Below are positions 1-64,000 of a DNA stretch of 64,000 nt, one piece after another. Source of the stretch: a virus. The notes under the pieces are model-generated. The model had not been told where the DNA came from and made no database searches. It was given only the letters and a program-made list of their open reading frames with translations. The stretch lies in IMG/VR virus record IMGVR_UViG_3300046558_000185, positions 1 through 64,000 of that record. One strand, given 5' to 3'. Each line of letters starts with the position of its first letter. Positions within the stretch are counted from its first letter, which is position 1. The position numbers and the translations under genes are program-made.

Positions 1-9
1 CGTTGCAGC

Positions 10-396
10 ATGGCGCACCACTCGGCCGCCGGACTGCACGCCCACCGCCACGGCTACAGCGCCGCGCAGCTCAAGGGCGACCCCCGCCGCGACCCCGCGC
101 ACACCTGGGTTACGTCCACCGTGCTGCGCCCCATCATCGAGGGCGACGAGATCACCGGTTGGGAGTGCCGGGAGGACCTGCCCAAGGGCCGGGGACGCTG
201 CGGCTACATGATCAGCCGCGCCGACATGGACGCCCACCAGGCCCACCGCCGGGGAGAGTCGTTCCTGTGCAACACCGCCGTTTCGGCCAGCAACGGCCAC
301 GGCATCGGCCCGCAGACCAACGGCCGCGAAGTGTGGGAGGCGTTTAAGGCCCTGCGCGCCGCGTACGAGGCCGCGCACCCCGTAGACGTCCGGTAA
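10..396 (+). CDS. hypothetical protein (possibly 5'-truncated)
   Basis: 128 codons with strongly GC-biased third positions, so it looks truly coding. The protein is His/Arg-rich at its N-terminus and ends in a helix-prone stretch. I do not recognise a family. The frame is open up to the window edge, so the true start may lie upstream; ATG at 10 is the first visible one. A hairpin terminator follows at 414-455, and a leftward gene converges on it. Confidence 0.6.
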   Translation: MAHHSAAGLHAHRHGYSAAQLKGDPRRDPAHTWVTSTVLRPIIEGDEITGWECREDLPKGRGRCGYMISRADMDAHQAHRRGESFLCNTAVSASNGHGIGPQTNGREVWEAFKALRAAYEAAHPVDVR

Positions 397-413
397 CCCC
401 ACCGCACCCCTGC

Positions 414-455
414 AAAGCCCCTCACCGCCCATTCTCGGGCCGGTGGGGGGTTTTC
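414..455. terminator. hairpin terminator between convergent genes
   Basis: Arms 418-427 and 441-450 pair (CCCCTCACCG with CGGTGGGGGG) and are followed by TTTT on the + strand. It sits between the rightward gene ending at 396 and the leftward gene ending at 422, so it may serve both. Confidence 0.7.
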
Positions 456-829
456 TCGTGTTTGCGTCCACCCCTGGGATACAGAGTCACCCATACGCCC
501 CCGTGCTCCCCGTGCCACGGCCGACCACGGCACATTGCGTGCAGTCCCTGACAGCACATGTCGGCCCGCAGCGCCCCCGCCGAATGCTTGAGCAGACACC
601 CGCGCATGCCCGGCTGATAGCGGACCAGGGAGCGCCGTACGGAGGCATTCAGAGCATGCGCGCACGCGTCCACGGTAGGGAACTCTCCCCATGCCTGGCC
701 GTACCCCGTGGCGCCCCATGCCATCCCGATGCACATACGTCCATGGTCCCACCGCGCCGACGCAGGGGCCAGGGAATCCGGGGCCGGGGGAAGGCTCCCC
801 ACTGCTGCTATCAGCACATGAGACACCAC
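422..829 (-). CDS. hypothetical protein, leftward
   Basis: This leftward frame keeps mostly G/C third positions from about 780 down to its stop at 422, unlike the other frames here. The chosen GTG start at 829 has a GGAGGGG Shine-Dalgarno about 8 nt upstream; in-frame ATGs at 736 and 724 are alternatives. The protein (about 135 aa) contains several Cys, Trp and His residues and a basic C-terminus. No family recognised. It converges with the gene ending at 396. Confidence 0.45.
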   Translation of the reverse strand: MVSHVLIAAVGSLPPAPDSLAPASARWDHGRMCIGMAWGATGYGQAWGEFPTVDACAHALNASVRRSLVRYQPGMRGCLLKHSAGALRADMCCQGLHAMCRGRPWHGEHGGVWVTLYPRGGRKHEKTPHRPENGR

Positions 830-1373
830 TACGTCAACCCCTCCAGCCATGCGACCGGCAACCATGCGACCGCCAACCCCATTACGCGTCATTGCCTGGC
901 CCCCTGGTTGTCGAGTTGCTACAGCCGCGCCCCCGGCTCCATATCTCGGGACATATAAACAGGGGCGCAATTCAGCGAATAGGGCAGTGGCCGAACGTGA
1001 ATAACGCTGAATAGCTATGCAGTGATATTGCCCATTGACAGATGCGCGCACATGTGCATAGGGTCACGCTGCGCCCCATTGTGACGTACCTCACTCCAGG
1101 GGTGAAGGGTGCAGATACTGGTCAGAAGCGCGATGCCTAGGGTGTGTCCCATGTGTCCGAGTTGACAAAGGGCTGTCAAGTGTGCTGGCAAATGAATAAA
1201 TATGCACCCCCCTACCCTTAAACGCATAAATTCCAGACCTAGGGGGCCCGGACAGCCGCGCAGCGCACCGAATGTAGGAACCGGACAGTGTCACAGTGGC
1301 CGGGGGATTCGGGGAATTGGGGGATCGGGGCGCCGGGGGAGTGGGAGGATCGACCGACTCAAGGGAGGTCGGC
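830..1373. other. intergenic region, no convincing gene
   Basis: About 540 bases without a GC3-biased frame and more AT-rich than its surroundings. It contains TTGACA at 1035-1040 and an exact inverted repeat TTGACA-N6-TGTCAA at 1162-1179, both plausible parts of promoter/operator regions. I see nothing else definable. Confidence 0.5.
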
Positions 1374-1499
1374 ATGGAGATTGAGCATGGTCCGAACGGT
1401 GTGACGGACGAGAGCATCGAGAAGCTGCGGAGGTACTACGAGGAGCACGGGGAGCTGCCGCCGGAGTACGAGCAGACGCTGGTCGAGCGTGACGGCTAG
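1374..1499 (+). CDS. small hypothetical protein (41 aa)
   Basis: Short acidic, helix-prone protein (repeated Glu, Tyr, Leu). ATG at 1374 is chosen because an AAGGGAGG Shine-Dalgarno lies just upstream; the longer frame starting at 1296 has none. It ends before the large inverted repeat at 1572-1628. No family recognised. Confidence 0.6.
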   Translation: MEIEHGPNGVTDESIEKLRRYYEEHGELPPEYEQTLVERDG

Positions 1500-1571
1500 G
1501 GGCCGCTCGGGACGTAGGGGTGCGCTACGATGCCTGCGGTTGGTTTCCGGTAGGGAACCGAGTGCGGAAGT

Positions 1572-1628
1572 AGCGAGCCCCACCGTCATGCAGTCTGGCC
1601 TGGACGCCAGGTGACGGTGGGGCTCGCT
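1572..1628. terminator. 17-bp perfect inverted repeat, bidirectional terminator-like
   Basis: Arms 1572-1588 and 1612-1628 are exact reverse complements (AGCGAGCCCCACCGTCA and its complement), with a small nested stem in the loop. There is no T-tract on either side. It separates a rightward gene (ends 1499) from a leftward one (ends 1634), the expected place for a shared terminator. Confidence 0.6.
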
Positions 1629-1633
1629 GCATT

Positions 1634-1852
1634 TCAGGGACTGCTGGACGACGAGTCCGAGGTGCTGTGGGGTTCGAGGAACAGGCCGTAGGGCGGGCCC
1701 TTGAAGGTGTAGTCCGGACCGAGCCTGCGGAGGGTGCTGCGCACCACGATGTCGTAGCCCATGCGGCGGGCGGAGGCCTTCAGCTTCTTGGCTTCGGCGA
1801 GCGCGGCGGCTCGGGTAGTACGCCACATCAGGGCGTCACGCACGTTTCGCAT
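1634..1852 (-). CDS. small hypothetical protein, leftward (72 aa)
   Basis: The protein has an Ala/Lys/Arg-rich helical N-terminal half, then a segment around residues 47-60 with YTFKGPPYGLFLE, and a Ser-rich tail. That central pattern is conserved-looking, but I cannot name the family. Start ATG at 1852; no clear Shine-Dalgarno. It is transcribed away from the promoter region at 1853-1975. Confidence 0.5.
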   Translation of the reverse strand: MRNVRDALMWRTTRAAALAEAKKLKASARRMGYDIVVRSTLRRLGPDYTFKGPPYGLFLEPHSTSDSSSSSP

Positions 1853-1910
1853 GATTTGAGAGTAAGCGGAACCAGCGGTTCCTGCCACGCAAGCGAGTGG
1901 GTGAAAGTGC

Positions 1911-1939
1911 TTGACATGGGGTCGGGTAGCGCATAGTCT
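1911..1939 (+). promoter_or_regulatory. sigma70-like promoter
   Basis: TTGACA at 1911-1916, 17 bp, TAGTCT at 1934-1939. It is the only good promoter ahead of the operon starting at 1976. Confidence 0.65.
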
Positions 1940-1975
1940 TATCCCGTAATTGAGAACGACGGAAGGGGAGTTGGG

Positions 1976-2245
1976 ATGGCAGCGAAGACGTACGTACTGT
2001 CGAGCGGCAGCGGGCCGATCGCGGCTGGCGACCTGGACGCGTTGAAGGCTCGTGCCGAGAAGTCGATCACCGGGATCACGGGCGACAACGAGTACAAGTG
2101 GGAAAAGGTCGAGGAGTCCGAGGACGAGCCGAGCACCCGGCTGGGACTGCACCGCAGGAACCGGACCAGCGGTCGCTGGATCTACGTCAAGAACTTCATC
2201 GACGAGGTGCCCGTGGTGGCGGACAAGAAGAAGGCGGGTGCCTGA
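1976..2245 (+). CDS. hypothetical protein (89 aa)
   Basis: First gene of a tight rightward operon reaching to 5486. A GGAAGGGGAG Shine-Dalgarno precedes ATG 1976. The protein is Lys/Glu-rich with a basic C-terminus (DKKKAGA). The next start lies 1 nt after its stop. No family recognised. Confidence 0.7.
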   Translation: MAAKTYVLSSGSGPIAAGDLDALKARAEKSITGITGDNEYKWEKVEESEDEPSTRLGLHRRNRTSGRWIYVKNFIDEVPVVADKKKAGA

Positions 2246-2246
2246 G

Positions 2247-2630
2247 ATGCCGAGTCTTGAGGGTGTGAAGGTCGGGGACAAGCTGCTGCTGCTGACGAAG
2301 ATGGGTGGCAGGCGCGAGAGGGAGCAGACGCCCGAGGAGGTGACCGTCGTCAAGGTCGGCCGCACGCTGCTGCACATCCCGGTGAGCGAGCGCAGCCCCG
2401 AGGGTAAGACGCTGGCCTACCGGATCGAGAACGGGGTCCGGAACGACAACTACGGCCACACCCAGGTGATGACCCGCGAGGACTACGAGGCGGAGAAGAG
2501 CCGCGAGTCGCTGGAGGAGTCGCTGCGGCGTCACGGTATTGAGGCGTGGCGCGGCGGGCCGAAGCCGATCGCGGTCCTGGAGGCGCTGCTCGACGTGATG
2601 GAGCGTGCCGAGCGCGGGGAGATCAAGTGA
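2247..2630 (+). CDS. hypothetical protein (127 aa)
   Basis: ATG 2247 directly follows the previous stop. The N-terminal 60 residues look like a small beta-barrel (VGDKLLLLTK, EEVTVVKVGRTLLHI), and the C-terminal half is a charged helix. No family recognised. Its stop overlaps the GTG of the next reading frame. Confidence 0.7.
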   Translation: MPSLEGVKVGDKLLLLTKMGGRREREQTPEEVTVVKVGRTLLHIPVSERSPEGKTLAYRIENGVRNDNYGHTQVMTREDYEAEKSRESLEESLRRHGIEAWRGGPKPIAVLEALLDVMERAERGEIK

Positions 2631-2713
2631 AGGAGCGCTGGCCGTGCCCGTACTACCTGTGCCAGGAACGGCCACTGCTCGTTGGTCCCATGAGGGAGGA
2701 GGAAGAGAAGTGA
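2627..2713 (+). CDS. mini-protein with CPYYLC motif (28 aa)
   Basis: GTG 2627 overlaps the previous stop (GTGA), and its own stop overlaps the GTG at 2710, so it fits exactly between two genes. The product has a CPYYLC motif and an acidic tail that doubles as the GGAGGAGG Shine-Dalgarno of the next gene. It could be a true coupled mini-gene or simply spacer. Confidence 0.35.
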   Translation: MKERWPCPYYLCQERPLLVGPMREEEEK

Positions 2714-3315
2714 GCGACCACACGATCACCCGCAAGGTGCTTTGGCGCAAGAAGCCATTCGACACCATGAAGGCGCTGACTAAATACGCGATTTATGCGG
2801 ACGGCACGTTGATCGGGTATATCGAAAGCAACTGGCCGGTGGTCCAGAGTGGCAACGCTGCGGGGTCCTACTCCAAGAAGAAGGAACTCCAGTGGTTCTT
2901 CTGGTTGGCGAGCGACCCGAAGGGTGAAGCCCACCCGGACGAGACGTACAGCCTGTCCGAAGCCTCTCGGCAACTCCACGAGATCTACAAGCAGCAGACG
3001 CAAGAGAAGGGTGGAGCGGCAGTGGCTACGGCTTACGAGCAGTTGGTGCAGCGGATCAAGGTCGGGCACCCCGAGGACACGGCGGCCGAGATGATCCGGC
3101 TGCTGGACAAGGTCGTGGCGGACACCCGACGGGACCAGGCCCAGGTGGACGCCGAACTCATGCAGAAGAACGCGGACCGGGCGCCGAAGGCTCCGGCCCC
3201 CAAGGGTGGGACGACCAGCCGCGCGGTGTTCACGGAGGCGGCACGCATGCTGCACCCGGACGTGTTGGGCTGGAGCCTGGAACTGCCGGAGCACCTGCGC
3301 GAGGGGGAGAAGTGA
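2710..3315 (+). CDS. hypothetical protein (201 aa)
   Basis: GTG 2710 follows a strong GGGAGGAGGAAG Shine-Dalgarno. The N-terminal ~90 residues look like a beta-rich substrate-recognition fold (YAIYADGTLIGYIES, WFFWLASDP). The middle is helical and charged, and the C-terminus is Pro/Ala-rich followed by a short domain. No family recognised. Confidence 0.7.
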   Translation: MSDHTITRKVLWRKKPFDTMKALTKYAIYADGTLIGYIESNWPVVQSGNAAGSYSKKKELQWFFWLASDPKGEAHPDETYSLSEASRQLHEIYKQQTQEKGGAAVATAYEQLVQRIKVGHPEDTAAEMIRLLDKVVADTRRDQAQVDAELMQKNADRAPKAPAPKGGTTSRAVFTEAARMLHPDVLGWSLELPEHLREGEK

Positions 3316-3557
3316 ACGAGACCGAGGATCACCGGATCGTCGAGGCGGGCGACGTCACCCCCCGAGTTATGGAATACGTCCAGGACATCATTACGGGCTA
3401 CTTCCCCACAGGAACCATCGACTGGGAGGAGGTCTGGCAGCGACTGGAGCGCCGGACCGTGGACGGCGATCGAAACATCGTTATGACGCGGGACGCGAAC
3501 TCCTCGGCTGTCCATAAGATCCAGCGCCAGATCCGGAAGTGGAGGGCGCAGGGATGA
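3312..3557 (+). CDS. hypothetical protein (81 aa)
   Basis: GTG start overlaps the previous stop (GTGA), implying translational coupling. Acidic N-terminus, then a helical, basic C-terminus (IQRQIRKWRAQG). No recognised family. Confidence 0.65.
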   Translation: MNETEDHRIVEAGDVTPRVMEYVQDIITGYFPTGTIDWEEVWQRLERRTVDGDRNIVMTRDANSSAVHKIQRQIRKWRAQG

Positions 3558-3664
3558 GCGACCCGAAGTGGTACCGCGACGAGGAGGCCGGGGTCTCGCG
3601 CGCGTTCGAGAGCTACGAGTCCTTCTTCAAGGGTTCGGCGGAGGCGCGGAGCGCCGGGTCGTGA
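3554..3664 (+). CDS. mini-protein (36 aa)
   Basis: ATG 3554 overlaps the previous stop (ATGA), and its stop overlaps the next GTG start. It encodes a Ser/Glu-rich peptide with aromatic residues (KWYRDEEAG, SYESFF). The continuous coupling on both sides is the main support for a real gene. Confidence 0.5.
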   Translation: MSDPKWYRDEEAGVSRAFESYESFFKGSAEARSAGS

Positions 3665-4080
3665 CCTCTCATGCTGACGAACACCCGGAACCCGAGGAAG
3701 GCTGCCGGGAGTGCGCCCACACTTCCCGGCCCCGGCCGGGCCCGGCCCCGACCATCGATGAGCTGCTCAGCCGGGCCCGCCTGAACTTCGGCTACACGCC
3801 GCAGGACATCGTGGACTCGCGACGGCGAATCGAGGGGGAACTCGCCGGCGAATATCAGGCATTTGAAAATCCGGGGCGGACTACGGAGCCCGAGTTGGCC
3901 GAGCTGCTGGCGGTCGAGGGTCCGGAGCCGCGTCAGTTGCGCCGCATCGCCGAGCTGGTGGAGGTCCTGCACGGCGACGACGTGGCGCGCGTCTGGTGGG
4001 CCAAAGCCGCTGCGGCCGGTGACCAGGACGCGATTGACTACATGCACGTGATGAACGAGGAAGACGAGGAAGACGACTGA
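3661..4080 (+). CDS. hypothetical acidic protein (139 aa)
   Basis: GTG 3661 chosen because it overlaps the preceding stop. An N-terminal CREC motif near residues 15-18 is followed by a Pro-rich linker, a helical domain and a very acidic tail (NEEDEEDD). Its stop overlaps ATG 4080. No family recognised. Confidence 0.65.
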   Translation: MTSHADEHPEPEEGCRECAHTSRPRPGPAPTIDELLSRARLNFGYTPQDIVDSRRRIEGELAGEYQAFENPGRTTEPELAELLAVEGPEPRQLRRIAELVEVLHGDDVARVWWAKAAAAGDQDAIDYMHVMNEEDEEDD

Positions 4081-4697
4081 TGAGCGCTGTGGAGTCCACC
4101 GTCCGGGATCACTCGAACTGGCAGATCTCGCTGGACGTGACGGGAGCGCCGGACACGTCGAACCCGGAGGTACCCAGCCTCGGGACGGTGCGCCCGACTG
4201 CTATGGGCGTGGGCCTGTTCCCGCACACGGAGACGGGCGTGTGGGAGGTGTCGTCGGTAGGTGTGGTGGGCCCCAAGGTCCGGGACGGACAGGTTGCCAC
4301 GAAGCGGGACTACACCGTCACCTTCATGGAGCCGCTGGGGCCGGACAGCGTGGCGCCGGAGTGGGTGCGCGAGATCGCCAAGGAGTGGACCGACCGCGCC
4401 AACGGGGGCGCGGAGAAGCCGGTGTCCTCGGTGGAGATCAGCCGGAGGGTCCGACGTAGCGCGCAGCGGGCCTCCTTCGACATGGCGCTGAACGTGCTGC
4501 TGATCCGCGAGAACCTGGACGGCACCGAGTGGGCCATCGAGCGCCTGCGGGAGTCCGCCGCTGCGGCGGCCGAGGCGGCCGAGGCCACGCCTAAGCAGGG
4601 CTTCGAGGACATCGAGCGGACCCTTCGGCTGGCCGCCGAGAACCTGGAGAAGGACCTCGACAAGCGCGCGGCCGAGCTGGCCACGAGGGAGAACTGA
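4080..4697 (+). CDS. hypothetical protein with C-terminal coiled coil (205 aa)
   Basis: The N-terminal ~95 residues are beta-rich (QISLDVTG, GVWEVSSVGVVGP). The rest is helical, with Ala/Glu heptads from about residue 150 that suggest a coiled coil. It is coupled to the upstream gene by ATGA overlap. No family recognised. Confidence 0.7.
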   Translation: MSAVESTVRDHSNWQISLDVTGAPDTSNPEVPSLGTVRPTAMGVGLFPHTETGVWEVSSVGVVGPKVRDGQVATKRDYTVTFMEPLGPDSVAPEWVREIAKEWTDRANGGAEKPVSSVEISRRVRRSAQRASFDMALNVLLIRENLDGTEWAIERLRESAAAAAEAAEATPKQGFEDIERTLRLAAENLEKDLDKRAAELATREN

Positions 4698-4698
4698 C

Positions 4699-4887
4699 AT
4701 GCCAAAGTTGCCCATCCCGCTGGAGATCACCAAGTTGGTGGCTGTGGACCCCTCCGAGCGCGAACCTGGGGACGCGGGGGTCGTTGTGCTGGTGGAGACC
4801 GTCGGCGGGGAGATGGCGTTGAAGATGCCGGTTGAGGTGGCCGAAGCCATCTATCACGGGGTCTACGAGAGGGTGCGGGAGAACTGA
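4699..4887 (+). CDS. small hypothetical protein (62 aa)
   Basis: Starts 1 nt after the previous stop. The product is a compact beta-alpha protein with two hydrophobic strands (VVVLVETVGGEMALKM) and a C-terminal helix. The same GAGAACTGACATG junction occurs at its own 3' end, so consecutive genes are read in series. Confidence 0.65.
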   Translation: MPKLPIPLEITKLVAVDPSEREPGDAGVVVLVETVGGEMALKMPVEVAEAIYHGVYERVREN

Positions 4888-4888
4888 C

Positions 4889-5320
4889 ATGTGGAAGCTG
4901 CGTTACTGGGAGCCAGAGCAGCCACGCCCCACGGTGATCGAGGTTTACGACGACCGGGGCATTGGTGCTGACCTTCAGCACGCCATCGACAATCAGGGAT
5001 GCACTCGGGTTGAGGCGGTCCGCAGGGGGCATCCAGCGGAGCCCAAGAAGAAGCCACCCATCAAGGCGCAGTCGATCGAGTGGCGCCAGGAGGCGCACCC
5101 CAAGGGGGAACTGTGGGTCGGCTACATCGGCGATCGGAAGGTGGCTGACGTCTTCAGGTACACATACGAGAGTTCAGCCATGGACTCGTGCAACTACTCC
5201 CTGTTCCTCGGTGGGGGAGACGACGAGCGGTTCCTCACGTGCTCCAGCATCGAGTCAGGGAAGCGGTCGGCGCAGCGTGCGCTGAACAAGGTGGTGCAGG
5301 CACTCGTAGGAGGGGTATGA
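4889..5320 (+). CDS. hypothetical protein (143 aa)
   Basis: ATG 4889 is 1 nt after the previous stop. An N-terminal short domain (MWKLRYWEPEQP) is followed by a Lys-rich linker and a beta-rich domain that looks like a substrate-recognition or tail-like fold. No family recognised. Confidence 0.65.
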   Translation: MWKLRYWEPEQPRPTVIEVYDDRGIGADLQHAIDNQGCTRVEAVRRGHPAEPKKKPPIKAQSIEWRQEAHPKGELWVGYIGDRKVADVFRYTYESSAMDSCNYSLFLGGGDDERFLTCSSIESGKRSAQRALNKVVQALVGGV

Positions 5321-5321
5321 C

Positions 5322-5486
5322 GTGTCGAAGTACGTAGTCAAGTACCAGCACCCCCTGAAGACGGGGCAGCGGCGGGCGCAGTCGTCCCAGATCGAGGTCG
5401 AGGCTCCGGAGCAGGTGGCGCAGACCGTGGAGTCCCTGCTGAGCGACGACGTCACCTCAAGGATCACGATCACGCGAACTGAGTAG
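5322..5486 (+). CDS. small hypothetical protein (54 aa)
   Basis: GTG 5322 sits behind an AGGAGGGG Shine-Dalgarno. The protein alternates beta strands and one helix (KYVVKYQHPL; EQVAQTVESLL; RITITRTE), resembling small DNA- or protein-binding alpha-beta folds. It is last in the operon, before the terminator at 5505. Confidence 0.6.
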   Translation: MSKYVVKYQHPLKTGQRRAQSSQIEVEAPEQVAQTVESLLSDDVTSRITITRTE

Positions 5487-5504
5487 CTACGTAGCGGTGT
5501 TGTA

Positions 5505-5538
5505 GGCCCCTGCCTGGGAGACCGGGTGGGGGCCTTCT
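5505..5538 (+). terminator. hairpin terminator
   Basis: GGCCCC at 5505-5510 pairs with GGGGGCC at 5528-5534, followed by TTCTTC. It closes the 1976-5486 operon. Confidence 0.65.
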
Positions 5539-5569
5539 TCATGCTTGGAAAGTCGATTAGCGATACGGC

Positions 5570-5599
5570 TTGACGAGACGTAGTAGCTCGGGATAGATT
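5570..5599 (+). promoter_or_regulatory. sigma70-like promoter
   Basis: TTGACG at 5570-5575, 18 bp, TAGATT at 5594-5599. The operator-like palindrome at 5604-5624 would cover the transcription start. Confidence 0.6.
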
Positions 5600-5603
5600 C
5601 CTC

Positions 5604-5624
5604 TTACTGCTTCCGAAGCAGTAA
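5604..5624. promoter_or_regulatory. palindromic operator-like site
   Basis: TTACTGCTTC and GAAGCAGTAA are exact reverse complements around a single C. It lies at the expected +1 of the promoter at 5570 and shares its CTTCCGAAG centre with the palindrome at 16253. Confidence 0.55.
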
Positions 5625-5640
5625 CGCAGAAGGAGGAACC

Positions 5641-5898
5641 ATGGCTAAGCAGCGCGCACCGTACAGGGTCGGCGACCGTGTCTCGATCATGTACAACCAC
5701 TCCCTGGCCCCGGGGATCATCCGCTCGGTCACGCAGGGGTCGTCCGGCGCCTGGCGTGGGGACGTGCTCACCGAGGATGGCCTCCTGGAGAACCGCTCCC
5801 TGCACCGGGACTACGTCATCAAGGCCTCGGGCCTGCTGGACGGTACCCGCGACGGCTGGGGCCCGGTCTGGGAGCGACTGGAGAAGGTGGACATCTGA
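5641..5898 (+). CDS. hypothetical protein (85 aa)
   Basis: Strong AGAAGGAGG Shine-Dalgarno before ATG 5641. The N-terminal half resembles a small SH3-like barrel (YRVGDRVSIMYN, PGIIRSV). It is the first gene after the promoter/operator and overlaps the next start (ATGA). Confidence 0.7.
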   Translation: MAKQRAPYRVGDRVSIMYNHSLAPGIIRSVTQGSSGAWRGDVLTEDGLLENRSLHRDYVIKASGLLDGTRDGWGPVWERLEKVDI

Positions 5899-6053
5899 TG
5901 TACGAGAACAGCGCCGACCGGTGGGTGCAGGACGAAGGCCCGCTGGAACTGGGTGAGCTGGGCGCCGGTATCGGTATCGACCCGCGCCTGTGCGGGGATG
6001 GCTTCCCGCGCGAGGAGTGCCCCAACGGCGAGAAGTGCGCCGACCGCAGCTAG
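5898..6053 (+). CDS. small Cys-containing protein (51 aa)
   Basis: ATG 5898 overlaps the previous stop. Three cysteines near the C-terminus (LCGDGF, EECPNGEKC) could bind a metal. No recognised family. It is followed by a hairpin at 6064-6106. Confidence 0.6.
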   Translation: MYENSADRWVQDEGPLELGELGAGIGIDPRLCGDGFPREECPNGEKCADRS

Positions 6054-6063
6054 CTGAACGAAA

Positions 6064-6106
6064 CCCCGGTGGCCGTCCGCAGGTCTAGTGCGGGCGCCCA
6101 CCGGGG
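6064..6106 (+). terminator. intra-operon hairpin
   Basis: CCCCGGTGG at 6064-6072 pairs with CCACCGGGG at 6098-6106, with additional inner pairing. There is no T-tract, so it may be an RNA processing site or partial terminator. Confidence 0.5.
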
Positions 6107-6132
6107 CCCGGCCAACGTTACAAGGAGCAGCC

Positions 6133-6507
6133 GTGAACACACCGATCGAAGAGGACCCGAGGTTCGAGCGCCTGCCGAAGTGGGTGAAGGACCGCCTGCG
6201 GGCGAGGGGTGAGCGGATCATCCGGCTGGAGCAGGAGCTGGCCTCCGTGCGGGCCTTGCTCAACAACGACGTCGCGGAGAACGCCCCCGTCGTCGTCGAC
6301 CCGCACAGCGTGAACCGGCGCCGCCTCGCGGTCGACCAGTGGACGCCGATCGAGTTCCGGTACAAGCCGGAGCGCCACCCGGACTGGTGGTCGTACTTCC
6401 ACGTGACGCTGCAAGAGGACAACCGGCTGACGGTCCACGGCAGCAGCAGCCTGCTTCTCCACCCGAAGTCCGGCAACAGCATCGAGATCTCCCTGAACGA
6501 CCGATGA
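6133..6507 (+). CDS. hypothetical protein (124 aa)
   Basis: GTG 6133 follows AAGGAG. Residues ~15-45 form a charged helix or coiled coil. The second half is beta-rich with aromatic residues (DWWSYFHVTLQ), as in small binding domains. No family recognised. Confidence 0.65.
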   Translation: MNTPIEEDPRFERLPKWVKDRLRARGERIIRLEQELASVRALLNNDVAENAPVVVDPHSVNRRRLAVDQWTPIEFRYKPERHPDWWSYFHVTLQEDNRLTVHGSSSLLLHPKSGNSIEISLNDR

Positions 6508-6609
6508 GGCGGGAGCGCCGCTGAGACACCTGAGCAAGTTCGAGCAACGAGTACTGGACCGGTACCGGGAGCTGTCCCGGCCGGAGCACAAGAAGAGGAG
6601 ATGGCCGAG

Positions 6610-6870
6610 ATGGCCTTGGTCAAGAGCATCGAGTTCCGAGACGACGGGTCGCCCGAGGCGGTGACGCTCCGGCTGTCGGCTGACGAGGCCGCGCTGGTGG
6701 CGTTGCTCACCGGTCAGCAGAACTCGGTCCAGGCGGAGGAGCTGCTGCCTCATGGCGGGGCGGTCGCCAGCAGCGCTCTGTACGACGCGACGGCGCAGTA
6801 CGTGTTCGGTCCGTTCTGGGACAACGGCGTCTCTGACTATCTCGACGAGCGTGAACGGCTTCATACCTAG
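6610..6870 (+). CDS. hypothetical protein ending in Leu-His-Thr (86 aa)
   Basis: ATG 6610 is preferred to ATG 6601 because it is correctly spaced (10 nt) from the GAGGAG ending at 6599. A beta-strand/helix start (LVKSIEFRDDG) precedes a helical body. The last three codons are the CTTCATACC motif (6859-6866) just before the stop. No family recognised. Confidence 0.65.
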   Translation: MALVKSIEFRDDGSPEAVTLRLSADEAALVALLTGQQNSVQAEELLPHGGAVASSALYDATAQYVFGPFWDNGVSDYLDERERLHT

Positions 6871-6943
6871 TCGGGTATGCGGGTGCCCAGCGGGGTGCGA
6901 CCCACTGGGCACCTGTCCCACCTACGAGAGGTATCGACTCTCC

Positions 6944-7630
6944 ATGGGACTCCCGAATCGTATCCAGAGCTGGCGAGCAAGACGCGCGAGTAACCGTGAG
7001 ACGGGGTCTGTCTCACCCTCGTCTCACCCGCTCACGGGCCTGCACGCGACCGGTCTGGTCATCGGGTTCACCACGATCCTGGTGGCGCTGGCGTTCGTGG
7101 CGCTGGTCGGTATGAGGGTGAGCTGGGTGCCCCTTCGAGACACCGCCGATGGGATCGGCCTGCACGAGGTGCGGCAGTTCTACCCTCTGGTCATCGACGG
7201 TCTCGACGGCCTGGGGGTGGTGGCCTCGCTGGCGTTGGTCGGCTCCCCGGGATACCGGTGGGCGATCGGCACGGTGGTCGGTCTCACCGCTGTCTCACTC
7301 GTCCTCAACGTCGCTCACGGCTCCGCGTACGCCAGGGTGACCGGGCAGTCAGCGGCGACGACGTGGGGGCACGTGATCCTCGCGTCGGCCGCCCCGACCA
7401 TCTGCATCGCGCTCGGTACGCACCTGGCCGCGCTCACCTTCCACCGGCTGGCGGGAGTGCTGAGACAGCGGCGAGACAGCAGCGAGGTCACCCTGGTCAC
7501 GGCCAGGGAGCTGGCCAAGATCCTTGAGGTGAGTCCGAGCACGATCACCACATGGGTCGACAGGGGCAAACTCACCCCTGTCTCGAAGGACGACAGCGGA
7601 CGCAACCTGTTCAACCCCGCGTCTCTGTGA
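6944..7630 (+). CDS. DUF2637-like membrane protein with C-terminal helix-turn-helix
   Basis: 228 aa from ATG 6944. Four hydrophobic segments (about residues 32-54, 85-97, 102-121, 139-160) match the DUF2637/SpdB-type membrane proteins common on Streptomyces plasmids and integrative elements. Residues ~180-228 form an excisionase/MerR-like winged helix (TARELAKILEVSPSTITTWV). The combination would place a DNA-binding domain at the membrane. Promoter not obvious; it follows the LHT-ending gene after a 73-nt gap. Confidence 0.75.
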   Translation: MGLPNRIQSWRARRASNRETGSVSPSSHPLTGLHATGLVIGFTTILVALAFVALVGMRVSWVPLRDTADGIGLHEVRQFYPLVIDGLDGLGVVASLALVGSPGYRWAIGTVVGLTAVSLVLNVAHGSAYARVTGQSAATTWGHVILASAAPTICIALGTHLAALTFHRLAGVLRQRRDSSEVTLVTARELAKILEVSPSTITTWVDRGKLTPVSKDDSGRNLFNPASL

Positions 7631-7682
7631 CGTCTCGGTGGGGCTCGGAACGCCGGGCCCCACCGCTCCCCAAGGAGGACCA

Positions 7683-7802
7683 GTGAGCATCCGTTCCCTG
7701 CTGGAACACGTCGGCATCGACGTCGGCGACGTCATCTTCATCAACGGCGTCGCCCTGGACGAAGAGCCGGAGACCGACGCCCCCGAATTCGACTGCTCCT
7801 GA
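7683..7802 (+). CDS. small acidic protein (39 aa)
   Basis: AAGGAGG precedes GTG 7683. The product is acidic with a single C-terminal Cys (EFDCS). No family recognised. Confidence 0.55.
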   Translation: MSIRSLLEHVGIDVGDVIFINGVALDEEPETDAPEFDCS

Positions 7803-7812
7803 AAGGCATCCC

Positions 7813-7956
7813 GTGAAGAACCTCGACCAGAACCACGCCCCGTGCCCGAGGCCGTCGAAGGCCGACCTGTGGTTCCAGTCCCTCGGGCGCGTCATCTTCC
7901 GCGTCCTGTGCGTCGCCGCCGGGCTCTACATCGCGGCCCACCTGATCAACGGCTGA
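7813..7956 (+). CDS. small membrane protein (47 aa)
   Basis: GTG 7813 follows GAAAGGCATCC. One predicted membrane span near the C-terminus (VIFRVLCVAAGLYIAAHLI). Function unknown. Confidence 0.55.
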   Translation: MKNLDQNHAPCPRPSKADLWFQSLGRVIFRVLCVAAGLYIAAHLING

Positions 7957-7982
7957 CCAACACCACACGAAACGAGAACGCC

Positions 7983-8501
7983 ATGCTCAACTTCACCGAG
8001 ATCATCGACTCCGTTCCCTCCCTCGACGACGCGCTTCATACCCCGGAGGCCGAGACCTCCAAGCCCAAGCCCGCCACCGTCGAGATCTCCCTGGACGAGG
8101 CGAAGGAACTGCTGGGCCGCGCAGTGAAGGAGCGCGGGGAGGATTACGTCTACGCGCCTCCCCTGGACCCGGAGACGGGCGCCAATCCGTGCGTCTACTT
8201 CAGCCCGGCCGACAAGGCGCCGTCCTGCATGGTCGGCTACGTGCTGTCCTACAAGGGCGTGACGTACGAGGACCTGGCGGCCACGGACAGCACCATCACG
8301 GAGGTCCAGAGCCTGGTCGAGGAGGGGCATCTCAGGGTCGACAACGAGACGCTCGCCTTGCTCACCGTGGCTCAGGTCGAGCAGGACCAGGGACAGACGT
8401 GGGGAAGGGCGCTGGAGGAGGCGCTGGCGACGTACGAGGAGTCCGCCGAGGCCATGGAGACCGACGGCCGCGACGACCCGTCTGAGGACTACTGGTTCTG
8501 A
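7983..8501 (+). CDS. hypothetical protein (172 aa)
   Basis: ATG 7983 follows ACGAGAACGCC. It carries the CTTCATACC motif at codons 18-20. The middle is beta-rich with two Cys; the C-terminus is acidic and aromatic (SEDYWF). Its stop overlaps the ATG of the RlaP gene (TGATG), so it is translated together with the RNA-repair island. Function unknown. Confidence 0.7.
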   Translation: MLNFTEIIDSVPSLDDALHTPEAETSKPKPATVEISLDEAKELLGRAVKERGEDYVYAPPLDPETGANPCVYFSPADKAPSCMVGYVLSYKGVTYEDLAATDSTITEVQSLVEEGHLRVDNETLALLTVAQVEQDQGQTWGRALEEALATYEESAEAMETDGRDDPSEDYWF

Positions 8502-9154
8502 TGACGACGCCGAACATTCTGCTGAGCGGGGTCGTGGGCTCGACTGCCTTCGGCCTGGCCCGGGTCGGGTCGGACATCGACCGGCTGGGCATCTTCATCC
8601 GTCCGACTCCGGAGTTCTTCCGTATTGGTGCTAAGCACCAGGACTCGCTCGTGTCCACGGCTCCGGACGTCACCCTGCACGAGGTCGGCAAGTACGTGAA
8701 CCTCGCGCTGAAGTGCAACCCGACGATCATGGATCTGATGTACCTGGAGGAGTACGAGCAGCAGTCCTGGGAGGGGGAGTGGCTCCTCGACATCCGGGAG
8801 GATTTCCTCTCTGAGCCCTACGTGCGCTCGGCGTACGGCGGGTACGCCATGGGTCAGATCAAGCGCATCAAGCAGGAGCTGGCCAACGACGGCCGACAGA
8901 AGCGTGTGGCGAAGCACGCCCGGCACTGCTTCCGTCTGCTGCGGCAGGGCCAGCAGTTGCTCGACTTCGGCACGCTGACGGTGAAGGTGCCGGACCCGGA
9001 GTTCTACTGGGCGTTCGACGAGATGACCGCCGAGCAGATCGAGAAGGAGTTCTGGAAGGCTTTCGACACCTTCAACGACCGCGTCGGGATCCTTCCAGCG
9101 CAGCCTCGGACGGACCGGCTCCAGGACTTCATCAACTACGTGCGGCGGCTGTAG
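8501..9154 (+). CDS. RlaP-type nucleotidyltransferase (RNA repair)
   Basis: 217 aa with the DNA polymerase-beta superfamily signature at its N-terminus: GS at residues 13-14, then AFGL and the metal-binding SDID (D25, D27). This arrangement, with a long helical C-terminus, matches the RlaP/COG3541 family known to accompany RNA ligases in RNA-repair operons. The RNA ligase and Pnkp genes follow within 3 kb. The exact nucleotide substrate is not known from sequence. Confidence 0.8.
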   Translation: MTTPNILLSGVVGSTAFGLARVGSDIDRLGIFIRPTPEFFRIGAKHQDSLVSTAPDVTLHEVGKYVNLALKCNPTIMDLMYLEEYEQQSWEGEWLLDIREDFLSEPYVRSAYGGYAMGQIKRIKQELANDGRQKRVAKHARHCFRLLRQGQQLLDFGTLTVKVPDPEFYWAFDEMTAEQIEKEFWKAFDTFNDRVGILPAQPRTDRLQDFINYVRRL

Positions 9155-9166
9155 CGGCCTGACCTG

Positions 9167-9207
9167 CGAAGACCCCCTTCGGGACACCCTCCCGGCGGGG
9201 GTCTTCG
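9167..9207 (+). terminator. hairpin terminator
   Basis: CGAAGACCCCC at 9167-9177 pairs perfectly with 9197-9207, followed by TGTTGTG. It closes the operon ending with the RlaP gene. Confidence 0.75.
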
Positions 9208-9260
9208 TGTTGTGTGATGCGCGCCATAGTGTTGCTTGTAAATCGCTTGAGCGAAACCGC

Positions 9261-9289
9261 TTGCGATTACGTCTTCCTCGTTATAGGTT
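9261..9289 (+). promoter_or_regulatory. sigma70-like promoter
   Basis: TTGCGA at 9261-9266, 17 bp, TAGGTT at 9284-9289. It would drive the RNA ligase/Pnkp operon. CGCTTG and CGCTTGCG repeats at 9244-9266 may be operator half-sites. Confidence 0.6.
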
Positions 9290-9348
9290 CTTGGTTATTG
9301 GAAGGCGCCCCACCCGGCGCTAGAGCAACACCTGCTAGGAGCCGCAAC

Positions 9349-9750
9349 ATGAGCACCGCCACCACCGACGAGCAGCGCCGCCTCTACATCCGCGAGTTCC
9401 TGAACAACCAGGGCCACCACGGCCTCGGCGCGGTGCTCGCGGAGATCAACGATGGCGACGCCAGCGACGACTACCTGGACTTCGGCGCCACGCTCCAGAT
9501 ACAGGACTGCTCCCGCAGCGTGACTCTCGACTTCGGTGTCTACGGCCAGACGAACACCGAGGAAGACCGCGACCAGCTCCGCAAGGACCTGGAGAACGCC
9601 CGCGCGAAGGCCGACCGCCTCAAGGGCGCCGTCTACCTCTTCATCGAGAAGTTGGACGAGGCCCTGAGCGACGTCGAGACCGACCTCGACCAGCGGGACC
9701 GCAAGGCCAAGAAGAACAAGAAGGCCAAGAAGGCCGCGAAGAAGGGCTGA
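9349..9750 (+). CDS. hypothetical protein with Lys-rich tail (133 aa)
   Basis: CTAGGAG precedes ATG 9349. A compact N-terminal alpha-beta part is followed by a predicted coiled coil (~80-115) and a tail of Lys/Ala repeats, suggesting nucleic-acid contact. First gene behind the 9261 promoter. Confidence 0.65.
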   Translation: MSTATTDEQRRLYIREFLNNQGHHGLGAVLAEINDGDASDDYLDFGATLQIQDCSRSVTLDFGVYGQTNTEEDRDQLRKDLENARAKADRLKGAVYLFIEKLDEALSDVETDLDQRDRKAKKNKKAKKAAKKG

Positions 9751-9752
9751 AC

Positions 9753-9974
9753 ATGACCGCCACGGACGACCGCCCCACCATGTACCTCGGCCACCTCGTC
9801 ATCCCCCGCGAGAGCGCCGCCCAGGACTGGCTCAAGCGCCAGGGAGAGCAGCGCGAGGCCGCCGTCGAGATCGTCGCCCTTGAGGCGAAGAAGTGGTTCG
9901 GACTGAACCTGCCGGACAGCGCCTACGAGAACTTCGCTCAGCGCGTCGTGGCCGCCATCGACCAGCGAATCTGA
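9753..9974 (+). CDS. small hypothetical protein (73 aa)
   Basis: ATG 9753 lies 2 nt after the previous stop. Helical, with GEQREAAVEIVALEAKKWFG. No family recognised. Confidence 0.6.
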   Translation: MTATDDRPTMYLGHLVIPRESAAQDWLKRQGEQREAAVEIVALEAKKWFGLNLPDSAYENFAQRVVAAIDQRI

Positions 9975-9998
9975 CCACCACCACCGAGGAGCGCACAC

Positions 9999-11099
9999 AT
10001 GGTGCACCTGCACGATGTCCTTCCGGAGAAGGCCCTGCTCGACAACATCACCAAGGGCTACGTCCGCCACCAGACCCACCCCGACGGCAGCCGGGCCATC
10101 TTCAACTACACGAACAAGGCCCAGTTCGACAACGAGTGGAACGAGGTCACCAAGAAGACCCGGGGGCTGATCATCGACACGACCACCGAGAAGGTCGTAG
10201 CCCGGCCGTTCGAGAAGTTCTTCAACTGGTCGCAGATCCCCGCCGACCAGCAGGCGCGACTGATCAACGAGCCGGTCAAGACGTACGTGAAGTGGGACGG
10301 CTCCTTGGGCGTCGGCTACCTGCTTCATACCGGGGAGTTCCGCATCGCCACGCGGGGCTCCTTCACCAGCCCGCAGGCGCAGCACGCGAACAAGATCCTG
10401 GAGACGCGCTACCCGACGTTCGAGCCGATCCTGGGTCTGACGTACCTCTTCGAGATCGTCTTCCCGTCCAACCGGATCGTCGTCGACTACAAGGGCCTGG
10501 ACGACCTGGTCCTGCTCGCGGTGGTCGACACCCAGACCGGTCGCTCGCTGCCGTGGGGGCCCTACGACTGGCCGGGGCCGGTCAACCAGCCGGTCGGCTT
10601 CGAGTCCCTCTCCGAGGTGCTGGCGGCGCCGCAGGAGGAGAACCAGGAGGGCTTCGTCGTCCACTTCCCCGGCCACGACCTGCGGGTGAAGTTCAAGTTC
10701 GACGAGTACGTGCGGCTGCACCGCATCCTGACGAACACCTCGACGCTCACCCTGTGGGAGGCGCTGGCCGAGGGCGACGGGATCGAGGCGATCATCGACA
10801 GCGTCCCGGACGAGTTCTACGACTGGGTCCGCGCGAAGGTCAGCGGCTTGCAGGCTGCGTACACCGACACCCTGGTGGAGGCGCGCGAGGAGTTCGACTG
10901 GATCCTGCGCCGCCTGGTGCGGCCGGAGGACGACGCGCAGAAGCGCCGCAAGGAGTTCGCCCTCCTGGCCTGCGAGAGCCCCTACAGGGACATCCTGTTC
11001 GGCCTGTACGGCGGCCAGGACATCACCTCCCGGGTGTGGAAGCGGGTCAAGCCCGCCTACGAGGTCCCGTTCGCGTCGGTCCCGGAGGCGGCTGCCTGA
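9999..11099 (+). CDS. T4 Rnl1-like RNA ligase
   Basis: 366 aa. The nucleotidyltransferase motif I KWDGS is at residues 98-102 (K98 would be adenylylated), after an RGLIID segment (55-60) and RPFEKFFNW (69-77). Downstream EGFVVHF and LRVKFKF fit motifs IV and V. This order matches the T4 RNA ligase 1 family, which seals cleaved tRNA. It lies between the RlaP gene and the Pnkp gene and near a five-tRNA cluster, consistent with reversal of host anticodon-nuclease damage (inference). Confidence 0.88.
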   Translation: MVHLHDVLPEKALLDNITKGYVRHQTHPDGSRAIFNYTNKAQFDNEWNEVTKKTRGLIIDTTTEKVVARPFEKFFNWSQIPADQQARLINEPVKTYVKWDGSLGVGYLLHTGEFRIATRGSFTSPQAQHANKILETRYPTFEPILGLTYLFEIVFPSNRIVVDYKGLDDLVLLAVVDTQTGRSLPWGPYDWPGPVNQPVGFESLSEVLAAPQEENQEGFVVHFPGHDLRVKFKFDEYVRLHRILTNTSTLTLWEALAEGDGIEAIIDSVPDEFYDWVRAKVSGLQAAYTDTLVEAREEFDWILRRLVRPEDDAQKRRKEFALLACESPYRDILFGLYGGQDITSRVWKRVKPAYEVPFASVPEAAA

Positions 11100-11398
11100 T
11101 GGAGCCCGACGACTTCGGCGGGTGGTTCGAGCGGGCCGAGCTGGTGGGCGGGGAGGAGATCCTCGCCCACCCCCGCAAGGACTGCATCGGCCGCCACTGC
11201 TGCGTTCACAACCCCTCCGCCCACTCCATGGCCGCCTTCCCTCAGCACTTCCGCATGGACCGGGCGCTGATGGAGCGGACCTGTCCCCACGGCGTGGGTC
11301 ACCCCGACCCGGACGACCTCGCCTACAAGCGCCTGATCCAGGGCGAGGACTACCACCCCTACGAGGGCCTGCACGGCTGCGACGGGTGCTGCCAGTGA
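11099..11398 (+). CDS. Cys/His-rich small protein (99 aa)
   Basis: ATG 11099 overlaps the ligase stop (TGATG). Many Cys and His residues (CIGRHCCVHN; CPHGVGH; CDGCC) suggest bound zinc. Its position inside the RNA-repair operon hints at an RNA-related role, but no family is recognised. Confidence 0.65.
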   Translation: MEPDDFGGWFERAELVGGEEILAHPRKDCIGRHCCVHNPSAHSMAAFPQHFRMDRALMERTCPHGVGHPDPDDLAYKRLIQGEDYHPYEGLHGCDGCCQ

Positions 11399-11445
11399 GC
11401 GCCTACAAGTGCAGGTGCTGCGGCCCGAAGAACAAGGAGAAGCCC

Positions 11446-12321
11446 GTGACGATGCTGACGCTGACCATGACCAAGGGACTGCCCGGCTCCGGCAAGAGCA
11501 CCGAGGCGAAGCGGATCGTGGCCAAGGCCCAGCCCGGCACGCTGGTCCGGATCAACAAGGACGACCTGCGCACGATGCTGCACGACAGCGTCTGGCACGG
11601 GAAGAACGAACGCCGGGTCGTGCGGGCCCGCAACGCCCTCGTCGAGGCGTTCCTGGGCGACGGTGTGAGCGTCATCGTGGACGACACCAACCTCAACCCC
11701 AACCACGAGAAGGAACTGCGGCGGCTGGCCGCGTACCACGGTGCGGAGTTCAAGGTCTCCGACCACACGGCCGTGCCGCTTCATACCTGCATCAAGCGTG
11801 ACCTCCAGCGGGATCGGAGCGTCGGCGAGAAGGTCATCCGGGACATGTACAACCAGTACCTGGCCCCGAAGCCTGCCGAGGCGCCCCCGTACGACCCGGC
11901 GAAGCCGAACATGGTCCTGGTCGACATCGACGGCACGCTGGCGCGGATGGTCGGCCGCAGTCCGTTCGAGTGGGACCGGGTCGGCGAGGACGAGCCGATC
12001 AGCGAGGTCATCGACCTGGTGAACACCCTGCGGGACAGCGGCGCGGAGATCGTGTTCCTGTCCGGCCGTGACGGCTGCTGCTACGACCAGACGCGGGCCT
12101 GGCTGGAACTGCACGTGGGCAAGTGGACGCGGGAGGCGTACCTGCATATGCGGGCGCCCGACGACATGCGCAAGGACTCCATCGTCAAGGAGGAGATCTA
12201 CCGGTCGAAGATCGAGCCGTTCTACAACGTGTGGTTCGTCCTCGACGACCGTGACCAGGTCGTGGAGATGTGGCGCCTGCTCGGTCTGCGGTGCCTTCAG
12301 GTGGCTCCTGGAGCCTTCTGA
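11446..12321 (+). CDS. polynucleotide 5'-kinase / 3'-phosphatase (T4 Pnkp-like)
   Basis: 291 aa, close to the ~300 aa of T4 Pnkp. The N-terminal kinase P-loop GLPGSGKS is at residues 11-18. The C-terminal HAD phosphatase has VDIDGTLARM near residue 160 and FLSGRDG downstream. GTG 11446 is preferred because AAGGAG lies 6 nt upstream; an in-frame GTG at 11395 overlapping the previous stop is an alternative. It heals RNA ends (removes 3' phosphate, adds 5' phosphate) so the ligase can seal them. Carries one CTTCATACC motif (11779). Confidence 0.88.
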   Translation: MTMLTLTMTKGLPGSGKSTEAKRIVAKAQPGTLVRINKDDLRTMLHDSVWHGKNERRVVRARNALVEAFLGDGVSVIVDDTNLNPNHEKELRRLAAYHGAEFKVSDHTAVPLHTCIKRDLQRDRSVGEKVIRDMYNQYLAPKPAEAPPYDPAKPNMVLVDIDGTLARMVGRSPFEWDRVGEDEPISEVIDLVNTLRDSGAEIVFLSGRDGCCYDQTRAWLELHVGKWTREAYLHMRAPDDMRKDSIVKEEIYRSKIEPFYNVWFVLDDRDQVVEMWRLLGLRCLQVAPGAF

Positions 12322-12359
12322 CCGCAGTTCACTATCTGAAATCTGAAGCATTGACTTCT

Positions 12360-12389
12360 GACCCCGCTACGGCATCCCGTGGCGGGGTC
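12360..12389 (+). terminator. hairpin terminator
   Basis: GACCCCGC at 12360-12367 pairs with GCGGGGTC at 12382-12389, with extra TAC/GTG pairing inside. It closes the RNA-repair operon. Confidence 0.7.
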
Positions 12390-12788
12390 AAGTCATACCA
12401 ATTGGTAGCTTGACAAGTTGTCGACACGGCCTTCCCGCTTGGCCGAAATTACCCTGTGATCTGGGTCACGACACTGAACGTTCACATATGCCTAACCGTA
12501 GGTGCGCAATGCAGGTAACCTGCGGTAACACAATGAGTTGTACTCGCAGAGGCAAAGAAATGCCCAAGAAACGCCGTTGAATAGTAAAGCAACGCTGTTT
12601 CGGAAGTTGTGTGACCCCTGGTCCCTGTGAGTTACCAGTGCTACGTTTCAACAACTGGTTGACCAGGAATCACACGGCCGAGCGTCCCCACGCGACCTGC
12701 TGTGCAGCAGTCGCACGCCTCCCTCGCGATCCAAGAGACCAGATCAACGAGATGATCACGTACGCGAACCCTCATCGTCGCGTACGTC
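12390..12788. other. 400-bp regulatory intergenic region
   Basis: AT-richer than its surroundings, with no GC3-biased frame. It contains the 10-bp palindrome ACCAATTGGT (12397-12406), the palindrome GACAAGTTGTC (12412-12422) on top of TTGACA, the composite CAGGTAACC + TGCGGTAACAC (12512-12531), and an exact 10-bp inverted repeat ACGTACGCGA/TCGCGTACGT (12758-12767, 12778-12787) just before the next ORF. This looks like an operator region rather than a gene. Confidence 0.55.
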
Positions 12789-12812
12789 ATGTTGGAGGGG
12801 TACGCAACGAAC

Positions 12813-13667
12813 ATGAACACCAAGAGGCGCGACGGTTCGGACGACACAGGGGAGCAGGATGTCCGCGAGCTGCGCCGCCTTCTCGGAGAGGGCCCGGACG
12901 ACACCCCCACACGTCCGCTCAGTGACTCCGGCCCCTTCGTACGGCACAAGGAAGACGTTCCCCACGAGGATGCCATCCCGGACTTCTACGGCCTTGACAA
13001 CGGTTCCACCGAAGACGACGAGGTCACGGAAGAGCTGCTCCAGATGGTCGAAGACGGCGAGCTGTGCTTCGGCTGGCTGGAAGACCGCCAGGAGTTCGGC
13101 TTCTGGTTCCCGGACGAAGAGCCCGCAGGCCGTCCTCTGATCATCCCCGACACCCCCTTGCAGGAGACGAAGAGGGTCTCCCGGCGCCGACCCAAGCGTC
13201 CCCTGCTCAAGAGGGTCGTTCTGGCCATCGCCGCGACCGTGACGGCCCCCTTCGCCATCGGTGTGTGCTCCTACGCGGCGGAAGAGGGCGAACACCGTGC
13301 CCACCACGAGATGGACCGGCCCGACCTCACCTCCGAGGACACGGTCAACGTCGCCCCGCACGAGATGGACGACCGTTCACCCGCTCCGATGACCACCTCC
13401 TACGCCGCAGGTCCCGTCACCAAGGGCAAGCACGCCAAGACGTACTCGAAGCCCGAGAAGGTCACCACCAAGGCCCCCACGGGCAAGCACCGCAAGGTCG
13501 GGTCCGCTCCGGCGCCGTCCGCCGTGCCGTCGAAGGCTCCCGCGCATACGGTGAAACTGCCATCCGCGACACCCAGCGCGTCCCCGACGTCCACGAGCCA
13601 CCCCGGAGCGGTCGGCGCGACGGTCCACACCATCCTCAGCCCGGTCGTCAGCCTGCTCGGTGGGTAA
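12813..13667 (+). CDS. membrane-anchored protein with Pro/Thr/Ser-rich tail
   Basis: About 284 aa. The acidic N-terminal ~120 residues would be cytoplasmic. A basic RRRPKRPLLKR stretch precedes one membrane span (VVLAIAATVTAPFAIGVCSY). The outer part is rich in Pro, Ala, Ser, Thr and Lys, as in wall-spanning stalks. ATG 12813 follows GGAGGGG; ATG 12789, directly after the inverted-repeat arm, is an alternative. Function unknown; a surface-exclusion role is possible but not shown. Confidence 0.6.
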   Translation: MNTKRRDGSDDTGEQDVRELRRLLGEGPDDTPTRPLSDSGPFVRHKEDVPHEDAIPDFYGLDNGSTEDDEVTEELLQMVEDGELCFGWLEDRQEFGFWFPDEEPAGRPLIIPDTPLQETKRVSRRRPKRPLLKRVVLAIAATVTAPFAIGVCSYAAEEGEHRAHHEMDRPDLTSEDTVNVAPHEMDDRSPAPMTTSYAAGPVTKGKHAKTYSKPEKVTTKAPTGKHRKVGSAPAPSAVPSKAPAHTVKLPSATPSASPTSTSHPGAVGATVHTILSPVVSLLGG

Positions 13668-13710
13668 GTGCTTTACAAATCCGGCTTGTCGAGCGTCGAG
13701 ACGCATGCGC

Positions 13711-13740
13711 TTGACAGAAGCAGTAGTCGGGTAGCAGTAT
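13711..13740 (+). promoter_or_regulatory. sigma70-like promoter
   Basis: TTGACA at 13711-13716 and CAGTAT at 13735-13740 (18 bp), ahead of the Lsr2-like gene. Confidence 0.5.
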
Positions 13741-13799
13741 TGGCACCGTTCTGAGGTTGCAGTGTCGCAGCCGGAGGTGCCGTTGCTTAGGAGTGCTTT

Positions 13800-14165
13800 A
13801 TGGGTGAGCGAGTGAGCAAGTTCTGCGATATCAAGGTGAAGCGGGGCCGCTCTGAGGCAGCTTGTGGCAAGCCGGTACCCGACGACGAGGCCACGCCGGT
13901 CACGGTGGGGACCACGCGGTACCTCATGGACCTGTGCCAGGAGCACCAGGACAAGCTGAACGACGTGCTGCTCCCCTTCATCTCGGTCGCCCATGAAGCT
14001 CAAAAGCGCACGGGAACCCAGGTGCGTAAGGCGCTGCGAGGCAAGCGTGGCGCCTTCACCACGGCCGACGTGCGGAAGTGGTTGCAGGAGCAGGGCCGGG
14101 AGGTCTCCCACACGGGACGCCTGCCCGAGGACCTGATCCGTGAGTACGAGGACGCGCACAAGTAG
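13800..14165 (+). CDS. Lsr2-like DNA-binding protein
   Basis: 121 aa. Residues ~85-121 (TTADVRKWLQEQGREVSHTG, then RLPEDLIREYEDAH) match the C-terminal DNA-binding domain of Lsr2, the xenogeneic silencer of actinobacteria. The N-terminal part differs from the Lsr2 dimerisation domain: it has C9, C22 and C46 and could be a zinc-ribbon-like module. It may silence or counter-silence AT-rich DNA, or interfere with host Lsr2. AGGAG lies 7 nt upstream of ATG 13800. Confidence 0.75.
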   Translation: MGERVSKFCDIKVKRGRSEAACGKPVPDDEATPVTVGTTRYLMDLCQEHQDKLNDVLLPFISVAHEAQKRTGTQVRKALRGKRGAFTTADVRKWLQEQGREVSHTGRLPEDLIREYEDAHK

Positions 14166-14182
14166 GCCGACCCGAGCACTGA

Positions 14183-14214
14183 AAGGGGCCGAGGGAGTAC
14201 ATCCCCGGCCCCTT
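14183..14214 (+). terminator. hairpin terminator
   Basis: AAGGGGCC at 14183-14190 pairs with GGCCCCTT at 14207-14214. It follows the Lsr2-like gene. Confidence 0.7.
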
Positions 14215-14521
14215 CGGCATGTCCGGACAGTGCCCTACCCCCGCCTCGCGCGAGGGCTTCCAGGCAGTGGCCTGAAGCGATTACAAACCCGTAGTCGGGA
14301 TCCGCTTCAATGGATGCATGAACACGATGAGCGAGCGACGGCCGGGCCAGGGGAACCACCTCCCCTCCGCCAGCATGCCCGCGCTCATCCCGGCCTTGCA
14401 GGCGTTCTGCCTCGGCCGCTTTCCGTTCCCCGCCTGACCGGGCTGCCGTCGCCATGACGCGACCGCGTAAGACCCGGCGGGGAACTCTTCCCGCCCAATG
14501 CAAGCTAATTCAGTTTGTGGC
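14215..14521. other. intergenic region before the tRNA genes
   Basis: About 300 bases. One short ATG frame (14318-14437) lacks a Shine-Dalgarno and is not called. An AAGCGATTAC sequence occurs near 14276. Nothing else is definable. Confidence 0.4.
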
Positions 14522-14550
14522 TTGACAACGGGTATCCCTGATACGGTAGT
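14522..14550 (+). promoter_or_regulatory. promoter for tRNA-Pro/tRNA-Phe
   Basis: TTGACA at 14522-14527 with GGTAGT at 14545-14550 (17 bp); an overlapping TAGTGT at 14547 is also possible. It lies 18 bp before tRNA-Pro. Confidence 0.5.
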
Positions 14551-14567
14551 GTCGAAGACATCAACTT

Positions 14568-14641
14568 CTGGACGTAGCGCAGCCTGGTAGCGCGCCTGAT
14601 TTGGATTCAGGGGGTCGCAGGTTCAAATCCTGCCGTCCAGA
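14568..14641 (+). tRNA. tRNA-Pro (TGG)
   Basis: Full cloverleaf: acceptor CTGGACG/CGTCCAG, D-stem GCGC/GCGC, anticodon stem CCTGA/TCAGG with loop TTTGGAT (anticodon TGG), T-stem GCAGG/CCTGC, discriminator A. No encoded CCA. Confidence 0.92.
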
Positions 14642-14647
14642 CTTCAC

Positions 14648-14720
14648 GGCCCTTTGGCAGAGGCAGTTAATGCGCCCGCCTGAAAAGCGGGAGATTCTGG
14701 TGCGATTCCAGAGGGGGCCA
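14648..14720 (+). tRNA. tRNA-Phe (GAA)
   Basis: Acceptor GGCCCTT pairs with GGGGGCC (two G-T pairs), anticodon stem CCCGC/GCGGG with loop CTGAAAA (anticodon GAA), T-stem CTGGT/CAGAG-type, discriminator A. It lies 6 nt after tRNA-Pro, so both are likely cut from one transcript. Confidence 0.88.
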
Positions 14721-14721
14721 C

Positions 14722-14779
14722 TTTGTCCAGACGCTGAGCCCTGTTCCTGGACAAATCCTGAACTCAACCCTGAACAGGG
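14722..14779 (+). ncRNA. possible H-type RNA pseudoknot
   Basis: Two interleaved exact complements: TTTGTCCAG (14722-14730) with CTGGACAAA (14747-14755), and CCCTGTTC (14739-14746) with GAACAGGG (14772-14779). The order A-B-A'-B' with no base between B and A' is the geometry of an H-type pseudoknot (9-bp and 8-bp stems, loops of 8 and 16 nt). It starts 2 nt after tRNA-Phe and lies in the leader of the secreted NlpC/P60 gene. Confidence 0.5.
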
Positions 14780-14884
14780 GCGGGAGACCGAATCTTTTGG
14801 GGCGAATCCGCAGACTTATTTGTGGTAGGGAAAGGCACTTACCCGAGCCCGTCACCTAATCTCGTAAGCGTGCGGAGTGCTGTC

Positions 14885-15382
14885 ATGAATAAGAGGATCG
14901 CTGGACTTCTGCTCGCAGTGGCCGTGGCATTTTCCCCGCTCGCTACATCAAGCGCGCAGGCGAATACACCGGTCGCATCCACGAAGATCGCCGCACCGGT
15001 CGCCGTAAAGTCCACCACTACGGTGTCGTCCGGAACGAAGATCGTGAAGCAGGGCGCCAAGTACAAGGGAGTCCGGTACGTGTGGGGAGGATCCTCGCCG
15101 TCCAGGGGGTTCGACTGCTCGGGCCTGACCCAGTACACCCTGAAGAAGCTGGGGAAGAGCATTCCTCGGGTCGCGAACGACCAGTACAGGCACAGCCTGC
15201 ACGTCAAGAGCCCCCGGGCCGGGGACCTCGTCTTCGCCCACGACTCGCGCGGCTACGTCTACCACGTCGGTATATACGTCAATTCCCACACCTGGCTGGA
15301 AAGCGAGCGGCCGGGCAAGGGTGTCAACTACTACAAGCCCTGGACGAAGTCCGTTTACTACGGCCGCTACACCGTGAAGTAG
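14885..15382 (+). CDS. secreted NlpC/P60 peptidase
   Basis: 165 aa. Residues 1-27 are a signal peptide (MNKRIAG, then a hydrophobic core, AQA). The catalytic domain shows RYVWGG, then FDCSGLTQYTLKKLG with nucleophile C78, and YHVGIYV with H127. NlpC/P60 enzymes cut D-Glu-DAP-type bonds in peptidoglycan. It resembles the NlpC/P60 domain inside the tape measure protein. Location amid tRNA genes suggests an accessory (moron-like) gene rather than the main lysin. Confidence 0.82.
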   Translation: MNKRIAGLLLAVAVAFSPLATSSAQANTPVASTKIAAPVAVKSTTTVSSGTKIVKQGAKYKGVRYVWGGSSPSRGFDCSGLTQYTLKKLGKSIPRVANDQYRHSLHVKSPRAGDLVFAHDSRGYVYHVGIYVNSHTWLESERPGKGVNYYKPWTKSVYYGRYTVK

Positions 15383-15398
15383 GCTTCACGTAGGAAAG

Positions 15399-15424
15399 GC
15401 CGGAGGGCCTGAAAACCCTCCGGC
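15399..15424 (+). terminator. hairpin after the NlpC/P60 gene
   Basis: GCCGGAGGG at 15399-15407 pairs exactly with CCCTCCGGC at 15416-15424. There is no T-tract; tRNA-Leu begins 4 nt later, so it may be a processing signal. Confidence 0.55.
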
Positions 15425-15428
15425 GCAA

Positions 15429-15511
15429 GGCCGAGTGGTGAAAAGGCAGCCACGCCGTCCTCAAAAGACGGTGCTCGTAAGAGCGTGTGGGTTCGAGTCC
15501 CACCTTGGCTA
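15429..15511 (+). tRNA. tRNA-Leu (CAA)
   Basis: Acceptor GGCCGAG pairs with CTTGGCT (two wobble pairs). The anticodon stem CCGTC/GACGG holds loop CTCAAAA (anticodon CAA). A long variable arm (GCTC-GTAA-GAGC) identifies a class II tRNA. T-stem GTGGG/CCCAC, discriminator A. It reads UUG codons. Confidence 0.88.
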
Positions 15512-15576
15512 CGGTCTGGGGTCAGTTACCTGTCTGGGCGTGGAGTCCAGTAGGGTCAGTGCAAACACTGATGCAT

Positions 15577-15649
15577 TCCTCGATAGCTCAATCGGCAGAG
15601 CAGCGGACTGTTAATCCGCTGGTTCCTGGTTCGAATCCAGGTCGGGGAG
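15577..15649 (+). tRNA. tRNA-Asn (GTT)
   Basis: Acceptor TCCTCGA/TCGGGGA, D-stem GCTC/GAGC, anticodon stem GCGGA/TCCGC with loop CTGTTAA (anticodon GTT), T-stem CCTGG/CCAGG, discriminator G. Confidence 0.92.
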
Positions 15650-15724
15650 CGAGGGAAGGGCCGACGGACAAGGCTTAGGCCGGTGAGATTCCGGGTGGGT
15701 GGCGCGTGGTCGAGACCTTCTCAT

Positions 15725-15810
15725 GGTGAGTGTGGCGAAATGGTAGCCGCGCCGGGCTGTGACCCCGGTGTTCCGAAAGGAGCGTGCGGGTTCAACCCCC
15801 GTCATTCACC
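15725..15810 (+). tRNA. tRNA-His (GTG) with a long variable arm
   Basis: Acceptor GTGAGTG pairs with CATTCAC, and an encoded G at -1 faces C73, the histidine identity pair. Anticodon stem CCGGG/CCCGG holds loop CTGTGAC (anticodon GTG). Between the anticodon stem and the T-stem lie 17 nt containing TTCC-GAAA-GGA, a class-II-type variable arm that normal tRNA-His lacks. The leftward gene ending at 15802 overlaps its 3' end. Confidence 0.8.
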
Positions 15811-16101
15811 CTCATTGCCCGACTGGGTCACCACCCAGACGAGCAAGGCCGCGAACGGCACTACCCCCGCCAGCGCGTGCCAACGAGCAGACAGTAGCCC
15901 CAGCAGAGCCGTGCTACCCCACGCCAGGTATTTGGCGCGGAGGACAGTGTCCTCAACCTCAGCCACGGACTCTTCCTGGGGCTCTGTCATCTCCAGGGCC
16001 CGCTCGACGTGAGCGCCCATGTGCCGCTGGCGGTCCACCACGACGTCGACCTCGGTGTCCGCAACACCCCAGTCGTTGCACGTCTCACAGAACCAGAACA
16101 T
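15802..16101 (-). CDS. small zinc-ribbon-like membrane protein, leftward
   Basis: 99 aa from ATG 16101. The N-terminus FCETCND could bind metal. The C-terminal third has two hydrophobic segments (YLAWGSTALLGLL; LAGVVPFAALLVWVV), giving a likely membrane hairpin. A GGGGTGGGG purine stretch precedes the start. Its stop overlaps the last 9 nt of tRNA-His on the other strand. Function unknown. Confidence 0.6.
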   Translation of the reverse strand: MFWFCETCNDWGVADTEVDVVVDRQRHMGAHVERALEMTEPQEESVAEVEDTVLRAKYLAWGSTALLGLLSARWHALAGVVPFAALLVWVVTQSGNEGE

Positions 16102-16120
16102 GACCCCACCCCAGGCTTCA

Positions 16121-16148
16121 GCCCCGGCTCACGAACAGTGGCCGGGGT
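16121..16148 (+). terminator. hairpin terminator-like
   Basis: GCCCCGGC at 16121-16128 pairs with GCCGGGGT at 16141-16148, followed by CTTCTTTG. It could stop the rightward tRNA transcript. Confidence 0.55.
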
Positions 16149-16252
16149 CTTCTTTGTTATCGCTTTGGAAGGGTTCCAGTCTAGGTGTCCATGCCGGTTG
16201 ACCTGGTAGGACGTCAGTGACGGGTGCGCCTCACTCCTGTGGTGAAGTCTTC

Positions 16253-16267
16253 TCACTTCCGAAGTGA
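16253..16267. promoter_or_regulatory. palindromic operator-like site
   Basis: TCACTTC and GAAGTGA are exact reverse complements around one C. It sits 5 bp upstream of the -35 box at 16272 and shares the CTTCCGAAG centre with 5604-5624. Confidence 0.5.
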
Positions 16268-16271
16268 AGTA

Positions 16272-16300
16272 TTGCTAGGAAGCGATAACACTGATACCGT
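16272..16300 (+). promoter_or_regulatory. sigma70-like promoter
   Basis: TTGCTA at 16272-16277, 17 bp, TACCGT at 16295-16300. It drives the phosphoesterase-to-MazG operon. An AAGCGATAAC element (16280-16289) lies in the spacer. Confidence 0.6.
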
Positions 16301-16359
16301 ACTCGGAGTCGGGCCGGGAACGGTCCGGCGGCCACCATCTCCTCCGAGAGGAACACCCC

Positions 16360-17595
16360 TTGAGCACGCTCGCTGAGTACATCGAGGTCGACTGGGTCCG
16401 CGAGATCCTGATGGACCCCAACGTCGGCCACCAGGCCGCCTCCGACGACCTCAACTTCAACGGTGTGGAGACCTCCGAGACCGCCGTCCGGCGCTGGCGC
16501 AAGGCCAACGGCTACAAGCGCAACATCCTGGTCGAGCCGGGCAAGGAGAAGGGGCTTCATACCCTGCCCGAGGAGGGCACGGCCGAGGCAGTGGCCGAGA
16601 ACGAGGAGCAGATCGAGCGGATACAGGCCCTGGAGGCTGACAACCGCCGACTGTTCCAGCAGTTCAAGAAGGCGAAGGCGCGCGGCGACGAGTACATCGA
16701 GGCCGTCTACCGTGCCGCCAGCGACGCCGCGCAGTACGTCGGAGTGACCCCCGTCGAGCCTCCAGCGCGTGACCGCCGTACCAAGCCGTCCGAGGTCGCC
16801 CTGTGGCACCTCACGGACTGGCAGGGCGGCAAGAAGACCGAGACGTACGACCGCACCATCATGCGGACCCGCATCATGCGCTACGTCGAGAAGGCCAACG
16901 AGATCACCGACATCCAGCGCGCCGACCACCCGGTCAAGCACGGCGTCCTGCTGTTCACCGGAGACATGGTCGAAGGCGTCTCGATCTTCCCCGGGCAGGT
17001 GTGGGAACTCGACGGCACCCTCTACGAGCAGATGTTCGACGTCGCCGACCTGATGATCTGGACGATCAAGCAGGCGCTTCATACCTACGAGACGGTCGAG
17101 GTCGTCGCCGAGTACGGCAACCACGGACGTCTCGGCCGCAAGGGCGACGGCATCAAGGCCTCCGACAACGTCGACCGCATGGTCTACAACATCGTGCGCC
17201 AGCGCCTCGCCGACGAGGACCGGCTGACCCGCTTCCAGACGGACGGCGGCTGGTACCAGAACTTCACCATCGGCAACTACAAGGCCATGGCCATCCACGG
17301 CGACGAGATCAAGTCCTTCGGCGGCAACATCCCCGCCTACGGCATCCTCCGCAAGGCCAACCAGTGGGCCTCCGGCGTCCTCCCGGCCTTCCGCGACCTC
17401 TACATCGGCCACTACCACCAGTCGATGCAACTCCAGTTGGCCAACGGCGGCTCCGTCTTCATGACCGGCAGCCCCGAGAGCGACAACATCTACGCCCACG
17501 AGTTCGTCGCGGCCACGGGAGACCCCTCCCAGCGCCTGCACTTCATCAACCCCGAGAAGGGACGAGTCACCAGTGAGTACCGCGTCTGGCTCTGA
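16360..17595 (+). CDS. calcineurin-like metallophosphoesterase
   Basis: 411 aa from TTG 16360 (GAGAGGA upstream). Phosphoesterase motifs occur in order: LTDWQ (near 150-154), GDMV (near 200), GNHGR (253-257), HGDE and GHYH (350-353). An N-terminal helix-turn-helix-like stretch (SETAVRRWRKANGY) and a central coiled coil precede the catalytic domain, suggesting a nucleic-acid substrate. Contains two CTTCATACC motifs. The next gene's start overlaps its 3' end by 23 bp. Confidence 0.82.
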   Translation: MSTLAEYIEVDWVREILMDPNVGHQAASDDLNFNGVETSETAVRRWRKANGYKRNILVEPGKEKGLHTLPEEGTAEAVAENEEQIERIQALEADNRRLFQQFKKAKARGDEYIEAVYRAASDAAQYVGVTPVEPPARDRRTKPSEVALWHLTDWQGGKKTETYDRTIMRTRIMRYVEKANEITDIQRADHPVKHGVLLFTGDMVEGVSIFPGQVWELDGTLYEQMFDVADLMIWTIKQALHTYETVEVVAEYGNHGRLGRKGDGIKASDNVDRMVYNIVRQRLADEDRLTRFQTDGGWYQNFTIGNYKAMAIHGDEIKSFGGNIPAYGILRKANQWASGVLPAFRDLYIGHYHQSMQLQLANGGSVFMTGSPESDNIYAHEFVAATGDPSQRLHFINPEKGRVTSEYRVWL

Positions 17596-17890
17596 CACCA
17601 CCAAGACCCTGGAGAACCCCTTGAGCGTCCTCACCGAGACCGCGTCCGAGCACGAGGCGTCCTACCGCTACATCCAGGACGACGACGGCGAGTACTTCGT
17701 CGCGATCAAGGACGTCGTCGGCACCCTCCTCGAACTCGCCGACAAGTTGGAGGGCCTCGGAGGCATCCAGGAGATCATCGGCAACGCCTTCACCCAGGTC
17801 GCCGTCCAGTTGGCCGACCCCTTCATGGACCTCGACCAGCCCGGCGCGCTTCATATCTTGCCCGGAGGGGCTGCCGGTGCGAACGCCTAG
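17573..17890 (+). CDS. hypothetical protein (105 aa)
   Basis: GTG 17573 overlaps the phosphoesterase gene. Acidic, helical, with a CTTCATATC motif (17849) encoding LHI near the C-terminus. No family recognised. Confidence 0.6.
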   Translation: MSTASGSDTTKTLENPLSVLTETASEHEASYRYIQDDDGEYFVAIKDVVGTLLELADKLEGLGGIQEIIGNAFTQVAVQLADPFMDLDQPGALHILPGGAAGANA

Positions 17891-18071
17891 GGACAACCAC
17901 CTGTGGAAGGTCCGGGTGCTGATCCACAAGGACGGCACCTGGACCGCCAAGACCTTCTTCTACGCCCGCCAGGTCTTCGCCGACCGCTGGCTGGAGCGCG
18001 CCCAGAACAACGACAGCCTGCACATCGACTTCTACGGCAAATACACCCTGGAGGAAGACAGTGTCGCGTAA
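17877..18071 (+). CDS. small hypothetical protein (64 aa)
   Basis: GTG 17877 overlaps the previous gene by 14 nt. Beta-alpha pattern (LWKVRVLIHKDGTWTAKTFFYA). No family recognised. Confidence 0.6.
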   Translation: MRTPRDNHLWKVRVLIHKDGTWTAKTFFYARQVFADRWLERAQNNDSLHIDFYGKYTLEEDSVA

Positions 18072-18300
18072 GACGACAACCACGACCGTGGTCCACAGCG
18101 AGAAGGACGCGGACGGCAACTGGAGCGAGTTCTCCAAGACCATCACCACCGTGGTCGAGCGGGACGACGAGGGATACCCCTACGGCCCCGTACCGCTCCC
18201 CAAGGGCCTCAGCCCCTACGGCTACGGCCCCTACTTCTCCTGGGACTACCTGGGACGCCGCAGCAAGCCCACGGACCAGGAGGACGGCCAGAATGGCTAA
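18061..18300 (+). CDS. small hypothetical protein (79 aa)
   Basis: GTG 18061 overlaps the previous gene by 11 nt. Thr-rich N-terminal beta strands, then a Gly/Tyr/Pro-rich segment (PYGYGPYFSWDY). No family recognised. Confidence 0.6.
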   Translation: MSRKTTTTTVVHSEKDADGNWSEFSKTITTVVERDDEGYPYGPVPLPKGLSPYGYGPYFSWDYLGRRSKPTDQEDGQNG

Positions 18301-18787
18301 GGGAACCCCGCCGCCCATCGGCACCATCGGCGTCACCGCGACCGGTGGCATCCTCGGCTGGGGCATCCGGCTGCTGACCTTCTCTCGGTACAACCACGCC
18401 TTCATCGTCGGCCCGGCCGGTCTCCTCGTCGAGGCACAGCCGGGCGGCGCCCGCCTCGGTCACATCTCGATGTACCCGAACGCGAAGTACAACTCCGACG
18501 TCATCATCCCCGACGAGACCCGCCTCGCCATCTGGGAGACCGCCCTCGGCTTCGCCCAGGCCAACAACGGCAGGGGCATCGGTTACAACTGGCTCGACGA
18601 CATCGCGCTCGGGCTCCGCTTCTTCGGCTTCTGGAGCGACTGGGTAGCCGAACGCATCTCCCGAACGGACCGGCTCCAGTGCGCGCAACTGTGCGACCTG
18701 GCCTACAGCCGCAACGGGATCCACCTCTTCGAGGACGGACGCCTCCCGCTGGCCGTCGACCCCGGCGACATCGCCGAAACCTTCTAG
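18293..18787 (+). CDS. permuted NlpC/P60-like (YiiX/papain-fold) protein
   Basis: 164 aa from ATG 18293. His35 in SRYNHAFIV comes first, followed by a beta-rich core; Cys130 is in RLQCAQLCDLAY. This His-before-Cys order fits circularly permuted papain-fold enzymes such as YiiX/LRAT-like hydrolases or acyltransferases. The hydrophobic GILGWGIRLLTF before the His could contact membrane. Substrate unknown. Confidence 0.65.
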   Translation: MAKGTPPPIGTIGVTATGGILGWGIRLLTFSRYNHAFIVGPAGLLVEAQPGGARLGHISMYPNAKYNSDVIIPDETRLAIWETALGFAQANNGRGIGYNWLDDIALGLRFFGFWSDWVAERISRTDRLQCAQLCDLAYSRNGIHLFEDGRLPLAVDPGDIAETF

Positions 18788-18795
18788 GAGACCCC

Positions 18796-19311
18796 TTGAG
18801 CAGCATCCCGAAGACCCTGCTTCATACCTCCACCCACCGCCCCATGCGGGCGCTGGGACAGTGGCACCGCGCCGTGGGGGAGAAGCCCTTCATCGAGCGC
18901 GACGAGGCCGGACGAGACGACCTGATCGCCCTGCGGTCCACCCTCATCGCCGAGGAGGTCCAGGAGGCCCTGGAGGCCCTGCTGAACTACCGCAAGGCCC
19001 AGATCATGGACGACTTCATCGAGTCGTCGCCCACGAGCCACTTCCTGCCCGGCCGGGGAGAGTCGGCACCCGAGGGACCGCGCTGGTACGAGGCCCTGGC
19101 CAAGGAACTCGCCGACGTGCTGTACGTCGTCTACGGCACCGCCGACCTCCTGGAGATCCCCCTGGAGGCCGTCTTCGCCGAAGTGCATCGCTCGAACATG
19201 AGCAAGGTGGTCGACGGCAAGGTCATCCGGCGCGAGGACGGCAAGGTCCTCAAGCCCGCCACCTACCGCGAGGCCGACGTCCACGGAGCCCTCACCGGAG
19301 AGTGGCTGTGA
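18796..19311 (+). CDS. MazG-like nucleotide pyrophosphohydrolase
   Basis: 171 aa from TTG 18796 (AGGAG upstream). The all-alpha NTP-PPase signature is visible: LIAEEVQEALEALL, then KELADVLYVVYGTA, ending in HRSNMSKVVDG and the GKVLKP tail. Such enzymes hydrolyse non-canonical or alarmone nucleotides. It begins with a CTTCATACC motif (codons 9-11). Confidence 0.8.
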   Translation: MSSIPKTLLHTSTHRPMRALGQWHRAVGEKPFIERDEAGRDDLIALRSTLIAEEVQEALEALLNYRKAQIMDDFIESSPTSHFLPGRGESAPEGPRWYEALAKELADVLYVVYGTADLLEIPLEAVFAEVHRSNMSKVVDGKVIRREDGKVLKPATYREADVHGALTGEWL

Positions 19312-19409
19312 AGCGCCTGCGACGGGCTGCGGGAGCCTTCTTCGAGGGACTGATCCGCCTCCTCCTCGCGGCGCTCGAAGCCCTCGCCTCGCCCTTCACC
19401 TGGCTGTAG
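19308..19409 (+). CDS. amphipathic mini-protein (33 aa)
   Basis: GTG 19308 overlaps the MazG stop (GTGA). A basic N-terminus is followed by one hydrophobic helix (LIRLLLAALEALASPF). It might be a small membrane peptide; function unknown. Confidence 0.5.
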   Translation: MKRLRRAAGAFFEGLIRLLLAALEALASPFTWL

Positions 19410-19416
19410 GTACGAC

Positions 19417-19450
19417 GAAGCCCCCGACTCCCAACGGAGCCGGGGGCTTC
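19417..19450. terminator. bidirectional hairpin terminator
   Basis: GAAGCCCCCG at 19417-19426 pairs with CGGGGGCTTC at 19441-19450, with inner CTCC/GGAG. It separates the rightward operon from the leftward DUF397 gene. Confidence 0.8.
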
Positions 19451-19457
19451 TGGCTTG

Positions 19458-19661
19458 TCAGGCGCTGAACGCGCCGGACTTCACGGCCTCAAGGAACGTC
19501 GTCCACCCGGCCGGGGTGAAGACGTGCGTGCCGACCTCGCGGTCCTTGGTGTCACGTACCGCGCCAGCTCCTCCAGGGGTAACGGCGAACTCGACGCAGC
19601 TCCCCTCGCCGTTGCTGTAGCTGGACGTGAACCAGTGCAGCTCGCCGCTCGTCTCGTTCAT
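19458..19661 (-). CDS. DUF397 domain protein
   Basis: 67 aa. The family hallmarks are clear: WFTSSYSNGEGSCVEFA, then VRDTKDR and FTPAGWTTFLEAVKSG. DUF397 proteins are typically encoded beside HTH-DUF5753 regulators in Streptomyces and act with them as small partners. ATG 19661 is chosen because it overlaps the regulator's stop (ATGA), implying coupling. Confidence 0.85.
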   Translation of the reverse strand: MNETSGELHWFTSSYSNGEGSCVEFAVTPGGAGAVRDTKDREVGTHVFTPAGWTTFLEAVKSGAFSA

Positions 19662-20512
19662 TTTCCGAACCTCTCTGCTGTTTCCTTCAACCAAGCGACG
19701 GAGCTATCCGGTCGCGTTGAAGCCGCCACGAGCTGCTGAAAGATCTCCTCGTGGCGACTTACATCTGTGGTCTTGTCCATGTACACCGCGCTCGTCAACT
19801 GCTCGGAGTAGACCAGCGATCCTGGGACGTCGTCGAACGACAGGATCGAGAACGAGTAGCCCATACTCGCGTGTGCCCCGGCCTCAAAAGGCAGAATCTG
19901 GACAGTGACACTTGGGTTCGATTCCACCACGTCAGCGAGGTGGTGCAACTGCTCGCGCATCACGTCGCGGGAGGCGATCACCCGGTGTATCACTGCCTCG
20001 TTGAGGACCACCCACACTTTCGGGGGAACATCCCGGGTGAGGATTTCCTGCCGCTGGAGCCGTGCACTTGCACGGCGGTCGATTTCATCGGCCGACGGGG
20101 CCTGAGACATGGAGCGGATCACTGCCTGGGCGTAGCGCTCCGTCTGGAGCAGCCCGTGAACCAGCTCGGTCTCGTAGATGAGCATCTGTGCGGCGTCGGC
20201 CTCGAACCCGAGGTAGGGCTTGAACCACTCCGGGAGGGCGTCGCCGTAGGAGTGCCACCAGCCATTCTGACGGCTGCGGCGGACCAGGTCGACGAACTGC
20301 CGGATCTCCTGGGGATCCTGAACTCCGTACTCATTGAGCAGGAGTTTGGCATCCTTGTCGGACAGCGGTGACTTGCCACCCTCGATCCGGCTCACCTTGG
20401 ACTCGGACCACGTGAGCGACTTGGCCACCTGCGCGGCTGTGAGTTTCTTCGCCTCACGCAAGTTGCGCAGCTCCTGGCCGAGCCTGCGCCTCAGCACGGT
20501 CGGACTGGCTGC
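19658..20512 (-). CDS. HTH-XRE regulator with DUF5753 (Scr1/WhiJ-type)
   Basis: About 284 aa from TTG 20512, which follows AGGGAGG; a longer frame starts at 20557. The N-terminal XRE helix-turn-helix spans LGQELRNLREAKKLTAAQVA and SESKVSRIEGGKSP. The rest matches DUF5753 (WFKPYLGFEADA, YETELVHGLLQT, RQEILTRD, VLNEAVI). The pair with DUF397 is abundant on Streptomyces chromosomes, so transfer from a host is likely. It may control lysogeny-like decisions or its own operon. Confidence 0.85.
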   Translation of the reverse strand, partial: AASPTVLRRRLGQELRNLREAKKLTAAQVAKSLTWSESKVSRIEGGKSPLSDKDAKLLLNEYGVQDPQEIRQFVDLVRRSRQNGWWHSYGDALPEWFKPYLGFEADAAQMLIYETELVHGLLQTERYAQAVIRSMSQAPSADEIDRRASARLQRQEILTRDVPPKVWVVLNEAVIHRVIASRDVMREQLHHLADVVESNPSVTVQILPFEAGAHASMGYSFSILSFDDVPGSLVYSEQLTSAVYMDKTTDVSRHEEIFQQLVAASTRPDSSVAWLKETAERFGK

Positions 20513-20590
20513 CAACGTGACCTCCCTGGTTGCGGGTACCACCGCACAGTCTGCCACCCCCTCTTAGCACGGGACACCCATCATTCTTTC

Positions 20591-20613
20591 GTGCATGTGC
20601 TCAGTTCATGCAC
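20591..20613. promoter_or_regulatory. operator-like inverted repeat in divergent region
   Basis: GTGCATG (20591-20597) and CATGCAC (20607-20613) are exact complements with 9 bp between. They lie upstream of the leftward HTH regulator and the rightward gene at 20750. More TGCA-containing words follow (TTGCATGAC, CTGCAACTGCAC). Confidence 0.5.
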
Positions 20614-20749
20614 TTGCATGACGGCGCGATCGGGAGGATGCTACTTGCAGAGCGTGGTGGTGCCGTCACTGCGTTCTGCAACTGCACGTCGTGGAACGCC
20701 TGTTCGGGCGGACGGGTGAAGGTACGTCAGACGAAGGAGAGGCGGACGG

Positions 20750-21013
20750 ATGTCAAATACCGGAACCAACAAGAAGAGTTCGCCTCCGAAGTTCTGGAAG
20801 ACGTCGGATGCCACAAACGCCGTGGAGCACCTCAAGAAGGCTTCCGGAGCGATCGGCGTCACCTTCCCGTCGCTGGACAGGGAGCACTTCTCCATCGACT
20901 GCCCACTGGTCGAGATGGGTCGCATGCGTCCGGACGTCGTCGAGAAGCTGGCCGACGCCCTGGACGAACTCGTAGCGCTGCGCGCGAAGATCGCGGAGGA
21001 GACCGATGAGTGA
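20750..21013 (+). CDS. hypothetical protein (87 aa)
   Basis: GAAGGAGAGG precedes ATG 20750. It has a Lys/Pro-rich N-terminus and a helical C-terminus. It is transcribed divergently from the HTH regulator and so may be regulated by it. No family recognised. Confidence 0.65.
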   Translation: MSNTGTNKKSSPPKFWKTSDATNAVEHLKKASGAIGVTFPSLDREHFSIDCPLVEMGRMRPDVVEKLADALDELVALRAKIAEETDE

Positions 21014-21245
21014 GCAGTGGTTCGAGCCGCAGGAGCACGACCTCGCCTACGACACGATCCGGCAGTGCGTGGCCGAGGTCGTCGAGATCGGTCTGACGTA
21101 CGTGACGTTGCGCAACCCACAGGGTGGCGGCAAGGAGTGGGATCGATCGAAGAGTCAGATCCGCCGTCCGACCGTGAGCGAGACGTTGAGCCCTCGCGTG
21201 GCCGCGATCAACGGCGAGATCGCGAATCGTCCGGTGGGCCCGTGA
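21006..21245 (+). CDS. hypothetical protein (79 aa)
   Basis: ATG 21006 overlaps the previous gene by 8 nt. Helical N-terminus (DTIRQCVAEVVEIGL), Arg/Pro-rich C-terminus. No family recognised. Confidence 0.6.
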   Translation: MSEQWFEPQEHDLAYDTIRQCVAEVVEIGLTYVTLRNPQGGGKEWDRSKSQIRRPTVSETLSPRVAAINGEIANRPVGP

Positions 21246-21484
21246 CGAGGGCGGTGATGCGGTACGTCACCCACTCGATCAGCCGGGATCCCCAGGCCGA
21301 GGTCGACATGGAGGAGATGTTCTGCACCTCCTGCAACGAGGCCTCCGGGTGCCTGCCCATCGCGGAAGCGCAAGACTGGGCGATGCGGCACGCCGGGAGG
21401 ACTCACCACTTCGGCTTCCGGCTCCAGACCACGAACTACTACCTCGTCACCCGGCACATGGACGCACCGCAGCAACACCCCTGA
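21242..21484 (+). CDS. small CxxC protein (DUF7848-like)
   Basis: 80 aa from GTG 21242 (GTGA overlap). The order RYVTHSIS, FCTSCNEASG, AQDWAMRHAGRTHH resembles a widespread family of small Streptomyces proteins (DUF7848-like) with a CxxC and a QDWAxRHxG motif. Function unknown. Confidence 0.6.
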   Translation: MTRAVMRYVTHSISRDPQAEVDMEEMFCTSCNEASGCLPIAEAQDWAMRHAGRTHHFGFRLQTTNYYLVTRHMDAPQQHP

Positions 21485-21487
21485 AGC

Positions 21488-21533
21488 CCCCGCGCCAACT
21501 GCCAACCCTGGACAGGTCGAGGGTTGGCGCGGG
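21488..21533 (+). terminator. hairpin terminator (first of two)
   Basis: CCCGCGCCAAC and GTTGGCGCGGG pair, with an inner CCAACCCT/AGGGTTGG alternative. Confidence 0.6.
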
Positions 21534-21538
21534 TGAAG

Positions 21539-21586
21539 CGAAACCCCGGCAATACTGCTCCCCCCGTGGCAGTGGCCGGGGTTTCG
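21539..21586 (+). terminator. hairpin terminator (second of two)
   Basis: CGAAACCCCGGC at 21539-21550 pairs exactly with 21575-21586. Two strong hairpins in series isolate the next operon. Confidence 0.75.
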
Positions 21587-21627
21587 TGCGTCCCGGGACA
21601 TCTCGTCAAGTAAGTCTATGAAACAAC

Positions 21628-21656
21628 TTGACAAGCGGTAACGGTCGGCATAGGTT
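21628..21656 (+). promoter_or_regulatory. sigma70-like promoter
   Basis: TTGACA at 21628-21633, 17 bp, TAGGTT at 21651-21656: among the best promoters in the window, 36 bp before the gene at 21692. Confidence 0.7.
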
Positions 21657-21691
21657 CTTGCCCGTAGGATTTGCACGTCAGGGAGGGACCA

Positions 21692-22831
21692 ATGGCACAG
21701 GACAGGACCCGTCGCGCGGCCGAAGCGCACAAGGCGGCCATGGCGCACGTGGACAAGCTCACCGAGGCTTCGATGGAGCTGCGCAGCGTCCCGAAGATCT
21801 CGCGGCGTATCGACGCGATGATGCGGGGGATCGCCCCGGGCTGGGACATGTCCGACCGCCAGCAGTTCGACGCGGCGACGCTGGAGCGGACCGGCGACCT
21901 CATGGGCGAGATCGCCGCCTGCGAGCTGTGGAAGCGCAACGGCCGTGTCGTCTACGACCTCCATCACGAGCTGGCGGACGCCCTCTACCGCTCGAAGATG
22001 ACCAAGGTCCCCGGCGACCTGTTCAACAAGCTGCCGCACATCAACCCGATGGTCGTCCTCCCCGACCCGTGGCCCGCCGGAAAGGGTCGGGGCGGTCTGG
22101 CGGAGGGCTACGTGCGCTGCTTCTTCATCGTCGGCTTCACCGGCAAGGGGCTGTGCAACTCCAACGACCCCGACCGTGACGGCATGGCGCTCCTCTTCTG
22201 CTACGACGTGGTCGACGAGGACACGGGGGAGATCGTCGCCGGAGGGTTCCGGGACCTCATGCCGCTTCCGATGGACAAGAAGTCCTTCACCGCCGAAGAG
22301 GCCATCCGCTTCGCCGAGGAGTGGCAGGGAGGCAGTGCCGACGGGAAGGACCGCAGCGAGGCGGTGAAGACCTTCCGCCCCATCCTCCAGAAGGCCTTCG
22401 CCGTCCTGACCTACCTGTGCACCGACAACCGGGACATCGAGCAGCCCCCGGAGTGGACGATGGCGCAGCGCAAGAAGAAGACCGGCAAGAACCGCAGGCC
22501 CAGCCGCGACCCCTTCTGGGTCCGCGTCGGCTGGTATGTGGGTCCGCAGCTTCACACCGCCCGCCAGCGCGCTGCCTCGACCAACCGCTCCGGCATCTCC
22601 ATCCCCTCCGGCGTGGAGTACGGTCCCCAGCACCGCGCAGGTCATTTCAAGACCGTCTGGATCGGTCCCGGGAAGTCCGGCCAGCGCACGCAGTCCACGA
22701 CCACCTGGGTCGAGCCGTACTGGACGAAGTTGGAGGACTTGCCGGAGGGTGAGGACGCGCCCACGCAGATCGTCCCCGTCGATGCCCAGCGCGGTGACCC
22801 GCTGCGGCGCCGCAAGACCGTCGGCAGGTAG
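21692..22831 (+). CDS. hypothetical protein (379 aa)
   Basis: GGGAGGG precedes ATG 21692. It is the only gene between a strong promoter and a terminator, so probably highly or specially expressed. Residues ~60-260 are an alpha-beta domain. The C-terminal part has a VGWYVGPQLHTARQR segment, then HRAGHFKTVWIGPGKS and TTWVEPYW, a His/aromatic pattern seen in several phage and plasmid proteins of unknown function. No function assigned. Confidence 0.65.
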   Translation: MAQDRTRRAAEAHKAAMAHVDKLTEASMELRSVPKISRRIDAMMRGIAPGWDMSDRQQFDAATLERTGDLMGEIAACELWKRNGRVVYDLHHELADALYRSKMTKVPGDLFNKLPHINPMVVLPDPWPAGKGRGGLAEGYVRCFFIVGFTGKGLCNSNDPDRDGMALLFCYDVVDEDTGEIVAGGFRDLMPLPMDKKSFTAEEAIRFAEEWQGGSADGKDRSEAVKTFRPILQKAFAVLTYLCTDNRDIEQPPEWTMAQRKKKTGKNRRPSRDPFWVRVGWYVGPQLHTARQRAASTNRSGISIPSGVEYGPQHRAGHFKTVWIGPGKSGQRTQSTTTWVEPYWTKLEDLPEGEDAPTQIVPVDAQRGDPLRRRKTVGR

Positions 22832-22845
22832 TACCTCGCTGTACC

Positions 22846-22879
22846 GAGCCCCGGCTGCCACACTGGCGGTCGGGGCTTC
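22846..22879 (+). terminator. hairpin terminator
   Basis: GAGCCCCG at 22846-22853 pairs with CGGGGCTTC at 22871-22879. Confidence 0.7.
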
Positions 22880-22924
22880 GTGCTGGGTGCCTGCGGGTAA
22901 CCGGAGACTCTCGGGACGATCCCT

Positions 22925-23015
22925 CCGGATAACCGAGTGTTACCGGCAGGTGAGTCAAGGGTTACCTGCCCACATGTGGCCTAGGTCACGTCAAGCACTT
23001 CCATGGAACTGCTTG
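22925..23015. promoter_or_regulatory. cluster of operator-like repeats
   Basis: Contains CCGGATAAC/GTTACCGG inverted halves (22925-22946), the composite GTGTTACCGGCAGG + GGTTACCTG (22937-22968) that matches 12512-12531 in reverse, and a 24-bp near-palindrome CAAGCACTTCCATGGAACTGCTTG (22992-23015) overlapping the -35 box. Confidence 0.5.
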
Positions 23016-23042
23016 CTAACTGATAATCCGTCACACTACTCT
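23013..23042 (+). promoter_or_regulatory. sigma70-like promoter
   Basis: TTGCTA at 23013-23018 and TACTCT at 23037-23042, 18 bp apart, overlapping the 24-bp palindrome. It precedes the HicA-like gene. Confidence 0.5.
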
Positions 23043-23094
23043 GTACCTACCGAGCAAAAAGAGCAGAACCTAACTGAACACCGAGGAGTACCTG

Positions 23095-23340
23095 ATGGCC
23101 CGCAGGGGAGCGCCAGTAGCCAAGACCGGCTCTGACCGACTCGGAGCCGACAAGGAGATCGAGAAGGTGGCCAAGAAGGCCCGCAAGGACGGATGGGAGG
23201 TGTCTGTAACTGGAGGGAACCACATCAAGTGGGTCGACCCGGACGGAAACACGGTCTGCATCAGCGGGCTGACCGGAGCCACGCCAGGCTGGGTCAAGGC
23301 CAAGAATCAGCTTAAGAAGGCCGGACTTCATATCAACTAA
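23095..23340 (+). CDS. HicA-like mRNA interferase (orphan)
   Basis: 81 aa. Residues ~18-81 fit the dsRBD-like HicA fold: KKARKDGWEVSVTGGNHIKW with candidate catalytic H43, a DPDGNTV strand, and a terminal helix KAKNQLKKAGL. No HicB antitoxin gene adjoins it. It ends with a CTTCATATC motif. It could be a toxin, a host-takeover RNase or an inactive RNA-binding relative. Confidence 0.72.
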   Translation: MARRGAPVAKTGSDRLGADKEIEKVAKKARKDGWEVSVTGGNHIKWVDPDGNTVCISGLTGATPGWVKAKNQLKKAGLHIN

Positions 23341-23354
23341 TAACCGAATAGCAC

Positions 23355-23409
23355 ATCCCGGGTACCATTAAGTCGCAAGCACAATACAGCGACGGGCGGT
23401 ACCCGGGAT
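23355..23409. promoter_or_regulatory. 12-bp inverted repeat ending in a start codon
   Basis: ATCCCGGGTACC (23355-23366) and GGTACCCGGGAT (23398-23409) are exact complements, 31 nt apart. The last two bases of the 3' arm are the AT of the ATG at 23408. As RNA it would pair the start region; as DNA it could be an operator or terminator. Confidence 0.6.
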
Positions 23410-23749
23410 GTTTGTTTTTCTGGCATCGGCCGATAGCGGAGGGCTGTCCGTCGACAACCCACTCGTGCTCGGACCGATCGCGGCTTTCATCTTCGCGGTT
23501 TTCGTCACCGAGGTAGTCGTCTCCGGTAAGGCCTACCGCCGTGAGGTGGAAGAGAACAGGCGCCTGCGGGCACTGACCGAGAAGGTCGTCCCCCTTGCCG
23601 AGCAGATGGTCACCACCGCCCGAGACCTGGTGCAGGCCACCAGGGACAGTGTCGCCGCACAGGCAACCGTGACGGACGTCCTCGAAGACGTCCTGGACCT
23701 GTTCCAGAGCGACGCGGCTCCCCGGCCTCGCCGGAGGAGGAGTCCCTGA
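23408..23749 (+). CDS. membrane protein with coiled coil (113 aa)
   Basis: One membrane span (LGPIAAFIFAVFVTEVVV) after a short N-terminus, then a long charged helix with heptads (~45-95) and an Arg/Pro-rich end. No Shine-Dalgarno; the start lies in the 3' arm of an inverted repeat. Function unknown. Confidence 0.6.
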   Translation: MFVFLASADSGGLSVDNPLVLGPIAAFIFAVFVTEVVVSGKAYRREVEENRRLRALTEKVVPLAEQMVTTARDLVQATRDSVAAQATVTDVLEDVLDLFQSDAAPRPRRRRSP

Positions 23750-23955
23750 TGCCACTGCTTCCCCAGACACGCGAGACGCGCGACGACATCGCCGACATCG
23801 AAGACCTGGTGGACCGCTGCCTCGAAGAGGTAGGCGCCATCGTGGAGTCGGCCTGCGAGCACATGTCCCGCCTGCGCACCTACAAGGGCAAGATGGCCCG
23901 CCTGCGCTCCGGCTTCGACGCCGCCCGGGAGGAGCCCGATGCCCAAGACACCTGA
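23749..23955 (+). CDS. small helical protein (68 aa)
   Basis: ATG 23749 overlaps the previous stop. Entirely helical (DIADIEDLVDRCLEEVGAIV). No family recognised. Confidence 0.6.
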   Translation: MPLLPQTRETRDDIADIEDLVDRCLEEVGAIVESACEHMSRLRTYKGKMARLRSGFDAAREEPDAQDT

Positions 23956-24127
23956 GCCCATCCCCGCCACCGGAGACGCCTACGCCGGAGGCTACGCCTT
24001 CACCGTGGGCGGCTCACCCTTCCGCAGCGCCCTTCTCTCCGCCGACCAATTCGCCGGAGCCCAGCCATGGGAAAGTCCCGGAGGAATGCCGGTAGGCTCA
24101 TTTACCGAGGCAGGCAGTTCCCTGTAG
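23939..24127 (+). CDS. small hypothetical protein (62 aa)
   Basis: ATG 23939 overlaps the previous gene by 17 nt. Gly/Ser/Pro-rich with little predicted structure. No family recognised. Confidence 0.5.
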   Translation: MPKTPEPIPATGDAYAGGYAFTVGGSPFRSALLSADQFAGAQPWESPGGMPVGSFTEAGSSL

Positions 24128-24137
24128 GAGCACACCC

Positions 24138-24269
24138 ATGTATGTATCAAGCTGCATCTTCCATGAGGGTCAGCATGTCTATTCCGGCCCCGATTGCCCT
24201 CATAATCAAACAGAGGACGAAGAGGGTCCGGTGAAGGAACCGGGCTGGACCGTCCAGCAAAACCGGTAA
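24138..24269 (+). CDS. small zinc-finger-like protein (43 aa)
   Basis: GTAGGAG precedes ATG 24138. CIFHEGQH and CPHN give a Cys/His set able to bind zinc. Codon use is less GC-biased than in neighbours. It ends in GWTVQ, a word also present early in the next protein. Confidence 0.5.
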   Translation: MYVSSCIFHEGQHVYSGPDCPHNQTEDEEGPVKEPGWTVQQNR

Positions 24270-24299
24270 CCCTTAACCCCTGTACGAAAGAGGAAGAAA

Positions 24300-24698
24300 G
24301 TGGCTGCATCCAAGAGCGCTGCCGAGCAGGTCACCGTCCCGGCTCCCGTCCCCGGCCGTTCGTCCGACTGGGACGCCCCCAACCTCGGCTGGACCGTCCA
24401 GAGCGGCGTCAAGTTCGAGAACACCGACCCGGTCCCCGGCCAGGTCTTCGTCGCCAAGCAGTTGCCCGTCCCGGCCCTCCAGGTCGCGGCTGGCATCGAC
24501 CCGGCGACCGCGAACGCCGGTCTCATCGTCCTGAGCGACGACGAGGCGGCCAAGCACCCGGGTGGCCCCGAGGCCGACGACCGTCTCGCCGGTACCTCCG
24601 TCTACGAGGGCACCATCAACGCTGCGGCCTCCACGGCCCCCGGCGCGGGTGACAAGGCCCCGGCGACGGCCTCCACGGTCGACAACGTCCCAGCCTGA
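24300..24698 (+). CDS. hypothetical protein (132 aa)
   Basis: GAGGAAGAAA precedes GTG 24300. A Pro/Val-rich protein (LGWTVQSGVKFENTD, VPGQVFVAKQLPVP) with an Ala/Gly-rich low-complexity C-terminus. It shares the GWTVQ word with the preceding mini-protein. Function unknown. Confidence 0.65.
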   Translation: MAASKSAAEQVTVPAPVPGRSSDWDAPNLGWTVQSGVKFENTDPVPGQVFVAKQLPVPALQVAAGIDPATANAGLIVLSDDEAAKHPGGPEADDRLAGTSVYEGTINAAASTAPGAGDKAPATASTVDNVPA

Positions 24699-24713
24699 TC
24701 CAAGCAGCCCCAA

Positions 24714-24745
24714 AGCCCCTGCTTCCCGTCACCGGGGCAGGGGCT
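24714..24745 (+). terminator. hairpin terminator
   Basis: AGCCCCTGC at 24714-24722 pairs exactly with GCAGGGGCT at 24737-24745. Confidence 0.7.
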
Positions 24746-24763
24746 GCTGCGTAAGGAGAGACA

Positions 24764-25231
24764 GTGGCATCCAGAAACCCCCGAGGCGGGGGGAGAGGCC
24801 GCAACAACGCCTACGAGCAGTTGTCCTTCGACTTCGGGGATCTGACCCCGCCAAGGCCAGCCGTCGAGATACCCGCCAGCAATGCCAACCCCGCCGCCCG
24901 AGCAGGATCCCGGCGAATCCTCAGCCAGGAAACTTCCGACGCAATCCAGTTGGCCAAGGACGGCGACGACTTCGACCTCCTGCCCTACCAGCCGACTCCG
25001 TCTATCAATCCGCCGCGCCCGAGGACTCTTGCCGCAGGTTATGACAGGGATGCTCAGACGCTGCGGGTCCGATTCCGGAATGGGCAGGTCTACGGGTACT
25101 ACAACGTCCCGCCGAATGTCTGGCGGAACTTCAAGCGCTGGAAGTCCCCGGGGCGCGGAATCAACCGGGTGCTGAACAACTTCTCCTACGCGCCCGAGCA
25201 CGACCTCGATTCCCCGACCGGCGTCGACTGA
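24764..25231 (+). CDS. KTSC domain protein
   Basis: 155 aa from GTG 24764 (AAGGAG upstream). Residues ~92-140 match the KTSC domain: AGYDRDAQTLRVRF, GQVYGYYNVPPNVW, FKRWKSPGRGINRVL. KTSC domains occur near phage and RNA/DNA-processing proteins, but their biochemical role is unknown. The N-terminal ~90 residues are basic and low-complexity. Confidence 0.75.
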   Translation: MASRNPRGGGRGRNNAYEQLSFDFGDLTPPRPAVEIPASNANPAARAGSRRILSQETSDAIQLAKDGDDFDLLPYQPTPSINPPRPRTLAAGYDRDAQTLRVRFRNGQVYGYYNVPPNVWRNFKRWKSPGRGINRVLNNFSYAPEHDLDSPTGVD

Positions 25232-25270
25232 TTTACCATTTCCGGCCGTCCGGAGAATAGGCTCCATCTC

Positions 25271-25573
25271 ATGCCTAACACTCATGGGGTGGGGCCTTTC
25301 TTCACCCACACACTCAACCTCAAGCCTGGGGCGCCGTTCCTTCATACCGCGCCCACTGACGAAATCGAGCCGCCCTACCGGCGCTCGAAGTCGCTCATCA
25401 TCAAGGTGTGGGCCGGAAAGGGGATCGTCCTCGGCCGGTGGCGCAACACATACCGGAATGAGAACGACGCCCTGTACACCGCCATCCAGGGATACGGCAA
25501 CGCGCTCTCCACCGACGATATCCGCGACAACGCCCACCGATTCGATGAGGACCTCGATGAACTCGTCATCTGA
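25271..25573 (+). CDS. hypothetical protein (100 aa)
   Basis: ATG 25271 after an AT-rich leader. Carries CTTCATACC (25340) as codons 24-26. A beta-rich centre (SLIIKVWAGKGIVLGRW) precedes a helical end. No family recognised. Confidence 0.65.
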   Translation: MPNTHGVGPFFTHTLNLKPGAPFLHTAPTDEIEPPYRRSKSLIIKVWAGKGIVLGRWRNTYRNENDALYTAIQGYGNALSTDDIRDNAHRFDEDLDELVI

Positions 25574-25676
25574 GAACACCGAGGAAGAGAAGGCAGCGGC
25601 CCGGCGGATGGTGGCCCAGAAGACCGACGACATGGACGAGGAGTACGACGCGCTATGCGCTCTTGGACTGATGTGA
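25557..25676 (+). CDS. mini-protein (39 aa)
   Basis: ATG 25557 overlaps the previous gene by 17 nt; its 3' end overlaps the next start by 22 nt. Acidic, helical, Ser-rich N-terminus. Coupling supports a real gene. Confidence 0.5.
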   Translation: MNSSSENTEEEKAAARRMVAQKTDDMDEEYDALCALGLM

Positions 25677-25915
25677 AGAACCGGCTTCGCGGTGGCGAGG
25701 AGCGGGTCGACCCCGTCCGGGCGAAGGCGGCCAAGAGGCTGGACCGGCTGTCCACGGTCGACGTGCTCGACTGGGCCGACGCGGTCGGCAGTGGCCTCGC
25801 CAAGGCCCTGGACGACTACCGCAAGCAGGCGACCCCCGAGAGCCTGCTGGAGGCCCACCAGGGGGCGCAGAGCCTCCTCGGCGTCCTGGACGTCCTGAGT
25901 AGGCGCGAGGCATGA
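25655..25915 (+). CDS. hypothetical protein (86 aa)
   Basis: ATG 25655 overlaps the previous mini-gene. All-helical, charged. Last gene before the terminator at 25918. No family recognised. Confidence 0.6.
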   Translation: MRSWTDVKNRLRGGEERVDPVRAKAAKRLDRLSTVDVLDWADAVGSGLAKALDDYRKQATPESLLEAHQGAQSLLGVLDVLSRREA

Positions 25916-25917
25916 CG

Positions 25918-25954
25918 AAGGCCCCCTCCCGGTCACCCGGTGGGGGCCTTTTCG
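25918..25954. terminator. bidirectional hairpin terminator
   Basis: AAGGCCCCC at 25918-25926 pairs exactly with GGGGGCCTT at 25942-25950, followed by TTCG. It separates a rightward operon from the leftward small gene at 25962. Confidence 0.8.
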
Positions 25955-25961
25955 TATGGTG

Positions 25962-26087
25962 TCAGGCTGCCAGCAGTTCCTCGTCGTCCTCTGCCTCGAC
26001 GGCGTCGGCGATGGTCTCCAGGACCTCGGAGCTGAGGGTCGGGGCCGCTGACACCCAGTGAGCGATCCAGTCGCTGTCCGTCATCAT
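25962..26087 (-). CDS. small WxxxWxxxAP-type protein, leftward (41 aa)
   Basis: ATG 26087 is preceded by AGAGAGGTGA. DWIAHWVSAAPTLSSEVLE is of the small actinobacterial type (W/A-AP-L-T/E-Q/E) often found beside integrases and replication genes. It resembles the 48-aa protein at 27826. It faces the serine recombinase with a palindrome between them, so a role in recombinase control is possible. Confidence 0.6.
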   Translation of the reverse strand: MMTDSDWIAHWVSAAPTLSSEVLETIADAVEAEDDEELLAA

Positions 26088-26124
26088 TGCAGGTCACCTC
26101 TCTGTCGACTGCCTGTCCGCTGTA

Positions 26125-26144
26125 CGGAGTTACGTCGAACTCCG
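26125..26144. promoter_or_regulatory. operator-like inverted repeat
   Basis: CGGAGTT (26125-26131) and AACTCCG (26138-26144) are exact complements 6 bp apart, between the divergent small gene and the serine recombinase. Confidence 0.45.
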
Positions 26145-26156
26145 CATGTCCCAACT

Positions 26157-26187
26157 TTGACAGAACTACATACGCTTCGTCTAGGGT
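26157..26187 (+). promoter_or_regulatory. possible promoter of the serine recombinase
   Basis: TTGACA at 26157-26162 with TAGGGT at 26182-26187 (19 bp). A second TTGACA lies at 26202-26207. Confidence 0.4.
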
Positions 26188-26234
26188 GTACCCCAGACCG
26201 TTTGACAAGGGTAGCTGAAGCTGGGGTACGAGGA

Positions 26235-27779
26235 GTGGGTATCAGGGACGACCGCCCGTTGGGGGGCTACCTCCGCATCTCTGACGTGGACGTAGCTGAA
26301 CTCCGGCGGGCCGTGAAGGCCGGTCGCATCACCGAGGAGGAGGCCGCCGAGGAGGAGCGCAAGGCGATTGTCAAGCAGAAGGAGGACCTGCGTTTCCTCG
26401 CCGAGAAGCACGAGCGCACCGTGGTCTGGTACGAGGACCACCGGCTGTCCGCCTTCAAGCGCAACGTCAAGCGCGTGGACTTCCTCCGCATGCTCGCCGA
26501 CCTCAAGGCCGAGCGCATCGCCGGAGTCCTCGCCTACGACATCGACCGGTTCGCTCGCCAGCCGCGCGACCTTGAGAAGTACATCGACGTCTACGAGGAC
26601 TTCATCGAGAGGAAGAAGAAGCGGCTGGTCTTCGACACCCTCTCCGGACAGAACTTCGACCTCACCACTTCCGACGGCCGGTTCTCCGCACGCCTCTACG
26701 TCTCCATCGCCAATAAGTCCTCCGAGGACACCTCCCGGCGAATCAAACGTGACAACAAGTACCGTGCCGAAAAGGGGCGCTACCACGGCGGCACGCACCC
26801 CTACGGCTGGATGGAAGAGGACAGGGACAAGGTCGACCCGGTAGCCAAGGACATCGTCAACAAGGCGATGGACATGTACATCGCCGGAGACAAGAACACC
26901 ACCATCGCCAAGTTCTTCCTCGACTCCGGCGTGCTCAACAAGGACACCGGAAAGCCCTACACGTGGGCCGGTGTGAAGACGATCATCATGCGACCGCGCA
27001 ACGCCGGGATCCGGATATACCTCGGAGAGGTGCAGTACGACGTCGAAGGCAATTACGTCATGGGCCCGTGGGAGCCGCTCTGCCCGGTAGAGAAGTACGA
27101 GGCCGTCCTGGGCGCGAAGAAGGAGCGAGAGAAGGCCCAGCCGCGTAACTACGCCGCCTACGACCAGAAGGTGGCGGTGAAGTACTTCCTGTCCCGGATC
27201 TGCCGCTGCGGCCGGTGCGGATACCCCATGGTCGGAAAGCCCGTATGGATCCGGGGAAAGAAGTCCGACTCCTTCGGCTACAACTGCAACAAGACCTCCT
27301 CCAACCCCGACGCCTGCGGGCGGATGGGTGTCACCGGCCCCCGGGTCGACGAACTCATCAAGAAGCTGATCTGGAACATCGTGGAGAAGTCCACGAAGGA
27401 GAAGAAGGTTCCCGAGCAGGTTCACAGCGACTGGACGCCGGAGAAGGAGGCCCGACTGGCCGAGGTCGAGCAGGAGATCAAGGACATCAAGGTCCTGTGG
27501 GATGCGAAGAAGGTCAAGGCCGTCACCTACATGACGACCCTCGACGACCTGGAGGCCGAGAAGAAGGACCTCCGCGCCCTGCGCGCCTACTCGGCCCCTG
27601 CCGCCGTCCGGGCCGTCACTCCCGAGCTGCTGCGCGTCGGCTGGGATGGCATGTCGGTCGAGCGTCAGCGCATCGTGGCCCGCACCGTCCTGACCGCAGT
27701 GGTCATCCACCCCGCGCGGGACGGTAAGAGGGGCGGCGGTTTCGACCCCGCGAGGATAGAGCCGATCTTCGCCGCGTAG
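26235..27779 (+). CDS. large serine recombinase (integrase/resolvase family)
   Basis: 514 aa from GTG 26235; a longer in-frame start exists upstream but would cover the promoter and operator region. The catalytic domain shows GGYLRIS with nucleophile S16, YDIDRFARQ, then ARLYVSIANKSSEDTSRRIK. A recombinase domain (HGGTHPYGW) follows, then a zinc ribbon (CRCGRCGYPM, later CNK and DACG) and a coiled coil. This is the layout of phage serine integrases. Attachment sites could not be located. Confidence 0.9.
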   Translation: MGIRDDRPLGGYLRISDVDVAELRRAVKAGRITEEEAAEEERKAIVKQKEDLRFLAEKHERTVVWYEDHRLSAFKRNVKRVDFLRMLADLKAERIAGVLAYDIDRFARQPRDLEKYIDVYEDFIERKKKRLVFDTLSGQNFDLTTSDGRFSARLYVSIANKSSEDTSRRIKRDNKYRAEKGRYHGGTHPYGWMEEDRDKVDPVAKDIVNKAMDMYIAGDKNTTIAKFFLDSGVLNKDTGKPYTWAGVKTIIMRPRNAGIRIYLGEVQYDVEGNYVMGPWEPLCPVEKYEAVLGAKKEREKAQPRNYAAYDQKVAVKYFLSRICRCGRCGYPMVGKPVWIRGKKSDSFGYNCNKTSSNPDACGRMGVTGPRVDELIKKLIWNIVEKSTKEKKVPEQVHSDWTPEKEARLAEVEQEIKDIKVLWDAKKVKAVTYMTTLDDLEAEKKDLRALRAYSAPAAVRAVTPELLRVGWDGMSVERQRIVARTVLTAVVIHPARDGKRGGGFDPARIEPIFAA

Positions 27780-27787
27780 CAGACAGC

Positions 27788-27823
27788 GAAAACCCCCGGA
27801 AGCCACTGGCGACCGGGGGTTTC
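27788..27823. terminator. bidirectional hairpin terminator
   Basis: GAAAACCCCCGG at 27788-27799 pairs with CCGGGGGTTTC at 27813-27823. It lies between the recombinase stop and the leftward gene ending at 27826. Confidence 0.75.
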
Positions 27824-27825
27824 GT

Positions 27826-27972
27826 CTACAGCAGGCCCATCAACTCCAGGACCTCGTCGGCCTTCTCGGGCTCCAGGACGGGCGCTCGGGCCGTCCATGC
27901 GGCCAGCCACGCCTCCTCTGCTGTCGGGGCGGAAGTATGAAGCGGTGCCGGGCTGATCTCTGTCATCGTCAT
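27826..27972 (-). CDS. small WxxxWxxxAP-type protein with LHT motif, leftward (48 aa)
   Basis: AWLAAWTARAPVLEPEKADE parallels the 41-aa protein at 25962 (W-3-W, AP, L, E). It carries the only minus-strand CTTCATAC (27935-27942), again in frame as Leu-His-Thr. No Shine-Dalgarno; the leftward -10 box ends about 12 nt before ATG 27972, so the mRNA may be nearly leaderless. Confidence 0.6.
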   Translation of the reverse strand: MTMTEISPAPLHTSAPTAEEAWLAAWTARAPVLEPEKADEVLELMGLL

Positions 27973-27983
27973 ACGGGAACCGT

Positions 27984-28012
27984 ACTATCGATTCCCCGGA
28001 ATCGCTATGCAA
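27984..28012 (-). promoter_or_regulatory. leftward promoter with embedded palindrome
   Basis: On the minus strand TTGCAT (28007-28012) and GATAGT (27984-27989) are 17 bp apart. The palindrome CGATTCC-CC-GGAATCG (27989-28004) fills the spacer, a typical repressor position. Confidence 0.5.
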
Positions 28013-28017
28013 GCGAC

Positions 28018-28046
28018 TTGATGTATGCACTTGACGACGATAGAGT
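28018..28046 (+). promoter_or_regulatory. rightward promoter of the tyrosine recombinase
   Basis: TTGATG at 28018-28023, 17 bp, TAGAGT at 28041-28046. It is back-to-back with the leftward promoter, so the palindrome between could control both. Confidence 0.5.
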
Positions 28047-28077
28047 CAGACCCGCAGCCACCACACAAGGAGGAAGC

Positions 28078-29154
28078 GTGACCATCGCACTGCGCAGCGC
28101 CGTCGAGGAGTACCTGGAGACCCGGGAGCGCTCCGGCAAGGCCGACAACACCATGCGCGTCGACACCACCTTGCTGCCCCGGTTCGCCGAGCACCTGGGC
28201 AACCCCGACTTCTCCCAGCTCTCCGCCAAGCAGGTGCGTGACTTCTTCTACGGGCCGGGCGGGATCATGGACGCCCACTCCACCCGCATCAAGGGCCAGC
28301 CGATCCGCGAGGCCGTAGGCCCCAGCACCCACAACAACTACCGCGCCCGGCTCAAGGTGTTCTTCACCTACTGCAAGAACAGCGGATTCACCGCGCTGGA
28401 CAACTACCTGACCGGCGTCGAGCCGCTGCCGGAGCCGAAGAGGCGCCGCCAGCAGCCTCCACCCTCGCTTCTGCTCCAGCTCCTGGACCAGGCGGAGTGC
28501 GCGATGCACCGTGCCTACCTGGCCACCGCGATCAACACCGCCTGCCGGGCCTCGGAGATCACGGGCATGCGCGTCGGGGACGTCGACTTCGCGCGGTCGG
28601 AAGTCTTCGTGACCGTGGTCAAGACGCGGGAGGAGGACGAGATGCCGCTGACGGCCGACCTGGAGCGCGAGCTGCGCCTGTGGCTGGTCGAGTACGCCGA
28701 GCTGCTGGGCCGCCCGCTACGCGCCGACGACTACCTGTTCCCTGCCCGCACGGGGAACACCATCTCCACCCACTACCTCGACGAGGCGACCGGCCAGCGG
28801 GTCTACGTCCGCACACCTTTCGTCTGGCACCCGGACCGGCCTGTCCAGCGCACAGAGAAGATCGTCAAGCACGCGCTCGCGGCCGTGGGCCTGCCCACCC
28901 GCTACGAGGGCACCCACACCATCCGCCGGGCGGTCGCGCGCGCGTACTTCGACTCACTGTCCACGGAACTGGGCTACGACGCCGGGCTCCGCACGGTCTC
29001 GGCCCTGCTGCATCACTCGAACATGGCCACCACCGAGCGCTACCTGGGCCTGTCCTCGGAGCGCAGGCGCCGCGACGAGACCATGAAGGGCAAGGCCTTC
29101 CTGACCGCGATGGTCAGCCAGGAGAACGTCGTCCCGCTGCGCCGGGCACAGTAG
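28078..29154 (+). CDS. tyrosine recombinase / integrase
   Basis: 358 aa from GTG 28078 (AAGGAGGAAG upstream). Catalytic residues are complete: R157 in NTACRASEI, a Lys in VKTREEDEMPL, H280 and R283 in HTIRR, LLHHSNMATT and nucleophile Y322 in ERYLG. The N-terminal SAM-like domain spans about residues 1-105. It follows the serine recombinase by 300 bp, an unusual pairing. Confidence 0.9.
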   Translation: MTIALRSAVEEYLETRERSGKADNTMRVDTTLLPRFAEHLGNPDFSQLSAKQVRDFFYGPGGIMDAHSTRIKGQPIREAVGPSTHNNYRARLKVFFTYCKNSGFTALDNYLTGVEPLPEPKRRRQQPPPSLLLQLLDQAECAMHRAYLATAINTACRASEITGMRVGDVDFARSEVFVTVVKTREEDEMPLTADLERELRLWLVEYAELLGRPLRADDYLFPARTGNTISTHYLDEATGQRVYVRTPFVWHPDRPVQRTEKIVKHALAAVGLPTRYEGTHTIRRAVARAYFDSLSTELGYDAGLRTVSALLHHSNMATTERYLGLSSERRRRDETMKGKAFLTAMVSQENVVPLRRAQ

Positions 29155-29160
29155 GACAGC

Positions 29161-29197
29161 AGAAAGGCCCCACCCGCCAGACGGATGGGGCCTTTCT
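29161..29197. terminator. bidirectional hairpin terminator
   Basis: AGAAAGGCCCCA at 29161-29172 pairs exactly with TGGGGCCTTTCT at 29186-29197. It separates the integrase from two leftward genes. Confidence 0.85.
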
Positions 29198-29207
29198 GCT
29201 GCGCAGC

Positions 29208-29438
29208 CTAGCCGATGCCGAAGCCGTACTTGAGGATCATTCCGAAGATCATGAGGATGCCCACGCCTGTCGCGGCTTCCTTGACTCCCTGCCAACCGCC
29301 GAAGCCCTCGAAGGGTGGGGTGTTGGCACGCTTGTAGAACTCCATCTGCTCGGAGCGGAGTTCGCGCTGCTGAAGGGCGTCCAGTTCGCTGTCGTGCGCG
29401 TAGCCCTGTATGCCGTTTTGGATGTGCCAGTCTTCCAT
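29208..29438 (-). CDS. small membrane protein, leftward (76 aa)
   Basis: ATG 29438 overlaps the upstream stop (TGATG) and has GGAGAG ahead of it. One C-terminal membrane span (TGVGILMIFGMILKYGFGI). A helical charged N-terminal part could face the cytoplasm. Function unknown. Confidence 0.6.
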   Translation of the reverse strand: MEDWHIQNGIQGYAHDSELDALQQRELRSEQMEFYKRANTPPFEGFGGWQGVKEAATGVGILMIFGMILKYGFGIG

Positions 29439-29650
29439 CACTGCTCTCCGTCCACGAAGGGTTGAGCCTGCTTCCGCAGCGGAGAGGTTCTGTCCCACAC
29501 GTGCCAGCGCCCCCCGCAGACCGGATCACTGGCGTACGTTACCTCGGCCGGAAAGTCTTTGACCTGCACCCTCTCCGGCTTGGGCTCTTCTTTAAGGTCC
29601 CGTCCGCATTCAGGGCACTTCTCCGGGTCCTGCATCGGGTACATGCCCAT
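29438..29650 (-). CDS. zinc-ribbon-like protein, leftward (70 aa)
   Basis: GAGGAG precedes ATG 29650. CPECGRD near the N-terminus and DPVCGGRW later could form a zinc site. Co-translated with the membrane protein downstream. Confidence 0.6.
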   Translation of the reverse strand: MGMYPMQDPEKCPECGRDLKEEPKPERVQVKDFPAEVTYASDPVCGGRWHVWDRTSPLRKQAQPFVDGEQ

Positions 29651-29698
29651 GGTGTGCTCCTCGTCCGTCTGTCAAGGATGCCCACTCTACTCTCTCGT

Positions 29699-29722
29699 CA
29701 AGCGGGTTGTCGATACCGCTTG
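29699..29722. promoter_or_regulatory. operator-like inverted repeat
   Basis: CAAGCGG and CCGCTTG are exact complements 10 bp apart, overlapping the -35 region of the rightward promoter at 29707 and upstream of the leftward gene pair. Confidence 0.45.
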
Positions 29723-29736
29723 CGCAGGTGTAGGGT
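29707..29736 (+). promoter_or_regulatory. sigma70-like promoter
   Basis: TTGTCG at 29707-29712, 18 bp, TAGGGT at 29731-29736. Confidence 0.5.
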
Positions 29737-29763
29737 GCCTTACATAGAGCGACGGAGGAAGCC

Positions 29764-30048
29764 ATGGACGATCTCGCTGAGGGCAGGACCATCCACGCCC
29801 GGGTTGCGTACGTGCACGACAAGGAGATTCACGTCTCCACAGTTCAGAGCCCCCAGGACGGCCTGTTCATCGACTGCCGGGAGTACATCCCCTCGCTGGA
29901 TGCCTATGGGCGCGGGCTGACCCTTCCGATCGGTCTCCTGGACGAGTTCCTCAAGGGCGTCGAGAGCGCCTGGCATGAGAACGGCGCTGGCGGTGTCGAG
30001 GACGAGACCCGGGACCGGCTGACGGGAGAGGCGCAGGTCGATGGCTGA
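29764..30048 (+). CDS. hypothetical protein (94 aa)
   Basis: GGAGGAAG precedes ATG 29764. N-terminal beta strands (TIHARVAYVHDKEIHVSTV), C-terminal helix. The next gene's start overlaps its 3' end. No family recognised. Confidence 0.65.
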   Translation: MDDLAEGRTIHARVAYVHDKEIHVSTVQSPQDGLFIDCREYIPSLDAYGRGLTLPIGLLDEFLKGVESAWHENGAGGVEDETRDRLTGEAQVDG

Positions 30049-30301
30049 TTTGCTGGTCGAGGTCCGCTGCCGTGGCTGCCGCAGGCTGCTGGGTGTGGCC
30101 AAGAAGGACGCCCCGCTGTACTGCGACCAGATGTGCTTCGAGGACTATCCAGCGGTGACGACGGAAGCCCGTGACTCTCTGGTGGCCGCTGTCTATGCGA
30201 AGGGTCGCTACACCTACGACGTACTGGGCAGGATGTTCGGCTTCACGCGCCAGCGCGCACAGCAGATCATCGCCGCGAGGGACATTCGACGTAGCGGCTG
30301 A
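30041..30301 (+). CDS. zinc-ribbon + helix-turn-helix regulator (86 aa)
   Basis: Residues 9-32 hold CRGCRR and YCDQMC, a Com/TFIIS-like zinc site. Residues ~55-86 (YDVLGRMFGFTRQRAQQIIA) form a sigma-region-4-type helix-turn-helix. The gene lies directly upstream of the terminase operon, so it may be a late-gene regulator (inference). Confidence 0.7.
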   Translation: MADLLVEVRCRGCRRLLGVAKKDAPLYCDQMCFEDYPAVTTEARDSLVAAVYAKGRYTYDVLGRMFGFTRQRAQQIIAARDIRRSG

Positions 30302-30341
30302 AGCCTTCCAGAAGCGATAATTACAAAGCAGTAGCAGAAAA

Positions 30342-30386
30342 CGCCTAACCTCAATTCCGTAGAGAAAACGGGATTGGGGTTAGGCG
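30342..30386. promoter_or_regulatory. 18-bp inverted repeat ending in the terminase start codon
   Basis: Arms 30342-30359 and 30369-30386 pair over 18 positions, with the few differences being G-U-compatible in RNA. The final G of the 3' arm is the first base of GTG 30386, and the arm contains the purine-rich stretch that would be the Shine-Dalgarno. Confidence 0.6.
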
Positions 30387-31960
30387 TGTCTGTTACGGAG
30401 GACGTCGAGTACGACGAGTTCATCAGCGACGAGACCGATGAAGAGCGTCAGGCGCGGATTGACACCGAGGTGGTCCTCGACCAGACCTCGCAGGCATTCG
30501 TAGACCAGATCGTCGCGAAGATGCTCGTCATAGTCGACGAGGTCTCCGGCCACCCCCTCTACGGCTACCAGCGCCCCTTCGCGGCTCGTCTGATCGAGTC
30601 GCTGATCATCAACGACGGCGCCACCCTCACCGCCCTGTTCTCCCGCCAGTCCGGCAAGAGCGAGACCGTGGCCAATGTCGTCGCCGCCTGCATGATCATG
30701 TTCCCCCGGCTGGCAAAGATCTTCCCCGACCTGATGGACAAGTTCAAAGAGGGTCTGTGGGTCGGAGCATTCGCGCCGGTCGAGGAGCAGGCCGACAACC
30801 TCTACGGCCGAATCGTGGCCCGCCTCACCAGTGACCACGCCCTGGAAATCATGGCGGACCCCGAAATCGACGACACCGTACAGGGCAAGGGCCGCTCCAT
30901 TTCCCTCAAGCGCTCCGGCTCCCTCGTGCGTAAGCAGACCTGCCACCCCCGCGCCACCATCGAAGGCCGCACCTACCACCTGATCCTCATCGACGAGTGC
31001 CAGGGCGCGGACGAGAAGATGGTCAACAAGTCGATCGGCCCGATGGGCGCCTCGACCAACGCGACGATGGTCTTCACCGGCACGCCCACATACGAAAAGG
31101 GCGTCTTCTACAACCAGATCCAGATCAACCGGCGGACCGCGACAAAGCGCGGCGCCCGGCAGAACCACTTCGACGCGGACTGGAAAGAAGTCTCGAAGTG
31201 GAACGAGAACTACGCCAAGTTCGTCAAGAAGGAACTCCTCCGTATCGGTGAGGACTCCGACGAATTCAAGTTGTCGTACCGCCTCATGTGGCTGCTCGAC
31301 AAGGGCATGTTCACCACCACCGAGCGCCTCGACGAACTCGGCGACGTCTCCATGCAGGTGGTCCCGGCCTACCACAAGAGCCCGATCGTCATCGGCATCG
31401 ACCCCGCGCGCAAGCAGGACTCCACGATCGTCACGGCCGTGTGGGTCCGCTGGGACCAGCCCGACGAGTTCGGCAACTACGAGCACCGGGTCCTGAACTG
31501 GATGGACCTCGGCGGCATGGACTGGGAAGCCCAGTACTTCCGCATCGTCGAGTTCGTCCGGAACTACAACGTCATGGCCATCGCAGTCGACGAAGGCGGA
31601 GTCGGCGACGTCGTCATATCCCGGCTCAGGGTCCTTATGCCCGACATCGACATCGTGGCCCTTTCTTCCCAGCGCCCGGAACAGTCCAAGCGCTGGAAGC
31701 ACCTCATGGAACTCATGAACCGGGGATTGATCTCCTGGCCCGCGCACGCCTATACCCGTCGCCTCAAGTCGTACAAGCGCTTCCGGCAGCAGATGGAAGA
31801 CCTGGAGAAGCACTTCGAAGGTCCGTATGTACTCGCAGCCGCTCCCCGCGCTGCTGATGCGCACGACGACTACGCGGATTCCCTGGCGCTCGCCTGTGTC
31901 CTGACAAAGGACTACACGATGCCCGAGGTCGAGGTTTCCAATTCTCCCTTCCAGCGCTAA
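30386..31960 (+). CDS. terminase large subunit
   Basis: 524 aa. Walker A SRQSGKS at residues 86-92 and Walker B LILIDE near residue 203 form the packaging ATPase. The C-terminal nuclease shows VIGIDPARKQDST (~337-349), AVDEGG and HDDYADSLALA. GTG 30386 is chosen over TTG 30374 because the latter lies inside the inverted-repeat arm. No small terminase is recognisable next to it. Confidence 0.93.
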   Translation: MSVTEDVEYDEFISDETDEERQARIDTEVVLDQTSQAFVDQIVAKMLVIVDEVSGHPLYGYQRPFAARLIESLIINDGATLTALFSRQSGKSETVANVVAACMIMFPRLAKIFPDLMDKFKEGLWVGAFAPVEEQADNLYGRIVARLTSDHALEIMADPEIDDTVQGKGRSISLKRSGSLVRKQTCHPRATIEGRTYHLILIDECQGADEKMVNKSIGPMGASTNATMVFTGTPTYEKGVFYNQIQINRRTATKRGARQNHFDADWKEVSKWNENYAKFVKKELLRIGEDSDEFKLSYRLMWLLDKGMFTTTERLDELGDVSMQVVPAYHKSPIVIGIDPARKQDSTIVTAVWVRWDQPDEFGNYEHRVLNWMDLGGMDWEAQYFRIVEFVRNYNVMAIAVDEGGVGDVVISRLRVLMPDIDIVALSSQRPEQSKRWKHLMELMNRGLISWPAHAYTRRLKSYKRFRQQMEDLEKHFEGPYVLAAAPRAADAHDDYADSLALACVLTKDYTMPEVEVSNSPFQR

Positions 31961-31969
31961 GGAACTCCC

Positions 31970-33871
31970 TTGAACGACGCATGGTCCATTCCGGGCTTCA
32001 CCGTCCAGAATGAAAATTGGCCAGAGGGCGGCGTATACGTGCCTCCCACTGAACTCCCGGACGACGTCGCCACGGTCACCGTCACCGGATATCACCTCGA
32101 CAACGACGGCAGGCCCGCTTCCGGCCGCATCAACATCGACCCCTCCATATCGAAACTGGTGCACCCCGCGACCGGCGCGATCATCCGCCTGCGCCGCAAG
32201 GAGATCGACCTGGTCAACGGTCGGTACTCCGTCACGCTGCTCGCCAGCGACAACGCCTCGCTCTCCCCGCTGAACTTCACCTACAAGTTCACCGGCATCG
32301 TGGACGGCCAGACGCAGAAGCCGTTCGACGTCGGACTGCCTGCGATCGTGCCGAACGTGGAGGTGGCCTCCCTCCTCAAGGTCCCGTCCTCCATGGGCAC
32401 GCTGAACATGCCTCCGGCCCCCAAGGGCGACAAGGGAGACAAGGGCGACCCAGGAGCGACCGGCCCGCAAGGTCCACAGGGTGAGGTCGGTCCGCAGGGT
32501 CCTGCTGGCGCCGACTCGACGGTGCCCGGCCCCCAGGGCCCACAGGGCATCCAGGGAGAGACAGGCCCGCAGGGAATCCAGGGTCCGCAGGGCGACACCG
32601 GCCTCCAGGGCCTCCAGGGCGTCCAGGGACCGAAGGGTGACACGGGCGCGACCGGACCCAAGGGCGACACAGGCGACCAGGGTCCGCAGGGCATCCAGGG
32701 GATCGCCGGACCCAAGGGCGACCTTGGGATCCAAGGGGAGACCGGACCGCAAGGTCCGCAGGGCCTCCCGGGACTCCAGGGGCCGAAGGGCGACACGGGA
32801 GCAGCAGGCCCGCAGGGCCCACAGGGTGCGGTCGGTCCCCAGGGACTCCAGGGCGATACCGGGCCGCAAGGCGTACAGGGCGTCAAGGGCGACACTGGAT
32901 CGACGGGAGCCCAGGGTCCGCAAGGTGATCCCGGTCCGCAAGGTCCGCAGGGTATCCAGGGTCTGAAGGGCGACACCGGAGCGGCCGGAGCACAGGGCGC
33001 AACCGGTCCCCAAGGCCCGGCAGGTGCTGACTCCACGGTGCCTGGACCCCAGGGTCCCCAGGGCGATCCGGGCCCTGGGGGAGCGCAAGGGCCGAAGGGC
33101 GACACCGGCGCGTCCGGGGCTACGGGAGCACAAGGTCCCGCTGGTGCCACAGGACCGCAGGGTCCCAAGGGTGATACCGGCACGACCGGTCCGCAGGGCA
33201 TTCAGGGTGTCCAGGGCCCGCAGGGAGACCCCGGCCCTACAGGAGCGACCGGGCCCCAGGGAAACCCGACCACGGTCAACGGCAAGAGCGGCGCCAGCAT
33301 CACGCTGACCGCCGCAGACGTTTCGGCGCTCGACCTGTCCGCAGGTGGCTTCGCCCTGCCGTCCGACCATGGGCTGGCCGCCTGGACTCAGGACCCGGCT
33401 ACCTGCGGCCCTACGGCAGTCACTCTGTCGTCCGGCGCGCTGGCTCTGTCCAAGGTCTTCCTGCGCACGACGAGGACTGTCTCCACCTTCTGGTGGGTGG
33501 TCTCAGGTGCGGGTGCAGCGCTGACCGGTACGTACATCGGCCTCTACACGAGCGCCGGAGTGCTCATCGACCAGAGTTCCGACGTGTCCACGAGCATGCA
33601 GTCGACTGGGCCGAAGTCGGCGCCGATGGCCGCCTCGCACTCGCTCGCTCCGGGCGCGTACTGGATTGCCTATCTCGTGTCGGGCGGCACAACCATGCCG
33701 TCCGTCGCCCGTGGAGCCAGCGTCGTTACGGGTGTCACCAACGTGAACCTGACTCCGGCCAACTACCGATTCGGCGCCTATGGCTCGGCCCTTGCCTCGC
33801 TGCCAGGGTCAATCACGGTGAACAGCATTACGAACGTGGCGAACGGTACCGTCTGGGGGGCGCTTTCCTGA
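31970..33871 (+). CDS. collagen-like fibre protein
   Basis: 633 aa from TTG 31970 (AAGGAACTCCC upstream). The N-terminal ~140 residues are beta-rich and may anchor to the virion. Residues ~150-433 are Gly-X-Y repeats (GPQGPQG, GPKGDTG); the word [14 protein letters not shown] occurs twice. The C-terminal ~190 residues form a beta-rich receptor-like domain. The gene lies between terminase and portal, away from the other tail-fibre genes. Confidence 0.82.
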
Positions 33872-33891
33872 GTATCGCTAGTTAACAATCG

Positions 33892-33950
33892 ATTCCGTAA
33901 TCCTCATACGCTTGTAGCGTTACCTCGCTATCGGAAGAGGATTACGGAAT
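33892..33950. promoter_or_regulatory. 14-bp inverted repeat ending in a start codon
   Basis: ATTCCGTAATCCTC (33892-33905) and its exact complement (33937-33950), 31 nt apart. The 3' arm contains the GAGG Shine-Dalgarno and ends with the AT of ATG 33949, so RNA pairing would hide the ribosome site. Confidence 0.65.
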
Positions 33951-34350
33951 GGCTGGAAATCTCGCACCCGACCCGCAGTTCCAGGAGCGCGTCGGCACGG
34001 TCTACGAGCGAAAGATCGCCGACAACGCTGTGCGGCGTGGTCCTCTGCGGTTCGAGGAGGGCGTGGCAACGGACACGGATGTCCCCAACGAGTTCACCAA
34101 GGGTGCGCTCCAGGGCTACATCACCGCTCCGGGCCGCCCCAACCACAACGCCAACGTCTACGAGAAGTCGCCGCAGGAGACCATGGCGGAGCGGGCCCAC
34201 GTCGGCTCGGCTTCCTGGGTCGAAGCGCCGACCTACCTCGGGGAGTTCGCTCAGGGCTCGTTCACCGACTACGCGGCGGTTCGCTACGAAGAGGTCGTCC
34301 GCAACGGCGGCCGGTACGAGCGTCTGTCCCCGGCTGTCGTCGAGGACTGA
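33949..34350 (+). CDS. virion-associated hypothetical protein (133 aa)
   Basis: Located between the fibre and portal genes. N-terminal helix with charged residues, then extended Gly/Pro-rich segments. No family recognised. Its start is the 3' arm of the repeat at 33892-33950. Confidence 0.65.
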   Translation: MAGNLAPDPQFQERVGTVYERKIADNAVRRGPLRFEEGVATDTDVPNEFTKGALQGYITAPGRPNHNANVYEKSPQETMAERAHVGSASWVEAPTYLGEFAQGSFTDYAAVRYEEVVRNGGRYERLSPAVVED

Positions 34351-34355
34351 TTCCT

Positions 34356-34646
34356 GTGGTCGCCTTCAACGACCGTCGCAGGTCCCCCCGCGCCTCTATC
34401 GATGAGGTTCTTCCCCGCCTTCCGCTCGAAAAGGGCGACACGGTCGGGAAGAGCCTCATCGACGGGCGCTACCTCGTTCGCGGAATTCCCGTGGAGACCG
34501 AGGAGGGCGACCGTACGCGACAGTACGTCCTTCATGAGGTCCTGCCCAGCGGGAACGTCGTCCAGCGCGGAGAGGCTTTCGAGAGCCGCGCCAAGGCCAA
34601 GCGAGAGACGCGGCAGATCAAGCCCACTCGCGTCATCGAGATCTGA
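34356..34646 (+). CDS. hypothetical protein (96 aa)
   Basis: GTG 34356 follows closely on the previous gene. Arg-rich N-terminus; a beta-rich middle (YLVRGIPVETEEG, QYVLHEVLPSG) and a helix. No family recognised. Confidence 0.6.
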   Translation: MVAFNDRRRSPRASIDEVLPRLPLEKGDTVGKSLIDGRYLVRGIPVETEEGDRTRQYVLHEVLPSGNVVQRGEAFESRAKAKRETRQIKPTRVIEI

Positions 34647-34663
34647 GTCGGAGAACCCTTTCC

Positions 34664-36382
34664 ATGAGCGGTGCCATTTCATTCGCTAGCCCCAGCATGC
34701 GGGCTTCGGGATCAGACCTCACTGTGTCGATCTCGCCTCTCGGCCTGGTCGAATTGGCCGACGAGGAGTTTGAAGTACACGGCCCGCGCCTCAACCGCTA
34801 TTCCCAGAACTTTGCATACTACTTGGGACATCACTGGGGATACCGCCGCGAGGCTGGAGAGAGCCAGATCACGTTCAACTACGTGAAGGCCTTCGCCGAC
34901 TACATCAACAACTTCACGTTCGGACGCGGCGTCCACTTCAAGAGCGTGAAGCAGTACGAGCACATCATCCCCACCCTCCTGAAGAGGGCGTGGGAGGTAG
35001 ACAACCGCAAGGAGCAGTTGCTCTGGGAGATGGGCCAGCAAGGCGGCGTCTCCGGCGACGTCTTTGTGAAGGTCGCGTATCAGCCTGCATTCGAAGATGA
35101 CCTGGGACAACCACAGCCAGGCAAGGTGCGCATTCTTCCGCTCAACAGTTCCTTCTGCTTCCCGGAATGGCACCCGCACGACCGGGACCGCCTGATCCGC
35201 TTCAAGTTGAAGTACCGTTTCTGGGCTACCGGCGAGGACGGGACACGTTCCGTCTACACCTACGTCGAGGTCCTGACGGATTCCACCATTGAGGAATACC
35301 TCAATGACGAACTCATCGACTCCCGCCCGAACCCGCTCGGTCTCATACCCGTGGTTCACATCGCAAACTCGCAGGTCAGCGGCTCTCCGTGGGGTCTTTC
35401 CGATATCGCCGACATCATTAGCCTGAATCGTGAGTACAACGAGAAGGCGACCGACATCAGCGACATCATCAATTACCACGCCGCCCCCGTAACGATCATC
35501 ACGGGCGCGAAAGCGAGCAACCTTGAGAAGGGTCCTCGCAAGGTGTGGGGTGGACTTCCCAAGGACGCCCAGGTGTTCAACTTGGAGAATGGCGTCGACC
35601 TCGCGGGACCGCTCCAGTACCTGGAGATGATCAAGCGTTCCATGCACGAACTCACGGGCGTTCCGGAAACGGCGCTCGGTCAGATGCAGCCCGCGTCGAA
35701 TACGTCGGGCGTGGCCCTGGCCATCATGTACCGGCCGATGATGTCCCGGTACGACCAGAAGAAGATGCAGTACTCCGTCGGCCTCCAGAAGGTCAACGAA
35801 CTGATCCTCAAGACGCTGTTCACCTTCGAGCCGGAAACCCGGCTGTATGACCCCAACACCGAGGGCATCATGAAGGACGACCAGCCGATGATGATCGACG
35901 TCCTCGACCCAATGGCCTACTTCACCGAGTGTGAATGGCCCGCCCCTCTGCCGGTCGACACCCTCATCAAGTTGAATGAGATCCAGGCGAAGATGTCCAT
36001 GGGCCTTGAATCCATGCGCGGAGCCCTCCACGACTTGGGCGAGGAGTTCCCGGACGAGAAGGTCCGCGAGATCTTCGAAGAGCAGATCGAGGACGCCAAG
36101 CAGCAGGGCGCTCTGCGAATGCTAAAGACGCAGATCGACTCGACTATTCTGCAACTGACGGGAATGCCACCTGAAGGGGTGGATGCGCCTGCACCGCAAT
36201 CTGATGCGGATGGCAACCCCATCAATCAGCCTGCGGGTCCGAATCCGGTGACGCTTCCCGGTGGTGTCGATCTCGGCACTGTCTCCGCGCCCGAGATTCA
36301 GAAGATGACTAACGAAATCGTGACACAGGCGTACGGCCCGCGAGCCGGACTTCGCCGAGACCCGGACACCCAGACCGACTAG
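34664..36382 (+). CDS. portal protein
   Basis: 572 aa. The length, the position after terminase and before scaffold and capsid, and the segments NYVKAFADYINNFTFG, QGGVSGDVFVKVAY, GLIPVVHIAN and TGVPETALGQ fit SPP1-gp6-type portals. The C-terminus is Pro-rich and probably interior. RBS is weak (GGAGAACCC). Confidence 0.88.
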   Translation: MSGAISFASPSMRASGSDLTVSISPLGLVELADEEFEVHGPRLNRYSQNFAYYLGHHWGYRREAGESQITFNYVKAFADYINNFTFGRGVHFKSVKQYEHIIPTLLKRAWEVDNRKEQLLWEMGQQGGVSGDVFVKVAYQPAFEDDLGQPQPGKVRILPLNSSFCFPEWHPHDRDRLIRFKLKYRFWATGEDGTRSVYTYVEVLTDSTIEEYLNDELIDSRPNPLGLIPVVHIANSQVSGSPWGLSDIADIISLNREYNEKATDISDIINYHAAPVTIITGAKASNLEKGPRKVWGGLPKDAQVFNLENGVDLAGPLQYLEMIKRSMHELTGVPETALGQMQPASNTSGVALAIMYRPMMSRYDQKKMQYSVGLQKVNELILKTLFTFEPETRLYDPNTEGIMKDDQPMMIDVLDPMAYFTECEWPAPLPVDTLIKLNEIQAKMSMGLESMRGALHDLGEEFPDEKVREIFEEQIEDAKQQGALRMLKTQIDSTILQLTGMPPEGVDAPAPQSDADGNPINQPAGPNPVTLPGGVDLGTVSAPEIQKMTNEIVTQAYGPRAGLRRDPDTQTD

Positions 36383-36395
36383 GAGTCGAGAGCGC

Positions 36396-37256
36396 ATGTC
36401 GCTTCATACCCAGGGCATTTCGGTGCCCGCCAGCACCGTACTTGGCCACCGCAAGGACGGCCGTCCGATCTTCCCCATCGCAGGTGGGGCTCCGCAGCCC
36501 GGTGAAGGTGGCGACCCCGTCATCGTCGTCCCGGCCGCTGTCGTTGAGCCGCCTGCCACCCCGCCCGCTGAGCCTCGCTTCACCGTCGAGGACATCCAGA
36601 AGGCGCGGCAGGAGGAGAAGGACAAGTTGTACAAGCGCCTCCAGAGCGTGGAGGAGCAGAACAAGACCTTCCTCGCCGAGATCGAAGAGCAGCGCAAGGC
36701 CCGTGAGGCCGCGCAGGCTCAGGAGGCCGAGCGTCAGCGCCAGGCCCAGGAGGCCGCCAAGGCCAAGGCCGAGGAAGACATGTCGGCCAAGGAACTGCTC
36801 GCCGTCAAGGAGCAGGAGTGGAACCAGCGTCTCCAGCAGTTCGAGAAGGAGCGCGAGCAGGAGCGACTTCTGTTCCAGAAGGAGCAGGAGTTCAACAGCC
36901 TCCAGTCCTACATCCAGCGACGGGTCGGCGAGGAGAGCGAGAATATCGCTCCGGAACTTCTCGACTTCGTCGGCGGTAATACGCCGGAGGAGGTGGAGAA
37001 CTCGCTCAATACCGTCAAGGCCAAGACCCAGGCTATCCTGGAGTCGGTCCAGCAGGCAGCAATTCAGCAGCGAGCCTCCATGCGTGGTGTGAGCCCCACC
37101 GGCTATTCCACCACCGGACCTATGGACACTGATCCGGGGCACAAGTCGTACTCCCTTTCTGACCTTCAGAACATGCCTATGTCGGAGTACGCCAAGATTC
37201 GGGGCCAGTTGGGCGTCGGTCAGGCAGCCCAGAACCAGCGTGGTCTGTACTCGTAA
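36396..37256 (+). CDS. capsid scaffolding protein
   Basis: 286 aa. A Pro-rich N-terminus is followed by a long coiled coil (~65-170, Gln/Glu/Ala/Lys heptads) and a C-terminal part that would contact capsid subunits. Coiled-coil proteins between portal and major capsid genes are scaffolds. AGGAG precedes ATG 36396. Codons 3-5 are the CTTCATACC motif. Confidence 0.8.
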   Translation: MSLHTQGISVPASTVLGHRKDGRPIFPIAGGAPQPGEGGDPVIVVPAAVVEPPATPPAEPRFTVEDIQKARQEEKDKLYKRLQSVEEQNKTFLAEIEEQRKAREAAQAQEAERQRQAQEAAKAKAEEDMSAKELLAVKEQEWNQRLQQFEKEREQERLLFQKEQEFNSLQSYIQRRVGEESENIAPELLDFVGGNTPEEVENSLNTVKAKTQAILESVQQAAIQQRASMRGVSPTGYSTTGPMDTDPGHKSYSLSDLQNMPMSEYAKIRGQLGVGQAAQNQRGLYS

Positions 37257-37291
37257 TTCGGTCGAGTACCCGTAACTAAGGAAATCCAAGT

Positions 37292-38278
37292 ATGCCTAGC
37301 GCGATCACTGGTACCCCGAACCTGTCGGCTTCTCCGACGAACTACTCGGGCGCCAACTCCACCCTCGGGGCGGCCATCCAGACCATCTGGAGCAAGGAGA
37401 TCTTGTTCCAGTCGATGCCGATCCTTCGCTTCGAACAGTTCGCTGTGAAGAAGACCGAACTCGGCGTTCAGCCCGGTCTGACGATCAACTTCATGCGTTA
37501 CAACAACCTGGGCGCGGCCAGCCAGTTGGTCGAAGGCGTCCGGATGCAGACCAACGCCCTGTCGGCCTCGCAGTTCTCGATCACCGTCGCCGAGCACGGC
37601 TACGCCGTCGCCGTCTCCGAGTTGCTGTTGAACGCGTCCTTCGACGACGTCATGGCGTCGGCCTCCCGCCTGCTGGGCCGCAACATGGCCCTCTACCTGG
37701 ACGCTTCCGCCCGGGACACCCTGCTCCAGGCCTCCTCGAAGATCTGGGGCTACAACAAGTACGCCTCCGCTTCGGCCATGTCCGGCATGGGCGTCTACGG
37801 TCACGGCACCGCCGCCACCTCCACCGACACCCTGGACGGCACGTTCGACTTCACCGCCGCCCTCGTCAAGGACGCGGTCGAGACCCTCGCCACGAAGAAC
37901 GTCCCGCGTCTGGGCGAGACCTACGTCTGCTTCGTCCACCCGCACCAGAGCCGCAAGTTGCGTGATGATCCCGAGTTCATCGAGGTCACCAAGTACGCGG
38001 CCCCGGGCAACTTCATGCTCGGCGAAATCGGCCGCCTCAACGACGTGGTTTTCATCGAGACCACTCAGGTCAAGCAGGTCACCAACGCCTCCGGAAAGAC
38101 GGTCTACCAGTCCATCTTCCTGGGCGACAACGCATTCGGTCACGCGATCTCGCTTCCGGTCGAACTGCGTGACGGCGGCATTCTCGACTTCGGCCGAGAG
38201 CACGCCCTGGCGTGGTACGCGATCTGGGGTCTCGGCCTCATCACGGACCAGGCCGTCCTCATCGCGGAGACCAACTGA
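37292..38278 (+). CDS. major capsid protein
   Basis: 328 aa, HK97-fold size, right after the scaffold. Segments such as NFMRYNNLGAASQLVEG, YAVAVSELLLNASFDDVMA, YVCFVHPHQSRKLRDD and LPVELRDGGILDFGREHALAW are typical of major capsid proteins. It is followed by a strong terminator, consistent with high expression. Confidence 0.88.
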   Translation: MPSAITGTPNLSASPTNYSGANSTLGAAIQTIWSKEILFQSMPILRFEQFAVKKTELGVQPGLTINFMRYNNLGAASQLVEGVRMQTNALSASQFSITVAEHGYAVAVSELLLNASFDDVMASASRLLGRNMALYLDASARDTLLQASSKIWGYNKYASASAMSGMGVYGHGTAATSTDTLDGTFDFTAALVKDAVETLATKNVPRLGETYVCFVHPHQSRKLRDDPEFIEVTKYAAPGNFMLGEIGRLNDVVFIETTQVKQVTNASGKTVYQSIFLGDNAFGHAISLPVELRDGGILDFGREHALAWYAIWGLGLITDQAVLIAETN

Positions 38279-38345
38279 GCCTGCGATTCCGAAAGGAATC
38301 CAAGTTGAGTTGGTACTCGCGGTAACCGGCTAGTCCACGTGGTTA

Positions 38346-38381
38346 GGGGAGCGGTTTTCTGGATTACCAGAACCGCTCCCC
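38346..38381 (+). terminator. hairpin terminator after the capsid gene
   Basis: GGGGAGCGGTT at 38346-38356 pairs exactly with 38371-38381, followed by TTCCTCGTT. Confidence 0.85.
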
Positions 38382-38439
38382 TTCCTCGTTAGAGTAGTAC
38401 CGCTTCACGTAAACGAGTCCCGAACCCGGAGAATTCATA

Positions 38440-38817
38440 ATGCCTGCACGCAATGTCGCTCGTCCCGGTGACCTGACGGGTCGCAACAAGGCCGCTCTCG
38501 CCAAGGAGCACGCCGAGGAAATCAAGGCGCGCGAGAACGAGATCGCCCTCATCAACGCCCAGGCCGCAGCCGAGCGTGACGACACCGTTCACGAGGTCGT
38601 CCCCAAGGACATGCGCCCCGCCCCGGCTCCGGCCGCCATCGAGGTGTCCGACGCCGTCGAGGTCGAGACCCCCATGCGGGAGTTCCGAGTGAACACCTCG
38701 CTGGAGAACATGACCTTCGGCCACGGCAACCACTTCGACTTCGAGGAGGGCGTGCGCTACAAGGCGCCGAAGGCCCTCTACGACCACCTCGACTCCCTCG
38801 GCTACATCTGGCACTGA
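38440..38817 (+). CDS. structural-region hypothetical protein (125 aa)
   Basis: CCGGAG precedes ATG 38440. N-terminal helix (KEHAEEIKARENEIALINAQ) with Ala/Pro linker, then a compact C-terminal domain. Possibly a head-completion protein by position. Confidence 0.65.
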   Translation: MPARNVARPGDLTGRNKAALAKEHAEEIKARENEIALINAQAAAERDDTVHEVVPKDMRPAPAPAAIEVSDAVEVETPMREFRVNTSLENMTFGHGNHFDFEEGVRYKAPKALYDHLDSLGYIWH

Positions 38818-38838
38818 CGGTCCAAGGAGACCCCACCC

Positions 38839-39138
38839 ATGAAGACTCTCGCGCCGCTCGGCCCGACCAAGGGCGAGTCGTACGTGCTGGAGAACGCCGA
38901 GGGCCACGGGGCCGGACTGGGACACATTCCCACCGGCTCCGTGGTGTCCGTGGTCGACGCGCACCCGGCCGGTACCGCTGGCGTCGGCCACGCTGGCGAG
39001 ACCTCCGTCCTGCTGTCCTACGAGCACGACACCCACGTCATCACCGACGACGGCAGCCACGCACCCGGCAAGGCCGTTCGGCACTTCTCCCTCCACCTGT
39101 CCGACTTCGAGCGCATGTTCAAGAAGGTTGATGCCTGA
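38839..39138 (+). CDS. structural-region hypothetical protein (99 aa)
   Basis: AAGGAG precedes ATG 38839. Small beta-rich protein with several Gly/His (GEGHGAGLGH-like pattern). Its stop overlaps the next ATG. Position suggests a head decoration or connector role (inference). Confidence 0.6.
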   Translation: MKTLAPLGPTKGESYVLENAEGHGAGLGHIPTGSVVSVVDAHPAGTAGVGHAGETSVLLSYEHDTHVITDDGSHAPGKAVRHFSLHLSDFERMFKKVDA

Positions 39139-39557
39139 TGGCCGGTACGACCGCGACCTACGCCGGTAAGGCACTCGACTTCCTCACCGGCCGGGCGGTG
39201 GCCTACACCGCTCCCCGCAACACCTACCTCGCGCTGCTCATCGCCGACCCGGGAGGTGACACCGACACGATCGACATGACCACGCTGCCGGAGATCACGA
39301 CGGCCGGTTACGCACGCCAGCAGGTGGTGTGGACCGCCCCCTCCGGCTCCCCGATGACCACAGCGAACAACGCCCTGCTCTTTTACGGCCCGTTCACCGC
39401 AGACATGGTCGACGCCGCCCAGTACGCGGCCCTGGTCACCACGGCGTCCGGTACGACCGGCGACGTCATCTACGTGTGGCCCATCGACGACCCGCTGCAA
39501 GCCGCCACCAACGAATCGCTCCAGATCGCTGCTGGCGCACTCACCCTGAACGCCTGA
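39138..39557 (+). CDS. virion protein of the small tail-fibre-like type (139 aa)
   Basis: Beta-rich throughout: YLALLIADPG, GYARQQVVWTAPSG, NALLFYGPF, VIYVWPIDD. This pattern occurs in small actinophage virion proteins annotated as tail-fibre-like. Position among connectors makes a decoration or neck role equally possible. Confidence 0.6.
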   Translation: MAGTTATYAGKALDFLTGRAVAYTAPRNTYLALLIADPGGDTDTIDMTTLPEITTAGYARQQVVWTAPSGSPMTTANNALLFYGPFTADMVDAAQYAALVTTASGTTGDVIYVWPIDDPLQAATNESLQIAAGALTLNA

Positions 39558-39570
39558 TAGGAGTCGCGGG

Positions 39571-40386
39571 ATGGCAACTCTCGAAGAACTGCGCACGCGG
39601 GTACGCAGCGAGCTGGGCGACCGGCTCCAGCCGTTCCGCGACACCATCCGGGGCACAGGGGACGTCGCACAGTACGAACTGAGCGCGAACAACGTGACCG
39701 GCCTCGAAGTGCTTCATATCTCGGGGGGCCAGCAGACCACGCTGAGCACCCCCGCCGACTACGTCCTCGACGAACTCAACGGCATCCTCGACCTGACCCA
39801 GGCCCTCGCGCTCGACGCGCTGCTGCTGGTGTCGGGATCCTCCTACGGCCTGTTCTCCGACGACGAACTGGACATCTACCTCAACGACGCCGTCGCCCAG
39901 CACACCCGGGGCCGGACCATCTCCACCCGGTACAAGGACGACAACGGCTTCATCAAGTACGACCAGGCCCCGGTGGGAGTCGACAACCTCCCGGCCGAGG
40001 AGGACGCCCTCGTGGTGCTCCTCGCATGCACCGAGGCCATGTGGGCGCTGTCCACCGACGCGGCCACCGACATCAACGTCCAGACCTCGGATGGCACCTC
40101 CGTCGACCGGGGCCAGCGCTTCGCCCAGATCCAGACGCAGATCGGCATGCTCACCGAGCGGTACCAGACCCTGTGCGAGAAGTTGGGCGTCGGCCTGTAC
40201 TCGATCGAGGTCACCAACCTGCGCCGCGTCTCCCGCACGACCGGCCGCCTCGTGCCGCTCTTCCGCGAGCGCGAGTACGACGACCACTCCCTGCCGCAGC
40301 GCATCCTGCCTCCCATCGGTCCCGGCCACCAGAACGACGACGAGTCCGGCATCCCCTCCAGCGTCTTCGGATCCTGGGGCTACTGA
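39571..40386 (+). CDS. head-tail connector protein (271 aa)
   Basis: GGAGTCGCGGG precedes ATG 39571. N-terminal ELRTRVRSELGD and a helical centre (EDALVVLLACTEAMWAL, RFAQIQTQIGMLTERYQ) are characteristic of connector/adaptor proteins. Carries CTTCATATC (39712). Next start overlaps its stop (TGATG). Confidence 0.7.
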   Translation: MATLEELRTRVRSELGDRLQPFRDTIRGTGDVAQYELSANNVTGLEVLHISGGQQTTLSTPADYVLDELNGILDLTQALALDALLLVSGSSYGLFSDDELDIYLNDAVAQHTRGRTISTRYKDDNGFIKYDQAPVGVDNLPAEEDALVVLLACTEAMWALSTDAATDINVQTSDGTSVDRGQRFAQIQTQIGMLTERYQTLCEKLGVGLYSIEVTNLRRVSRTTGRLVPLFREREYDDHSLPQRILPPIGPGHQNDDESGIPSSVFGSWGY

Positions 40387-40904
40387 TGGGACGCCTCGAC
40401 TGGAAGACGCACGGACGGTTCAACGCCAACTACGAGACCACGGACATCATGGCGACCCTGCGCGGGCGCCAGACGGAGATCGGGGAGCGGGTGGAGTACT
40501 ACCGCTTCTCCCACACCGACCCCAACGGCGACGACCTCTACGACGAGGGCACCGGCCAGGGCAAGATCTTCGTCGGCCCCTACCGGATCCCCGCGCTGCA
40601 CGTGGTCCACAACCAGGGCCCGGCCCACGACACGACCCAGGGCCTGTACACGGTGGACAACCTCTCCGTCACCGCGTCCTTCGACGCGCTGCGGAAGATG
40701 GGGTTCACCGACCAGGACATCGACCACCAGAAGTACCTGACCGACCGGATCGTCTACGACGACTCGGTATTTCGGGTCACGTCGATTTCGATCCTCGGGC
40801 AGATCCAGAACCGGGACATCATCGTCGGCCTGGAATGCGTCCAGATGAAACCGGACGAGCTGGTCAACGATGCCCAGTTCTCGCGCTGGTCCCAGAAGTC
40901 CTGA
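40386..40904 (+). CDS. neck/connector protein (172 aa)
   Basis: ATG 40386 overlaps the previous stop. Beta-rich (GKIFVGPYRIPALHVVH; DRIVYDDSVFRVTSIS), consistent with a head-closure or tail-completion protein by size and order. Confidence 0.65.
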   Translation: MGRLDWKTHGRFNANYETTDIMATLRGRQTEIGERVEYYRFSHTDPNGDDLYDEGTGQGKIFVGPYRIPALHVVHNQGPAHDTTQGLYTVDNLSVTASFDALRKMGFTDQDIDHQKYLTDRIVYDDSVFRVTSISILGQIQNRDIIVGLECVQMKPDELVNDAQFSRWSQKS

Positions 40905-40982
40905 CTACAAACTTCGACGGCCTTCTTGAGATCCTGAATTGCGGAAGACTTCCGCATTCCGAGATCCCGCGAGGCTCACTGC

Positions 40983-41633
40983 ATGCCATGGCTCATCAAT
41001 GAGGACCGCGCCGTAAAGGCAAAACTCCAGGGCCTCACCGTCACCGACGTGAACGCACCCGACGGCCGTGCTGTCGCGGTGCGCTATCGCGTGCCGGAGA
41101 GCGAGCTGGCCCAGCAGACGTTCCCCCTGATCGTCATCGAGCACGCGGGGATCGACAAGGCCGACGAGCGTGAACACCGAGGCTACGTACGCCTTCCCTA
41201 CGCGCCAGAGGGCGCCGAGAAGTGGTGGAACCCCGACGACCCGTCCTACGACGTCACCAAGTCGCCGTACATCGTCGAGTTCCCCATCCCGTACGACCTG
41301 CGGTACCGGATCGTCGTCTTCTCCCGCACCTACTGGCACGACATGGCGCTCGCTGCGGCTCTAGCCCAGCACGACCGGATTCCCGCCCGCTTCGGATTCC
41401 TTTCGATTCCCGAGGACGGGACGGTGCGCCGTCTGGATTTGCTCGGCGGGCCCGAGTTGGTCGACACCCGCGACGAGGACGGAAAGCGTCTGTTCCGTCG
41501 CGAGTACCTGATCTCTGTTTCCAGCGAAATGCTTCCGGCGACGGCCTCGCACTACGCGCAGGCTCAGTCCGTGGCGCTGGACTTCGAGTACTACCTGGAA
41601 GACGTAACCGAACCACAGACACCGGGACATTGA
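40983..41633 (+). CDS. tail terminator/completion protein (216 aa)
   Basis: Lies immediately before the sheath gene. VRYRVPESELAQQTFPLIVIEH, PIPYDLRYRIVVFSRTYWHDMAL and DEDGKRLFRREYLISV fit tail-terminator-like proteins. The 78-nt gap upstream contains a GCGGAAG/CTTCCGC repeat. Confidence 0.65.
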   Translation: MPWLINEDRAVKAKLQGLTVTDVNAPDGRAVAVRYRVPESELAQQTFPLIVIEHAGIDKADEREHRGYVRLPYAPEGAEKWWNPDDPSYDVTKSPYIVEFPIPYDLRYRIVVFSRTYWHDMALAAALAQHDRIPARFGFLSIPEDGTVRRLDLLGGPELVDTRDEDGKRLFRREYLISVSSEMLPATASHYAQAQSVALDFEYYLEDVTEPQTPGH

Positions 41634-41674
41634 ATCGTAGCCCCAGGAATTCACCCCCTTACAGGAGATAACAG

Positions 41675-43219
41675 ATGACTGTCTACAAGCGTCCCGGTGT
41701 GTACATCGGAGAGACGTTGACGCCGCTCGCGCAGACGGTGACGACCCCCGGCGACTCGGTCGCGGCCTTCGTCGGTACCTCGAAGCAGGGCGGTCCGCTC
41801 GCCCCCACCCTGGTGTCGTCCTGGTCGCAGTACGTGGCCACCTACGGCGGCTTCGGGGACACATCCGACCTGCTCCCGTTCGCCGTCTACTCCTTCTTCA
41901 ACAACGGCGGCAACAGCGCCTACATCGTGCGCGCGGCTGCCTCCGACGCGGTCGCCGCCTCCGTCACCCTGGACGACACCGAGGCGACCCCGCAGGACAC
42001 CCTCAAGATCAAGGCGATCTCCCCGGGCTCCTGGGGCAACAACGTCTTCGTCGACATCACGGCGGGCTCCTCCGGCTCCGGCCGGTTCGACCTGTACGTC
42101 TACGTCGGCGGGGACACGGCCGCCTACCTCAAGGAGCGGTTCACCGACGTCTCCCTGGACCCGGCCGACTCCCGCAACGCGCAGGCGCTGATCAACTCCC
42201 CGGTCACCGGCTCCGCCTTCATCCAGGTCGAGAGTCTGCTCGCCACCACGTGGGCGGCCGACCACGCCCCGGCGATACAGACCGGTGTCCCGCTGGCAGG
42301 CGGCTCCGACGGCGTGGCGGCCGTCGACCTGGCCACGGCCACCCAGCGGCTGGAGGTCGTCGAGGACAACCTGGTGCTGAACGTGCCGGGCGTGACCGAC
42401 TCCACCGTGCTCAACCCGATCATCGAGTGGGCCGAGGACCAGGGCACCGTCTTCGTCGTCGTGGACGGTCAGAAGCCCTCCAGCGCCGACAACGCACACT
42501 CCTACGCGCTGAGCCTCCAGGGAATGTCCACGGGTGGCTCCGCGATCCGCGCGTCGTCCTACGCGGCCATCTACGGCCCGTGGCTGATCGTCAACGACCC
42601 GGCTACGACCGCCTCCGGCTCGGCCCGCCTGCTGCCTCCTGGCGGCGCGGTCCTGGGCCAGTACAGCCGCACCGACGCCTCGCGCGGTGTGCAGAAGCCT
42701 CCGGCCGGTATCGACACCGTCCTGCGGGGCGTACTCGACGTGCAGTTCCGGTTCTCCAACGCGGACCAGGACGCGCTGAACGTCGCGGGCATCAACGTCA
42801 TCAAGTCCCTGCCGGGCACCGGCTTCGTCATCTACGGCGCCCGCACCCTGAGCGTCGGCATGCCGGACCGGTACATCTCCGTGCGCCGGTCCCTGATGCT
42901 GGTCAAGAAGGGCATCCTCGACGCCACCCGCTTCGCGGTGTTCGAGCCCAACGACCAGATCCTGTGGGACCAGGTCAACGCCGTCATCTCGCAGTACCTG
43001 CTCACCCTGATGCAGACGGGCGTGCTGGCCGGAACCACTCCGGACCAGGCCTTCTTCGTGGTCTGCGACTCCACGAACAACACGGTCGCGTCGGTGGCGA
43101 ACGGCGTCGTGAACATCTCTGTCGGTGTCGCTCTCCAGACCCCGGCCGAGTTCATCGTCATCGAGATCGGCCAGTACAGCGGCGGTTCCTCCGCCACTGA
43201 CTCGACGGCCACTTCCTGA
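41675..43219 (+). CDS. contractile tail sheath protein
   Basis: 514 aa, AGGAG before ATG 41675. The N-terminus KRPGVYIGE and VAAFVGTSKQGG plus FFNNGGNSAYIVRA are sheath hallmarks. The C-terminus (DRYISVRRSLMLVKKGI, FEPNDQILWDQVN) also matches. It establishes the myovirus-type tail. Confidence 0.95.
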   Translation: MTVYKRPGVYIGETLTPLAQTVTTPGDSVAAFVGTSKQGGPLAPTLVSSWSQYVATYGGFGDTSDLLPFAVYSFFNNGGNSAYIVRAAASDAVAASVTLDDTEATPQDTLKIKAISPGSWGNNVFVDITAGSSGSGRFDLYVYVGGDTAAYLKERFTDVSLDPADSRNAQALINSPVTGSAFIQVESLLATTWAADHAPAIQTGVPLAGGSDGVAAVDLATATQRLEVVEDNLVLNVPGVTDSTVLNPIIEWAEDQGTVFVVVDGQKPSSADNAHSYALSLQGMSTGGSAIRASSYAAIYGPWLIVNDPATTASGSARLLPPGGAVLGQYSRTDASRGVQKPPAGIDTVLRGVLDVQFRFSNADQDALNVAGINVIKSLPGTGFVIYGARTLSVGMPDRYISVRRSLMLVKKGILDATRFAVFEPNDQILWDQVNAVISQYLLTLMQTGVLAGTTPDQAFFVVCDSTNNTVASVANGVVNISVGVALQTPAEFIVIEIGQYSGGSSATDSTATS

Positions 43220-43233
43220 GAGGTAACCCACTG

Positions 43234-43785
43234 ATGGCTACGACTACGTCCACCGTCGGACATATCGCTTCCGATCCCTTGCGGAATTTCAAGTTCCAGG
43301 TCCAGATCCAGCACCCGGGCATCAAGGGTTTCGCCCGAATGGGATTCATGTCCGTCTCGGGCCTGAACGTCACGACCGAGGTAATTCCGTACCGTGAGGG
43401 CGGAATGAACACAACGACCCAGAAGATGCCAGGGCAGAGCGACTTCGCCCCCATCACCCTTTCCAAGGGACTCGCTGTCGGCGACTCCCAGATGATGGAC
43501 TGGATGCGGCAGTTGTTCACCGTCATCCAGGGCACCGGAAACGGAAAGGCCGGTGCGGAATTCCGGCACATGGTCGACATCAAGGTGCTCGACCACCCGG
43601 TCACTTCCGGCGCCACTCCCGCCAAGGCCGCATTCCGCGTCTACAACGCGTGGCCCACGGCGGTTGCCTTCTCGGACCTGGACGCTGGCGCCAACGCGAT
43701 CATCGTCCAGCAGATGACCCTCGCCCACGAGGGTTTCGAGTTCAAGTTGGCTAACAGTGTCGGCTCGTCTTCCGTTAGTTTCTAA
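43234..43785 (+). CDS. tail tube protein (gp19-like)
   Basis: 183 aa directly after the sheath. DPLRNFKFQVQIQHPG, FMSVSGLNVTTEVIPYREGG and AFRVYNAWPTAVAFSDLDAG are typical of T4-gp19-type tube proteins. Confidence 0.93.
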   Translation: MATTTSTVGHIASDPLRNFKFQVQIQHPGIKGFARMGFMSVSGLNVTTEVIPYREGGMNTTTQKMPGQSDFAPITLSKGLAVGDSQMMDWMRQLFTVIQGTGNGKAGAEFRHMVDIKVLDHPVTSGATPAKAAFRVYNAWPTAVAFSDLDAGANAIIVQQMTLAHEGFEFKLANSVGSSSVSF

Positions 43786-43821
43786 TAGCGGAATCGACCG
43801 ACTCGACTAGGAGCAAAACCA

Positions 43822-44685
43822 GTGGCAAACGACCTTCATACCGAGGGGTTCTCCAGCCCTCTCTCCAACCCTGGTCAGGCAAATGCCGCCATCGCGGCGC
43901 TGCTATCCCAGGGGGCCGAGGTCGCCAAGCCCGAGATCGCTGTCCCGGCAGGTGGCCAGTTCCGCCTGCCGGGCGGTTTCGTTTCGGGCAACGACTTCGC
44001 CAACGCCCGCTACGACGCCGAGGTACGTGAACTGACCGGCGGCGACGAGGAAGCCATCACCAAGGCCCGCAACGGCGGCATCGGCAAGTTCATCTCCACC
44101 CTGCTCGCCAGCGGCACCGTCTCCGTGGGTGATCAGAAGTCCAGTCCCGTCCTGCTCAGCAACCTCCTGCTCGGCGACCGCGACACGCTTCTGCTGGAGA
44201 TCCGACGCGCGACCTACGGCGACGAGATCGTCTGGGACCGCTACTCCTGCCCGCACTGCGGCGAGGAGTTCCGACTCTCCGTCACCCTCGACGAGATCCC
44301 TGTCCGACGACTGGCCGACCCCGCTGACCGTGTCTTCGAAGTCGAACTCCGCAGGGGTCGCAAGGCCTACGTCCGACTTCCCATCGGCGCCGACCAGGAC
44401 GCCGTCCTCGCCATCGTCGACCGCGCCACGGAATCCGAGCAGAACACGCTCCTGATTTCCCGCTGCCTCATTTCCGTAGTCGAGGCCGATGGCAGTGAAA
44501 ACGCCGTCACAGGAAATCCTGACTTCGCCCGCGCTCTGGGCCTTCTCGACCGCAAGCGCATCCTCGACGCCATTGAGGAAAAGCAGCCGGGCCCTCAGTA
44601 CAATGATGTCAAGTTCACGCACGACTCGTGCGGAAAGGAGGTCCCCCTCTTCATCAGTGCGGGGGACCTGTTTCAGGGCCTGTAA
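43822..44685 (+). CDS. tail assembly chaperone / gp26-like protein (zero-frame product)
   Basis: 287 aa from GTG 43822 (AGGAG upstream). A zinc ribbon starts at YSCPHCGEEF, with a second Cys at DSCGKEVPLF near the end, as in T4-gp26-type proteins. Codons 5-7 are CTTCATACC. Candidate +1 slip sites near the 3' end are CCC-C (44643-44647), GGG-G (44661-44665) and CTG-TAA-C (44680-44686). Confidence 0.78.
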   Translation: MANDLHTEGFSSPLSNPGQANAAIAALLSQGAEVAKPEIAVPAGGQFRLPGGFVSGNDFANARYDAEVRELTGGDEEAITKARNGGIGKFISTLLASGTVSVGDQKSSPVLLSNLLLGDRDTLLLEIRRATYGDEIVWDRYSCPHCGEEFRLSVTLDEIPVRRLADPADRVFEVELRRGRKAYVRLPIGADQDAVLAIVDRATESEQNTLLISRCLISVVEADGSENAVTGNPDFARALGLLDRKRILDAIEEKQPGPQYNDVKFTHDSCGKEVPLFISAGDLFQGL

Positions 44686-44845
44686 CTACCACGACACGTA
44701 CTTCGAATACGAGCAACTAGTCGAACTAAGTCCGGCGTGGAGCCTCAGCGAGATTCGCCGGTTGACCGTGCGCGAGCGTCTTCACTGGGTGAAGTGGTTC
44801 AGGGCGCAGCGACATAGGCGAAGTGCTGAGGCGGAAAATGGCTAG
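44666..44845 (+). CDS. frameshift extension of the tail chaperone
   Basis: The +1 (equivalent to -2) frame continues past the zero-frame stop for ~55 codons with coherent protein sequence (YFEYEQLVELSPAWSLSEIR, then RLTVRERLHWVKWFRA) and no ATG, GTG or TTG after 44659. Tail chaperones of many phages are made as two products by frameshift. The only in-frame start is GTG 44657, poorly spaced from AAGGAGG. Confidence 0.65.
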   Translation, partial: TCFRACNYHDTYFEYEQLVELSPAWSLSEIRRLTVRERLHWVKWFRAQRHRRSAEAENG

Positions 44846-47800
44846 CAACAACGTGGCGGGGCAGGGACCGCTCTTGGGCTGGAACAATGCCCAGGACGCG
44901 ATCTCTGCCCTTACGCGCACCATCAACGACTTGAACAAGGGCCTCAAGGGCGTAAATACCGGAGTCGGGCAGATGTCCCGCTCCCGTGGACTCGGCCTTG
45001 CGCTGGGCGACGTCTGGAACGGCACCAGCAACTACGCACACGGCCGCACCAACGGCGGACAGGTCGGTACGGGCTCGCCCACCGGCAACGGGGGCGGCGC
45101 GCGCTTCTCCACCAACAGCAACCAGGGTGGTGGCGCGGCCAACAACGGTGGCCAGGGCGGCAACAACGGTGGCTCCGGCGCCAACACACCTCGCCTGGGT
45201 GGCGGCGCGGCCAACAACGGCGGCCGACGCTCGAACAACGGTGGCCTCAAGGGCACGCTGTCCAGCGTCGTCGCGTGGGGCCAGAAGAAGTTGCCCGACC
45301 AGGTGGTCATGCAGACGACCGCCTACCAGGCCGCACAGGGCTCCTCCTCGTCCTGGCACACCCTGCGAGACCAGGGCTTCAAGAACAACTTCACCGCAGT
45401 GTCGACCCAGGACGCTGCGACGGCCTACGGCACGATGACCCGTACCGGTCTGTCGGCGGGCTCCTCCTCCTTCAACCAGCAGTGGAACTACGTCAAGGGC
45501 ACCTCGGGCTACATGAACCCGGGCATGTCCGAGACGCAGCGCGCCCAGGGAACGGCCGCCGCGTGGACCGCTGGCACGTACTACGGGATGCAGGCCATCG
45601 GCATCTCGACGATCAAGAACGGGCAGAAGCAGTCCCCGCGACAGATCGCCCAGCAGGCACTCGCCCGGTGGCCGAACCTCAAGAACCTGAAGACCAAGGA
45701 GCAGATCGCCGGAACGCTTGACAACGACCAGTCCGGCATCATGCAGTCCCTCTCCCGGACCTTGGACCCCAAGACCCTCGAACTGGTCCGTGGCGAACTC
45801 AAGGGCATGATGCTCGCGCAGGTGTCCGGCGCGTCCGCACAGACCTACGTCAACCTGGCCAACAAGCGCGACAACGGCAAGACGCAGGAGGAGAAGAACT
45901 CCGCTCAGTCCGCCCTCGGGAAGCTGGGCATCGGCGGGTCGACCGCCAACACCCTGATGACCCGCGCGGGAACCCTGCGCAACCAGGACGTCAACGAGAA
46001 CGACGGATTCACCGCAGGTCTCCAGACGGCGACGAAGTACCTGGACCAGTTCTCCACCGCGCTCCAGGGCGTCCTCAAGGCAACCGGCCTGTCCACGGCG
46101 ATGGGCGCAGTCGGAGGCGCCGGTTCGGTGCTCGGCTCCAGCCTCGGTGCCGGTGTGGGTGCCTGGGGCGCTGCGCGCGGTCTCAGCGGAGCCATGCGGC
46201 TCGGCAGCGGTCTGATGGGTAGCGGCGGAGGCGCTGGCGGCCTGCTGGGGCGTATACCCGGTGCCGCAGGCGCTGCGGGTGCGTTGGACCTGAGCGCGGG
46301 CGCTGTGGGGGCTGCTGGGGCCTACGGTGCCGGTGCCTACCTCACCCACCACTTCGGCTCGAAGGTCGTTGACAAGGTCAGCAAGAAGGGCGGGACGGGC
46401 AACAAGTGGGGCCACGTCGCGGTGGACGCCGGTACCGGCGCTCTCGCCGGTGCTGCGGTCGGCTCCGTCGTCCCCGTCATCGGTACCGCTGTCGGTGCCG
46501 CTGTCGGCGGAACGATCGGCGCGGGAGTGGGCATCGTCAGCAACTTCTTCGGCGGTGCCACGGCTGGCGGTGCGGCTGCGGCAACCGGCAGCAAGACGTC
46601 CGGTGCGAAGGCCACAGGAACATCGGGCGCGGGCAAGACTGCTGCGGCCGTCATCAAGGTTGCCATGAAGTACCTCGGTGTGAAGTACGTCTGGGGTGGC
46701 AGCACGCCGAAGGGCTTCGACTGCTCCGGACTGCTCCAGTACTCCTTCCGGCAGATCGGCGTCTCCCTGCCCCGCACCGCCGCGCAGCAGCAGCGGGCCG
46801 GTAAGAAGGTCAAGATGAGCGACGTGCGCCCCGGTGACCTGATGTTCAACGGTGACCCCGCGCACCACGTCGTGATGTGCATCGGCGGAGGCAGGCTGAT
46901 CGAGGCTCCGCACACGGGCGCCGTGGTACGGGTCCGCTCCTTCAAGCCCAGCGAGTTCACCAACGCCGTGCGGATCCTCGGCTCTGTCGGCAGCATGAGC
47001 GACGTCGGCAGCGACTCCGAGGACACGGCCGGGTCGGACTCCAACCGGCTGTCCAGCATGGGCTTCGGTGGTGACGTCGGCGCGTACGGATCAACCGAGG
47101 AAGTCGACGCCATCGCGGCGGGCATCTCCACGGCTCAGATCAACACCGGCTCCAGCGCGTCCAGCAAGGACACCTCCTCGGACGACTCCTCCAGCGACGT
47201 CCCCACGGGGGCGATGCCGAAGGGCAACGTCGCCAAGTGGATCAAGAGTGCGCTCGGGATCCTCAAGCAGGACACCAAGCACAACGAGTCCATCGTCAAC
47301 ACGATGATCATGCACGAGTCCAGCGGCAACCCCCGGGCCATCAACCGCACCGACTCCAATGCCAAGGCGGGCCACCCGTCCAAGGGCATTATGCAGACCA
47401 TCGATTCGACGTTCAACGCGTATTCGCTCAAGGGCCACAAGGACATTTGGAACCCGGTCGATAACATCATTGCCGGTGTGCGCTACGCGGAATCGCGCTA
47501 CCACAGCCTGGACAATGTCCCCGGAATCAAGGCCATGGCGAATGGCGGCGCGTACAAGGGATACGCGGTCGGCTCGACCAACATCGACGTCGACCAGACG
47601 GCCCGCGTACACAAGGGCGAGATGATCATCCCGGCCTACCAGGCCGAGGCTGTGCGTGCCGCGCTGTCTGGCAACACGCCACTGAGCAACGGAGTCGGCG
47701 GGCTTCATACCAAGGGTGGCGCGGCCACCCTGCACTTCAATGCCGGTGCGATCACCGTGAAGGTGCAAGGTGCCATGGACTCCCAGTCGGCCCGTGACGC

Positions 47801-47867
47801 TGCTCAGCAGATCATGACGGCCATCGCCGAGGACAACCGAATCAACCTCATCGCGGCAGGTAACTAA
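44838..47867 (+). CDS. tape measure protein with NlpC/P60 and lytic transglycosylase domains
   Basis: About 1009 aa. After a Gly/Asn-rich linker (~75-135) and long helical and Gly/Ala membrane-like segments, an NlpC/P60 domain (KYVWGGSTPKGFDCSG, C629) is followed by an SLT-type lysozyme domain (MHESSGNPRAINR, E827; KGIMQTIDSTF). ATG 44838 is preferred to GTG 44823. It sets tail length and opens the cell wall during DNA entry. Carries CTTCATACC (47703). Confidence 0.9.
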   Translation: MASNNVAGQGPLLGWNNAQDAISALTRTINDLNKGLKGVNTGVGQMSRSRGLGLALGDVWNGTSNYAHGRTNGGQVGTGSPTGNGGGARFSTNSNQGGGAANNGGQGGNNGGSGANTPRLGGGAANNGGRRSNNGGLKGTLSSVVAWGQKKLPDQVVMQTTAYQAAQGSSSSWHTLRDQGFKNNFTAVSTQDAATAYGTMTRTGLSAGSSSFNQQWNYVKGTSGYMNPGMSETQRAQGTAAAWTAGTYYGMQAIGISTIKNGQKQSPRQIAQQALARWPNLKNLKTKEQIAGTLDNDQSGIMQSLSRTLDPKTLELVRGELKGMMLAQVSGASAQTYVNLANKRDNGKTQEEKNSAQSALGKLGIGGSTANTLMTRAGTLRNQDVNENDGFTAGLQTATKYLDQFSTALQGVLKATGLSTAMGAVGGAGSVLGSSLGAGVGAWGAARGLSGAMRLGSGLMGSGGGAGGLLGRIPGAAGAAGALDLSAGAVGAAGAYGAGAYLTHHFGSKVVDKVSKKGGTGNKWGHVAVDAGTGALAGAAVGSVVPVIGTAVGAAVGGTIGAGVGIVSNFFGGATAGGAAAATGSKTSGAKATGTSGAGKTAAAVIKVAMKYLGVKYVWGGSTPKGFDCSGLLQYSFRQIGVSLPRTAAQQQRAGKKVKMSDVRPGDLMFNGDPAHHVVMCIGGGRLIEAPHTGAVVRVRSFKPSEFTNAVRILGSVGSMSDVGSDSEDTAGSDSNRLSSMGFGGDVGAYGSTEEVDAIAAGISTAQINTGSSASSKDTSSDDSSSDVPTGAMPKGNVAKWIKSALGILKQDTKHNESIVNTMIMHESSGNPRAINRTDSNAKAGHPSKGIMQTIDSTFNAYSLKGHKDIWNPVDNIIAGVRYAESRYHSLDNVPGIKAMANGGAYKGYAVGSTNIDVDQTARVHKGEMIIPAYQAEAVRAALSGNTPLSNGVGGLHTKGGAATLHFNAGAITVKVQGAMDSQSARDAAQQIMTAIAEDNRINLIAAGN

Positions 47868-47869
47868 CA

Positions 47870-47899
47870 ATGCGACTTCATACTCGGGCGGTCGCGTAA
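47870..47899 (+). CDS. 9-residue leader ORF MRLHTRAVA
   Basis: ATG 47870 starts 2 nt after the tape measure stop, and its TAA overlaps the ATG of the next gene (TAATG). It contains CTTCATACT in frame as Leu-His-Thr. It occupies the whole gap between two structural genes. Confidence 0.45.
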   Translation: MRLHTRAVA

Positions 47900-48702
47900 T
47901 GGCCGCCAGCAAGATAACCGACAACGGTCCCTTCGACCCGCGAATCACCAGCATTCCGTTCACCCAGAACCTGGGCGGGGTCGACTGGGTTACCGGGTCG
48001 GGCGGAAAGAAGTTGACCCGGGGATTCATCATTCAGGAGAAGGCAGTGAGCGGTGCCCGCCAGCGCTGCAACTTCCTCTACAACCCGAGCACGATCAGCA
48101 TCTCCCACGGCATCGACACCAACGTGCTGTCCGACCCGAACGCAGTGAACAAGGACGACGTCACCGCCGGGCAGACGCTGCTCCCGCTCCAGCAGACGCT
48201 GTCGTTCAGCCTGCTCTTCGACCGTACCTACGAACTGTGGGACTCCTCGAAGTTGTACGGGGAGGCCGCCACGATGGTGCCTTCCTTCGGCGTGGCCTAC
48301 GACATCCTCGCCCTGTACAAGATCACCGGTATCGCCACCCCGATGCCGGTCACCGACGACAGCAGTTCCGACGCGGACGCCTACAAGAAGGCGTTCTCGA
48401 AGGGCACCTACACCAACGGTCCGGCCGGTCCCATGACCTACGTACCGGTGTACGTCGTGATCGGCACGTCGCTGTCCTACTACGGCGTCATCCAGCAGTT
48501 GGACCTCCAGTACACCCACTGGACCCAGGAGATGATCCCCTCCCGCGCGCAGGTCACCGTCACCGTGACGCTCCTGCCGACGCCGCAGGGCGGCAACAAG
48601 TACGAGGCCAAGCCCGGCTTCATCGGCCCCCGCGCGGGCAACTGGGGCGACCCGCTGTCTGCCTCCGAGCAGGCGGCCAAGAGCGGAAAGGCCGGACGGT
48701 GA
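47899..48702 (+). CDS. baseplate/tail hub-associated protein (267 aa)
   Basis: Directly downstream of the tape measure. CNFLYNPSTISISHGID and TLSFSLLFDRTYELWD are typical of small baseplate proteins that join the tube to the hub. No good Shine-Dalgarno; coupling to the leader ORF is likely. Confidence 0.7.
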   Translation: MAASKITDNGPFDPRITSIPFTQNLGGVDWVTGSGGKKLTRGFIIQEKAVSGARQRCNFLYNPSTISISHGIDTNVLSDPNAVNKDDVTAGQTLLPLQQTLSFSLLFDRTYELWDSSKLYGEAATMVPSFGVAYDILALYKITGIATPMPVTDDSSSDADAYKKAFSKGTYTNGPAGPMTYVPVYVVIGTSLSYYGVIQQLDLQYTHWTQEMIPSRAQVTVTVTLLPTPQGGNKYEAKPGFIGPRAGNWGDPLSASEQAAKSGKAGR

Positions 48703-48971
48703 TCACCAACAACTCCCGCTACGCAGACTCCACGCTCACCCTCGTCGCCTCCAGCCGGGGCACCAACCTCACCGTCGTGCCCGGCCAGCAGCGAGAGTGG
48801 ACGTTCAACTTCACATACCACCAGTTGACGTCGGCCGACCGTATCGACCTGCTCGCGCAGCAGTACTACGGCGACCCCAGCATGTGGTGGCACATCGCCG
48901 ACGCGAACCCGGAGATCATGGACTGGACCGTGATCACCCCGGGGCAGATCGTGCGGGTCCCCAGTGTCTGA
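48699..48971 (+). CDS. LysM-like tail protein X / gp53-like (90 aa)
   Basis: GTG 48699 overlaps the previous stop. YHQLTSADRIDLLAQQYYGD, then WWHIADANPEI and PGQIVRVP are the LysM-type fold of small baseplate proteins (tail protein X). Confidence 0.78.
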   Translation: MITNNSRYADSTLTLVASSRGTNLTVVPGQQREWTFNFTYHQLTSADRIDLLAQQYYGDPSMWWHIADANPEIMDWTVITPGQIVRVPSV

Positions 48972-50112
48972 GCAGCCACCTGTCACCCGGCTGGCCATCG
49001 GCGCGGACCGGGTGACCGACTACATCTACCGGGTCGAGGTCCGCGAAGGCTATGGCGCCCACGCCATGGCCATCATCGACGTGTCCACGCCCATCGGCCG
49101 GACCGCCTACCCCGAGCTGGCCCCCGTGGTCCTGGACTACGGCCGGTCCCCGAACGACATGTCGCGCTGGTACGGCTACGTACACCACTCCAGCGTGATG
49201 GCCACCTCTGCCAACCAGACCGTCACCACCCGGTACATCTGCATCGGGACGTCGCTGCCCATGAACACCCAGCGCACACGGTCGTGGAAGAACGTCAGCC
49301 CCACGTCGATCGTGCGGCAGGTGGGCCGGGAGAACGGGCTCCGTACGGTCATCTCCCCGAGCGCCCGGCGCCTCACCTACTGGGCGCAGTCTGGCCAGTC
49401 CGATTTCAAGTTGGTGTCCGACCTTGCGACCGAGACGGGTTTCCGCTTCTGGGTGGAAGGCACGACGCTGTACTTCCTGGACCCGCGAATTCTGCTCCTC
49501 GGGCAGAAGGCCCAGGACATTCCGGTGTTCACGAAGAGCCAGCGGCCCGGCAAGTACGACACCCTCCAGGACATGACGATCCTGGCGGGCACGATGATTC
49601 CTCGGGCCAACGGAACTACCGGCACGTCCGCCATTTCCGGCCTGGACGCAAAGACCGGCCGGGTCATTCAGGCGTCATCCTCGGCGAAGACCGGAGCGTC
49701 CTCGTTCCTGAACACGATCACCACGTCCCGCGCGGTCGACAACTACGCGGACGCCCAGGCACTCATGGAAGCGCGCACGCTGGCTTCGCAAGGATGGATC
49801 ACCATTCAGGCGACGGTATACGGCACGTCGAAGGTTTCCCCGGGAACGCTCATTGGTATTTCCGGCTCGTCGATTTCCTCCGACCGTCAGGGACGGTGGA
49901 TGGTCACCTCGACAAAGCACATCATCAACCGCAGCAAGGACAACTCCGGACTGCTGTTCACCACAACGGTGGATGCGGAAAGGGACCAGCCCTACGCGGT
50001 AACATTCCGAAGCGATGCGAACAAGCGTTTCAAGTTCGACAGCGTCCCGGCTGTTCTGAGAAACAAGCAGTTCTGGGAGTCGAGCCTTCTGGAGGATATC
50101 AATGTCGGCTGA
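48964..50112 (+). CDS. baseplate hub protein (gpD/gp27-like)
   Basis: 382 aa from GTG 48964. SPTSIVRQVGRENGL, QSDFKLVSDLATETGFRFWV and GTTLYFLDPR are hallmarks of late-control-D/VgrG-type hub proteins. Overlaps the spike gene by 11 nt. Confidence 0.82.
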   Translation: MSEQPPVTRLAIGADRVTDYIYRVEVREGYGAHAMAIIDVSTPIGRTAYPELAPVVLDYGRSPNDMSRWYGYVHHSSVMATSANQTVTTRYICIGTSLPMNTQRTRSWKNVSPTSIVRQVGRENGLRTVISPSARRLTYWAQSGQSDFKLVSDLATETGFRFWVEGTTLYFLDPRILLLGQKAQDIPVFTKSQRPGKYDTLQDMTILAGTMIPRANGTTGTSAISGLDAKTGRVIQASSSAKTGASSFLNTITTSRAVDNYADAQALMEARTLASQGWITIQATVYGTSKVSPGTLIGISGSSISSDRQGRWMVTSTKHIINRSKDNSGLLFTTTVDAERDQPYAVTFRSDANKRFKFDSVPAVLRNKQFWESSLLEDINVG

Positions 50113-52555
50113 GCCGATACTGGGCATGTACCGGGGAAGTGTCTCCAATAACCAGGACCCGCTGAATGAGGCGCGGGTTACCCTGCTGATTCCGCAGGTC
50201 CTGGGAAGCGCGGAAAGCGCGTGGGCCGTTCCGGCATCCCCGACGAACACGGTGCCGCCGGTCGGCCAAACCCTGTGGGTGCAGTTCTCCGGCGGAGACC
50301 TCACCAAGCCGGTCTACTCCCCGCTGGGCATCAAGGACGTCCAGGACGCGGTCGACGGCCTGCCGACCGGCGACACCCTCGACACGCTGCCGCCCAAGGA
50401 ACCGACCGCACTGACCCTCACCACGGTGCAGTACGTCACCAACGAGGGATCCACCCTGGCCCGCGTGCAGGCGAGCTGGACCGCGCCGACGGAGAACCAG
50501 GACGGAACCAACCTCACCGACCTCTCCCACTACGTCCTCCAGGTGTCCTACGACGGCACCAACTGGTCCGGGGGACAAGTCACCCAGGACACGCTCGTCG
50601 TCCTCGACGGTCTTCATACCGGCGTGGACGTCACGGTCCGCGTGCAGGCAGTCGACATCTCCAGCAACGTCTCCCTGTGGGCGTCGGCGCACATCACCAG
50701 TGCCTCGTCCTCGACCCCGCCTCCGGTGCCCTCCGCCCCGGGGGTTACCGGTGTGCTCGGCGGCCTGCGCGTCACCTGGGACGGCAAGGACGCCTCCGGG
50801 TTCGCGATGCCCGCGATCTTCTCCCACGTGCAAGTGCAGCGAGACACCGACCCGGCGTTCTCCAACCCGGTCGTCGTCGGCACCCTGCCCGGCCCAGACT
50901 TCCTCTACGACTCCGTCCAGAACTACGCCTCCGCCTACAACTACCGGCTGGTCGCCTACTCCAAGGTCGCCATCGCCTCCGCCCCGTCCAGCGCGAACTC
51001 CGGCACGGCGCACCAGGCAGGCACTGGAGACATCGCGGCCAACTCAGTCACCGCCAACCAGATGGCGGCCGGGACGATCACCGCTGAGTCCGGCGTCATC
51101 GCGTCCATCGACGCCTCCAAGATCACCGTCGGCAAGCTGACCGCGTCCCAGATCGACGCGACCAACCTCGTAGTCTCCGGCGCGAACGTCTCCGGTCAGG
51201 TCTCCTCCGCGTCGACAGCGGGGTCCGCGTCCTCGGCGACCACGGTCACCGGCTCCATCGGCGCGGGCGTCAGCATCCCGGCCAACCAGTTGAACAACGG
51301 CACCATCCCGACCACCACGACGATCAACGGTGGCTCGATCACCACGGGCACCGTCAGCGCGTCCGTTATCGGGGCCCGGTCCATCACCACGGACAAGCTG
51401 GTCATCGGCGATACATCGAACATCATCCTGGACCCCCAGTTCACGCAGAACAGCAGCGCCTGGAATTGGGGTACCAGCGTCGTCCGGACGGCCTCCAGCG
51501 ACCCCAGCGTGACGGTGGGGGCCCCAGCCTCGTGGGTCGCGAAACTCATCTCTCAGACCAGCCTCAACACTGACCTGACGTGGAAGCACAGCGCCGGAAC
51601 GTTGAACGCTATGCCGGTGTCGCCGGGGGAGACCTACTACGTCGAGGCGTGGGTGGCTGCCTCCGCCACCTGCAACAGCAACATGCGGTTCTTCCTTGCG
51701 ACGTCGGACGCAGCAGGCGCCAACACCTCCTGGCCCGCCACCACAAGCCTCGCCCCGTCTGCGGCAACAACCTGGACCAAGATCAGCGGCCAGATCACGA
51801 TCCCGGCCGGGAAGTACCTGGCGACGTTCGGTGTAGGTCCGTCACAGACGACACCGACGACGGCGGCCGGGTACTGGCTCGTCACCAACGTCAAGATGCG
51901 CAAGGCCGTGGACAACGCGCTGGTCGTGGCCGGGTCCATCACCGCCGACAAACTCGATGCCAACGCCATCAACGGCAAGACGATCAACGGTGTCACGATC
52001 ACGGGTTCGTCCACGGTGACCGGCGCGACTGTCCGAAGCGCTGCATCGGGCGCCCGCGTCGAAATGAGCGCGGCCAACCCTGCAAACTTCGCCCAGTTGC
52101 TCTTCTACAGCGCGACGGCGTCTGACCAGCCCGGAGTCCTTTCGGTCGACGGTACAAGCACTTCCAGGTCGCTGGCCATCTACCCTCCGGCAAGTTCCAC
52201 TGCCACGAACATTCCACAGTTCTACCAGGGCTACACGAACAACGGCAGCAAGACGGAGACGATAATCGGCAGCGATGCTATTGAGGTAGAGGGAGTCCTC
52301 TCCGCCAGTAACATCGTCACCGGACGCGTTACCATTACCCCTAATGCCGCTAACGATCCGACGTCGGTAACGATAACCGGGTTGGGACTTATCGGATCCA
52401 GCCCACGGGCGGTGGCCACCCCGTCTACCACCGTGCCTGGCACCTCCGTGACCGGAGTCGGCTGCACAGGAGTCACCACGGATGCGATAACCATCTGGCT
52501 GACCCGCGCCAATACCACTGCTACAGGTGTCGATTACATCGTGATTGCGAGTTAA
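50102..52555 (+). CDS. baseplate spike with OB fold, FnIII-like and fibre-like C-terminus
   Basis: 817 aa. The N-terminal ~75 residues (MYRGSVSNNQDPLNEARVT, PPVGQTLWVQFSGGD) form the gpV/gp5 OB domain. Residues ~95-210 and ~215-300 resemble fibronectin III. A repetitive beta region (TANQMAAGTITAESGVIAS, ITTDKLVIGD) and a carbohydrate-binding-like domain follow. It probably forms the central spike and a cell-surface contact. Carries CTTCATACC (50612). Confidence 0.82.
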   Translation: MSAEPILGMYRGSVSNNQDPLNEARVTLLIPQVLGSAESAWAVPASPTNTVPPVGQTLWVQFSGGDLTKPVYSPLGIKDVQDAVDGLPTGDTLDTLPPKEPTALTLTTVQYVTNEGSTLARVQASWTAPTENQDGTNLTDLSHYVLQVSYDGTNWSGGQVTQDTLVVLDGLHTGVDVTVRVQAVDISSNVSLWASAHITSASSSTPPPVPSAPGVTGVLGGLRVTWDGKDASGFAMPAIFSHVQVQRDTDPAFSNPVVVGTLPGPDFLYDSVQNYASAYNYRLVAYSKVAIASAPSSANSGTAHQAGTGDIAANSVTANQMAAGTITAESGVIASIDASKITVGKLTASQIDATNLVVSGANVSGQVSSASTAGSASSATTVTGSIGAGVSIPANQLNNGTIPTTTTINGGSITTGTVSASVIGARSITTDKLVIGDTSNIILDPQFTQNSSAWNWGTSVVRTASSDPSVTVGAPASWVAKLISQTSLNTDLTWKHSAGTLNAMPVSPGETYYVEAWVAASATCNSNMRFFLATSDAAGANTSWPATTSLAPSAATTWTKISGQITIPAGKYLATFGVGPSQTTPTTAAGYWLVTNVKMRKAVDNALVVAGSITADKLDANAINGKTINGVTITGSSTVTGATVRSAASGARVEMSAANPANFAQLLFYSATASDQPGVLSVDGTSTSRSLAIYPPASSTATNIPQFYQGYTNNGSKTETIIGSDAIEVEGVLSASNIVTGRVTITPNAANDPTSVTITGLGLIGSSPRAVATPSTTVPGTSVTGVGCTGVTTDAITIWLTRANTTATGVDYIVIAS

Positions 52556-52556
52556 C

Positions 52557-52733
52557 GTGGACGAGGAAGAGCCCCAGCCAGTCAGTATGGTTGTGACCTG
52601 TCGTACGGAGGGGTGCCCAGTCGAGGGCATCTCGTACACCGTGGACATGTATCCCAACTCCACGGAGCCCCGCTACCGGGCTGTGTGCGGTCAGTGCCGC
52701 AACCCCATAGCGGACATCGTTCCGGCATCCTGA
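52557..52733 (+). CDS. small zinc-ribbon protein (58 aa)
   Basis: GTG 52557 one nt after the spike stop. TCRTEGCP and VCGQCRNP give four cysteines of a zinc ribbon. No Shine-Dalgarno, so coupling is likely. Function unknown. Confidence 0.6.
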   Translation: MDEEEPQPVSMVVTCRTEGCPVEGISYTVDMYPNSTEPRYRAVCGQCRNPIADIVPAS

Positions 52734-52737
52734 CCGA

Positions 52738-52795
52738 ACTGCAATGTCGGTAGGCATTCCTGGGAGAATGCAAGCATGCCTACCGAGATTGCAGT
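52738..52795. promoter_or_regulatory. 20-bp inverted repeat containing a start codon
   Basis: Arms 52738-52757 and 52776-52795 match over 20 positions with one mismatch. The 3' arm begins exactly with ATG 52776 and continues into the coding sequence; the GGGAGAA Shine-Dalgarno lies in the 18-nt loop. Confidence 0.65.
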
Positions 52796-53195
52796 TCCAT
52801 TCCGCCTAGCGTCCGACGGGACTATCGCCGTCGAGACGAGTCCGGACAGGCAGATCGCCCAGCACGTACACGCACTCGTCGGCACTCAGCCGGGGGAGCG
52901 GGTCATGCTCCCGGATTACGGGGTTCCCGTGGCTGATCTGCTTTTCGACCCTGATGCGTCCTTTGTCGCTCAGGAAATCAGCCGCGCCGTGACGGCTGCG
53001 TTCAATACGTATGAGCCCGGCGTGGTTCTCCAGAAGGCGACCCCGATTCCGGACGCCTCCCAGTTGTCCCTCGCTCGTATCGAGGTCGACTACATGCGCC
53101 GCGAGGCCGGGTCGTCCCCTTCCAGCCTGTCGCTCCAGACCAACACCGCCGTGGTCCGTGTGGGCGGCACCGTAAGCGAGGTCATCAGTGGCTGA
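52776..53195 (+). CDS. gp25-like baseplate wedge protein
   Basis: 139 aa. QHVHALVGTQPGERVMLPDY, GVPVADLLFDP and IEVDYMRRE match the GPW/gp25 family, which attaches the sheath to the baseplate. Its first codons form one arm of the inverted repeat. Confidence 0.88.
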   Translation: MPTEIAVPFRLASDGTIAVETSPDRQIAQHVHALVGTQPGERVMLPDYGVPVADLLFDPDASFVAQEISRAVTAAFNTYEPGVVLQKATPIPDASQLSLARIEVDYMRREAGSSPSSLSLQTNTAVVRVGGTVSEVISG

Positions 53196-54660
53196 CGTAC
53201 CGGCGATCGACTACACCAGCAGGGACTACGAGGGCTTCAAGGCCTCCCTGCTGGACTACGCCGCCCGCAAGTTCCCGCAGTGGGTGCCCGGCTCCGAGGG
53301 CGACTTCGGTGTGCTCATGGTCGAGCTGTTCTCCTACCTCGGAGACAGCCTGTCCTACTACGGCGACCGGCTCCAGCAGGAAGCGTTCCTGCCCACCGCG
53401 ACCCAGCGGCTGTCCCTGCTCCAGATCGCAGACCTGCTCGGCTACACCCCCAGCAACGGCGTCCCGGCCACCGGCACGGTCACCTTCCAGACGTCCAACC
53501 CGGGCCCCGCCGTCCTCGTGCCTGCGGGCACCCAGGTCGTCACCGACTACATCGAGGCCATCGACGCCCCGATCACGTACGAGACCGACTCGGACATCCT
53601 CGTGCCCGTCAACGGCGGCAAGGCCACGGTCCCCGTCACCCAGGGAGTCACACGCACCCAGGTCAACGTCGGCACCAGCTCGGGCCTGCCCGTGCAGGAG
53701 TTCCGGCTGCCCGACGTTCCCGTCATCAACGGCACCGTGCAGGTCTTCGTGGACGACGTCGACACCCTGACCGAGTGGACGTACATCACGTACCTGGTCG
53801 ACGCCGACCCCTCCGACCGCGTCTTCACGACGTTCCTCGACGACTCCGGCGCCACGTGGATCCGCTTCGGCGACAACCTGAACGGCGCTATCCCGACGAA
53901 CCAGTTGACCATCTACGCGACCTACCGCGTGGGCGGGGGAGCGATTGGCAACGTCAACGCGGGCGTCGTCAACGCGCTGTCCGCCTCCAACCTGCCGGGC
54001 GTCACCATCGCCCAGGACTCGGACGGCGGTGCGATCTCCTCGGCCATGACCGGCGGGGCCGACCCCGAGACCAACGACCAGATCCGCGCCAACGCCCCGC
54101 GCATCTTCCGCACCCAGGACCGCTGTGTCACCCTCCAGGACTTCTCCGACCTCGCACTGACCATCCCCGGCATCGTCCGCGCCAAGGCCGTCGCCTCGAC
54201 GTACACCAGCGTCTCGGTGTACGTCATCGGCTCCGACGGCGGCCAGCCCAGCGCGACCAACCTCCAGAACGTCCAGAGCACCCTCCAGTCCAAGGCGCTG
54301 GCCGGAGCCACCGTCACCGTCGCGGGCCCGTCCGTGGTCGGCGTGAACATCGGCACTGCCGCCAGCCCCATCGTCGTCGAGTGCTGGCCCCGCTACTCCC
54401 GGGCCTCGGTCCTCTACGACGTGCAGCAGGCGCTCAAGAACATGCTGTCGTTCGCCAACGTCGACTTCGGTATGCGCCTGACCCTCTCCGACTTCTACAA
54501 GGCCCTCCTCGCGGTCGACGGCGTGCGCTACGCCAGTATCCCGATGATCGCCCGAGCCGACGCCGCACAGACCGGCACCGCCGACGTTGTCTTCCGCGCC
54601 TGGGAAATCCCCAAGGTCGGAGACATCTCCAACATCACCATGACCGGAGGGATCGGCTGA
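53188..54660 (+). CDS. baseplate J-like wedge protein
   Basis: 490 aa. Follows gp25 as in P2/T4-type baseplates. DYTSRDYEGFKASLLDY, LFSYLGDSLSYYGDRLQQEA and GADPETNDQIRANAPRIFRT are baseplate J/gp47 hallmarks. Confidence 0.9.
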   Translation: MADVPAIDYTSRDYEGFKASLLDYAARKFPQWVPGSEGDFGVLMVELFSYLGDSLSYYGDRLQQEAFLPTATQRLSLLQIADLLGYTPSNGVPATGTVTFQTSNPGPAVLVPAGTQVVTDYIEAIDAPITYETDSDILVPVNGGKATVPVTQGVTRTQVNVGTSSGLPVQEFRLPDVPVINGTVQVFVDDVDTLTEWTYITYLVDADPSDRVFTTFLDDSGATWIRFGDNLNGAIPTNQLTIYATYRVGGGAIGNVNAGVVNALSASNLPGVTIAQDSDGGAISSAMTGGADPETNDQIRANAPRIFRTQDRCVTLQDFSDLALTIPGIVRAKAVASTYTSVSVYVIGSDGGQPSATNLQNVQSTLQSKALAGATVTVAGPSVVGVNIGTAASPIVVECWPRYSRASVLYDVQQALKNMLSFANVDFGMRLTLSDFYKALLAVDGVRYASIPMIARADAAQTGTADVVFRAWEIPKVGDISNITMTGGIG

Positions 54661-55295
54661 TGGCCGCCGTCTACCCGCACCAGTACAAGTCGTTCACCGT
54701 CCACAAGAACCTCGTCGAGGACATCGACGCCAGCCACGTGAACAACCTCCAGGACGAGGTCGTGGCGATTCAGCAGACCCTGGGCATCAACCCGCACCAG
54801 GACACCGCGCTGAAGATGAAGACCAACACCTGGGCCTCCGTCGCCACCCGCCTCGACGCAGTGCAGCGCGGCAAGGGCATACCGGCCTGCTACCTGTCCA
54901 AGTCCGCCGATACCGTCAAGGGCGACGCCACCAAGGTGATCGCCTTCGCCAGGCCAGCCGCGTCCTTCGACCCCGAGGGACTGTTCAACGGGCACTCGAT
55001 CACCACCAACCGCTCCGGTTGGTGGATCGTCTTCGGCCGCGTGCTCTGGTACAACGCCAAGGGCTCCCTCGCGACCGGCGCCGACCGGCAGATCAACATC
55101 GCTGTCGGCGGCTCGACGATCATGTCCCAGGACCTCCCGCCGATCTCCGACGGCAACAGCCACATGCACATCGGCTGGCAGGGCTGGGTCACCGCAGGCA
55201 AGACCATCGACCTGTCCGTCTACCACCCCCTCACGGGCAAGACGCTGTCGCTTCAGAGCCTGCAACTGAGCGCCGCGATGCTGCGGGAGGCGTAA
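54660..55295 (+). CDS. tail fibre-like protein with C1q-like domain (211 aa)
   Basis: ATG 54660 overlaps the previous stop. A short helical N-terminus (ASHVNNLQDEVVAIQQTLG) precedes a jelly-roll-like domain (GWWIVFGRVLWYNAKG, SLQSLQLSAAML). Confidence 0.7.
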   Translation: MAAVYPHQYKSFTVHKNLVEDIDASHVNNLQDEVVAIQQTLGINPHQDTALKMKTNTWASVATRLDAVQRGKGIPACYLSKSADTVKGDATKVIAFARPAASFDPEGLFNGHSITTNRSGWWIVFGRVLWYNAKGSLATGADRQINIAVGGSTIMSQDLPPISDGNSHMHIGWQGWVTAGKTIDLSVYHPLTGKTLSLQSLQLSAAMLREA

Positions 55296-55298
55296 GCA

Positions 55299-57281
55299 GT
55301 GGGAACCTACGGCATCTCCCTGTACGGGCTGTCGAAGTACGGGACGGACATCCATCCCGAGTTCGACGTCAGCCCGTTCACAGCCACGCCCGTGGACTAC
55401 TCCACCGTGCTGCTGGACTGGAAGGCCCCGGCCGGAACGTGGGACACCCTGCGACTGATCCGCAACCGCTACGGCTGGGCGGTCAACGAGAACGACGGCG
55501 AGATCCTCCTCGACCAGACGCACACCGCAACTTCCTTCATCGACAAGGGAGTTGTCGGCGGGCACTGGCTGTACTACACCGTCTTCATCAAGGCCTCCGG
55601 CCGGTGGAGCCGCGCAGGCACCGTCTCGACCCTCATGCCGAAGGACAACGGCTACGCCGACCTGCTCTACTCGTTGGTCCCGGACTACTACAAGGTCGAC
55701 GTCGCCCCTGGCAACAACGTCACCGACGACTCCAACACGCTCAACCCCTACCTGGCCCCGTTCCTCGCCATCTTCGGCTTCGGCTTCGACATGGTGAAGA
55801 GCTACTACGACTCCAACCGGTACACCAACGACGCCATGCGCACGCGCTACGAGAGCGTCGCGCAGATCGCCGAGCAGTTCGGGATCCAGTACGAGGCGTC
55901 CACCCCGGCCTACCTCTTCCGCCAGCGCGTGCGGGACGCAGCCACCCTCGGGCGGCAGAAGGGCACCCTGGAGCAGATCCGCTCGATCATCTCCGAGACC
56001 ACCGGCTACGACGCCGACCTGCGTCTGGGCAGCAACCTCCTGCTCTCCGACGACCAGGCCGACTTCGACCACCCCACCTTCCCGCAGTGGGACTCCGGCG
56101 TGAACTACGCCTCCGGGGAGATCGTCGCGTTCGGCACCTACCTCTACAAGGCCAACAGCAGCGGCGCCTACGGCACGGCGCAGAAGCCTTCCGGCACGAC
56201 CGCGAACAACACCTACTGGAACTCGGTCACCTACGGCACCGACACCACGCTGGTGGACAGCAACGGGCACGTGGCGGGGTGGGAGGAGATCTCCTTCACC
56301 GCAGGCGTCACCCCGGGAACCAACGGCGTCCTGGTGGGCATCGGTGTGCAGAACCCGACCAACCCCGACGACAACGCCGGGAACGCCCTGTGGGTGCGCA
56401 ACACCAACTCCGGCAGCGCGGTCGCCACGATGGGCGTGCGCTCGGTCGGACGCGTCTCGGGGCAGTCCACGATGGACCCGCAGCAGCCGGTGCTGTGGGG
56501 CATCCCTCTGCCGTACGCCTCCCAGGACTGGGACAACGACGTCTACTACCAGCCCGGCGACCTGGTGCTGTTCCACGGCCGCGTGTACCAGGCCCTCACG
56601 GCGAGCATCAACGTCACCCCGCCCGACACCCCGACCGCGAACGCGCAGTGGCAGCCGCTCGGGTACGACGAGCGTGTCCAGATGTGCCTGTCCGGCTACA
56701 CGCAGGCCTACTCCGGCGAACGGGTCGCGGTGTACCCGTTCGTCGAGTACTACGACGACCACGGTGCCCTGATCACCGCGCTGTACTCCGACGCGGTCCC
56801 GACCTACAACGTCTTCGACTCCTTCACCCAGGGCTGGGCCGACTGGACGGCACGCACCACGGACCTCGGTGCGGCCTCCTGGACCGAGACGCTGGGTCAG
56901 TGGACCTCCGGCGGGTACGGGGGCGGCTCGGCCTACCCGGTCGGCGCCACGGCCTCGATCGCCACGATCCCCGGCCACGCGGACGGCACGGTGTCGGCGA
57001 CGTTCCTGACCAACCCCGGCAACACCCTCAAGCAGGGCGTCGTCTTCCGGCTCCAGGACGCAACCAACTACTGGCGAGCCGGGCGCACCGCCCTGTACCG
57101 CATCGCCTCCGGTGTGGTCGCAGCCACCTTCCCGTACTCGCAGACCCTCACCGACGGCGACCGCGTCACGGTCTCCTACTCCGGCTCGAACATCATCGTG
57201 AAAAGGAACGGAACACAGGTGCTCTCGATCACTGACGCGACTCTCAGCACTGCCACCAAGGTCGGAATGGCGGTCACCTGA
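55299..57281 (+). CDS. tail protein I-like / fibre protein with carbohydrate-binding modules
   Basis: 660 aa from GTG 55299. Residues ~130-240 (LLYSLVPDYYK, RYESVAQIAEQFGIQYE, RQKGTLEQIRSIISETTG) resemble P2-gpI-type baseplate proteins. Two chitin-binding-like modules (WDSGVNYASGEIVAFGTYLY; WDNDVYYQPGDLVLFHGRVY) suggest binding of wall polysaccharide. The C-terminal ~150 residues look like a LamG-type lectin domain. Confidence 0.78.
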   Translation: MGTYGISLYGLSKYGTDIHPEFDVSPFTATPVDYSTVLLDWKAPAGTWDTLRLIRNRYGWAVNENDGEILLDQTHTATSFIDKGVVGGHWLYYTVFIKASGRWSRAGTVSTLMPKDNGYADLLYSLVPDYYKVDVAPGNNVTDDSNTLNPYLAPFLAIFGFGFDMVKSYYDSNRYTNDAMRTRYESVAQIAEQFGIQYEASTPAYLFRQRVRDAATLGRQKGTLEQIRSIISETTGYDADLRLGSNLLLSDDQADFDHPTFPQWDSGVNYASGEIVAFGTYLYKANSSGAYGTAQKPSGTTANNTYWNSVTYGTDTTLVDSNGHVAGWEEISFTAGVTPGTNGVLVGIGVQNPTNPDDNAGNALWVRNTNSGSAVATMGVRSVGRVSGQSTMDPQQPVLWGIPLPYASQDWDNDVYYQPGDLVLFHGRVYQALTASINVTPPDTPTANAQWQPLGYDERVQMCLSGYTQAYSGERVAVYPFVEYYDDHGALITALYSDAVPTYNVFDSFTQGWADWTARTTDLGAASWTETLGQWTSGGYGGGSAYPVGATASIATIPGHADGTVSATFLTNPGNTLKQGVVFRLQDATNYWRAGRTALYRIASGVVAATFPYSQTLTDGDRVTVSYSGSNIIVKRNGTQVLSITDATLSTATKVGMAVT

Positions 57282-58501
57282 TGCCGAACATCACCTTCGT
57301 CAACGACGACGACTTCGCGCCTGTCTTCGGGGTCTCCGGCGGCATCGTCATCAAGCAGTTCAAGACGTACGGTCCCAGGCTGGACGGCGACGTCAAGATC
57401 GACGGCCGCCTCGCCATCAAGATCCCGCGCCCCAAGCCGCTCAGGCCGATGGCCGGGCAGATGGTGGTGCAGGGTCATCTCAAGGCGGGCGTCAAGTCAC
57501 CGGCCGCAGCGTTCAAGGACTTCGCCCACTACCCCTACCTCGGCATCGACCCGGCCATGGCACGCGTCGGCATCACCAGCGGTGCACTCACCTCGGGTGC
57601 TGCGGGCTCCTACACACGCCAGTACGCCGCGTTCACCGGCCCGGCCGACTACCCCGTCTCCGGGGGCGGCTACGCCTGGAAGAGGGCGGCGTACGCGGCC
57701 GTCGGGTTCAAGTTCACCAGCATGTCGGCGAACAAGCACCAGATCCTCGACGCGGTGCAGTTCGAACCGCTTCCCCTGGGCGCGACTGGCCCGAGCGCCT
57801 ACCAGAACGCCCGCACGATCCAGGTCGTCATCAAGCCGACCCGGCTCAACTACGCGAGCAACCCCAACTTCGAATCCGGCATCACCGGGTACGGGTCCAC
57901 CGGGACGGCGACCCTCGCAGCGGACGCCTTCTGCTGGAAGGGCACGCAGGCCCTCAAGGTGACGGTCCCAGCGGGGGCTCCTGCTGACTCGGGGATTGCC
58001 TTCCCGGTGTCCGGCCTGATCCCGGGCCGCACGTACACGTTCTCGGCGAAGGTGGCCATCGCGCAGGGCTGCGGGGCCATCGCACCGTGGGCAGGAGCCG
58101 GAGCGACCCAGCACGCCTCGAAGACATGGGCGCAGGCAGCCAACGCCATCGACCCGAGCAACAAGCGCTGGCGCACGATGATGGTCACCTTCACCCCGAC
58201 CACGTCCACGCTGTACCTCGGTATGAACGTCCTGCACGGCACGATGACGCCGGGCCTGGCGAGCATCTTCTGGGTCGACGGTGTGCTGATCGAAGAAGGC
58301 GCGGCCGTACGGGACTACTTCGACGGCTCCATGGGCGCGGACTATCTGTGGGAGACCGGCGGTACGACGAACCTGACCCGCTCCTACTACTACGAGAACC
58401 GGGTCGAGCGGAGTTACCTCATCCGCACACTGCTCGACGAGAATACGCCTTTGGGAATCAGTGCCGCGATTCCGCAATATGCCGTACTCCCCACCCAGTA
58501 A
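57281..58501 (+). CDS. minor tail protein with carbohydrate-binding-like domain (406 aa)
   Basis: ATG 57281 overlaps the previous stop. The N-terminal ~180 residues are specific to this protein. Residues ~190-340 (NYASNPNFESGITGYG, GLIPGRTYTFSAKV, MVTFTPTTSTLYLGM) match CBM-like jelly rolls common in phage tail proteins. Confidence 0.75.
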   Translation: MPNITFVNDDDFAPVFGVSGGIVIKQFKTYGPRLDGDVKIDGRLAIKIPRPKPLRPMAGQMVVQGHLKAGVKSPAAAFKDFAHYPYLGIDPAMARVGITSGALTSGAAGSYTRQYAAFTGPADYPVSGGGYAWKRAAYAAVGFKFTSMSANKHQILDAVQFEPLPLGATGPSAYQNARTIQVVIKPTRLNYASNPNFESGITGYGSTGTATLAADAFCWKGTQALKVTVPAGAPADSGIAFPVSGLIPGRTYTFSAKVAIAQGCGAIAPWAGAGATQHASKTWAQAANAIDPSNKRWRTMMVTFTPTTSTLYLGMNVLHGTMTPGLASIFWVDGVLIEEGAAVRDYFDGSMGADYLWETGGTTNLTRSYYYENRVERSYLIRTLLDENTPLGISAAIPQYAVLPTQ

Positions 58502-58524
58502 CCACCAACCCGTAAAGGACAAGC

Positions 58525-59052
58525 ATGTTCACCAACTACGCCGACGTGTCCTCCCTCGTCGTCGGCCTGGGCCTACCGGCCGTGGTCGCTCTGTTCTCCA
58601 AGCCGTCCACCAACAGCACAGTCAAGGGAGCGGCGCATGCCGTCCTAGCGGTTGCCACCGGATTCTGGGCTGTCTACCAGGCGCACCCCCAGCACTTCTA
58701 CTGGGCGCCCGCCGTCGTCGCCGCGTTCCTGGCGTGGGTGTCCGGCACGACCTTCTACCACTCGCTGCTGAAGAAGTACTCCTGGTTCGCCCGGCTCCAG
58801 AACACGCTGATCGCGGAGGCGGAGATCCGGCTTCATATCCCGTCCGGGACCGTCGAGGAGTACGTCGAGGAGAGCGCCGTCGTCCCGGCCAGCAGCAACG
58901 CCTTGAGCGCAGAGGCCGTCCAGCAGATCGTCACGGCCCTGGAGTCCGTCCTGCGGCGCACCCTGCCACAGGCAGTCGCGGACGTGGCCGAGGTCCCGGG
59001 CCCGACTGCCGTCTTGTCGAAGTCCATCGACCTCACCGCGTCGGCGGTCTGA
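58525..59052 (+). CDS. holin-like membrane protein (175 aa)
   Basis: AAAGGAC precedes ATG 58525. Three hydrophobic segments (LVVGLGLPAVVALFS; VKGAAHAVLAVATGFWAVY; WAPAVVAAFLAWVSGT) and a charged C-terminal tail. The position after the fibres fits a holin. No separate endolysin gene is visible nearby. Carries CTTCATATC (58831). Confidence 0.65.
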   Translation: MFTNYADVSSLVVGLGLPAVVALFSKPSTNSTVKGAAHAVLAVATGFWAVYQAHPQHFYWAPAVVAAFLAWVSGTTFYHSLLKKYSWFARLQNTLIAEAEIRLHIPSGTVEEYVEESAVVPASSNALSAEAVQQIVTALESVLRRTLPQAVADVAEVPGPTAVLSKSIDLTASAV

Positions 59053-59055
59053 GCC

Positions 59056-59340
59056 ATGGACTGGTTGCGTTTCGCGCTGATCGCCCTCGCCACGTTCACG
59101 GCGTGGGAGTGGCTGCTCGTCGTCCTGCCCTTCTCCCTTCCGGCCGGGCTCCAGCCGCTCGCGGTGGTCGGCCTGGCCTATGAGGCCCAGCGGCTGCCTG
59201 TCCCGTGGCTGGCCGCCGTGGCGGCTGCGGGAGCGGTGGCACTGCTGCATCTCCAGGTGCGCGGGGGGACGGAGGCACCGCCGCTGAGACTTCCCCGCAG
59301 GCATCCGTCCACCGGCCGGAGGGTCCCCGACCTGCCCTGA
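59056..59340 (+). CDS. second small membrane protein, holin-like (94 aa)
   Basis: ATG 59056 lies 3 nt after the previous stop. Two to three hydrophobic segments (FALIALATFTAWEWLLVVL; LAAVAAAGAVALLHL) and an Arg/Pro-rich tail. It could be a partner of the preceding holin-like protein. Confidence 0.6.
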   Translation: MDWLRFALIALATFTAWEWLLVVLPFSLPAGLQPLAVVGLAYEAQRLPVPWLAAVAAAGAVALLHLQVRGGTEAPPLRLPRRHPSTGRRVPDLP

Positions 59341-59354
59341 TTGTCAAGCCACTT

Positions 59355-59391
59355 GAAATCTCCGCTAGACAAGCGGGGATTTCTTGCTTTT
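59355..59391 (+). terminator. hairpin terminator with T-tract
   Basis: GAAATC-CCGCT pairs with AGCGG-GATTTC (59355-59383) and is followed by TTGCTTTT. It ends the long structural transcript. Confidence 0.8.
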
Positions 59392-59412
59392 AGAAGCCGT
59401 AACCGGTAACGT
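59384..59412 (+). promoter_or_regulatory. sigma70-like promoter
   Basis: TTGCTT at 59384-59389, 17 bp, TAACGT at 59407-59412, partly overlapping the terminator's T-tract. Confidence 0.55.
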
Positions 59413-59461
59413 CTTCCTCGTCGCCGATCAAGGCGGCAAACACACCACACCTGGAGCAGAC

Positions 59462-60682
59462 TTGAGCAGCACCGACCCCATCGCCCTCGCCTTCGCTGGC
59501 TCCGCCGACACCGACATCGACAACGTCAAGGCCCTGCTGAACGACTTCGTCGGCCTGGGCGAGGACGACGCCGACGGCTTCCCCGAGCCCACCGAGCGGG
59601 AAGTCACCCTCATCCTGCCGATCACCAAGAAGCACCTGTCCGACGGCCTGGAGGCCGTTCTGGAGTGGTCGGAGTACGCGGACATCCCGTTCATCGCGGT
59701 CACCGACGGCGAGAAGAGCCGCGCCGTGGACTCCATCCTCAAGGACGCCGAGGAGGTCGTGCGCACGGCCAACGTCACCGCCGGGATCGTCGACCTGCTG
59801 AAGAAGGCCGACAGCGTGGGCGACGCTCACGTCATCCTCCTGTGGGGCGACGAGGGCAGCGAGGAGGCCGAACTCCTCCTGGACGCGGCCGAGGCCGCCG
59901 GGATCAAGGCGAAGGACCTCACGGCCGGACTCGACGACATCTCCTTCGCCAGCGAGCCCGAGGCCGCTCCCGAGCCGGAGCCGGAGCCGGAGCCTGAGCC
60001 GGAGGCGCCGAAGCGTGGCCGCCGTCGCGGACGCCGTGCCGAGCCGGAGCCGGTCGAGGTGGAAGAGGAGCCGCTGACCGAGGACGAGCCCGAGGCCGCT
60101 CCCGAGCCGGAGCCGGAGCCGGAGCCGGAGGCGCCGAAGCGTCGCGGTCGCCGCAAGGCCCAGCCGGAGCCCGAGCCGGAGGCAGACCCGGTCGAGGAGG
60201 ACATCCAGAACCAGGAGAGCCTGGAGCAGGAGGTCGCCCGAGCGCAGCACAAGGCGCAGCAGGAGGCCGCCAAGGCGGTCCCGGACACCGAGATCGACCT
60301 GCTCCTCGTGCGCGCCGCTTTGGAGGGTGCCTACAACGCCTTCCGACTGGAGGACGAGCGCAACGCGGTCATCAACCAGGCCGACGTGCGCGAGCGCCCG
60401 CTGACCGAACTGCTCCGCAAGGCGCTTCATACCCTGGGCGACGCCGCCCAGCAGGAGAAGGCCTCGGAGGCTCCGGCCGCCGAGGAGCAGGAGGAAGAGG
60501 AGTCGACCCCGCGCCGTCGCCGTGGCCGTCCGCGTGACGAGACCAAGACGTTCGCCTACCTGGTCGACGACGAGGGCAACTACAGCCGTCGCGGCCGTGG
60601 CCGGATCCCGGCCGGACAGAAGGTCGTCCAGTTGACGCGGGCGGAGATCGAGGAGAAGGGCCTCGACTTCGACTCGGAGTGA
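59462..60682 (+). CDS. acidic repeat protein with AT-hook-like motif (406 aa)
   Basis: TTG 59462 follows GGAG. The N-terminal ~155 residues form an alpha-beta domain. Two near-identical blocks rich in Glu-Pro and ending in Arg runs (about residues 165-195 and 209-235; DNA 59953 and 60086) follow. A helical segment (~265-325, with CTTCATACC at 60425) precedes RRRRGRPRDE, an AT-hook-like motif, and a C-terminal GRIPAGQKVVQLTRAEIEE. It probably binds DNA or a replication partner. Confidence 0.65.
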   Translation: MSSTDPIALAFAGSADTDIDNVKALLNDFVGLGEDDADGFPEPTEREVTLILPITKKHLSDGLEAVLEWSEYADIPFIAVTDGEKSRAVDSILKDAEEVVRTANVTAGIVDLLKKADSVGDAHVILLWGDEGSEEAELLLDAAEAAGIKAKDLTAGLDDISFASEPEAAPEPEPEPEPEPEAPKRGRRRGRRAEPEPVEVEEEPLTEDEPEAAPEPEPEPEPEAPKRRGRRKAQPEPEPEADPVEEDIQNQESLEQEVARAQHKAQQEAAKAVPDTEIDLLLVRAALEGAYNAFRLEDERNAVINQADVRERPLTELLRKALHTLGDAAQQEKASEAPAAEEQEEEESTPRRRRGRPRDETKTFAYLVDDEGNYSRRGRGRIPAGQKVVQLTRAEIEEKGLDFDSE

Positions 60683-60689
60683 GTAACGC

Positions 60690-60745
60690 AAAGGCCCCCG
60701 GCGCTGGCGAGGTTCAAGACCTACAAGCCACTGCCGGGGGCCTTT
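60690..60745 (+). terminator. hairpin terminator
   Basis: AAAGGCCCCCGGC at 60690-60702 pairs exactly with 60733-60745. Confidence 0.8.
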
Positions 60746-60798
60746 GCCCACCACACCCCGAGGCCCACCACAAACCCCGAGATGAGAGAGACCCTAGC

Positions 60799-60846
60799 AT
60801 GGGGATATCGCTTCATACTTATCGCTTCCTCGGAGTCGCCGAGTGA
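60799..60846 (+). CDS. 15-residue leader ORF MGISLHTYRFLGVAE
   Basis: ATG 60799; its TGA overlaps the GTG start of the replication gene (GTGA). It contains CTTCATACT in frame as Leu-His-Thr, and TATCGCTT flanks it. A GAGAGAG purine run lies upstream. It may couple or attenuate translation of the next gene. Confidence 0.45.
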   Translation: MGISLHTYRFLGVAE

Positions 60847-61826
60847 GCATCCTGATCATGTCCGAGGTGTTCTCGTACTCCGACACGCGCCTGGCCACCC
60901 GCCTGGTGCTGCTCGCGCTGGCCGACGCCGCCAACGACACCCACCGCATGTGCTGGGAGTCCGCTGACACCATCGCGGGCAAGGCGCGCGTCTCCAAGCG
61001 GCAGGCGTACGCCTCGCTGGCGACCCTGGAGGAGCAGGGGGTCGTCGAGCACGTGCCGGACGACGAGGTGCCCGTGGAGGCCCTGCGCTACAAGTCCGTG
61101 GTCCGGCGTATCAAGCCGGTGGCGGAGTGGCCGGTGACCTCCCCGAGTGCAGATTCTGCACCCCTGAGCAGTGCAGAATCCGCACCCCCTGTGTCGAAGT
61201 TTTCACCCAACCCCAATATCCCTACTAGAAGTAATAGAGATACTTCGTATCTCCAGGGCGACGCCCTGCAAGACGAACCTGTGACCAGGCCAGGAGCCAA
61301 GGGCTGGGGGGCCGTCGCGGCACCCAAGCGTGGCGGCCGGAAGAAGTCCCGGAAGCAGGTGGCCGAAGAGCAGGCTAAGGCGGAGAGGGAACTCGACCCG
61401 GCGTTCGTGGTCTCCCAGTCCCTGGAGGAGAGCGCCCCGTCGTTCAGTCTCTACGGCGATCTCCCGGCCTCGCAGGACATCCCGGCCCCTCCGGTCCAGC
61501 GACCTCCCAGGAAGCGCTCCACGCGGCCGTCAGAGGAACTGGCCCTGTTCTTCGACAAGAGGGCCCAGGAGGTGGGCCACCCGGTACCCGGCACGACCAA
61601 CCTCTCCGCCCTCACCGGCAACTTCGGCCGGTGGATGGCACAGGGCACGGAGCGGGACGAGATCCGCCAGATGATCATCACCTACTGGTCGTCGTCCTGG
61701 CAGCGCTCGGACAACGTGGTCGCCTGGAAGGACTTCCTGGCCGCCCGTGGGCTGCTGACCCAGCGACTGGGCAAGGCCGTCAGTGCGATGGAGGACAACC
61801 GGTTCAACGAGGACTACTGGTCCTGA
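60843..61826 (+). CDS. winged-helix replication protein (helicase-loader type)
   Basis: 327 aa from GTG 60843. The N-terminal domain is a winged helix (RLVLLALADAANDTHRMCWE, TIAGKARVSKRQAYASLATL) like phage replication initiators. A long disordered middle follows. The C-terminal region (NFGRWMAQGTERDEIRQMII, VVAWKDFLAARG) resembles DnaD/primosomal domains. The helicase loader and DnaB follow. Confidence 0.72.
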   Translation: MSILIMSEVFSYSDTRLATRLVLLALADAANDTHRMCWESADTIAGKARVSKRQAYASLATLEEQGVVEHVPDDEVPVEALRYKSVVRRIKPVAEWPVTSPSADSAPLSSAESAPPVSKFSPNPNIPTRSNRDTSYLQGDALQDEPVTRPGAKGWGAVAAPKRGGRKKSRKQVAEEQAKAERELDPAFVVSQSLEESAPSFSLYGDLPASQDIPAPPVQRPPRKRSTRPSEELALFFDKRAQEVGHPVPGTTNLSALTGNFGRWMAQGTERDEIRQMIITYWSSSWQRSDNVVAWKDFLAARGLLTQRLGKAVSAMEDNRFNEDYWS

Positions 61827-61834
61827 CCGACCCG

Positions 61835-61866
61835 AAGGGGCGGGCTGCTGCGGCGGTCCGCCCCTT
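61835..61866 (+). terminator. hairpin terminator
   Basis: AAGGGGCGG at 61835-61843 pairs exactly with CCGCCCCTT at 61858-61866. Confidence 0.7.
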
Positions 61867-61948
61867 ACGCATTCCAAAGGCGTATCCGAGAAGCAATAAC
61901 TGTGGTAGCCTGCTGAGCGTTGACCCACCACCACAGGAGGTACCGACC

Positions 61949-62608
61949 ATGGCGACAGACCCCCGGGTCCACGCCCTGCGCCTGAAGGAGTACGGCATCC
62001 CGGCGCACTACCGCCACCTGCGGCTTCATACCGTGGCGGACGCCGCGCCGCGCGCCGCCTGCCAGACCTGGCTCGACAACCTGCGCGACCACTACGTCAC
62101 CGACAAGCGCCCGCTCGACCAGTACCCCGAGGACTGGTCCCAGATCGGCAAGGGCCTGCTGTTCGTCGGCCCTCCCGGCACCGGCAAGACCTCCCTGGCC
62201 ACGGCCACCCTGCTGGAGGTCTACTTCGAGAAGCGCCTGCCGGTCCACTGGCTGGCCTACGCCGACTTCGTGAAGGACTCCATCGAGAAGATGGGCCTCC
62301 AGGACCGGCACGAGCCCGAAGCCGTCGCCCGCTGGTGGGAGATCCAGGACAAGATCGTGGCGGCCGAGAAGGCCCCCGTCCTCCTCCTGGACGACGTCGG
62401 CAAGGAGCACCGCACCAAGACCGGCTACGCCGAAGGCCTGCTCGACACCCTCCTGCGCCAGCGTCACCGCGAGGCCCTGCCCACCCTGGTCACCTCGAAC
62501 CTCCCGCCCCGGGAGTGGGGCGCCGTCTACAACCCCACGATGGGCTCCTTCATCCAGGAGGCCTTCACCCACCTCACGATCGTCGGAGGAGACCGCCGTG
62601 CAGCATGA
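61949..62608 (+). CDS. DnaC-like helicase loader ATPase
   Basis: 219 aa from ATG 61949 (CAGGAGG upstream). Walker A GPPGTGKT at residues 74-81, Walker B VLLLDDVGKE, and sensor-like TLVTSNLPP match AAA+ DnaC/IstB-type loaders. The DnaB-like helicase lies 700 bp downstream. Carries CTTCATACC (62024). Confidence 0.87.
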   Translation: MATDPRVHALRLKEYGIPAHYRHLRLHTVADAAPRAACQTWLDNLRDHYVTDKRPLDQYPEDWSQIGKGLLFVGPPGTGKTSLATATLLEVYFEKRLPVHWLAYADFVKDSIEKMGLQDRHEPEAVARWWEIQDKIVAAEKAPVLLLDDVGKEHRTKTGYAEGLLDTLLRQRHREALPTLVTSNLPPREWGAVYNPTMGSFIQEAFTHLTIVGGDRRAA

Positions 62609-62843
62609 GCAGATGGTCCTCCCCTTCGAGGACGAGATTTTGTCAGTTGTCTACAAAGACGAGATCCTGTCGACGATCACCGGCAGGTTCCCCGAGCAGC
62701 AGCACACCGTCAGCATGCTGAAGCGCCTGGCCTGGGCCCGCGCCAAGAGTCTCGGCTTCCGGCCCTTCCGCTACAGCGACCGGCGCGAGGTCCGGGGCAA
62801 CCGGCTTCATATCTGGCTCCGCGCGGACGCGGAGCGAACCTGA
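62598..62843 (+). CDS. small hypothetical protein (81 aa)
   Basis: GTG 62598 behind GGAGGAG; overlaps the loader gene by 11 nt. Helical, basic. Carries CTTCATATC (62805). No family recognised. Confidence 0.65.
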   Translation: MQHEQMVLPFEDEILSVVYKDEILSTITGRFPEQQHTVSMLKRLAWARAKSLGFRPFRYSDRREVRGNRLHIWLRADAERT

Positions 62844-63286
62844 TGCAGGGCGGGGACATAAGCAACGAGGTCTCCCCGCGCCTGGTCGTCGTCTTCGAAG
62901 GCCTCCTGGGCAACCTGCCCACCGCACGTACCCGAGCTGGCGAAGCCGTGGCCCGCCGCGCTCACCAGTGGAAGCGCGCGGTGAAGGCCTACGAGATCAA
63001 CGAGCCGCTGGCCCACGTCATCTGGGACACGGTCTGGCGCCACCGGTACTCGGTCGACGTCATCACCTACCTGGGCGACGAGTTCGCCGAGGCCCTGGAA
63101 TGGCGCCTGGACATCGAGGGCCTGCCCATCGGCCGCATCTGGGCCGACGAGCCGAAGAAGCTGGCCCGCCGCCTGGCACACATGCCGGACGTCGCAGCGA
63201 TCTTCGACAACGAACACCACCTGATCTACGGCAGCAAGGGGCGCATGCTCCCGGCCGTACCCACCACCCTGATCGGAGCCATGTAG
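62843..63286 (+). CDS. possible degenerate HAD-like protein (147 aa)
   Basis: ATG 62843 overlaps the previous stop. LVVVFEGLLGNLP sits where HAD phosphatases have DxDGTL; RYSVDVITYLGD and PDVAAIFDNE would match later HAD strands. The catalytic aspartates are missing, so it is probably non-enzymatic if HAD-related. Family assignment is tentative. Confidence 0.5.
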   Translation: MQGGDISNEVSPRLVVVFEGLLGNLPTARTRAGEAVARRAHQWKRAVKAYEINEPLAHVIWDTVWRHRYSVDVITYLGDEFAEALEWRLDIEGLPIGRIWADEPKKLARRLAHMPDVAAIFDNEHHLIYGSKGRMLPAVPTTLIGAM

Positions 63287-64000
63287 TGGCGGACTTCGAG
63301 CGGCTGCTCGTCTCCCGCGTCATCCAGGACAAGGACCTGACTGACGTCGCGGACGCGGGCATCACCCCCGACTTCTTCGGCGACCCGGACAACCGGGCCG
63401 TCTTCAAGGCGATCCTGCGGCACAAGGGCACCTACGGTGAGGTGCCGTCCCTGGCCACGATCAAGACGGACTTCCCCACCTACAAGTTCGTCAAGGTCGA
63501 GGACAGCATGAACGTGCTGACCGACCGGCTGCGGGAACTTCATACTTTGGCCCTGCTGGAGCAGGGCCTGGCCGACTCGGTCGACGCACACGAAGAGGGC
63601 GACGCGCTGGCCGCGATGGCGGCCCTGCACAAGACCCTGGCGGACATCGCCTCGGCCGTACCCAACGCCCGCGACACTGACCTGACGGAGACCGGCCAGC
63701 AGCGCCTCGCGCGGTACCTCACGCTCAAGGACCTGCCCGACGGGCTCCGGGGGATCCCCACCGGCTTTACGACGATCGACAGGGCCACCCAGGGCCTCCA
63801 GAAGGAGCAGTTGGTCACCTTCGTCGGCCCGCCGAAGGCCGGTAAGTCGACGCTGCTCCTGCTGGCCGCCATGGCCGCCCACCTGCACGGCGAGCGCCCG
63901 CTGTTCATCGGCTTCGAGATGAGCAACGAGGAGCAGGAGGAACGCTTCGACGCCATTCGCGCGGGGATTTCCCACGCCCGGCTGAGGAATGGAACGCTCA
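63286..64000 (+). CDS. DnaB-like replicative helicase (3'-truncated by window)
   Basis: GTG 63286 overlaps the previous stop; the frame is open to the window end. An N-terminal helical domain is followed by IPTGFTTIDRATQGLQKEQL, Walker A VGPPKAGKST (K187) and FIGFEMSNEEQEER, as in DnaB/RepA-type helicases. Carries CTTCATACT (63538). Confidence 0.88.
   Translation, partial: MADFERLLVSRVIQDKDLTDVADAGITPDFFGDPDNRAVFKAILRHKGTYGEVPSLATIKTDFPTYKFVKVEDSMNVLTDRLRELHTLALLEQGLADSVDAHEEGDALAAMAALHKTLADIASAVPNARDTDLTETGQQRLARYLTLKDLPDGLRGIPTGFTTIDRATQGLQKEQLVTFVGPPKAGKSTLLLLAAMAAHLHGERPLFIGFEMSNEEQEERFDAIRAGISHARLRNGTL

Follow-up and report, generated by a model that had tools for sequence, protein, structure and literature searches.

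The window, by which we mean the whole 64,000-nucleotide stretch analysed here (positions 1 to 64,000 of IMG/VR record IMGVR_UViG_3300046558_000185), belongs to a soil phage family for which we infer a host, probably Streptomyces, and likewise a lifestyle. Along it the word CTTCATAY recurs in 23 exact copies, 22 on the plus strand and one on the minus strand, at the places and in the numbers reported by an earlier, sequence-only reading (Table 1). A gene encoding a HicA-like small protein lies between a repressor-like gene and recombinases.

Table 1. Copies of the word with their hairpins, and two candidate recogniser genes, in the window.
Feature	Position	Strand
Word CTTCATACC, TAG stop directly after; no clear hairpin at usual spacing	6859..6867	+
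Word CTTCATACC; 5-bp hairpin 8045-8060	8034..8060	+
Word in RNA ligase-like gene; 9-bp hairpin 10335-10360	10323..10360	+
Word in polynucleotide kinase-like gene; no clear hairpin	11779..11787	+
Word; 5-bp hairpin 16565-16579	16555..16579	+
Word, weak stem; C-only site, aligned A-type letters CTCCAGGTC or CTCCAGATC	17077..17085	+
Word CTTCATATC; 4-bp hairpin 17860-17871	17849..17871	+
64-aa protein; alternative candidate, ranking second in its split by word type	17877..18071	+
Word, TTG start 8 codons before; no clear hairpin	18820..18828	+
Gene for the small 81-aa HicA-like protein; candidate recogniser	23095..23340	+
Word CTTCATATC at 3' end of HicA-like gene; no clear hairpin	23326..23334	+
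Word; no clear hairpin	25340..25348	+
Sole minus-strand word (27934-27942), weak 4-bp stem; in frame in leftward ORF, orthogroup 26	27910..27942	-
Word, ATG start 2 codons before; 6-bp hairpin 36413-36428	36402..36428	+
Word CTTCATATC, weak stem; C-only site	39712..39720	+
Word, GTG start 4 codons before; 6-bp hairpin 43845-43860	43834..43860	+
Word near 3' end of tape-measure-like gene; 8-bp hairpin 47713-47731	47703..47731	+
9-codon micro-ORF (47870-47899), word at 47876; 8-bp hairpin 47887-47907 spans start codon of next gene (47899)	47870..47907	+
Word; 8-bp hairpin 50622-50643	50612..50643	+
Word CTTCATATC; no clear hairpin	58831..58839	+
Word; 6-bp hairpin 60435-60450	60425..60450	+
15-codon micro-ORF, word at 60811, 6-bp stem 60822-60846; stop overlaps start of gene at 60843	60799..60846	+
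Word; 5-bp hairpin 62035-62059	62024..62059	+
Word CTTCATATC; 8-bp hairpin 62816-62835	62805..62835	+
Word; 8-bp hairpin 63549-63568; C-only site, A-type letters CAGCACACC	63538..63568	+

One hundred dinucleotide shuffles of the window (C 34%, G 31%) gave a mean of 0.60 copies and a maximum of 3, against the 23 observed. The entire 66,565-base record holds 24 plus-strand copies and one minus-strand copy, and the pattern read backwards is found there 0 and 1 times. Single-base variants of CTTCATAC occur on the plus strand 0-3 times each, except for CTTCATAT with five copies. The base 3' of the Y is C in 19 and T in 4 of the 23 words.

Twenty-one of the window words lie in called genes, every one in frame 0 on the sense strand, and the remaining two are in frame inside micro-ORFs; every CTTCATAY in the window reads Leu-His-Thr/Ile, so that the claim of a single reading frame and a single translation is borne out, and the three exceptions named with it, in which these residues are spelled otherwise, are present (CTGCACATC near 2362 and 18017, CTTCACACC near 22549). 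Ten genomes together contain 349 words, of which 305 are sense words within called genes and all 305 are in frame 0, while 42 fall outside the calls because these were made by a home-made script that misses small genes. Two words are antisense to called genes (G004 85918 and G019 minus 2007), singletons that we take as background. A codon-preserving shuffle of the called genes of this genome (60 rounds) yielded per round 0.15 words in frame 0, 0.05 in frame +2 and 0.10 antisense, and thus codon usage does not reproduce the 23-25 copies observed. An in-frame start with no intervening stop precedes 520 of 521 own-type words, the one exception running off its contig, compared with 61% of random positions. 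Opposite-strand words are in frame within leftward ORFs, and micro-ORFs of 6-22 codons hold the word in seven orthogroups.

The word exists in two forms. CTTCATAY (C-type) is found in nine related phage contigs and CTTAATAY (A-type) in nine others, mostly at homologous positions; as the 18 genomes include near-copies (e.g. G000, G001 and G006), genome counts are not independent. When C-type sites were compared with A-type genomes (ten genomes, some near-identical), 356 of 490 positions had CTTAATA, 3 had CTTCATA and 131 neither; in the reverse comparison of the same scope, A-type sites aligned with CTTCATA at 360 of 490 positions and with neither at 130. Across the 18 genomes the 79 orthogroups divide into 37 common to both types but with the base switched, 24 C-only and 18 A-only (one of the latter being a wrong-type background word), and sites are gained and lost between relatives. 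The change is a concerted one-base switch, turning His into Asn, with the remainder of the word held. Because the base switches while the rest is kept, the word is a nucleic-acid signal and not a peptide motif. Four words in A-type genomes have C-type letters, namely CTTCATATT, which lacks an in-frame start, in G022, G023 and G024, and CTTCATACC in G002. We rejected tRNA supply as an explanation, since tRNA-His is carried by the C-type G000, G001, G006, G007 and G008 and is absent from two further C-type genomes, G004 and G013, both with the other four tRNAs.

Nor do relatives keep the amino acids while freely changing the codons: in gapless alignments below 97% identity, gapped alignments and near-identical rows having been left out, the third bases of the first two codons (CTT and MAT) are identical in 96.9% of 1432 cells among same-type relatives, compared with 78.4% of 144,295 cells for flanking third positions, in which both types are pooled.

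A short hairpin often follows the word, most often starting 2 nt after it. In 266 sites from eight genomes the 5' strand was paired at positions +11 to +15 (0-based, counted from the C of CTT) with frequencies of 0.68-0.76, whereas controls gave 0.35-0.37, and at offset 11 the stem z-scores were 10.3 in an A genome and 12.0 in a C genome, with values of at most 2.7 on the other strand. Among the 42 orthogroups having both states the stem score was 12.3 with the word and 8.7 without it, against a background of 8.85 (Wilcoxon p 7e-4); the hairpin thus goes with the word on average. A clear stem is missing in 29 of the 79 orthogroups, and the near-miss CTTGATA (seven copies) also has a stem score of 11.4. 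Covariation in the stem is weak: cells with a double change are still paired in 28 of 58 cases (48%) against 21-50% for slid partners, and changed cells overall are still paired in 25%, below the 31-43% of slid controls. The full unit is CTTMATAYY, in many cases with a short downstream hairpin whose sequence varies, a larger observation than first claimed. Written as RNA, the word preceding the hairpin is CUUCAUACC in the C-type and CUUAAUACC in the A-type. With a hairpin on the sense side only, words in leftward ORFs and words in micro-ORFs, the earlier preference for an mRNA or translational role, rather than a DNA site whose frame reflects codon tolerance, gains support.

Outside the two types, a strongly enriched word with a hairpin was found in none of the outgroups searched (G014-G018, G021, 100 of 116 kb of Alone3, and 50 of ~113 kb each of pSt2308 and BRock). 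In G017, TCTGATC has a hairpin z of 9.4 and is not enriched (11 copies, 8.0 expected); in G021, CTAGAAG (32 copies, 3.9 expected) looks like a stop codon plus ribosome-binding site. A prophage search of reference genomes returned one relative, in Nonomuraea, with 45% sheath identity.

Which phage protein changes together with the word? Among 146 families, with G008 proteins as the only queries and families of fewer than two A or three C members left out, the HicA-like family splits most sharply by word type (gap 18.8, helped by a 14-residue insertion), followed by the 64-aa protein (15.0) and a 96-aa protein (10.1); the recombinase also splits (2.2). All 11 C-type HicA loci contain CTTCATA and none CTTAATA, whereas all 11 A-type loci contain CTTAATA, ten of them with one CTTCATA as well; the tally for L176 is one of each. 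This association is correlative, and the two lineages behind it are partly separate and offer few distinct sequences. At its own 3' end, the HicA-like gene has the word or a near-match.

The predicted structure of the HicA-like protein (pLDDT 74) has the element order a-b-b-b-a, as in the dsRBD-like fold of HicA, and G-N-H (G-x-H) is present in 11 of 11 rows, these being 11 of 23 loci (the A-type L168 and L169 were left out as the stretch ran into a stop, and others were not chosen); the part of the HicA literature consulted describes a catalytic His with an upstream Gly. Fold order and motif fit a HicA identity, with RNase activity putative. The match to PF07927 scored 23.7 bits, under the Pfam cut-off of 27, and across five records none passed the cut-off and four gave any match, the A-type G005 giving none. 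In structure comparison HicA chains reached Z 4.4-4.7, with two unrelated chains scoring higher; Foldseek gave no match at E 0.001, and a profile search against solved structures gave chance-level hits only. The PF15919 model detected no HicB antitoxin in five of five records, and no relatives of the protein were found among 50,697 phage records at E 1e-3. HicA has been described as translation-independent, and for this reason the frame rule is not something that a HicA would predict.

Several other explanations have to be weighed. We consider it unlikely that the words are stoperator-like DNA sites, an asymmetric word bound by a phage repressor that blocks RNA polymerase, with the frame a by-product of codon tolerance. 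In copy number, spread along the genome, alignment with transcription and change by type they resemble the stoperators described in the accounts consulted, and the frame of A-type words can be explained by codon tolerance alone, as CTTAATA read out of frame contains either TAA or, in the other frame, TTA-ATA. Since the A-type word is possible only in frame 0 and A-type rows are outermost within the near group of the sheath tree, the frame of the shared C-type sites may be inherited. However, DNA stoperators predict neither a frame nor a hairpin, and here the hairpin stands at a preferred spacing on one side; the nearly universal in-frame start and the words in micro-ORFs also speak against them, as do the C-only orthogroups with a sense gene call, 19 of 19 of which are in frame 0 where the shuffle expects 64%. 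The XRE-DUF5753 regulator, whose gene is present, does not figure among the type-splitting families, its identity being 64-78% within and across types alike. To a similar degree we doubt that the HicA-like protein is a bystander and that an mRNA element is recognised by something else, be it the 64-aa protein, the tyrosine recombinase, an unlisted protein or an RNA guide. The 64-aa protein splits nearly as sharply, yet it has no known RNA-binding domain and no profile match over the cut-off, and it is the HicA-like gene that has the word or near-match; a perfect guide RNA was rejected, as the reverse complement of the word occurs 0 or 1 times per genome.

A pausing or recoding signal that acts on the ribosome without a factor of its own, for example to assist folding or frameshifting, is improbable: frame lock, rare T-ending codons and a hairpin at pausing distance agree with it, but pausing of this kind would require neither a single fixed word nor a change from C to A throughout the genome. 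Frameshifting was rejected, since in 135 of 135 A-type words, but not in C-type ones, a -1 shift meets a stop immediately, and +1 stops are widely spread; no alternative-frame product common to relatives was found. Protein-level selection for a peptide, Leu-His/Asn-Thr, would explain why the word is always in frame and is nonetheless scarcely credible, as the codons are fixed: Leu-His-Thr/Ile is encoded with CTT CAT in 181 of 203 cases (six C-type genomes) and Leu-Asn-Thr/Ile with CTT AAT in 116 of 135 (four A-type genomes). We rejected it because the A-type has Asn for His, and yet CTT and the third T are unchanged.

An mRNA signal read during translation is favoured because the words follow gene direction, have in-frame starts and are in some cases housed in micro-ORFs; given the frame lock, the frequent hairpin and these micro-ORFs, the reader is probably the ribosome during translation or something that acts on this ribosome. 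We propose, with a probability of about 0.5, that phage messages contain an RNA signal, CTTMATAYY and often its hairpin, which is read in the course of translation, and that the HicA-like protein is the best candidate for its reader. When the ribosome reaches CUU-MAU the hairpin would stand at the mouth of the mRNA channel, the ribosome may pause while its decoding site is occupied by these two codons, and the exposed word could then be acted on by a factor that the phage encodes. This factor may be the HicA-like protein, binding or cutting the message, in which case CTTCATAY and CTTAATAY would be two specificity types. Sites occur in most modules, and the candidate's own gene has the word or a near-match at its 3' end; for these reasons the most likely output would be a post-transcriptional shut-off that covers the whole genome and includes autoregulation, a translational analogue of stoperators that may serve the prophage or act against superinfection by phages of matching type. 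More tentatively, it is conceivable that the lineage uses a dispersed, ribosome-read code word (CUU-MAU-AYY, often with a hairpin) and a cognate HicA-family protein to control its whole genome after transcription, a code for translational immunity or self-silencing in which a joint switch of the base, across tens of words, and of the protein would create a new specificity type. Our literature search found nothing resembling this element or such a class of phage regulation, though the search was limited and does not prove absence in print. If true, phages would have a further, novel level of gene control, which may extend to immunity and whose specificity switch is visible in natural variants; a solitary HicA-like phage protein would gain a testable target, and codon-in-context recognition would become directly testable.

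Some features recall systems already described. Like the boxA-boxB nut sites of phage lambda, the element is a linear RNA word followed by a hairpin, whereas nut sites are few, obey no frame rule and have a hairpin whose sequence is recognised. Frameshift and bypass signals likewise combine codons with a hairpin a few nucleotides away, but here there are many copies per genome and no shared alternative-frame product. With HicA mRNA interferases, among them HicA-like phage proteins, for example gp91 of Adephagia, the candidate shares small size, a predicted a-b-b-b-a order, G-x-H and, for the phage examples, a phage origin, and differs in lying below the Pfam cut-off and lacking a PF15919 HicB match; a dispersed target word is not among the features given in the portions of those reports consulted. 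The stoperators of cluster A mycobacteriophages, in the parts of the accounts available to us, are dispersed 13-bp DNA sites bound by a helix-turn-helix repressor, located in promoters and short intergenic spaces with some in genes (PMC6550527, PMC9283540). They too number in the tens as one asymmetric word in one orientation relative to transcription, and change by type in step with a phage protein (PMC6550527, PMC9283540). Unlike stoperators, the words described here lie in ORFs, in one frame and often with a hairpin, and the protein that splits with them is HicA-like.

The sequence-only reading had reported 23 copies of CTTCATAY, 22 on the plus strand and one on the minus strand, all in frame with a gene. 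These copies are borne out at their positions, 21 lying in frame 0 of a called gene and two in frame within micro-ORFs, very short ORFs that hold the word. Dinucleotide-keeping shuffles of the window contain 0.60 copies on average, and the codon-preserving shuffle proposed as a check by that reading leaves, for this genome, 0.15 copies in frame 0, 0.05 in +2 and 0.10 on the antisense strand. Over its full 66,565 bases the parent record has 24 plus and 1 minus copies, and the word is sharp, the remaining single-base variants being present in only 0-3 copies each on the plus strand.

The window is a piece of a contractile-tailed phage, with matches to terminase, portal, major head protein, tail sheath, tape measure and baseplate, a stretch coding for the tail tube, and five tRNAs. 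The phage has one serine and one tyrosine recombinase, an XRE-DUF5753 regulator gene and an RNA repair set consisting of RNA ligase, polynucleotide kinase and RlaP. Its closest named relatives are Streptomyces phages (~48% identity in the tail sheath comparison), and we infer a Streptomyces-type host and a temperate lifestyle.

Coordinates of features in the window and, where named, in the related C-type genome G008
Feature	Position	Strand	Remark
RlaP, RNA ligase and polynucleotide kinase genes	8501-12321		clustered; words in 2 of 3
ydaO/yuaA c-di-AMP riboswitch	14751-14884		68.8 bits; within phage tRNA region
NlpC/P60 protein gene	14885-15382		directly 3' of the riboswitch
64-aa protein gene	17877-18071	+	alternative candidate
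HicA-like gene	23095-23340	+	candidate recogniser
Word with hairpin over a start codon	47876		start codon of following gene at 47899
694-aa gene (G008)	16528-18612	-	leftward

A tail sheath scan of virus contigs found 77 related loci. Of 20 records searched, nine are rich in CTTCATAY (13-46 main-strand copies, at most 1 on the opposite strand), five hold 1 to 3 and six none; near relatives poor in the word carry CTTAATAC in its place. The 18 near genomes, which include near-copies such as G000, G001 and G006, comprise nine C-type genomes without any CTTAATAY and nine A-type genomes with 0 or 1 CTTCATAY. A 42-row tail sheath tree (34 rows with a type label, that of L075 as C resting on one background word) requires 4 changes of type, at least 2 of them forced by well-supported branches. 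The 694-aa leftward gene is common to G008 and the A-type genomes G002 and G005 (84-94%) and missing from four further C-type records (best 30%, in G007), a distribution that points to module exchange between the two types.

At homologous sites the switch of one base is concerted. In 490 aligned comparisons across 10 genomes, C-type sites correspond in A-type genomes to CTTAATA in 356, CTTCATA in 3 and neither in 131; in the reverse direction, A-type sites correspond to CTTCATA in 360/490 and neither in 130/490. Within types, the word is kept in 628/695 C-type and 270/292 A-type comparisons (10 genomes). The 525 words of the 18 genomes fall into 79 orthogroups: 37 occur in both types with the base switched, 24 in C-type genomes only and 18 in A-type genomes only. 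One of the A-only orthogroups is the wrong-type word CTTCATATT, present once each in A-type G022, G023 and G024 just 3' of the HicA-like gene and lacking an in-frame start, which we take as background. For 16/24 C-only and 12/18 A-only orthogroups the opposite type has an aligned counterpart, often reading CTGCACACC for the former and CTGAAC followed by different letters for the latter; from these letters, many sites arise through few, often synonymous, changes. Codon choice is type-specific as well: six C-type genomes write Leu-His-Thr/Ile with CTT CAT in 181/203 cases and Leu-Asn-Thr/Ile with CTT AAT in 0/39, and four A-type genomes use CTT AAT in 116/135 and CTT CAT in 1/15. The nearest flank mostly shares the type of its site (195 C, 189 A). 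At 17 C-type and 4 A-type sites the nearest flanking relative is of the opposite type, closer by up to ~6 identity points, and bears the opposite word; sites tend to follow the type of their genome more than local ancestry.

The words lie in translatable frames. An in-frame start upstream with no intervening stop is found for 520/521 own-type words (the remaining one runs off its contig), compared with 61% of random plus-strand positions. In ten genomes, the 305 words that run sense in called genes are all in frame 0; another 2 are antisense, and 42 fall where no gene was called. Opposite-strand words are in frame in leftward ORFs (orthogroups 26, 58 and 63 and one G013 member of orthogroup 8), the sole other one, in G019, being a background singleton. 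Under a loose rule, seven orthogroups include micro-ORFs no longer than 30 codons that have a Shine-Dalgarno-like match; the examples listed have 6-22 codons, and some terminate as Leu-Asn/His-Thr-stop. For the A-type, frame 0 is expected at any site, since the other frames yield TAA or TTA-ATA. For the C-type, shuffles summed over six genomes give 1.45/0.05/0.75 in frames 0/+1/+2 and 1.68 antisense, so that ~64% of sense words are expected in frame 0. Among the 24 C-only orthogroups, 19 are sense in called genes, 19/19 in frame 0 (probability about 2e-4 by our arithmetic, which assumes independence), 2 are antisense singletons and 3 uncalled. Words are concentrated within 12 codons of gene starts (51/305) and ends (36/305; 18 expected for each).

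A short hairpin often follows the word. Counting from 0 at the C of CTT, word positions 4-6 are unpaired (0.11-0.13 vs ~0.6) and 5'-strand pairing rises at +11 to +15 (0.68-0.76 vs 0.35-0.37; 266 sites, 8 genomes). A 7-mer scan for enrichment plus hairpin ranked the word at offset 11 first in both A-type G005 (z 10.3) and C-type G008 (z 12.0), with at most 2.7 on the opposite strand. In the outgroup scan no 7-mer combined strong enrichment with a downstream hairpin; TCTGATC in outgroup G017 reached a hairpin z of 9.4 without enrichment. Stem scores of at least 12 occur in 50/79 orthogroups (background 17%). Sixty-four first members score that high at some offset between 6 and 17; for 27 of them the stem begins at offset 11, and for 41 within 10-12. 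Where an orthogroup has members both with and without the word (42 orthogroups), scores are 12.3 for the former and 8.7 for the latter (background 8.85, p 7e-4); two of the places scored as lacking the word hold it shifted two bases, which biases against the difference. The scores of eleven near-miss words range from 7.6 to 11.4, with CTTGATA, present in just 7 copies, at the top. Stems are of 4-9 bp, commonest 5 or 6, and loops of 3-6 in 35/55 with varied letters; strict covariation was not found across orthogroups. The hairpin is often missing at sites that arose within conserved protein segments.

Of 146 families that include a G008 protein and have relatives among both C- and A-type phages, a HicA-like protein of ~70-97 aa splits by type most sharply (lowest within-type identities 60 and 71, highest between-type identity 42; 7 C-type and 5 A-type genomes, with gaps scored as differences), followed by the 64-aa protein (75 and 75; 60) and an uncharacterised 96-aa protein (83 and 88; 73). 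The A version carries a 14-residue insertion. The type of the HicA-like protein matches the word type at all 22 near loci found with the gene, many of which are the same or near-identical contigs, the short L176 tallying one to one. At its 3' end the gene itself bears the word, as CTTCATATC in 7 C-type genomes (one orthogroup) and as CTTAATACC in A-type G005; five other A-type loci read show the near-match CTTAATCTC. A short intergenic stretch resembling CATCCCGGGTACCATTAA is conserved 3' of the gene in both types (L163, L167-L170, L172, L175). Pfam HicA_toxin matches the protein at 5e-5, below cut-off, and matches whole records in 4/5, with none in G005. Structure prediction gives an a-b-b-b-a fold (pLDDT 74); among solved structures compared with this model, HicA entries 5yrz, 4p78, 6hpb and 6g26 and 1whz from Thermus take ranks 3-7 (Z 4.4-4.7), below YkfF and CyaY, and Foldseek gave no match at E 0.001. 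G-N-H is invariant in 11/11 rows, and HicA is described as having a catalytic His with Gly upstream (PMC11594946, PMC11373665). A search for HicB (PF15919) found none. A distant HicA-like relative (46%) lies at L178 on a 100-kb phage contig (record G021), in which neither CTTNATAY enrichment nor a target word was found.

With CUU in the P site of a ribosome, position +11 falls about at the mouth of the mRNA channel. A stem starting there should therefore hold the ribosome back while MAU occupies the A site, where a factor discriminating C from A at M would act. We favor silencing over activation as its probable role, because the sites span most modules, and because the candidate HicA-like gene itself bears the site and has a repressor-like gene on one side and the recombinases on the other.

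Nut sites and bypass elements each have one feature only in common with the CTTMATAYY element. Stoperators resemble the words in copy number, in pointing along the direction of transcription and in changing with type, but they are DNA 13-mers to which a helix-turn-helix repressor binds, located in promoters and short intergenic spaces, with some also in genes (PMC6550527, PMC9283540). Unlike stoperators, the CTTMATAYY words lie within ORFs and in frame, often with a hairpin attached.
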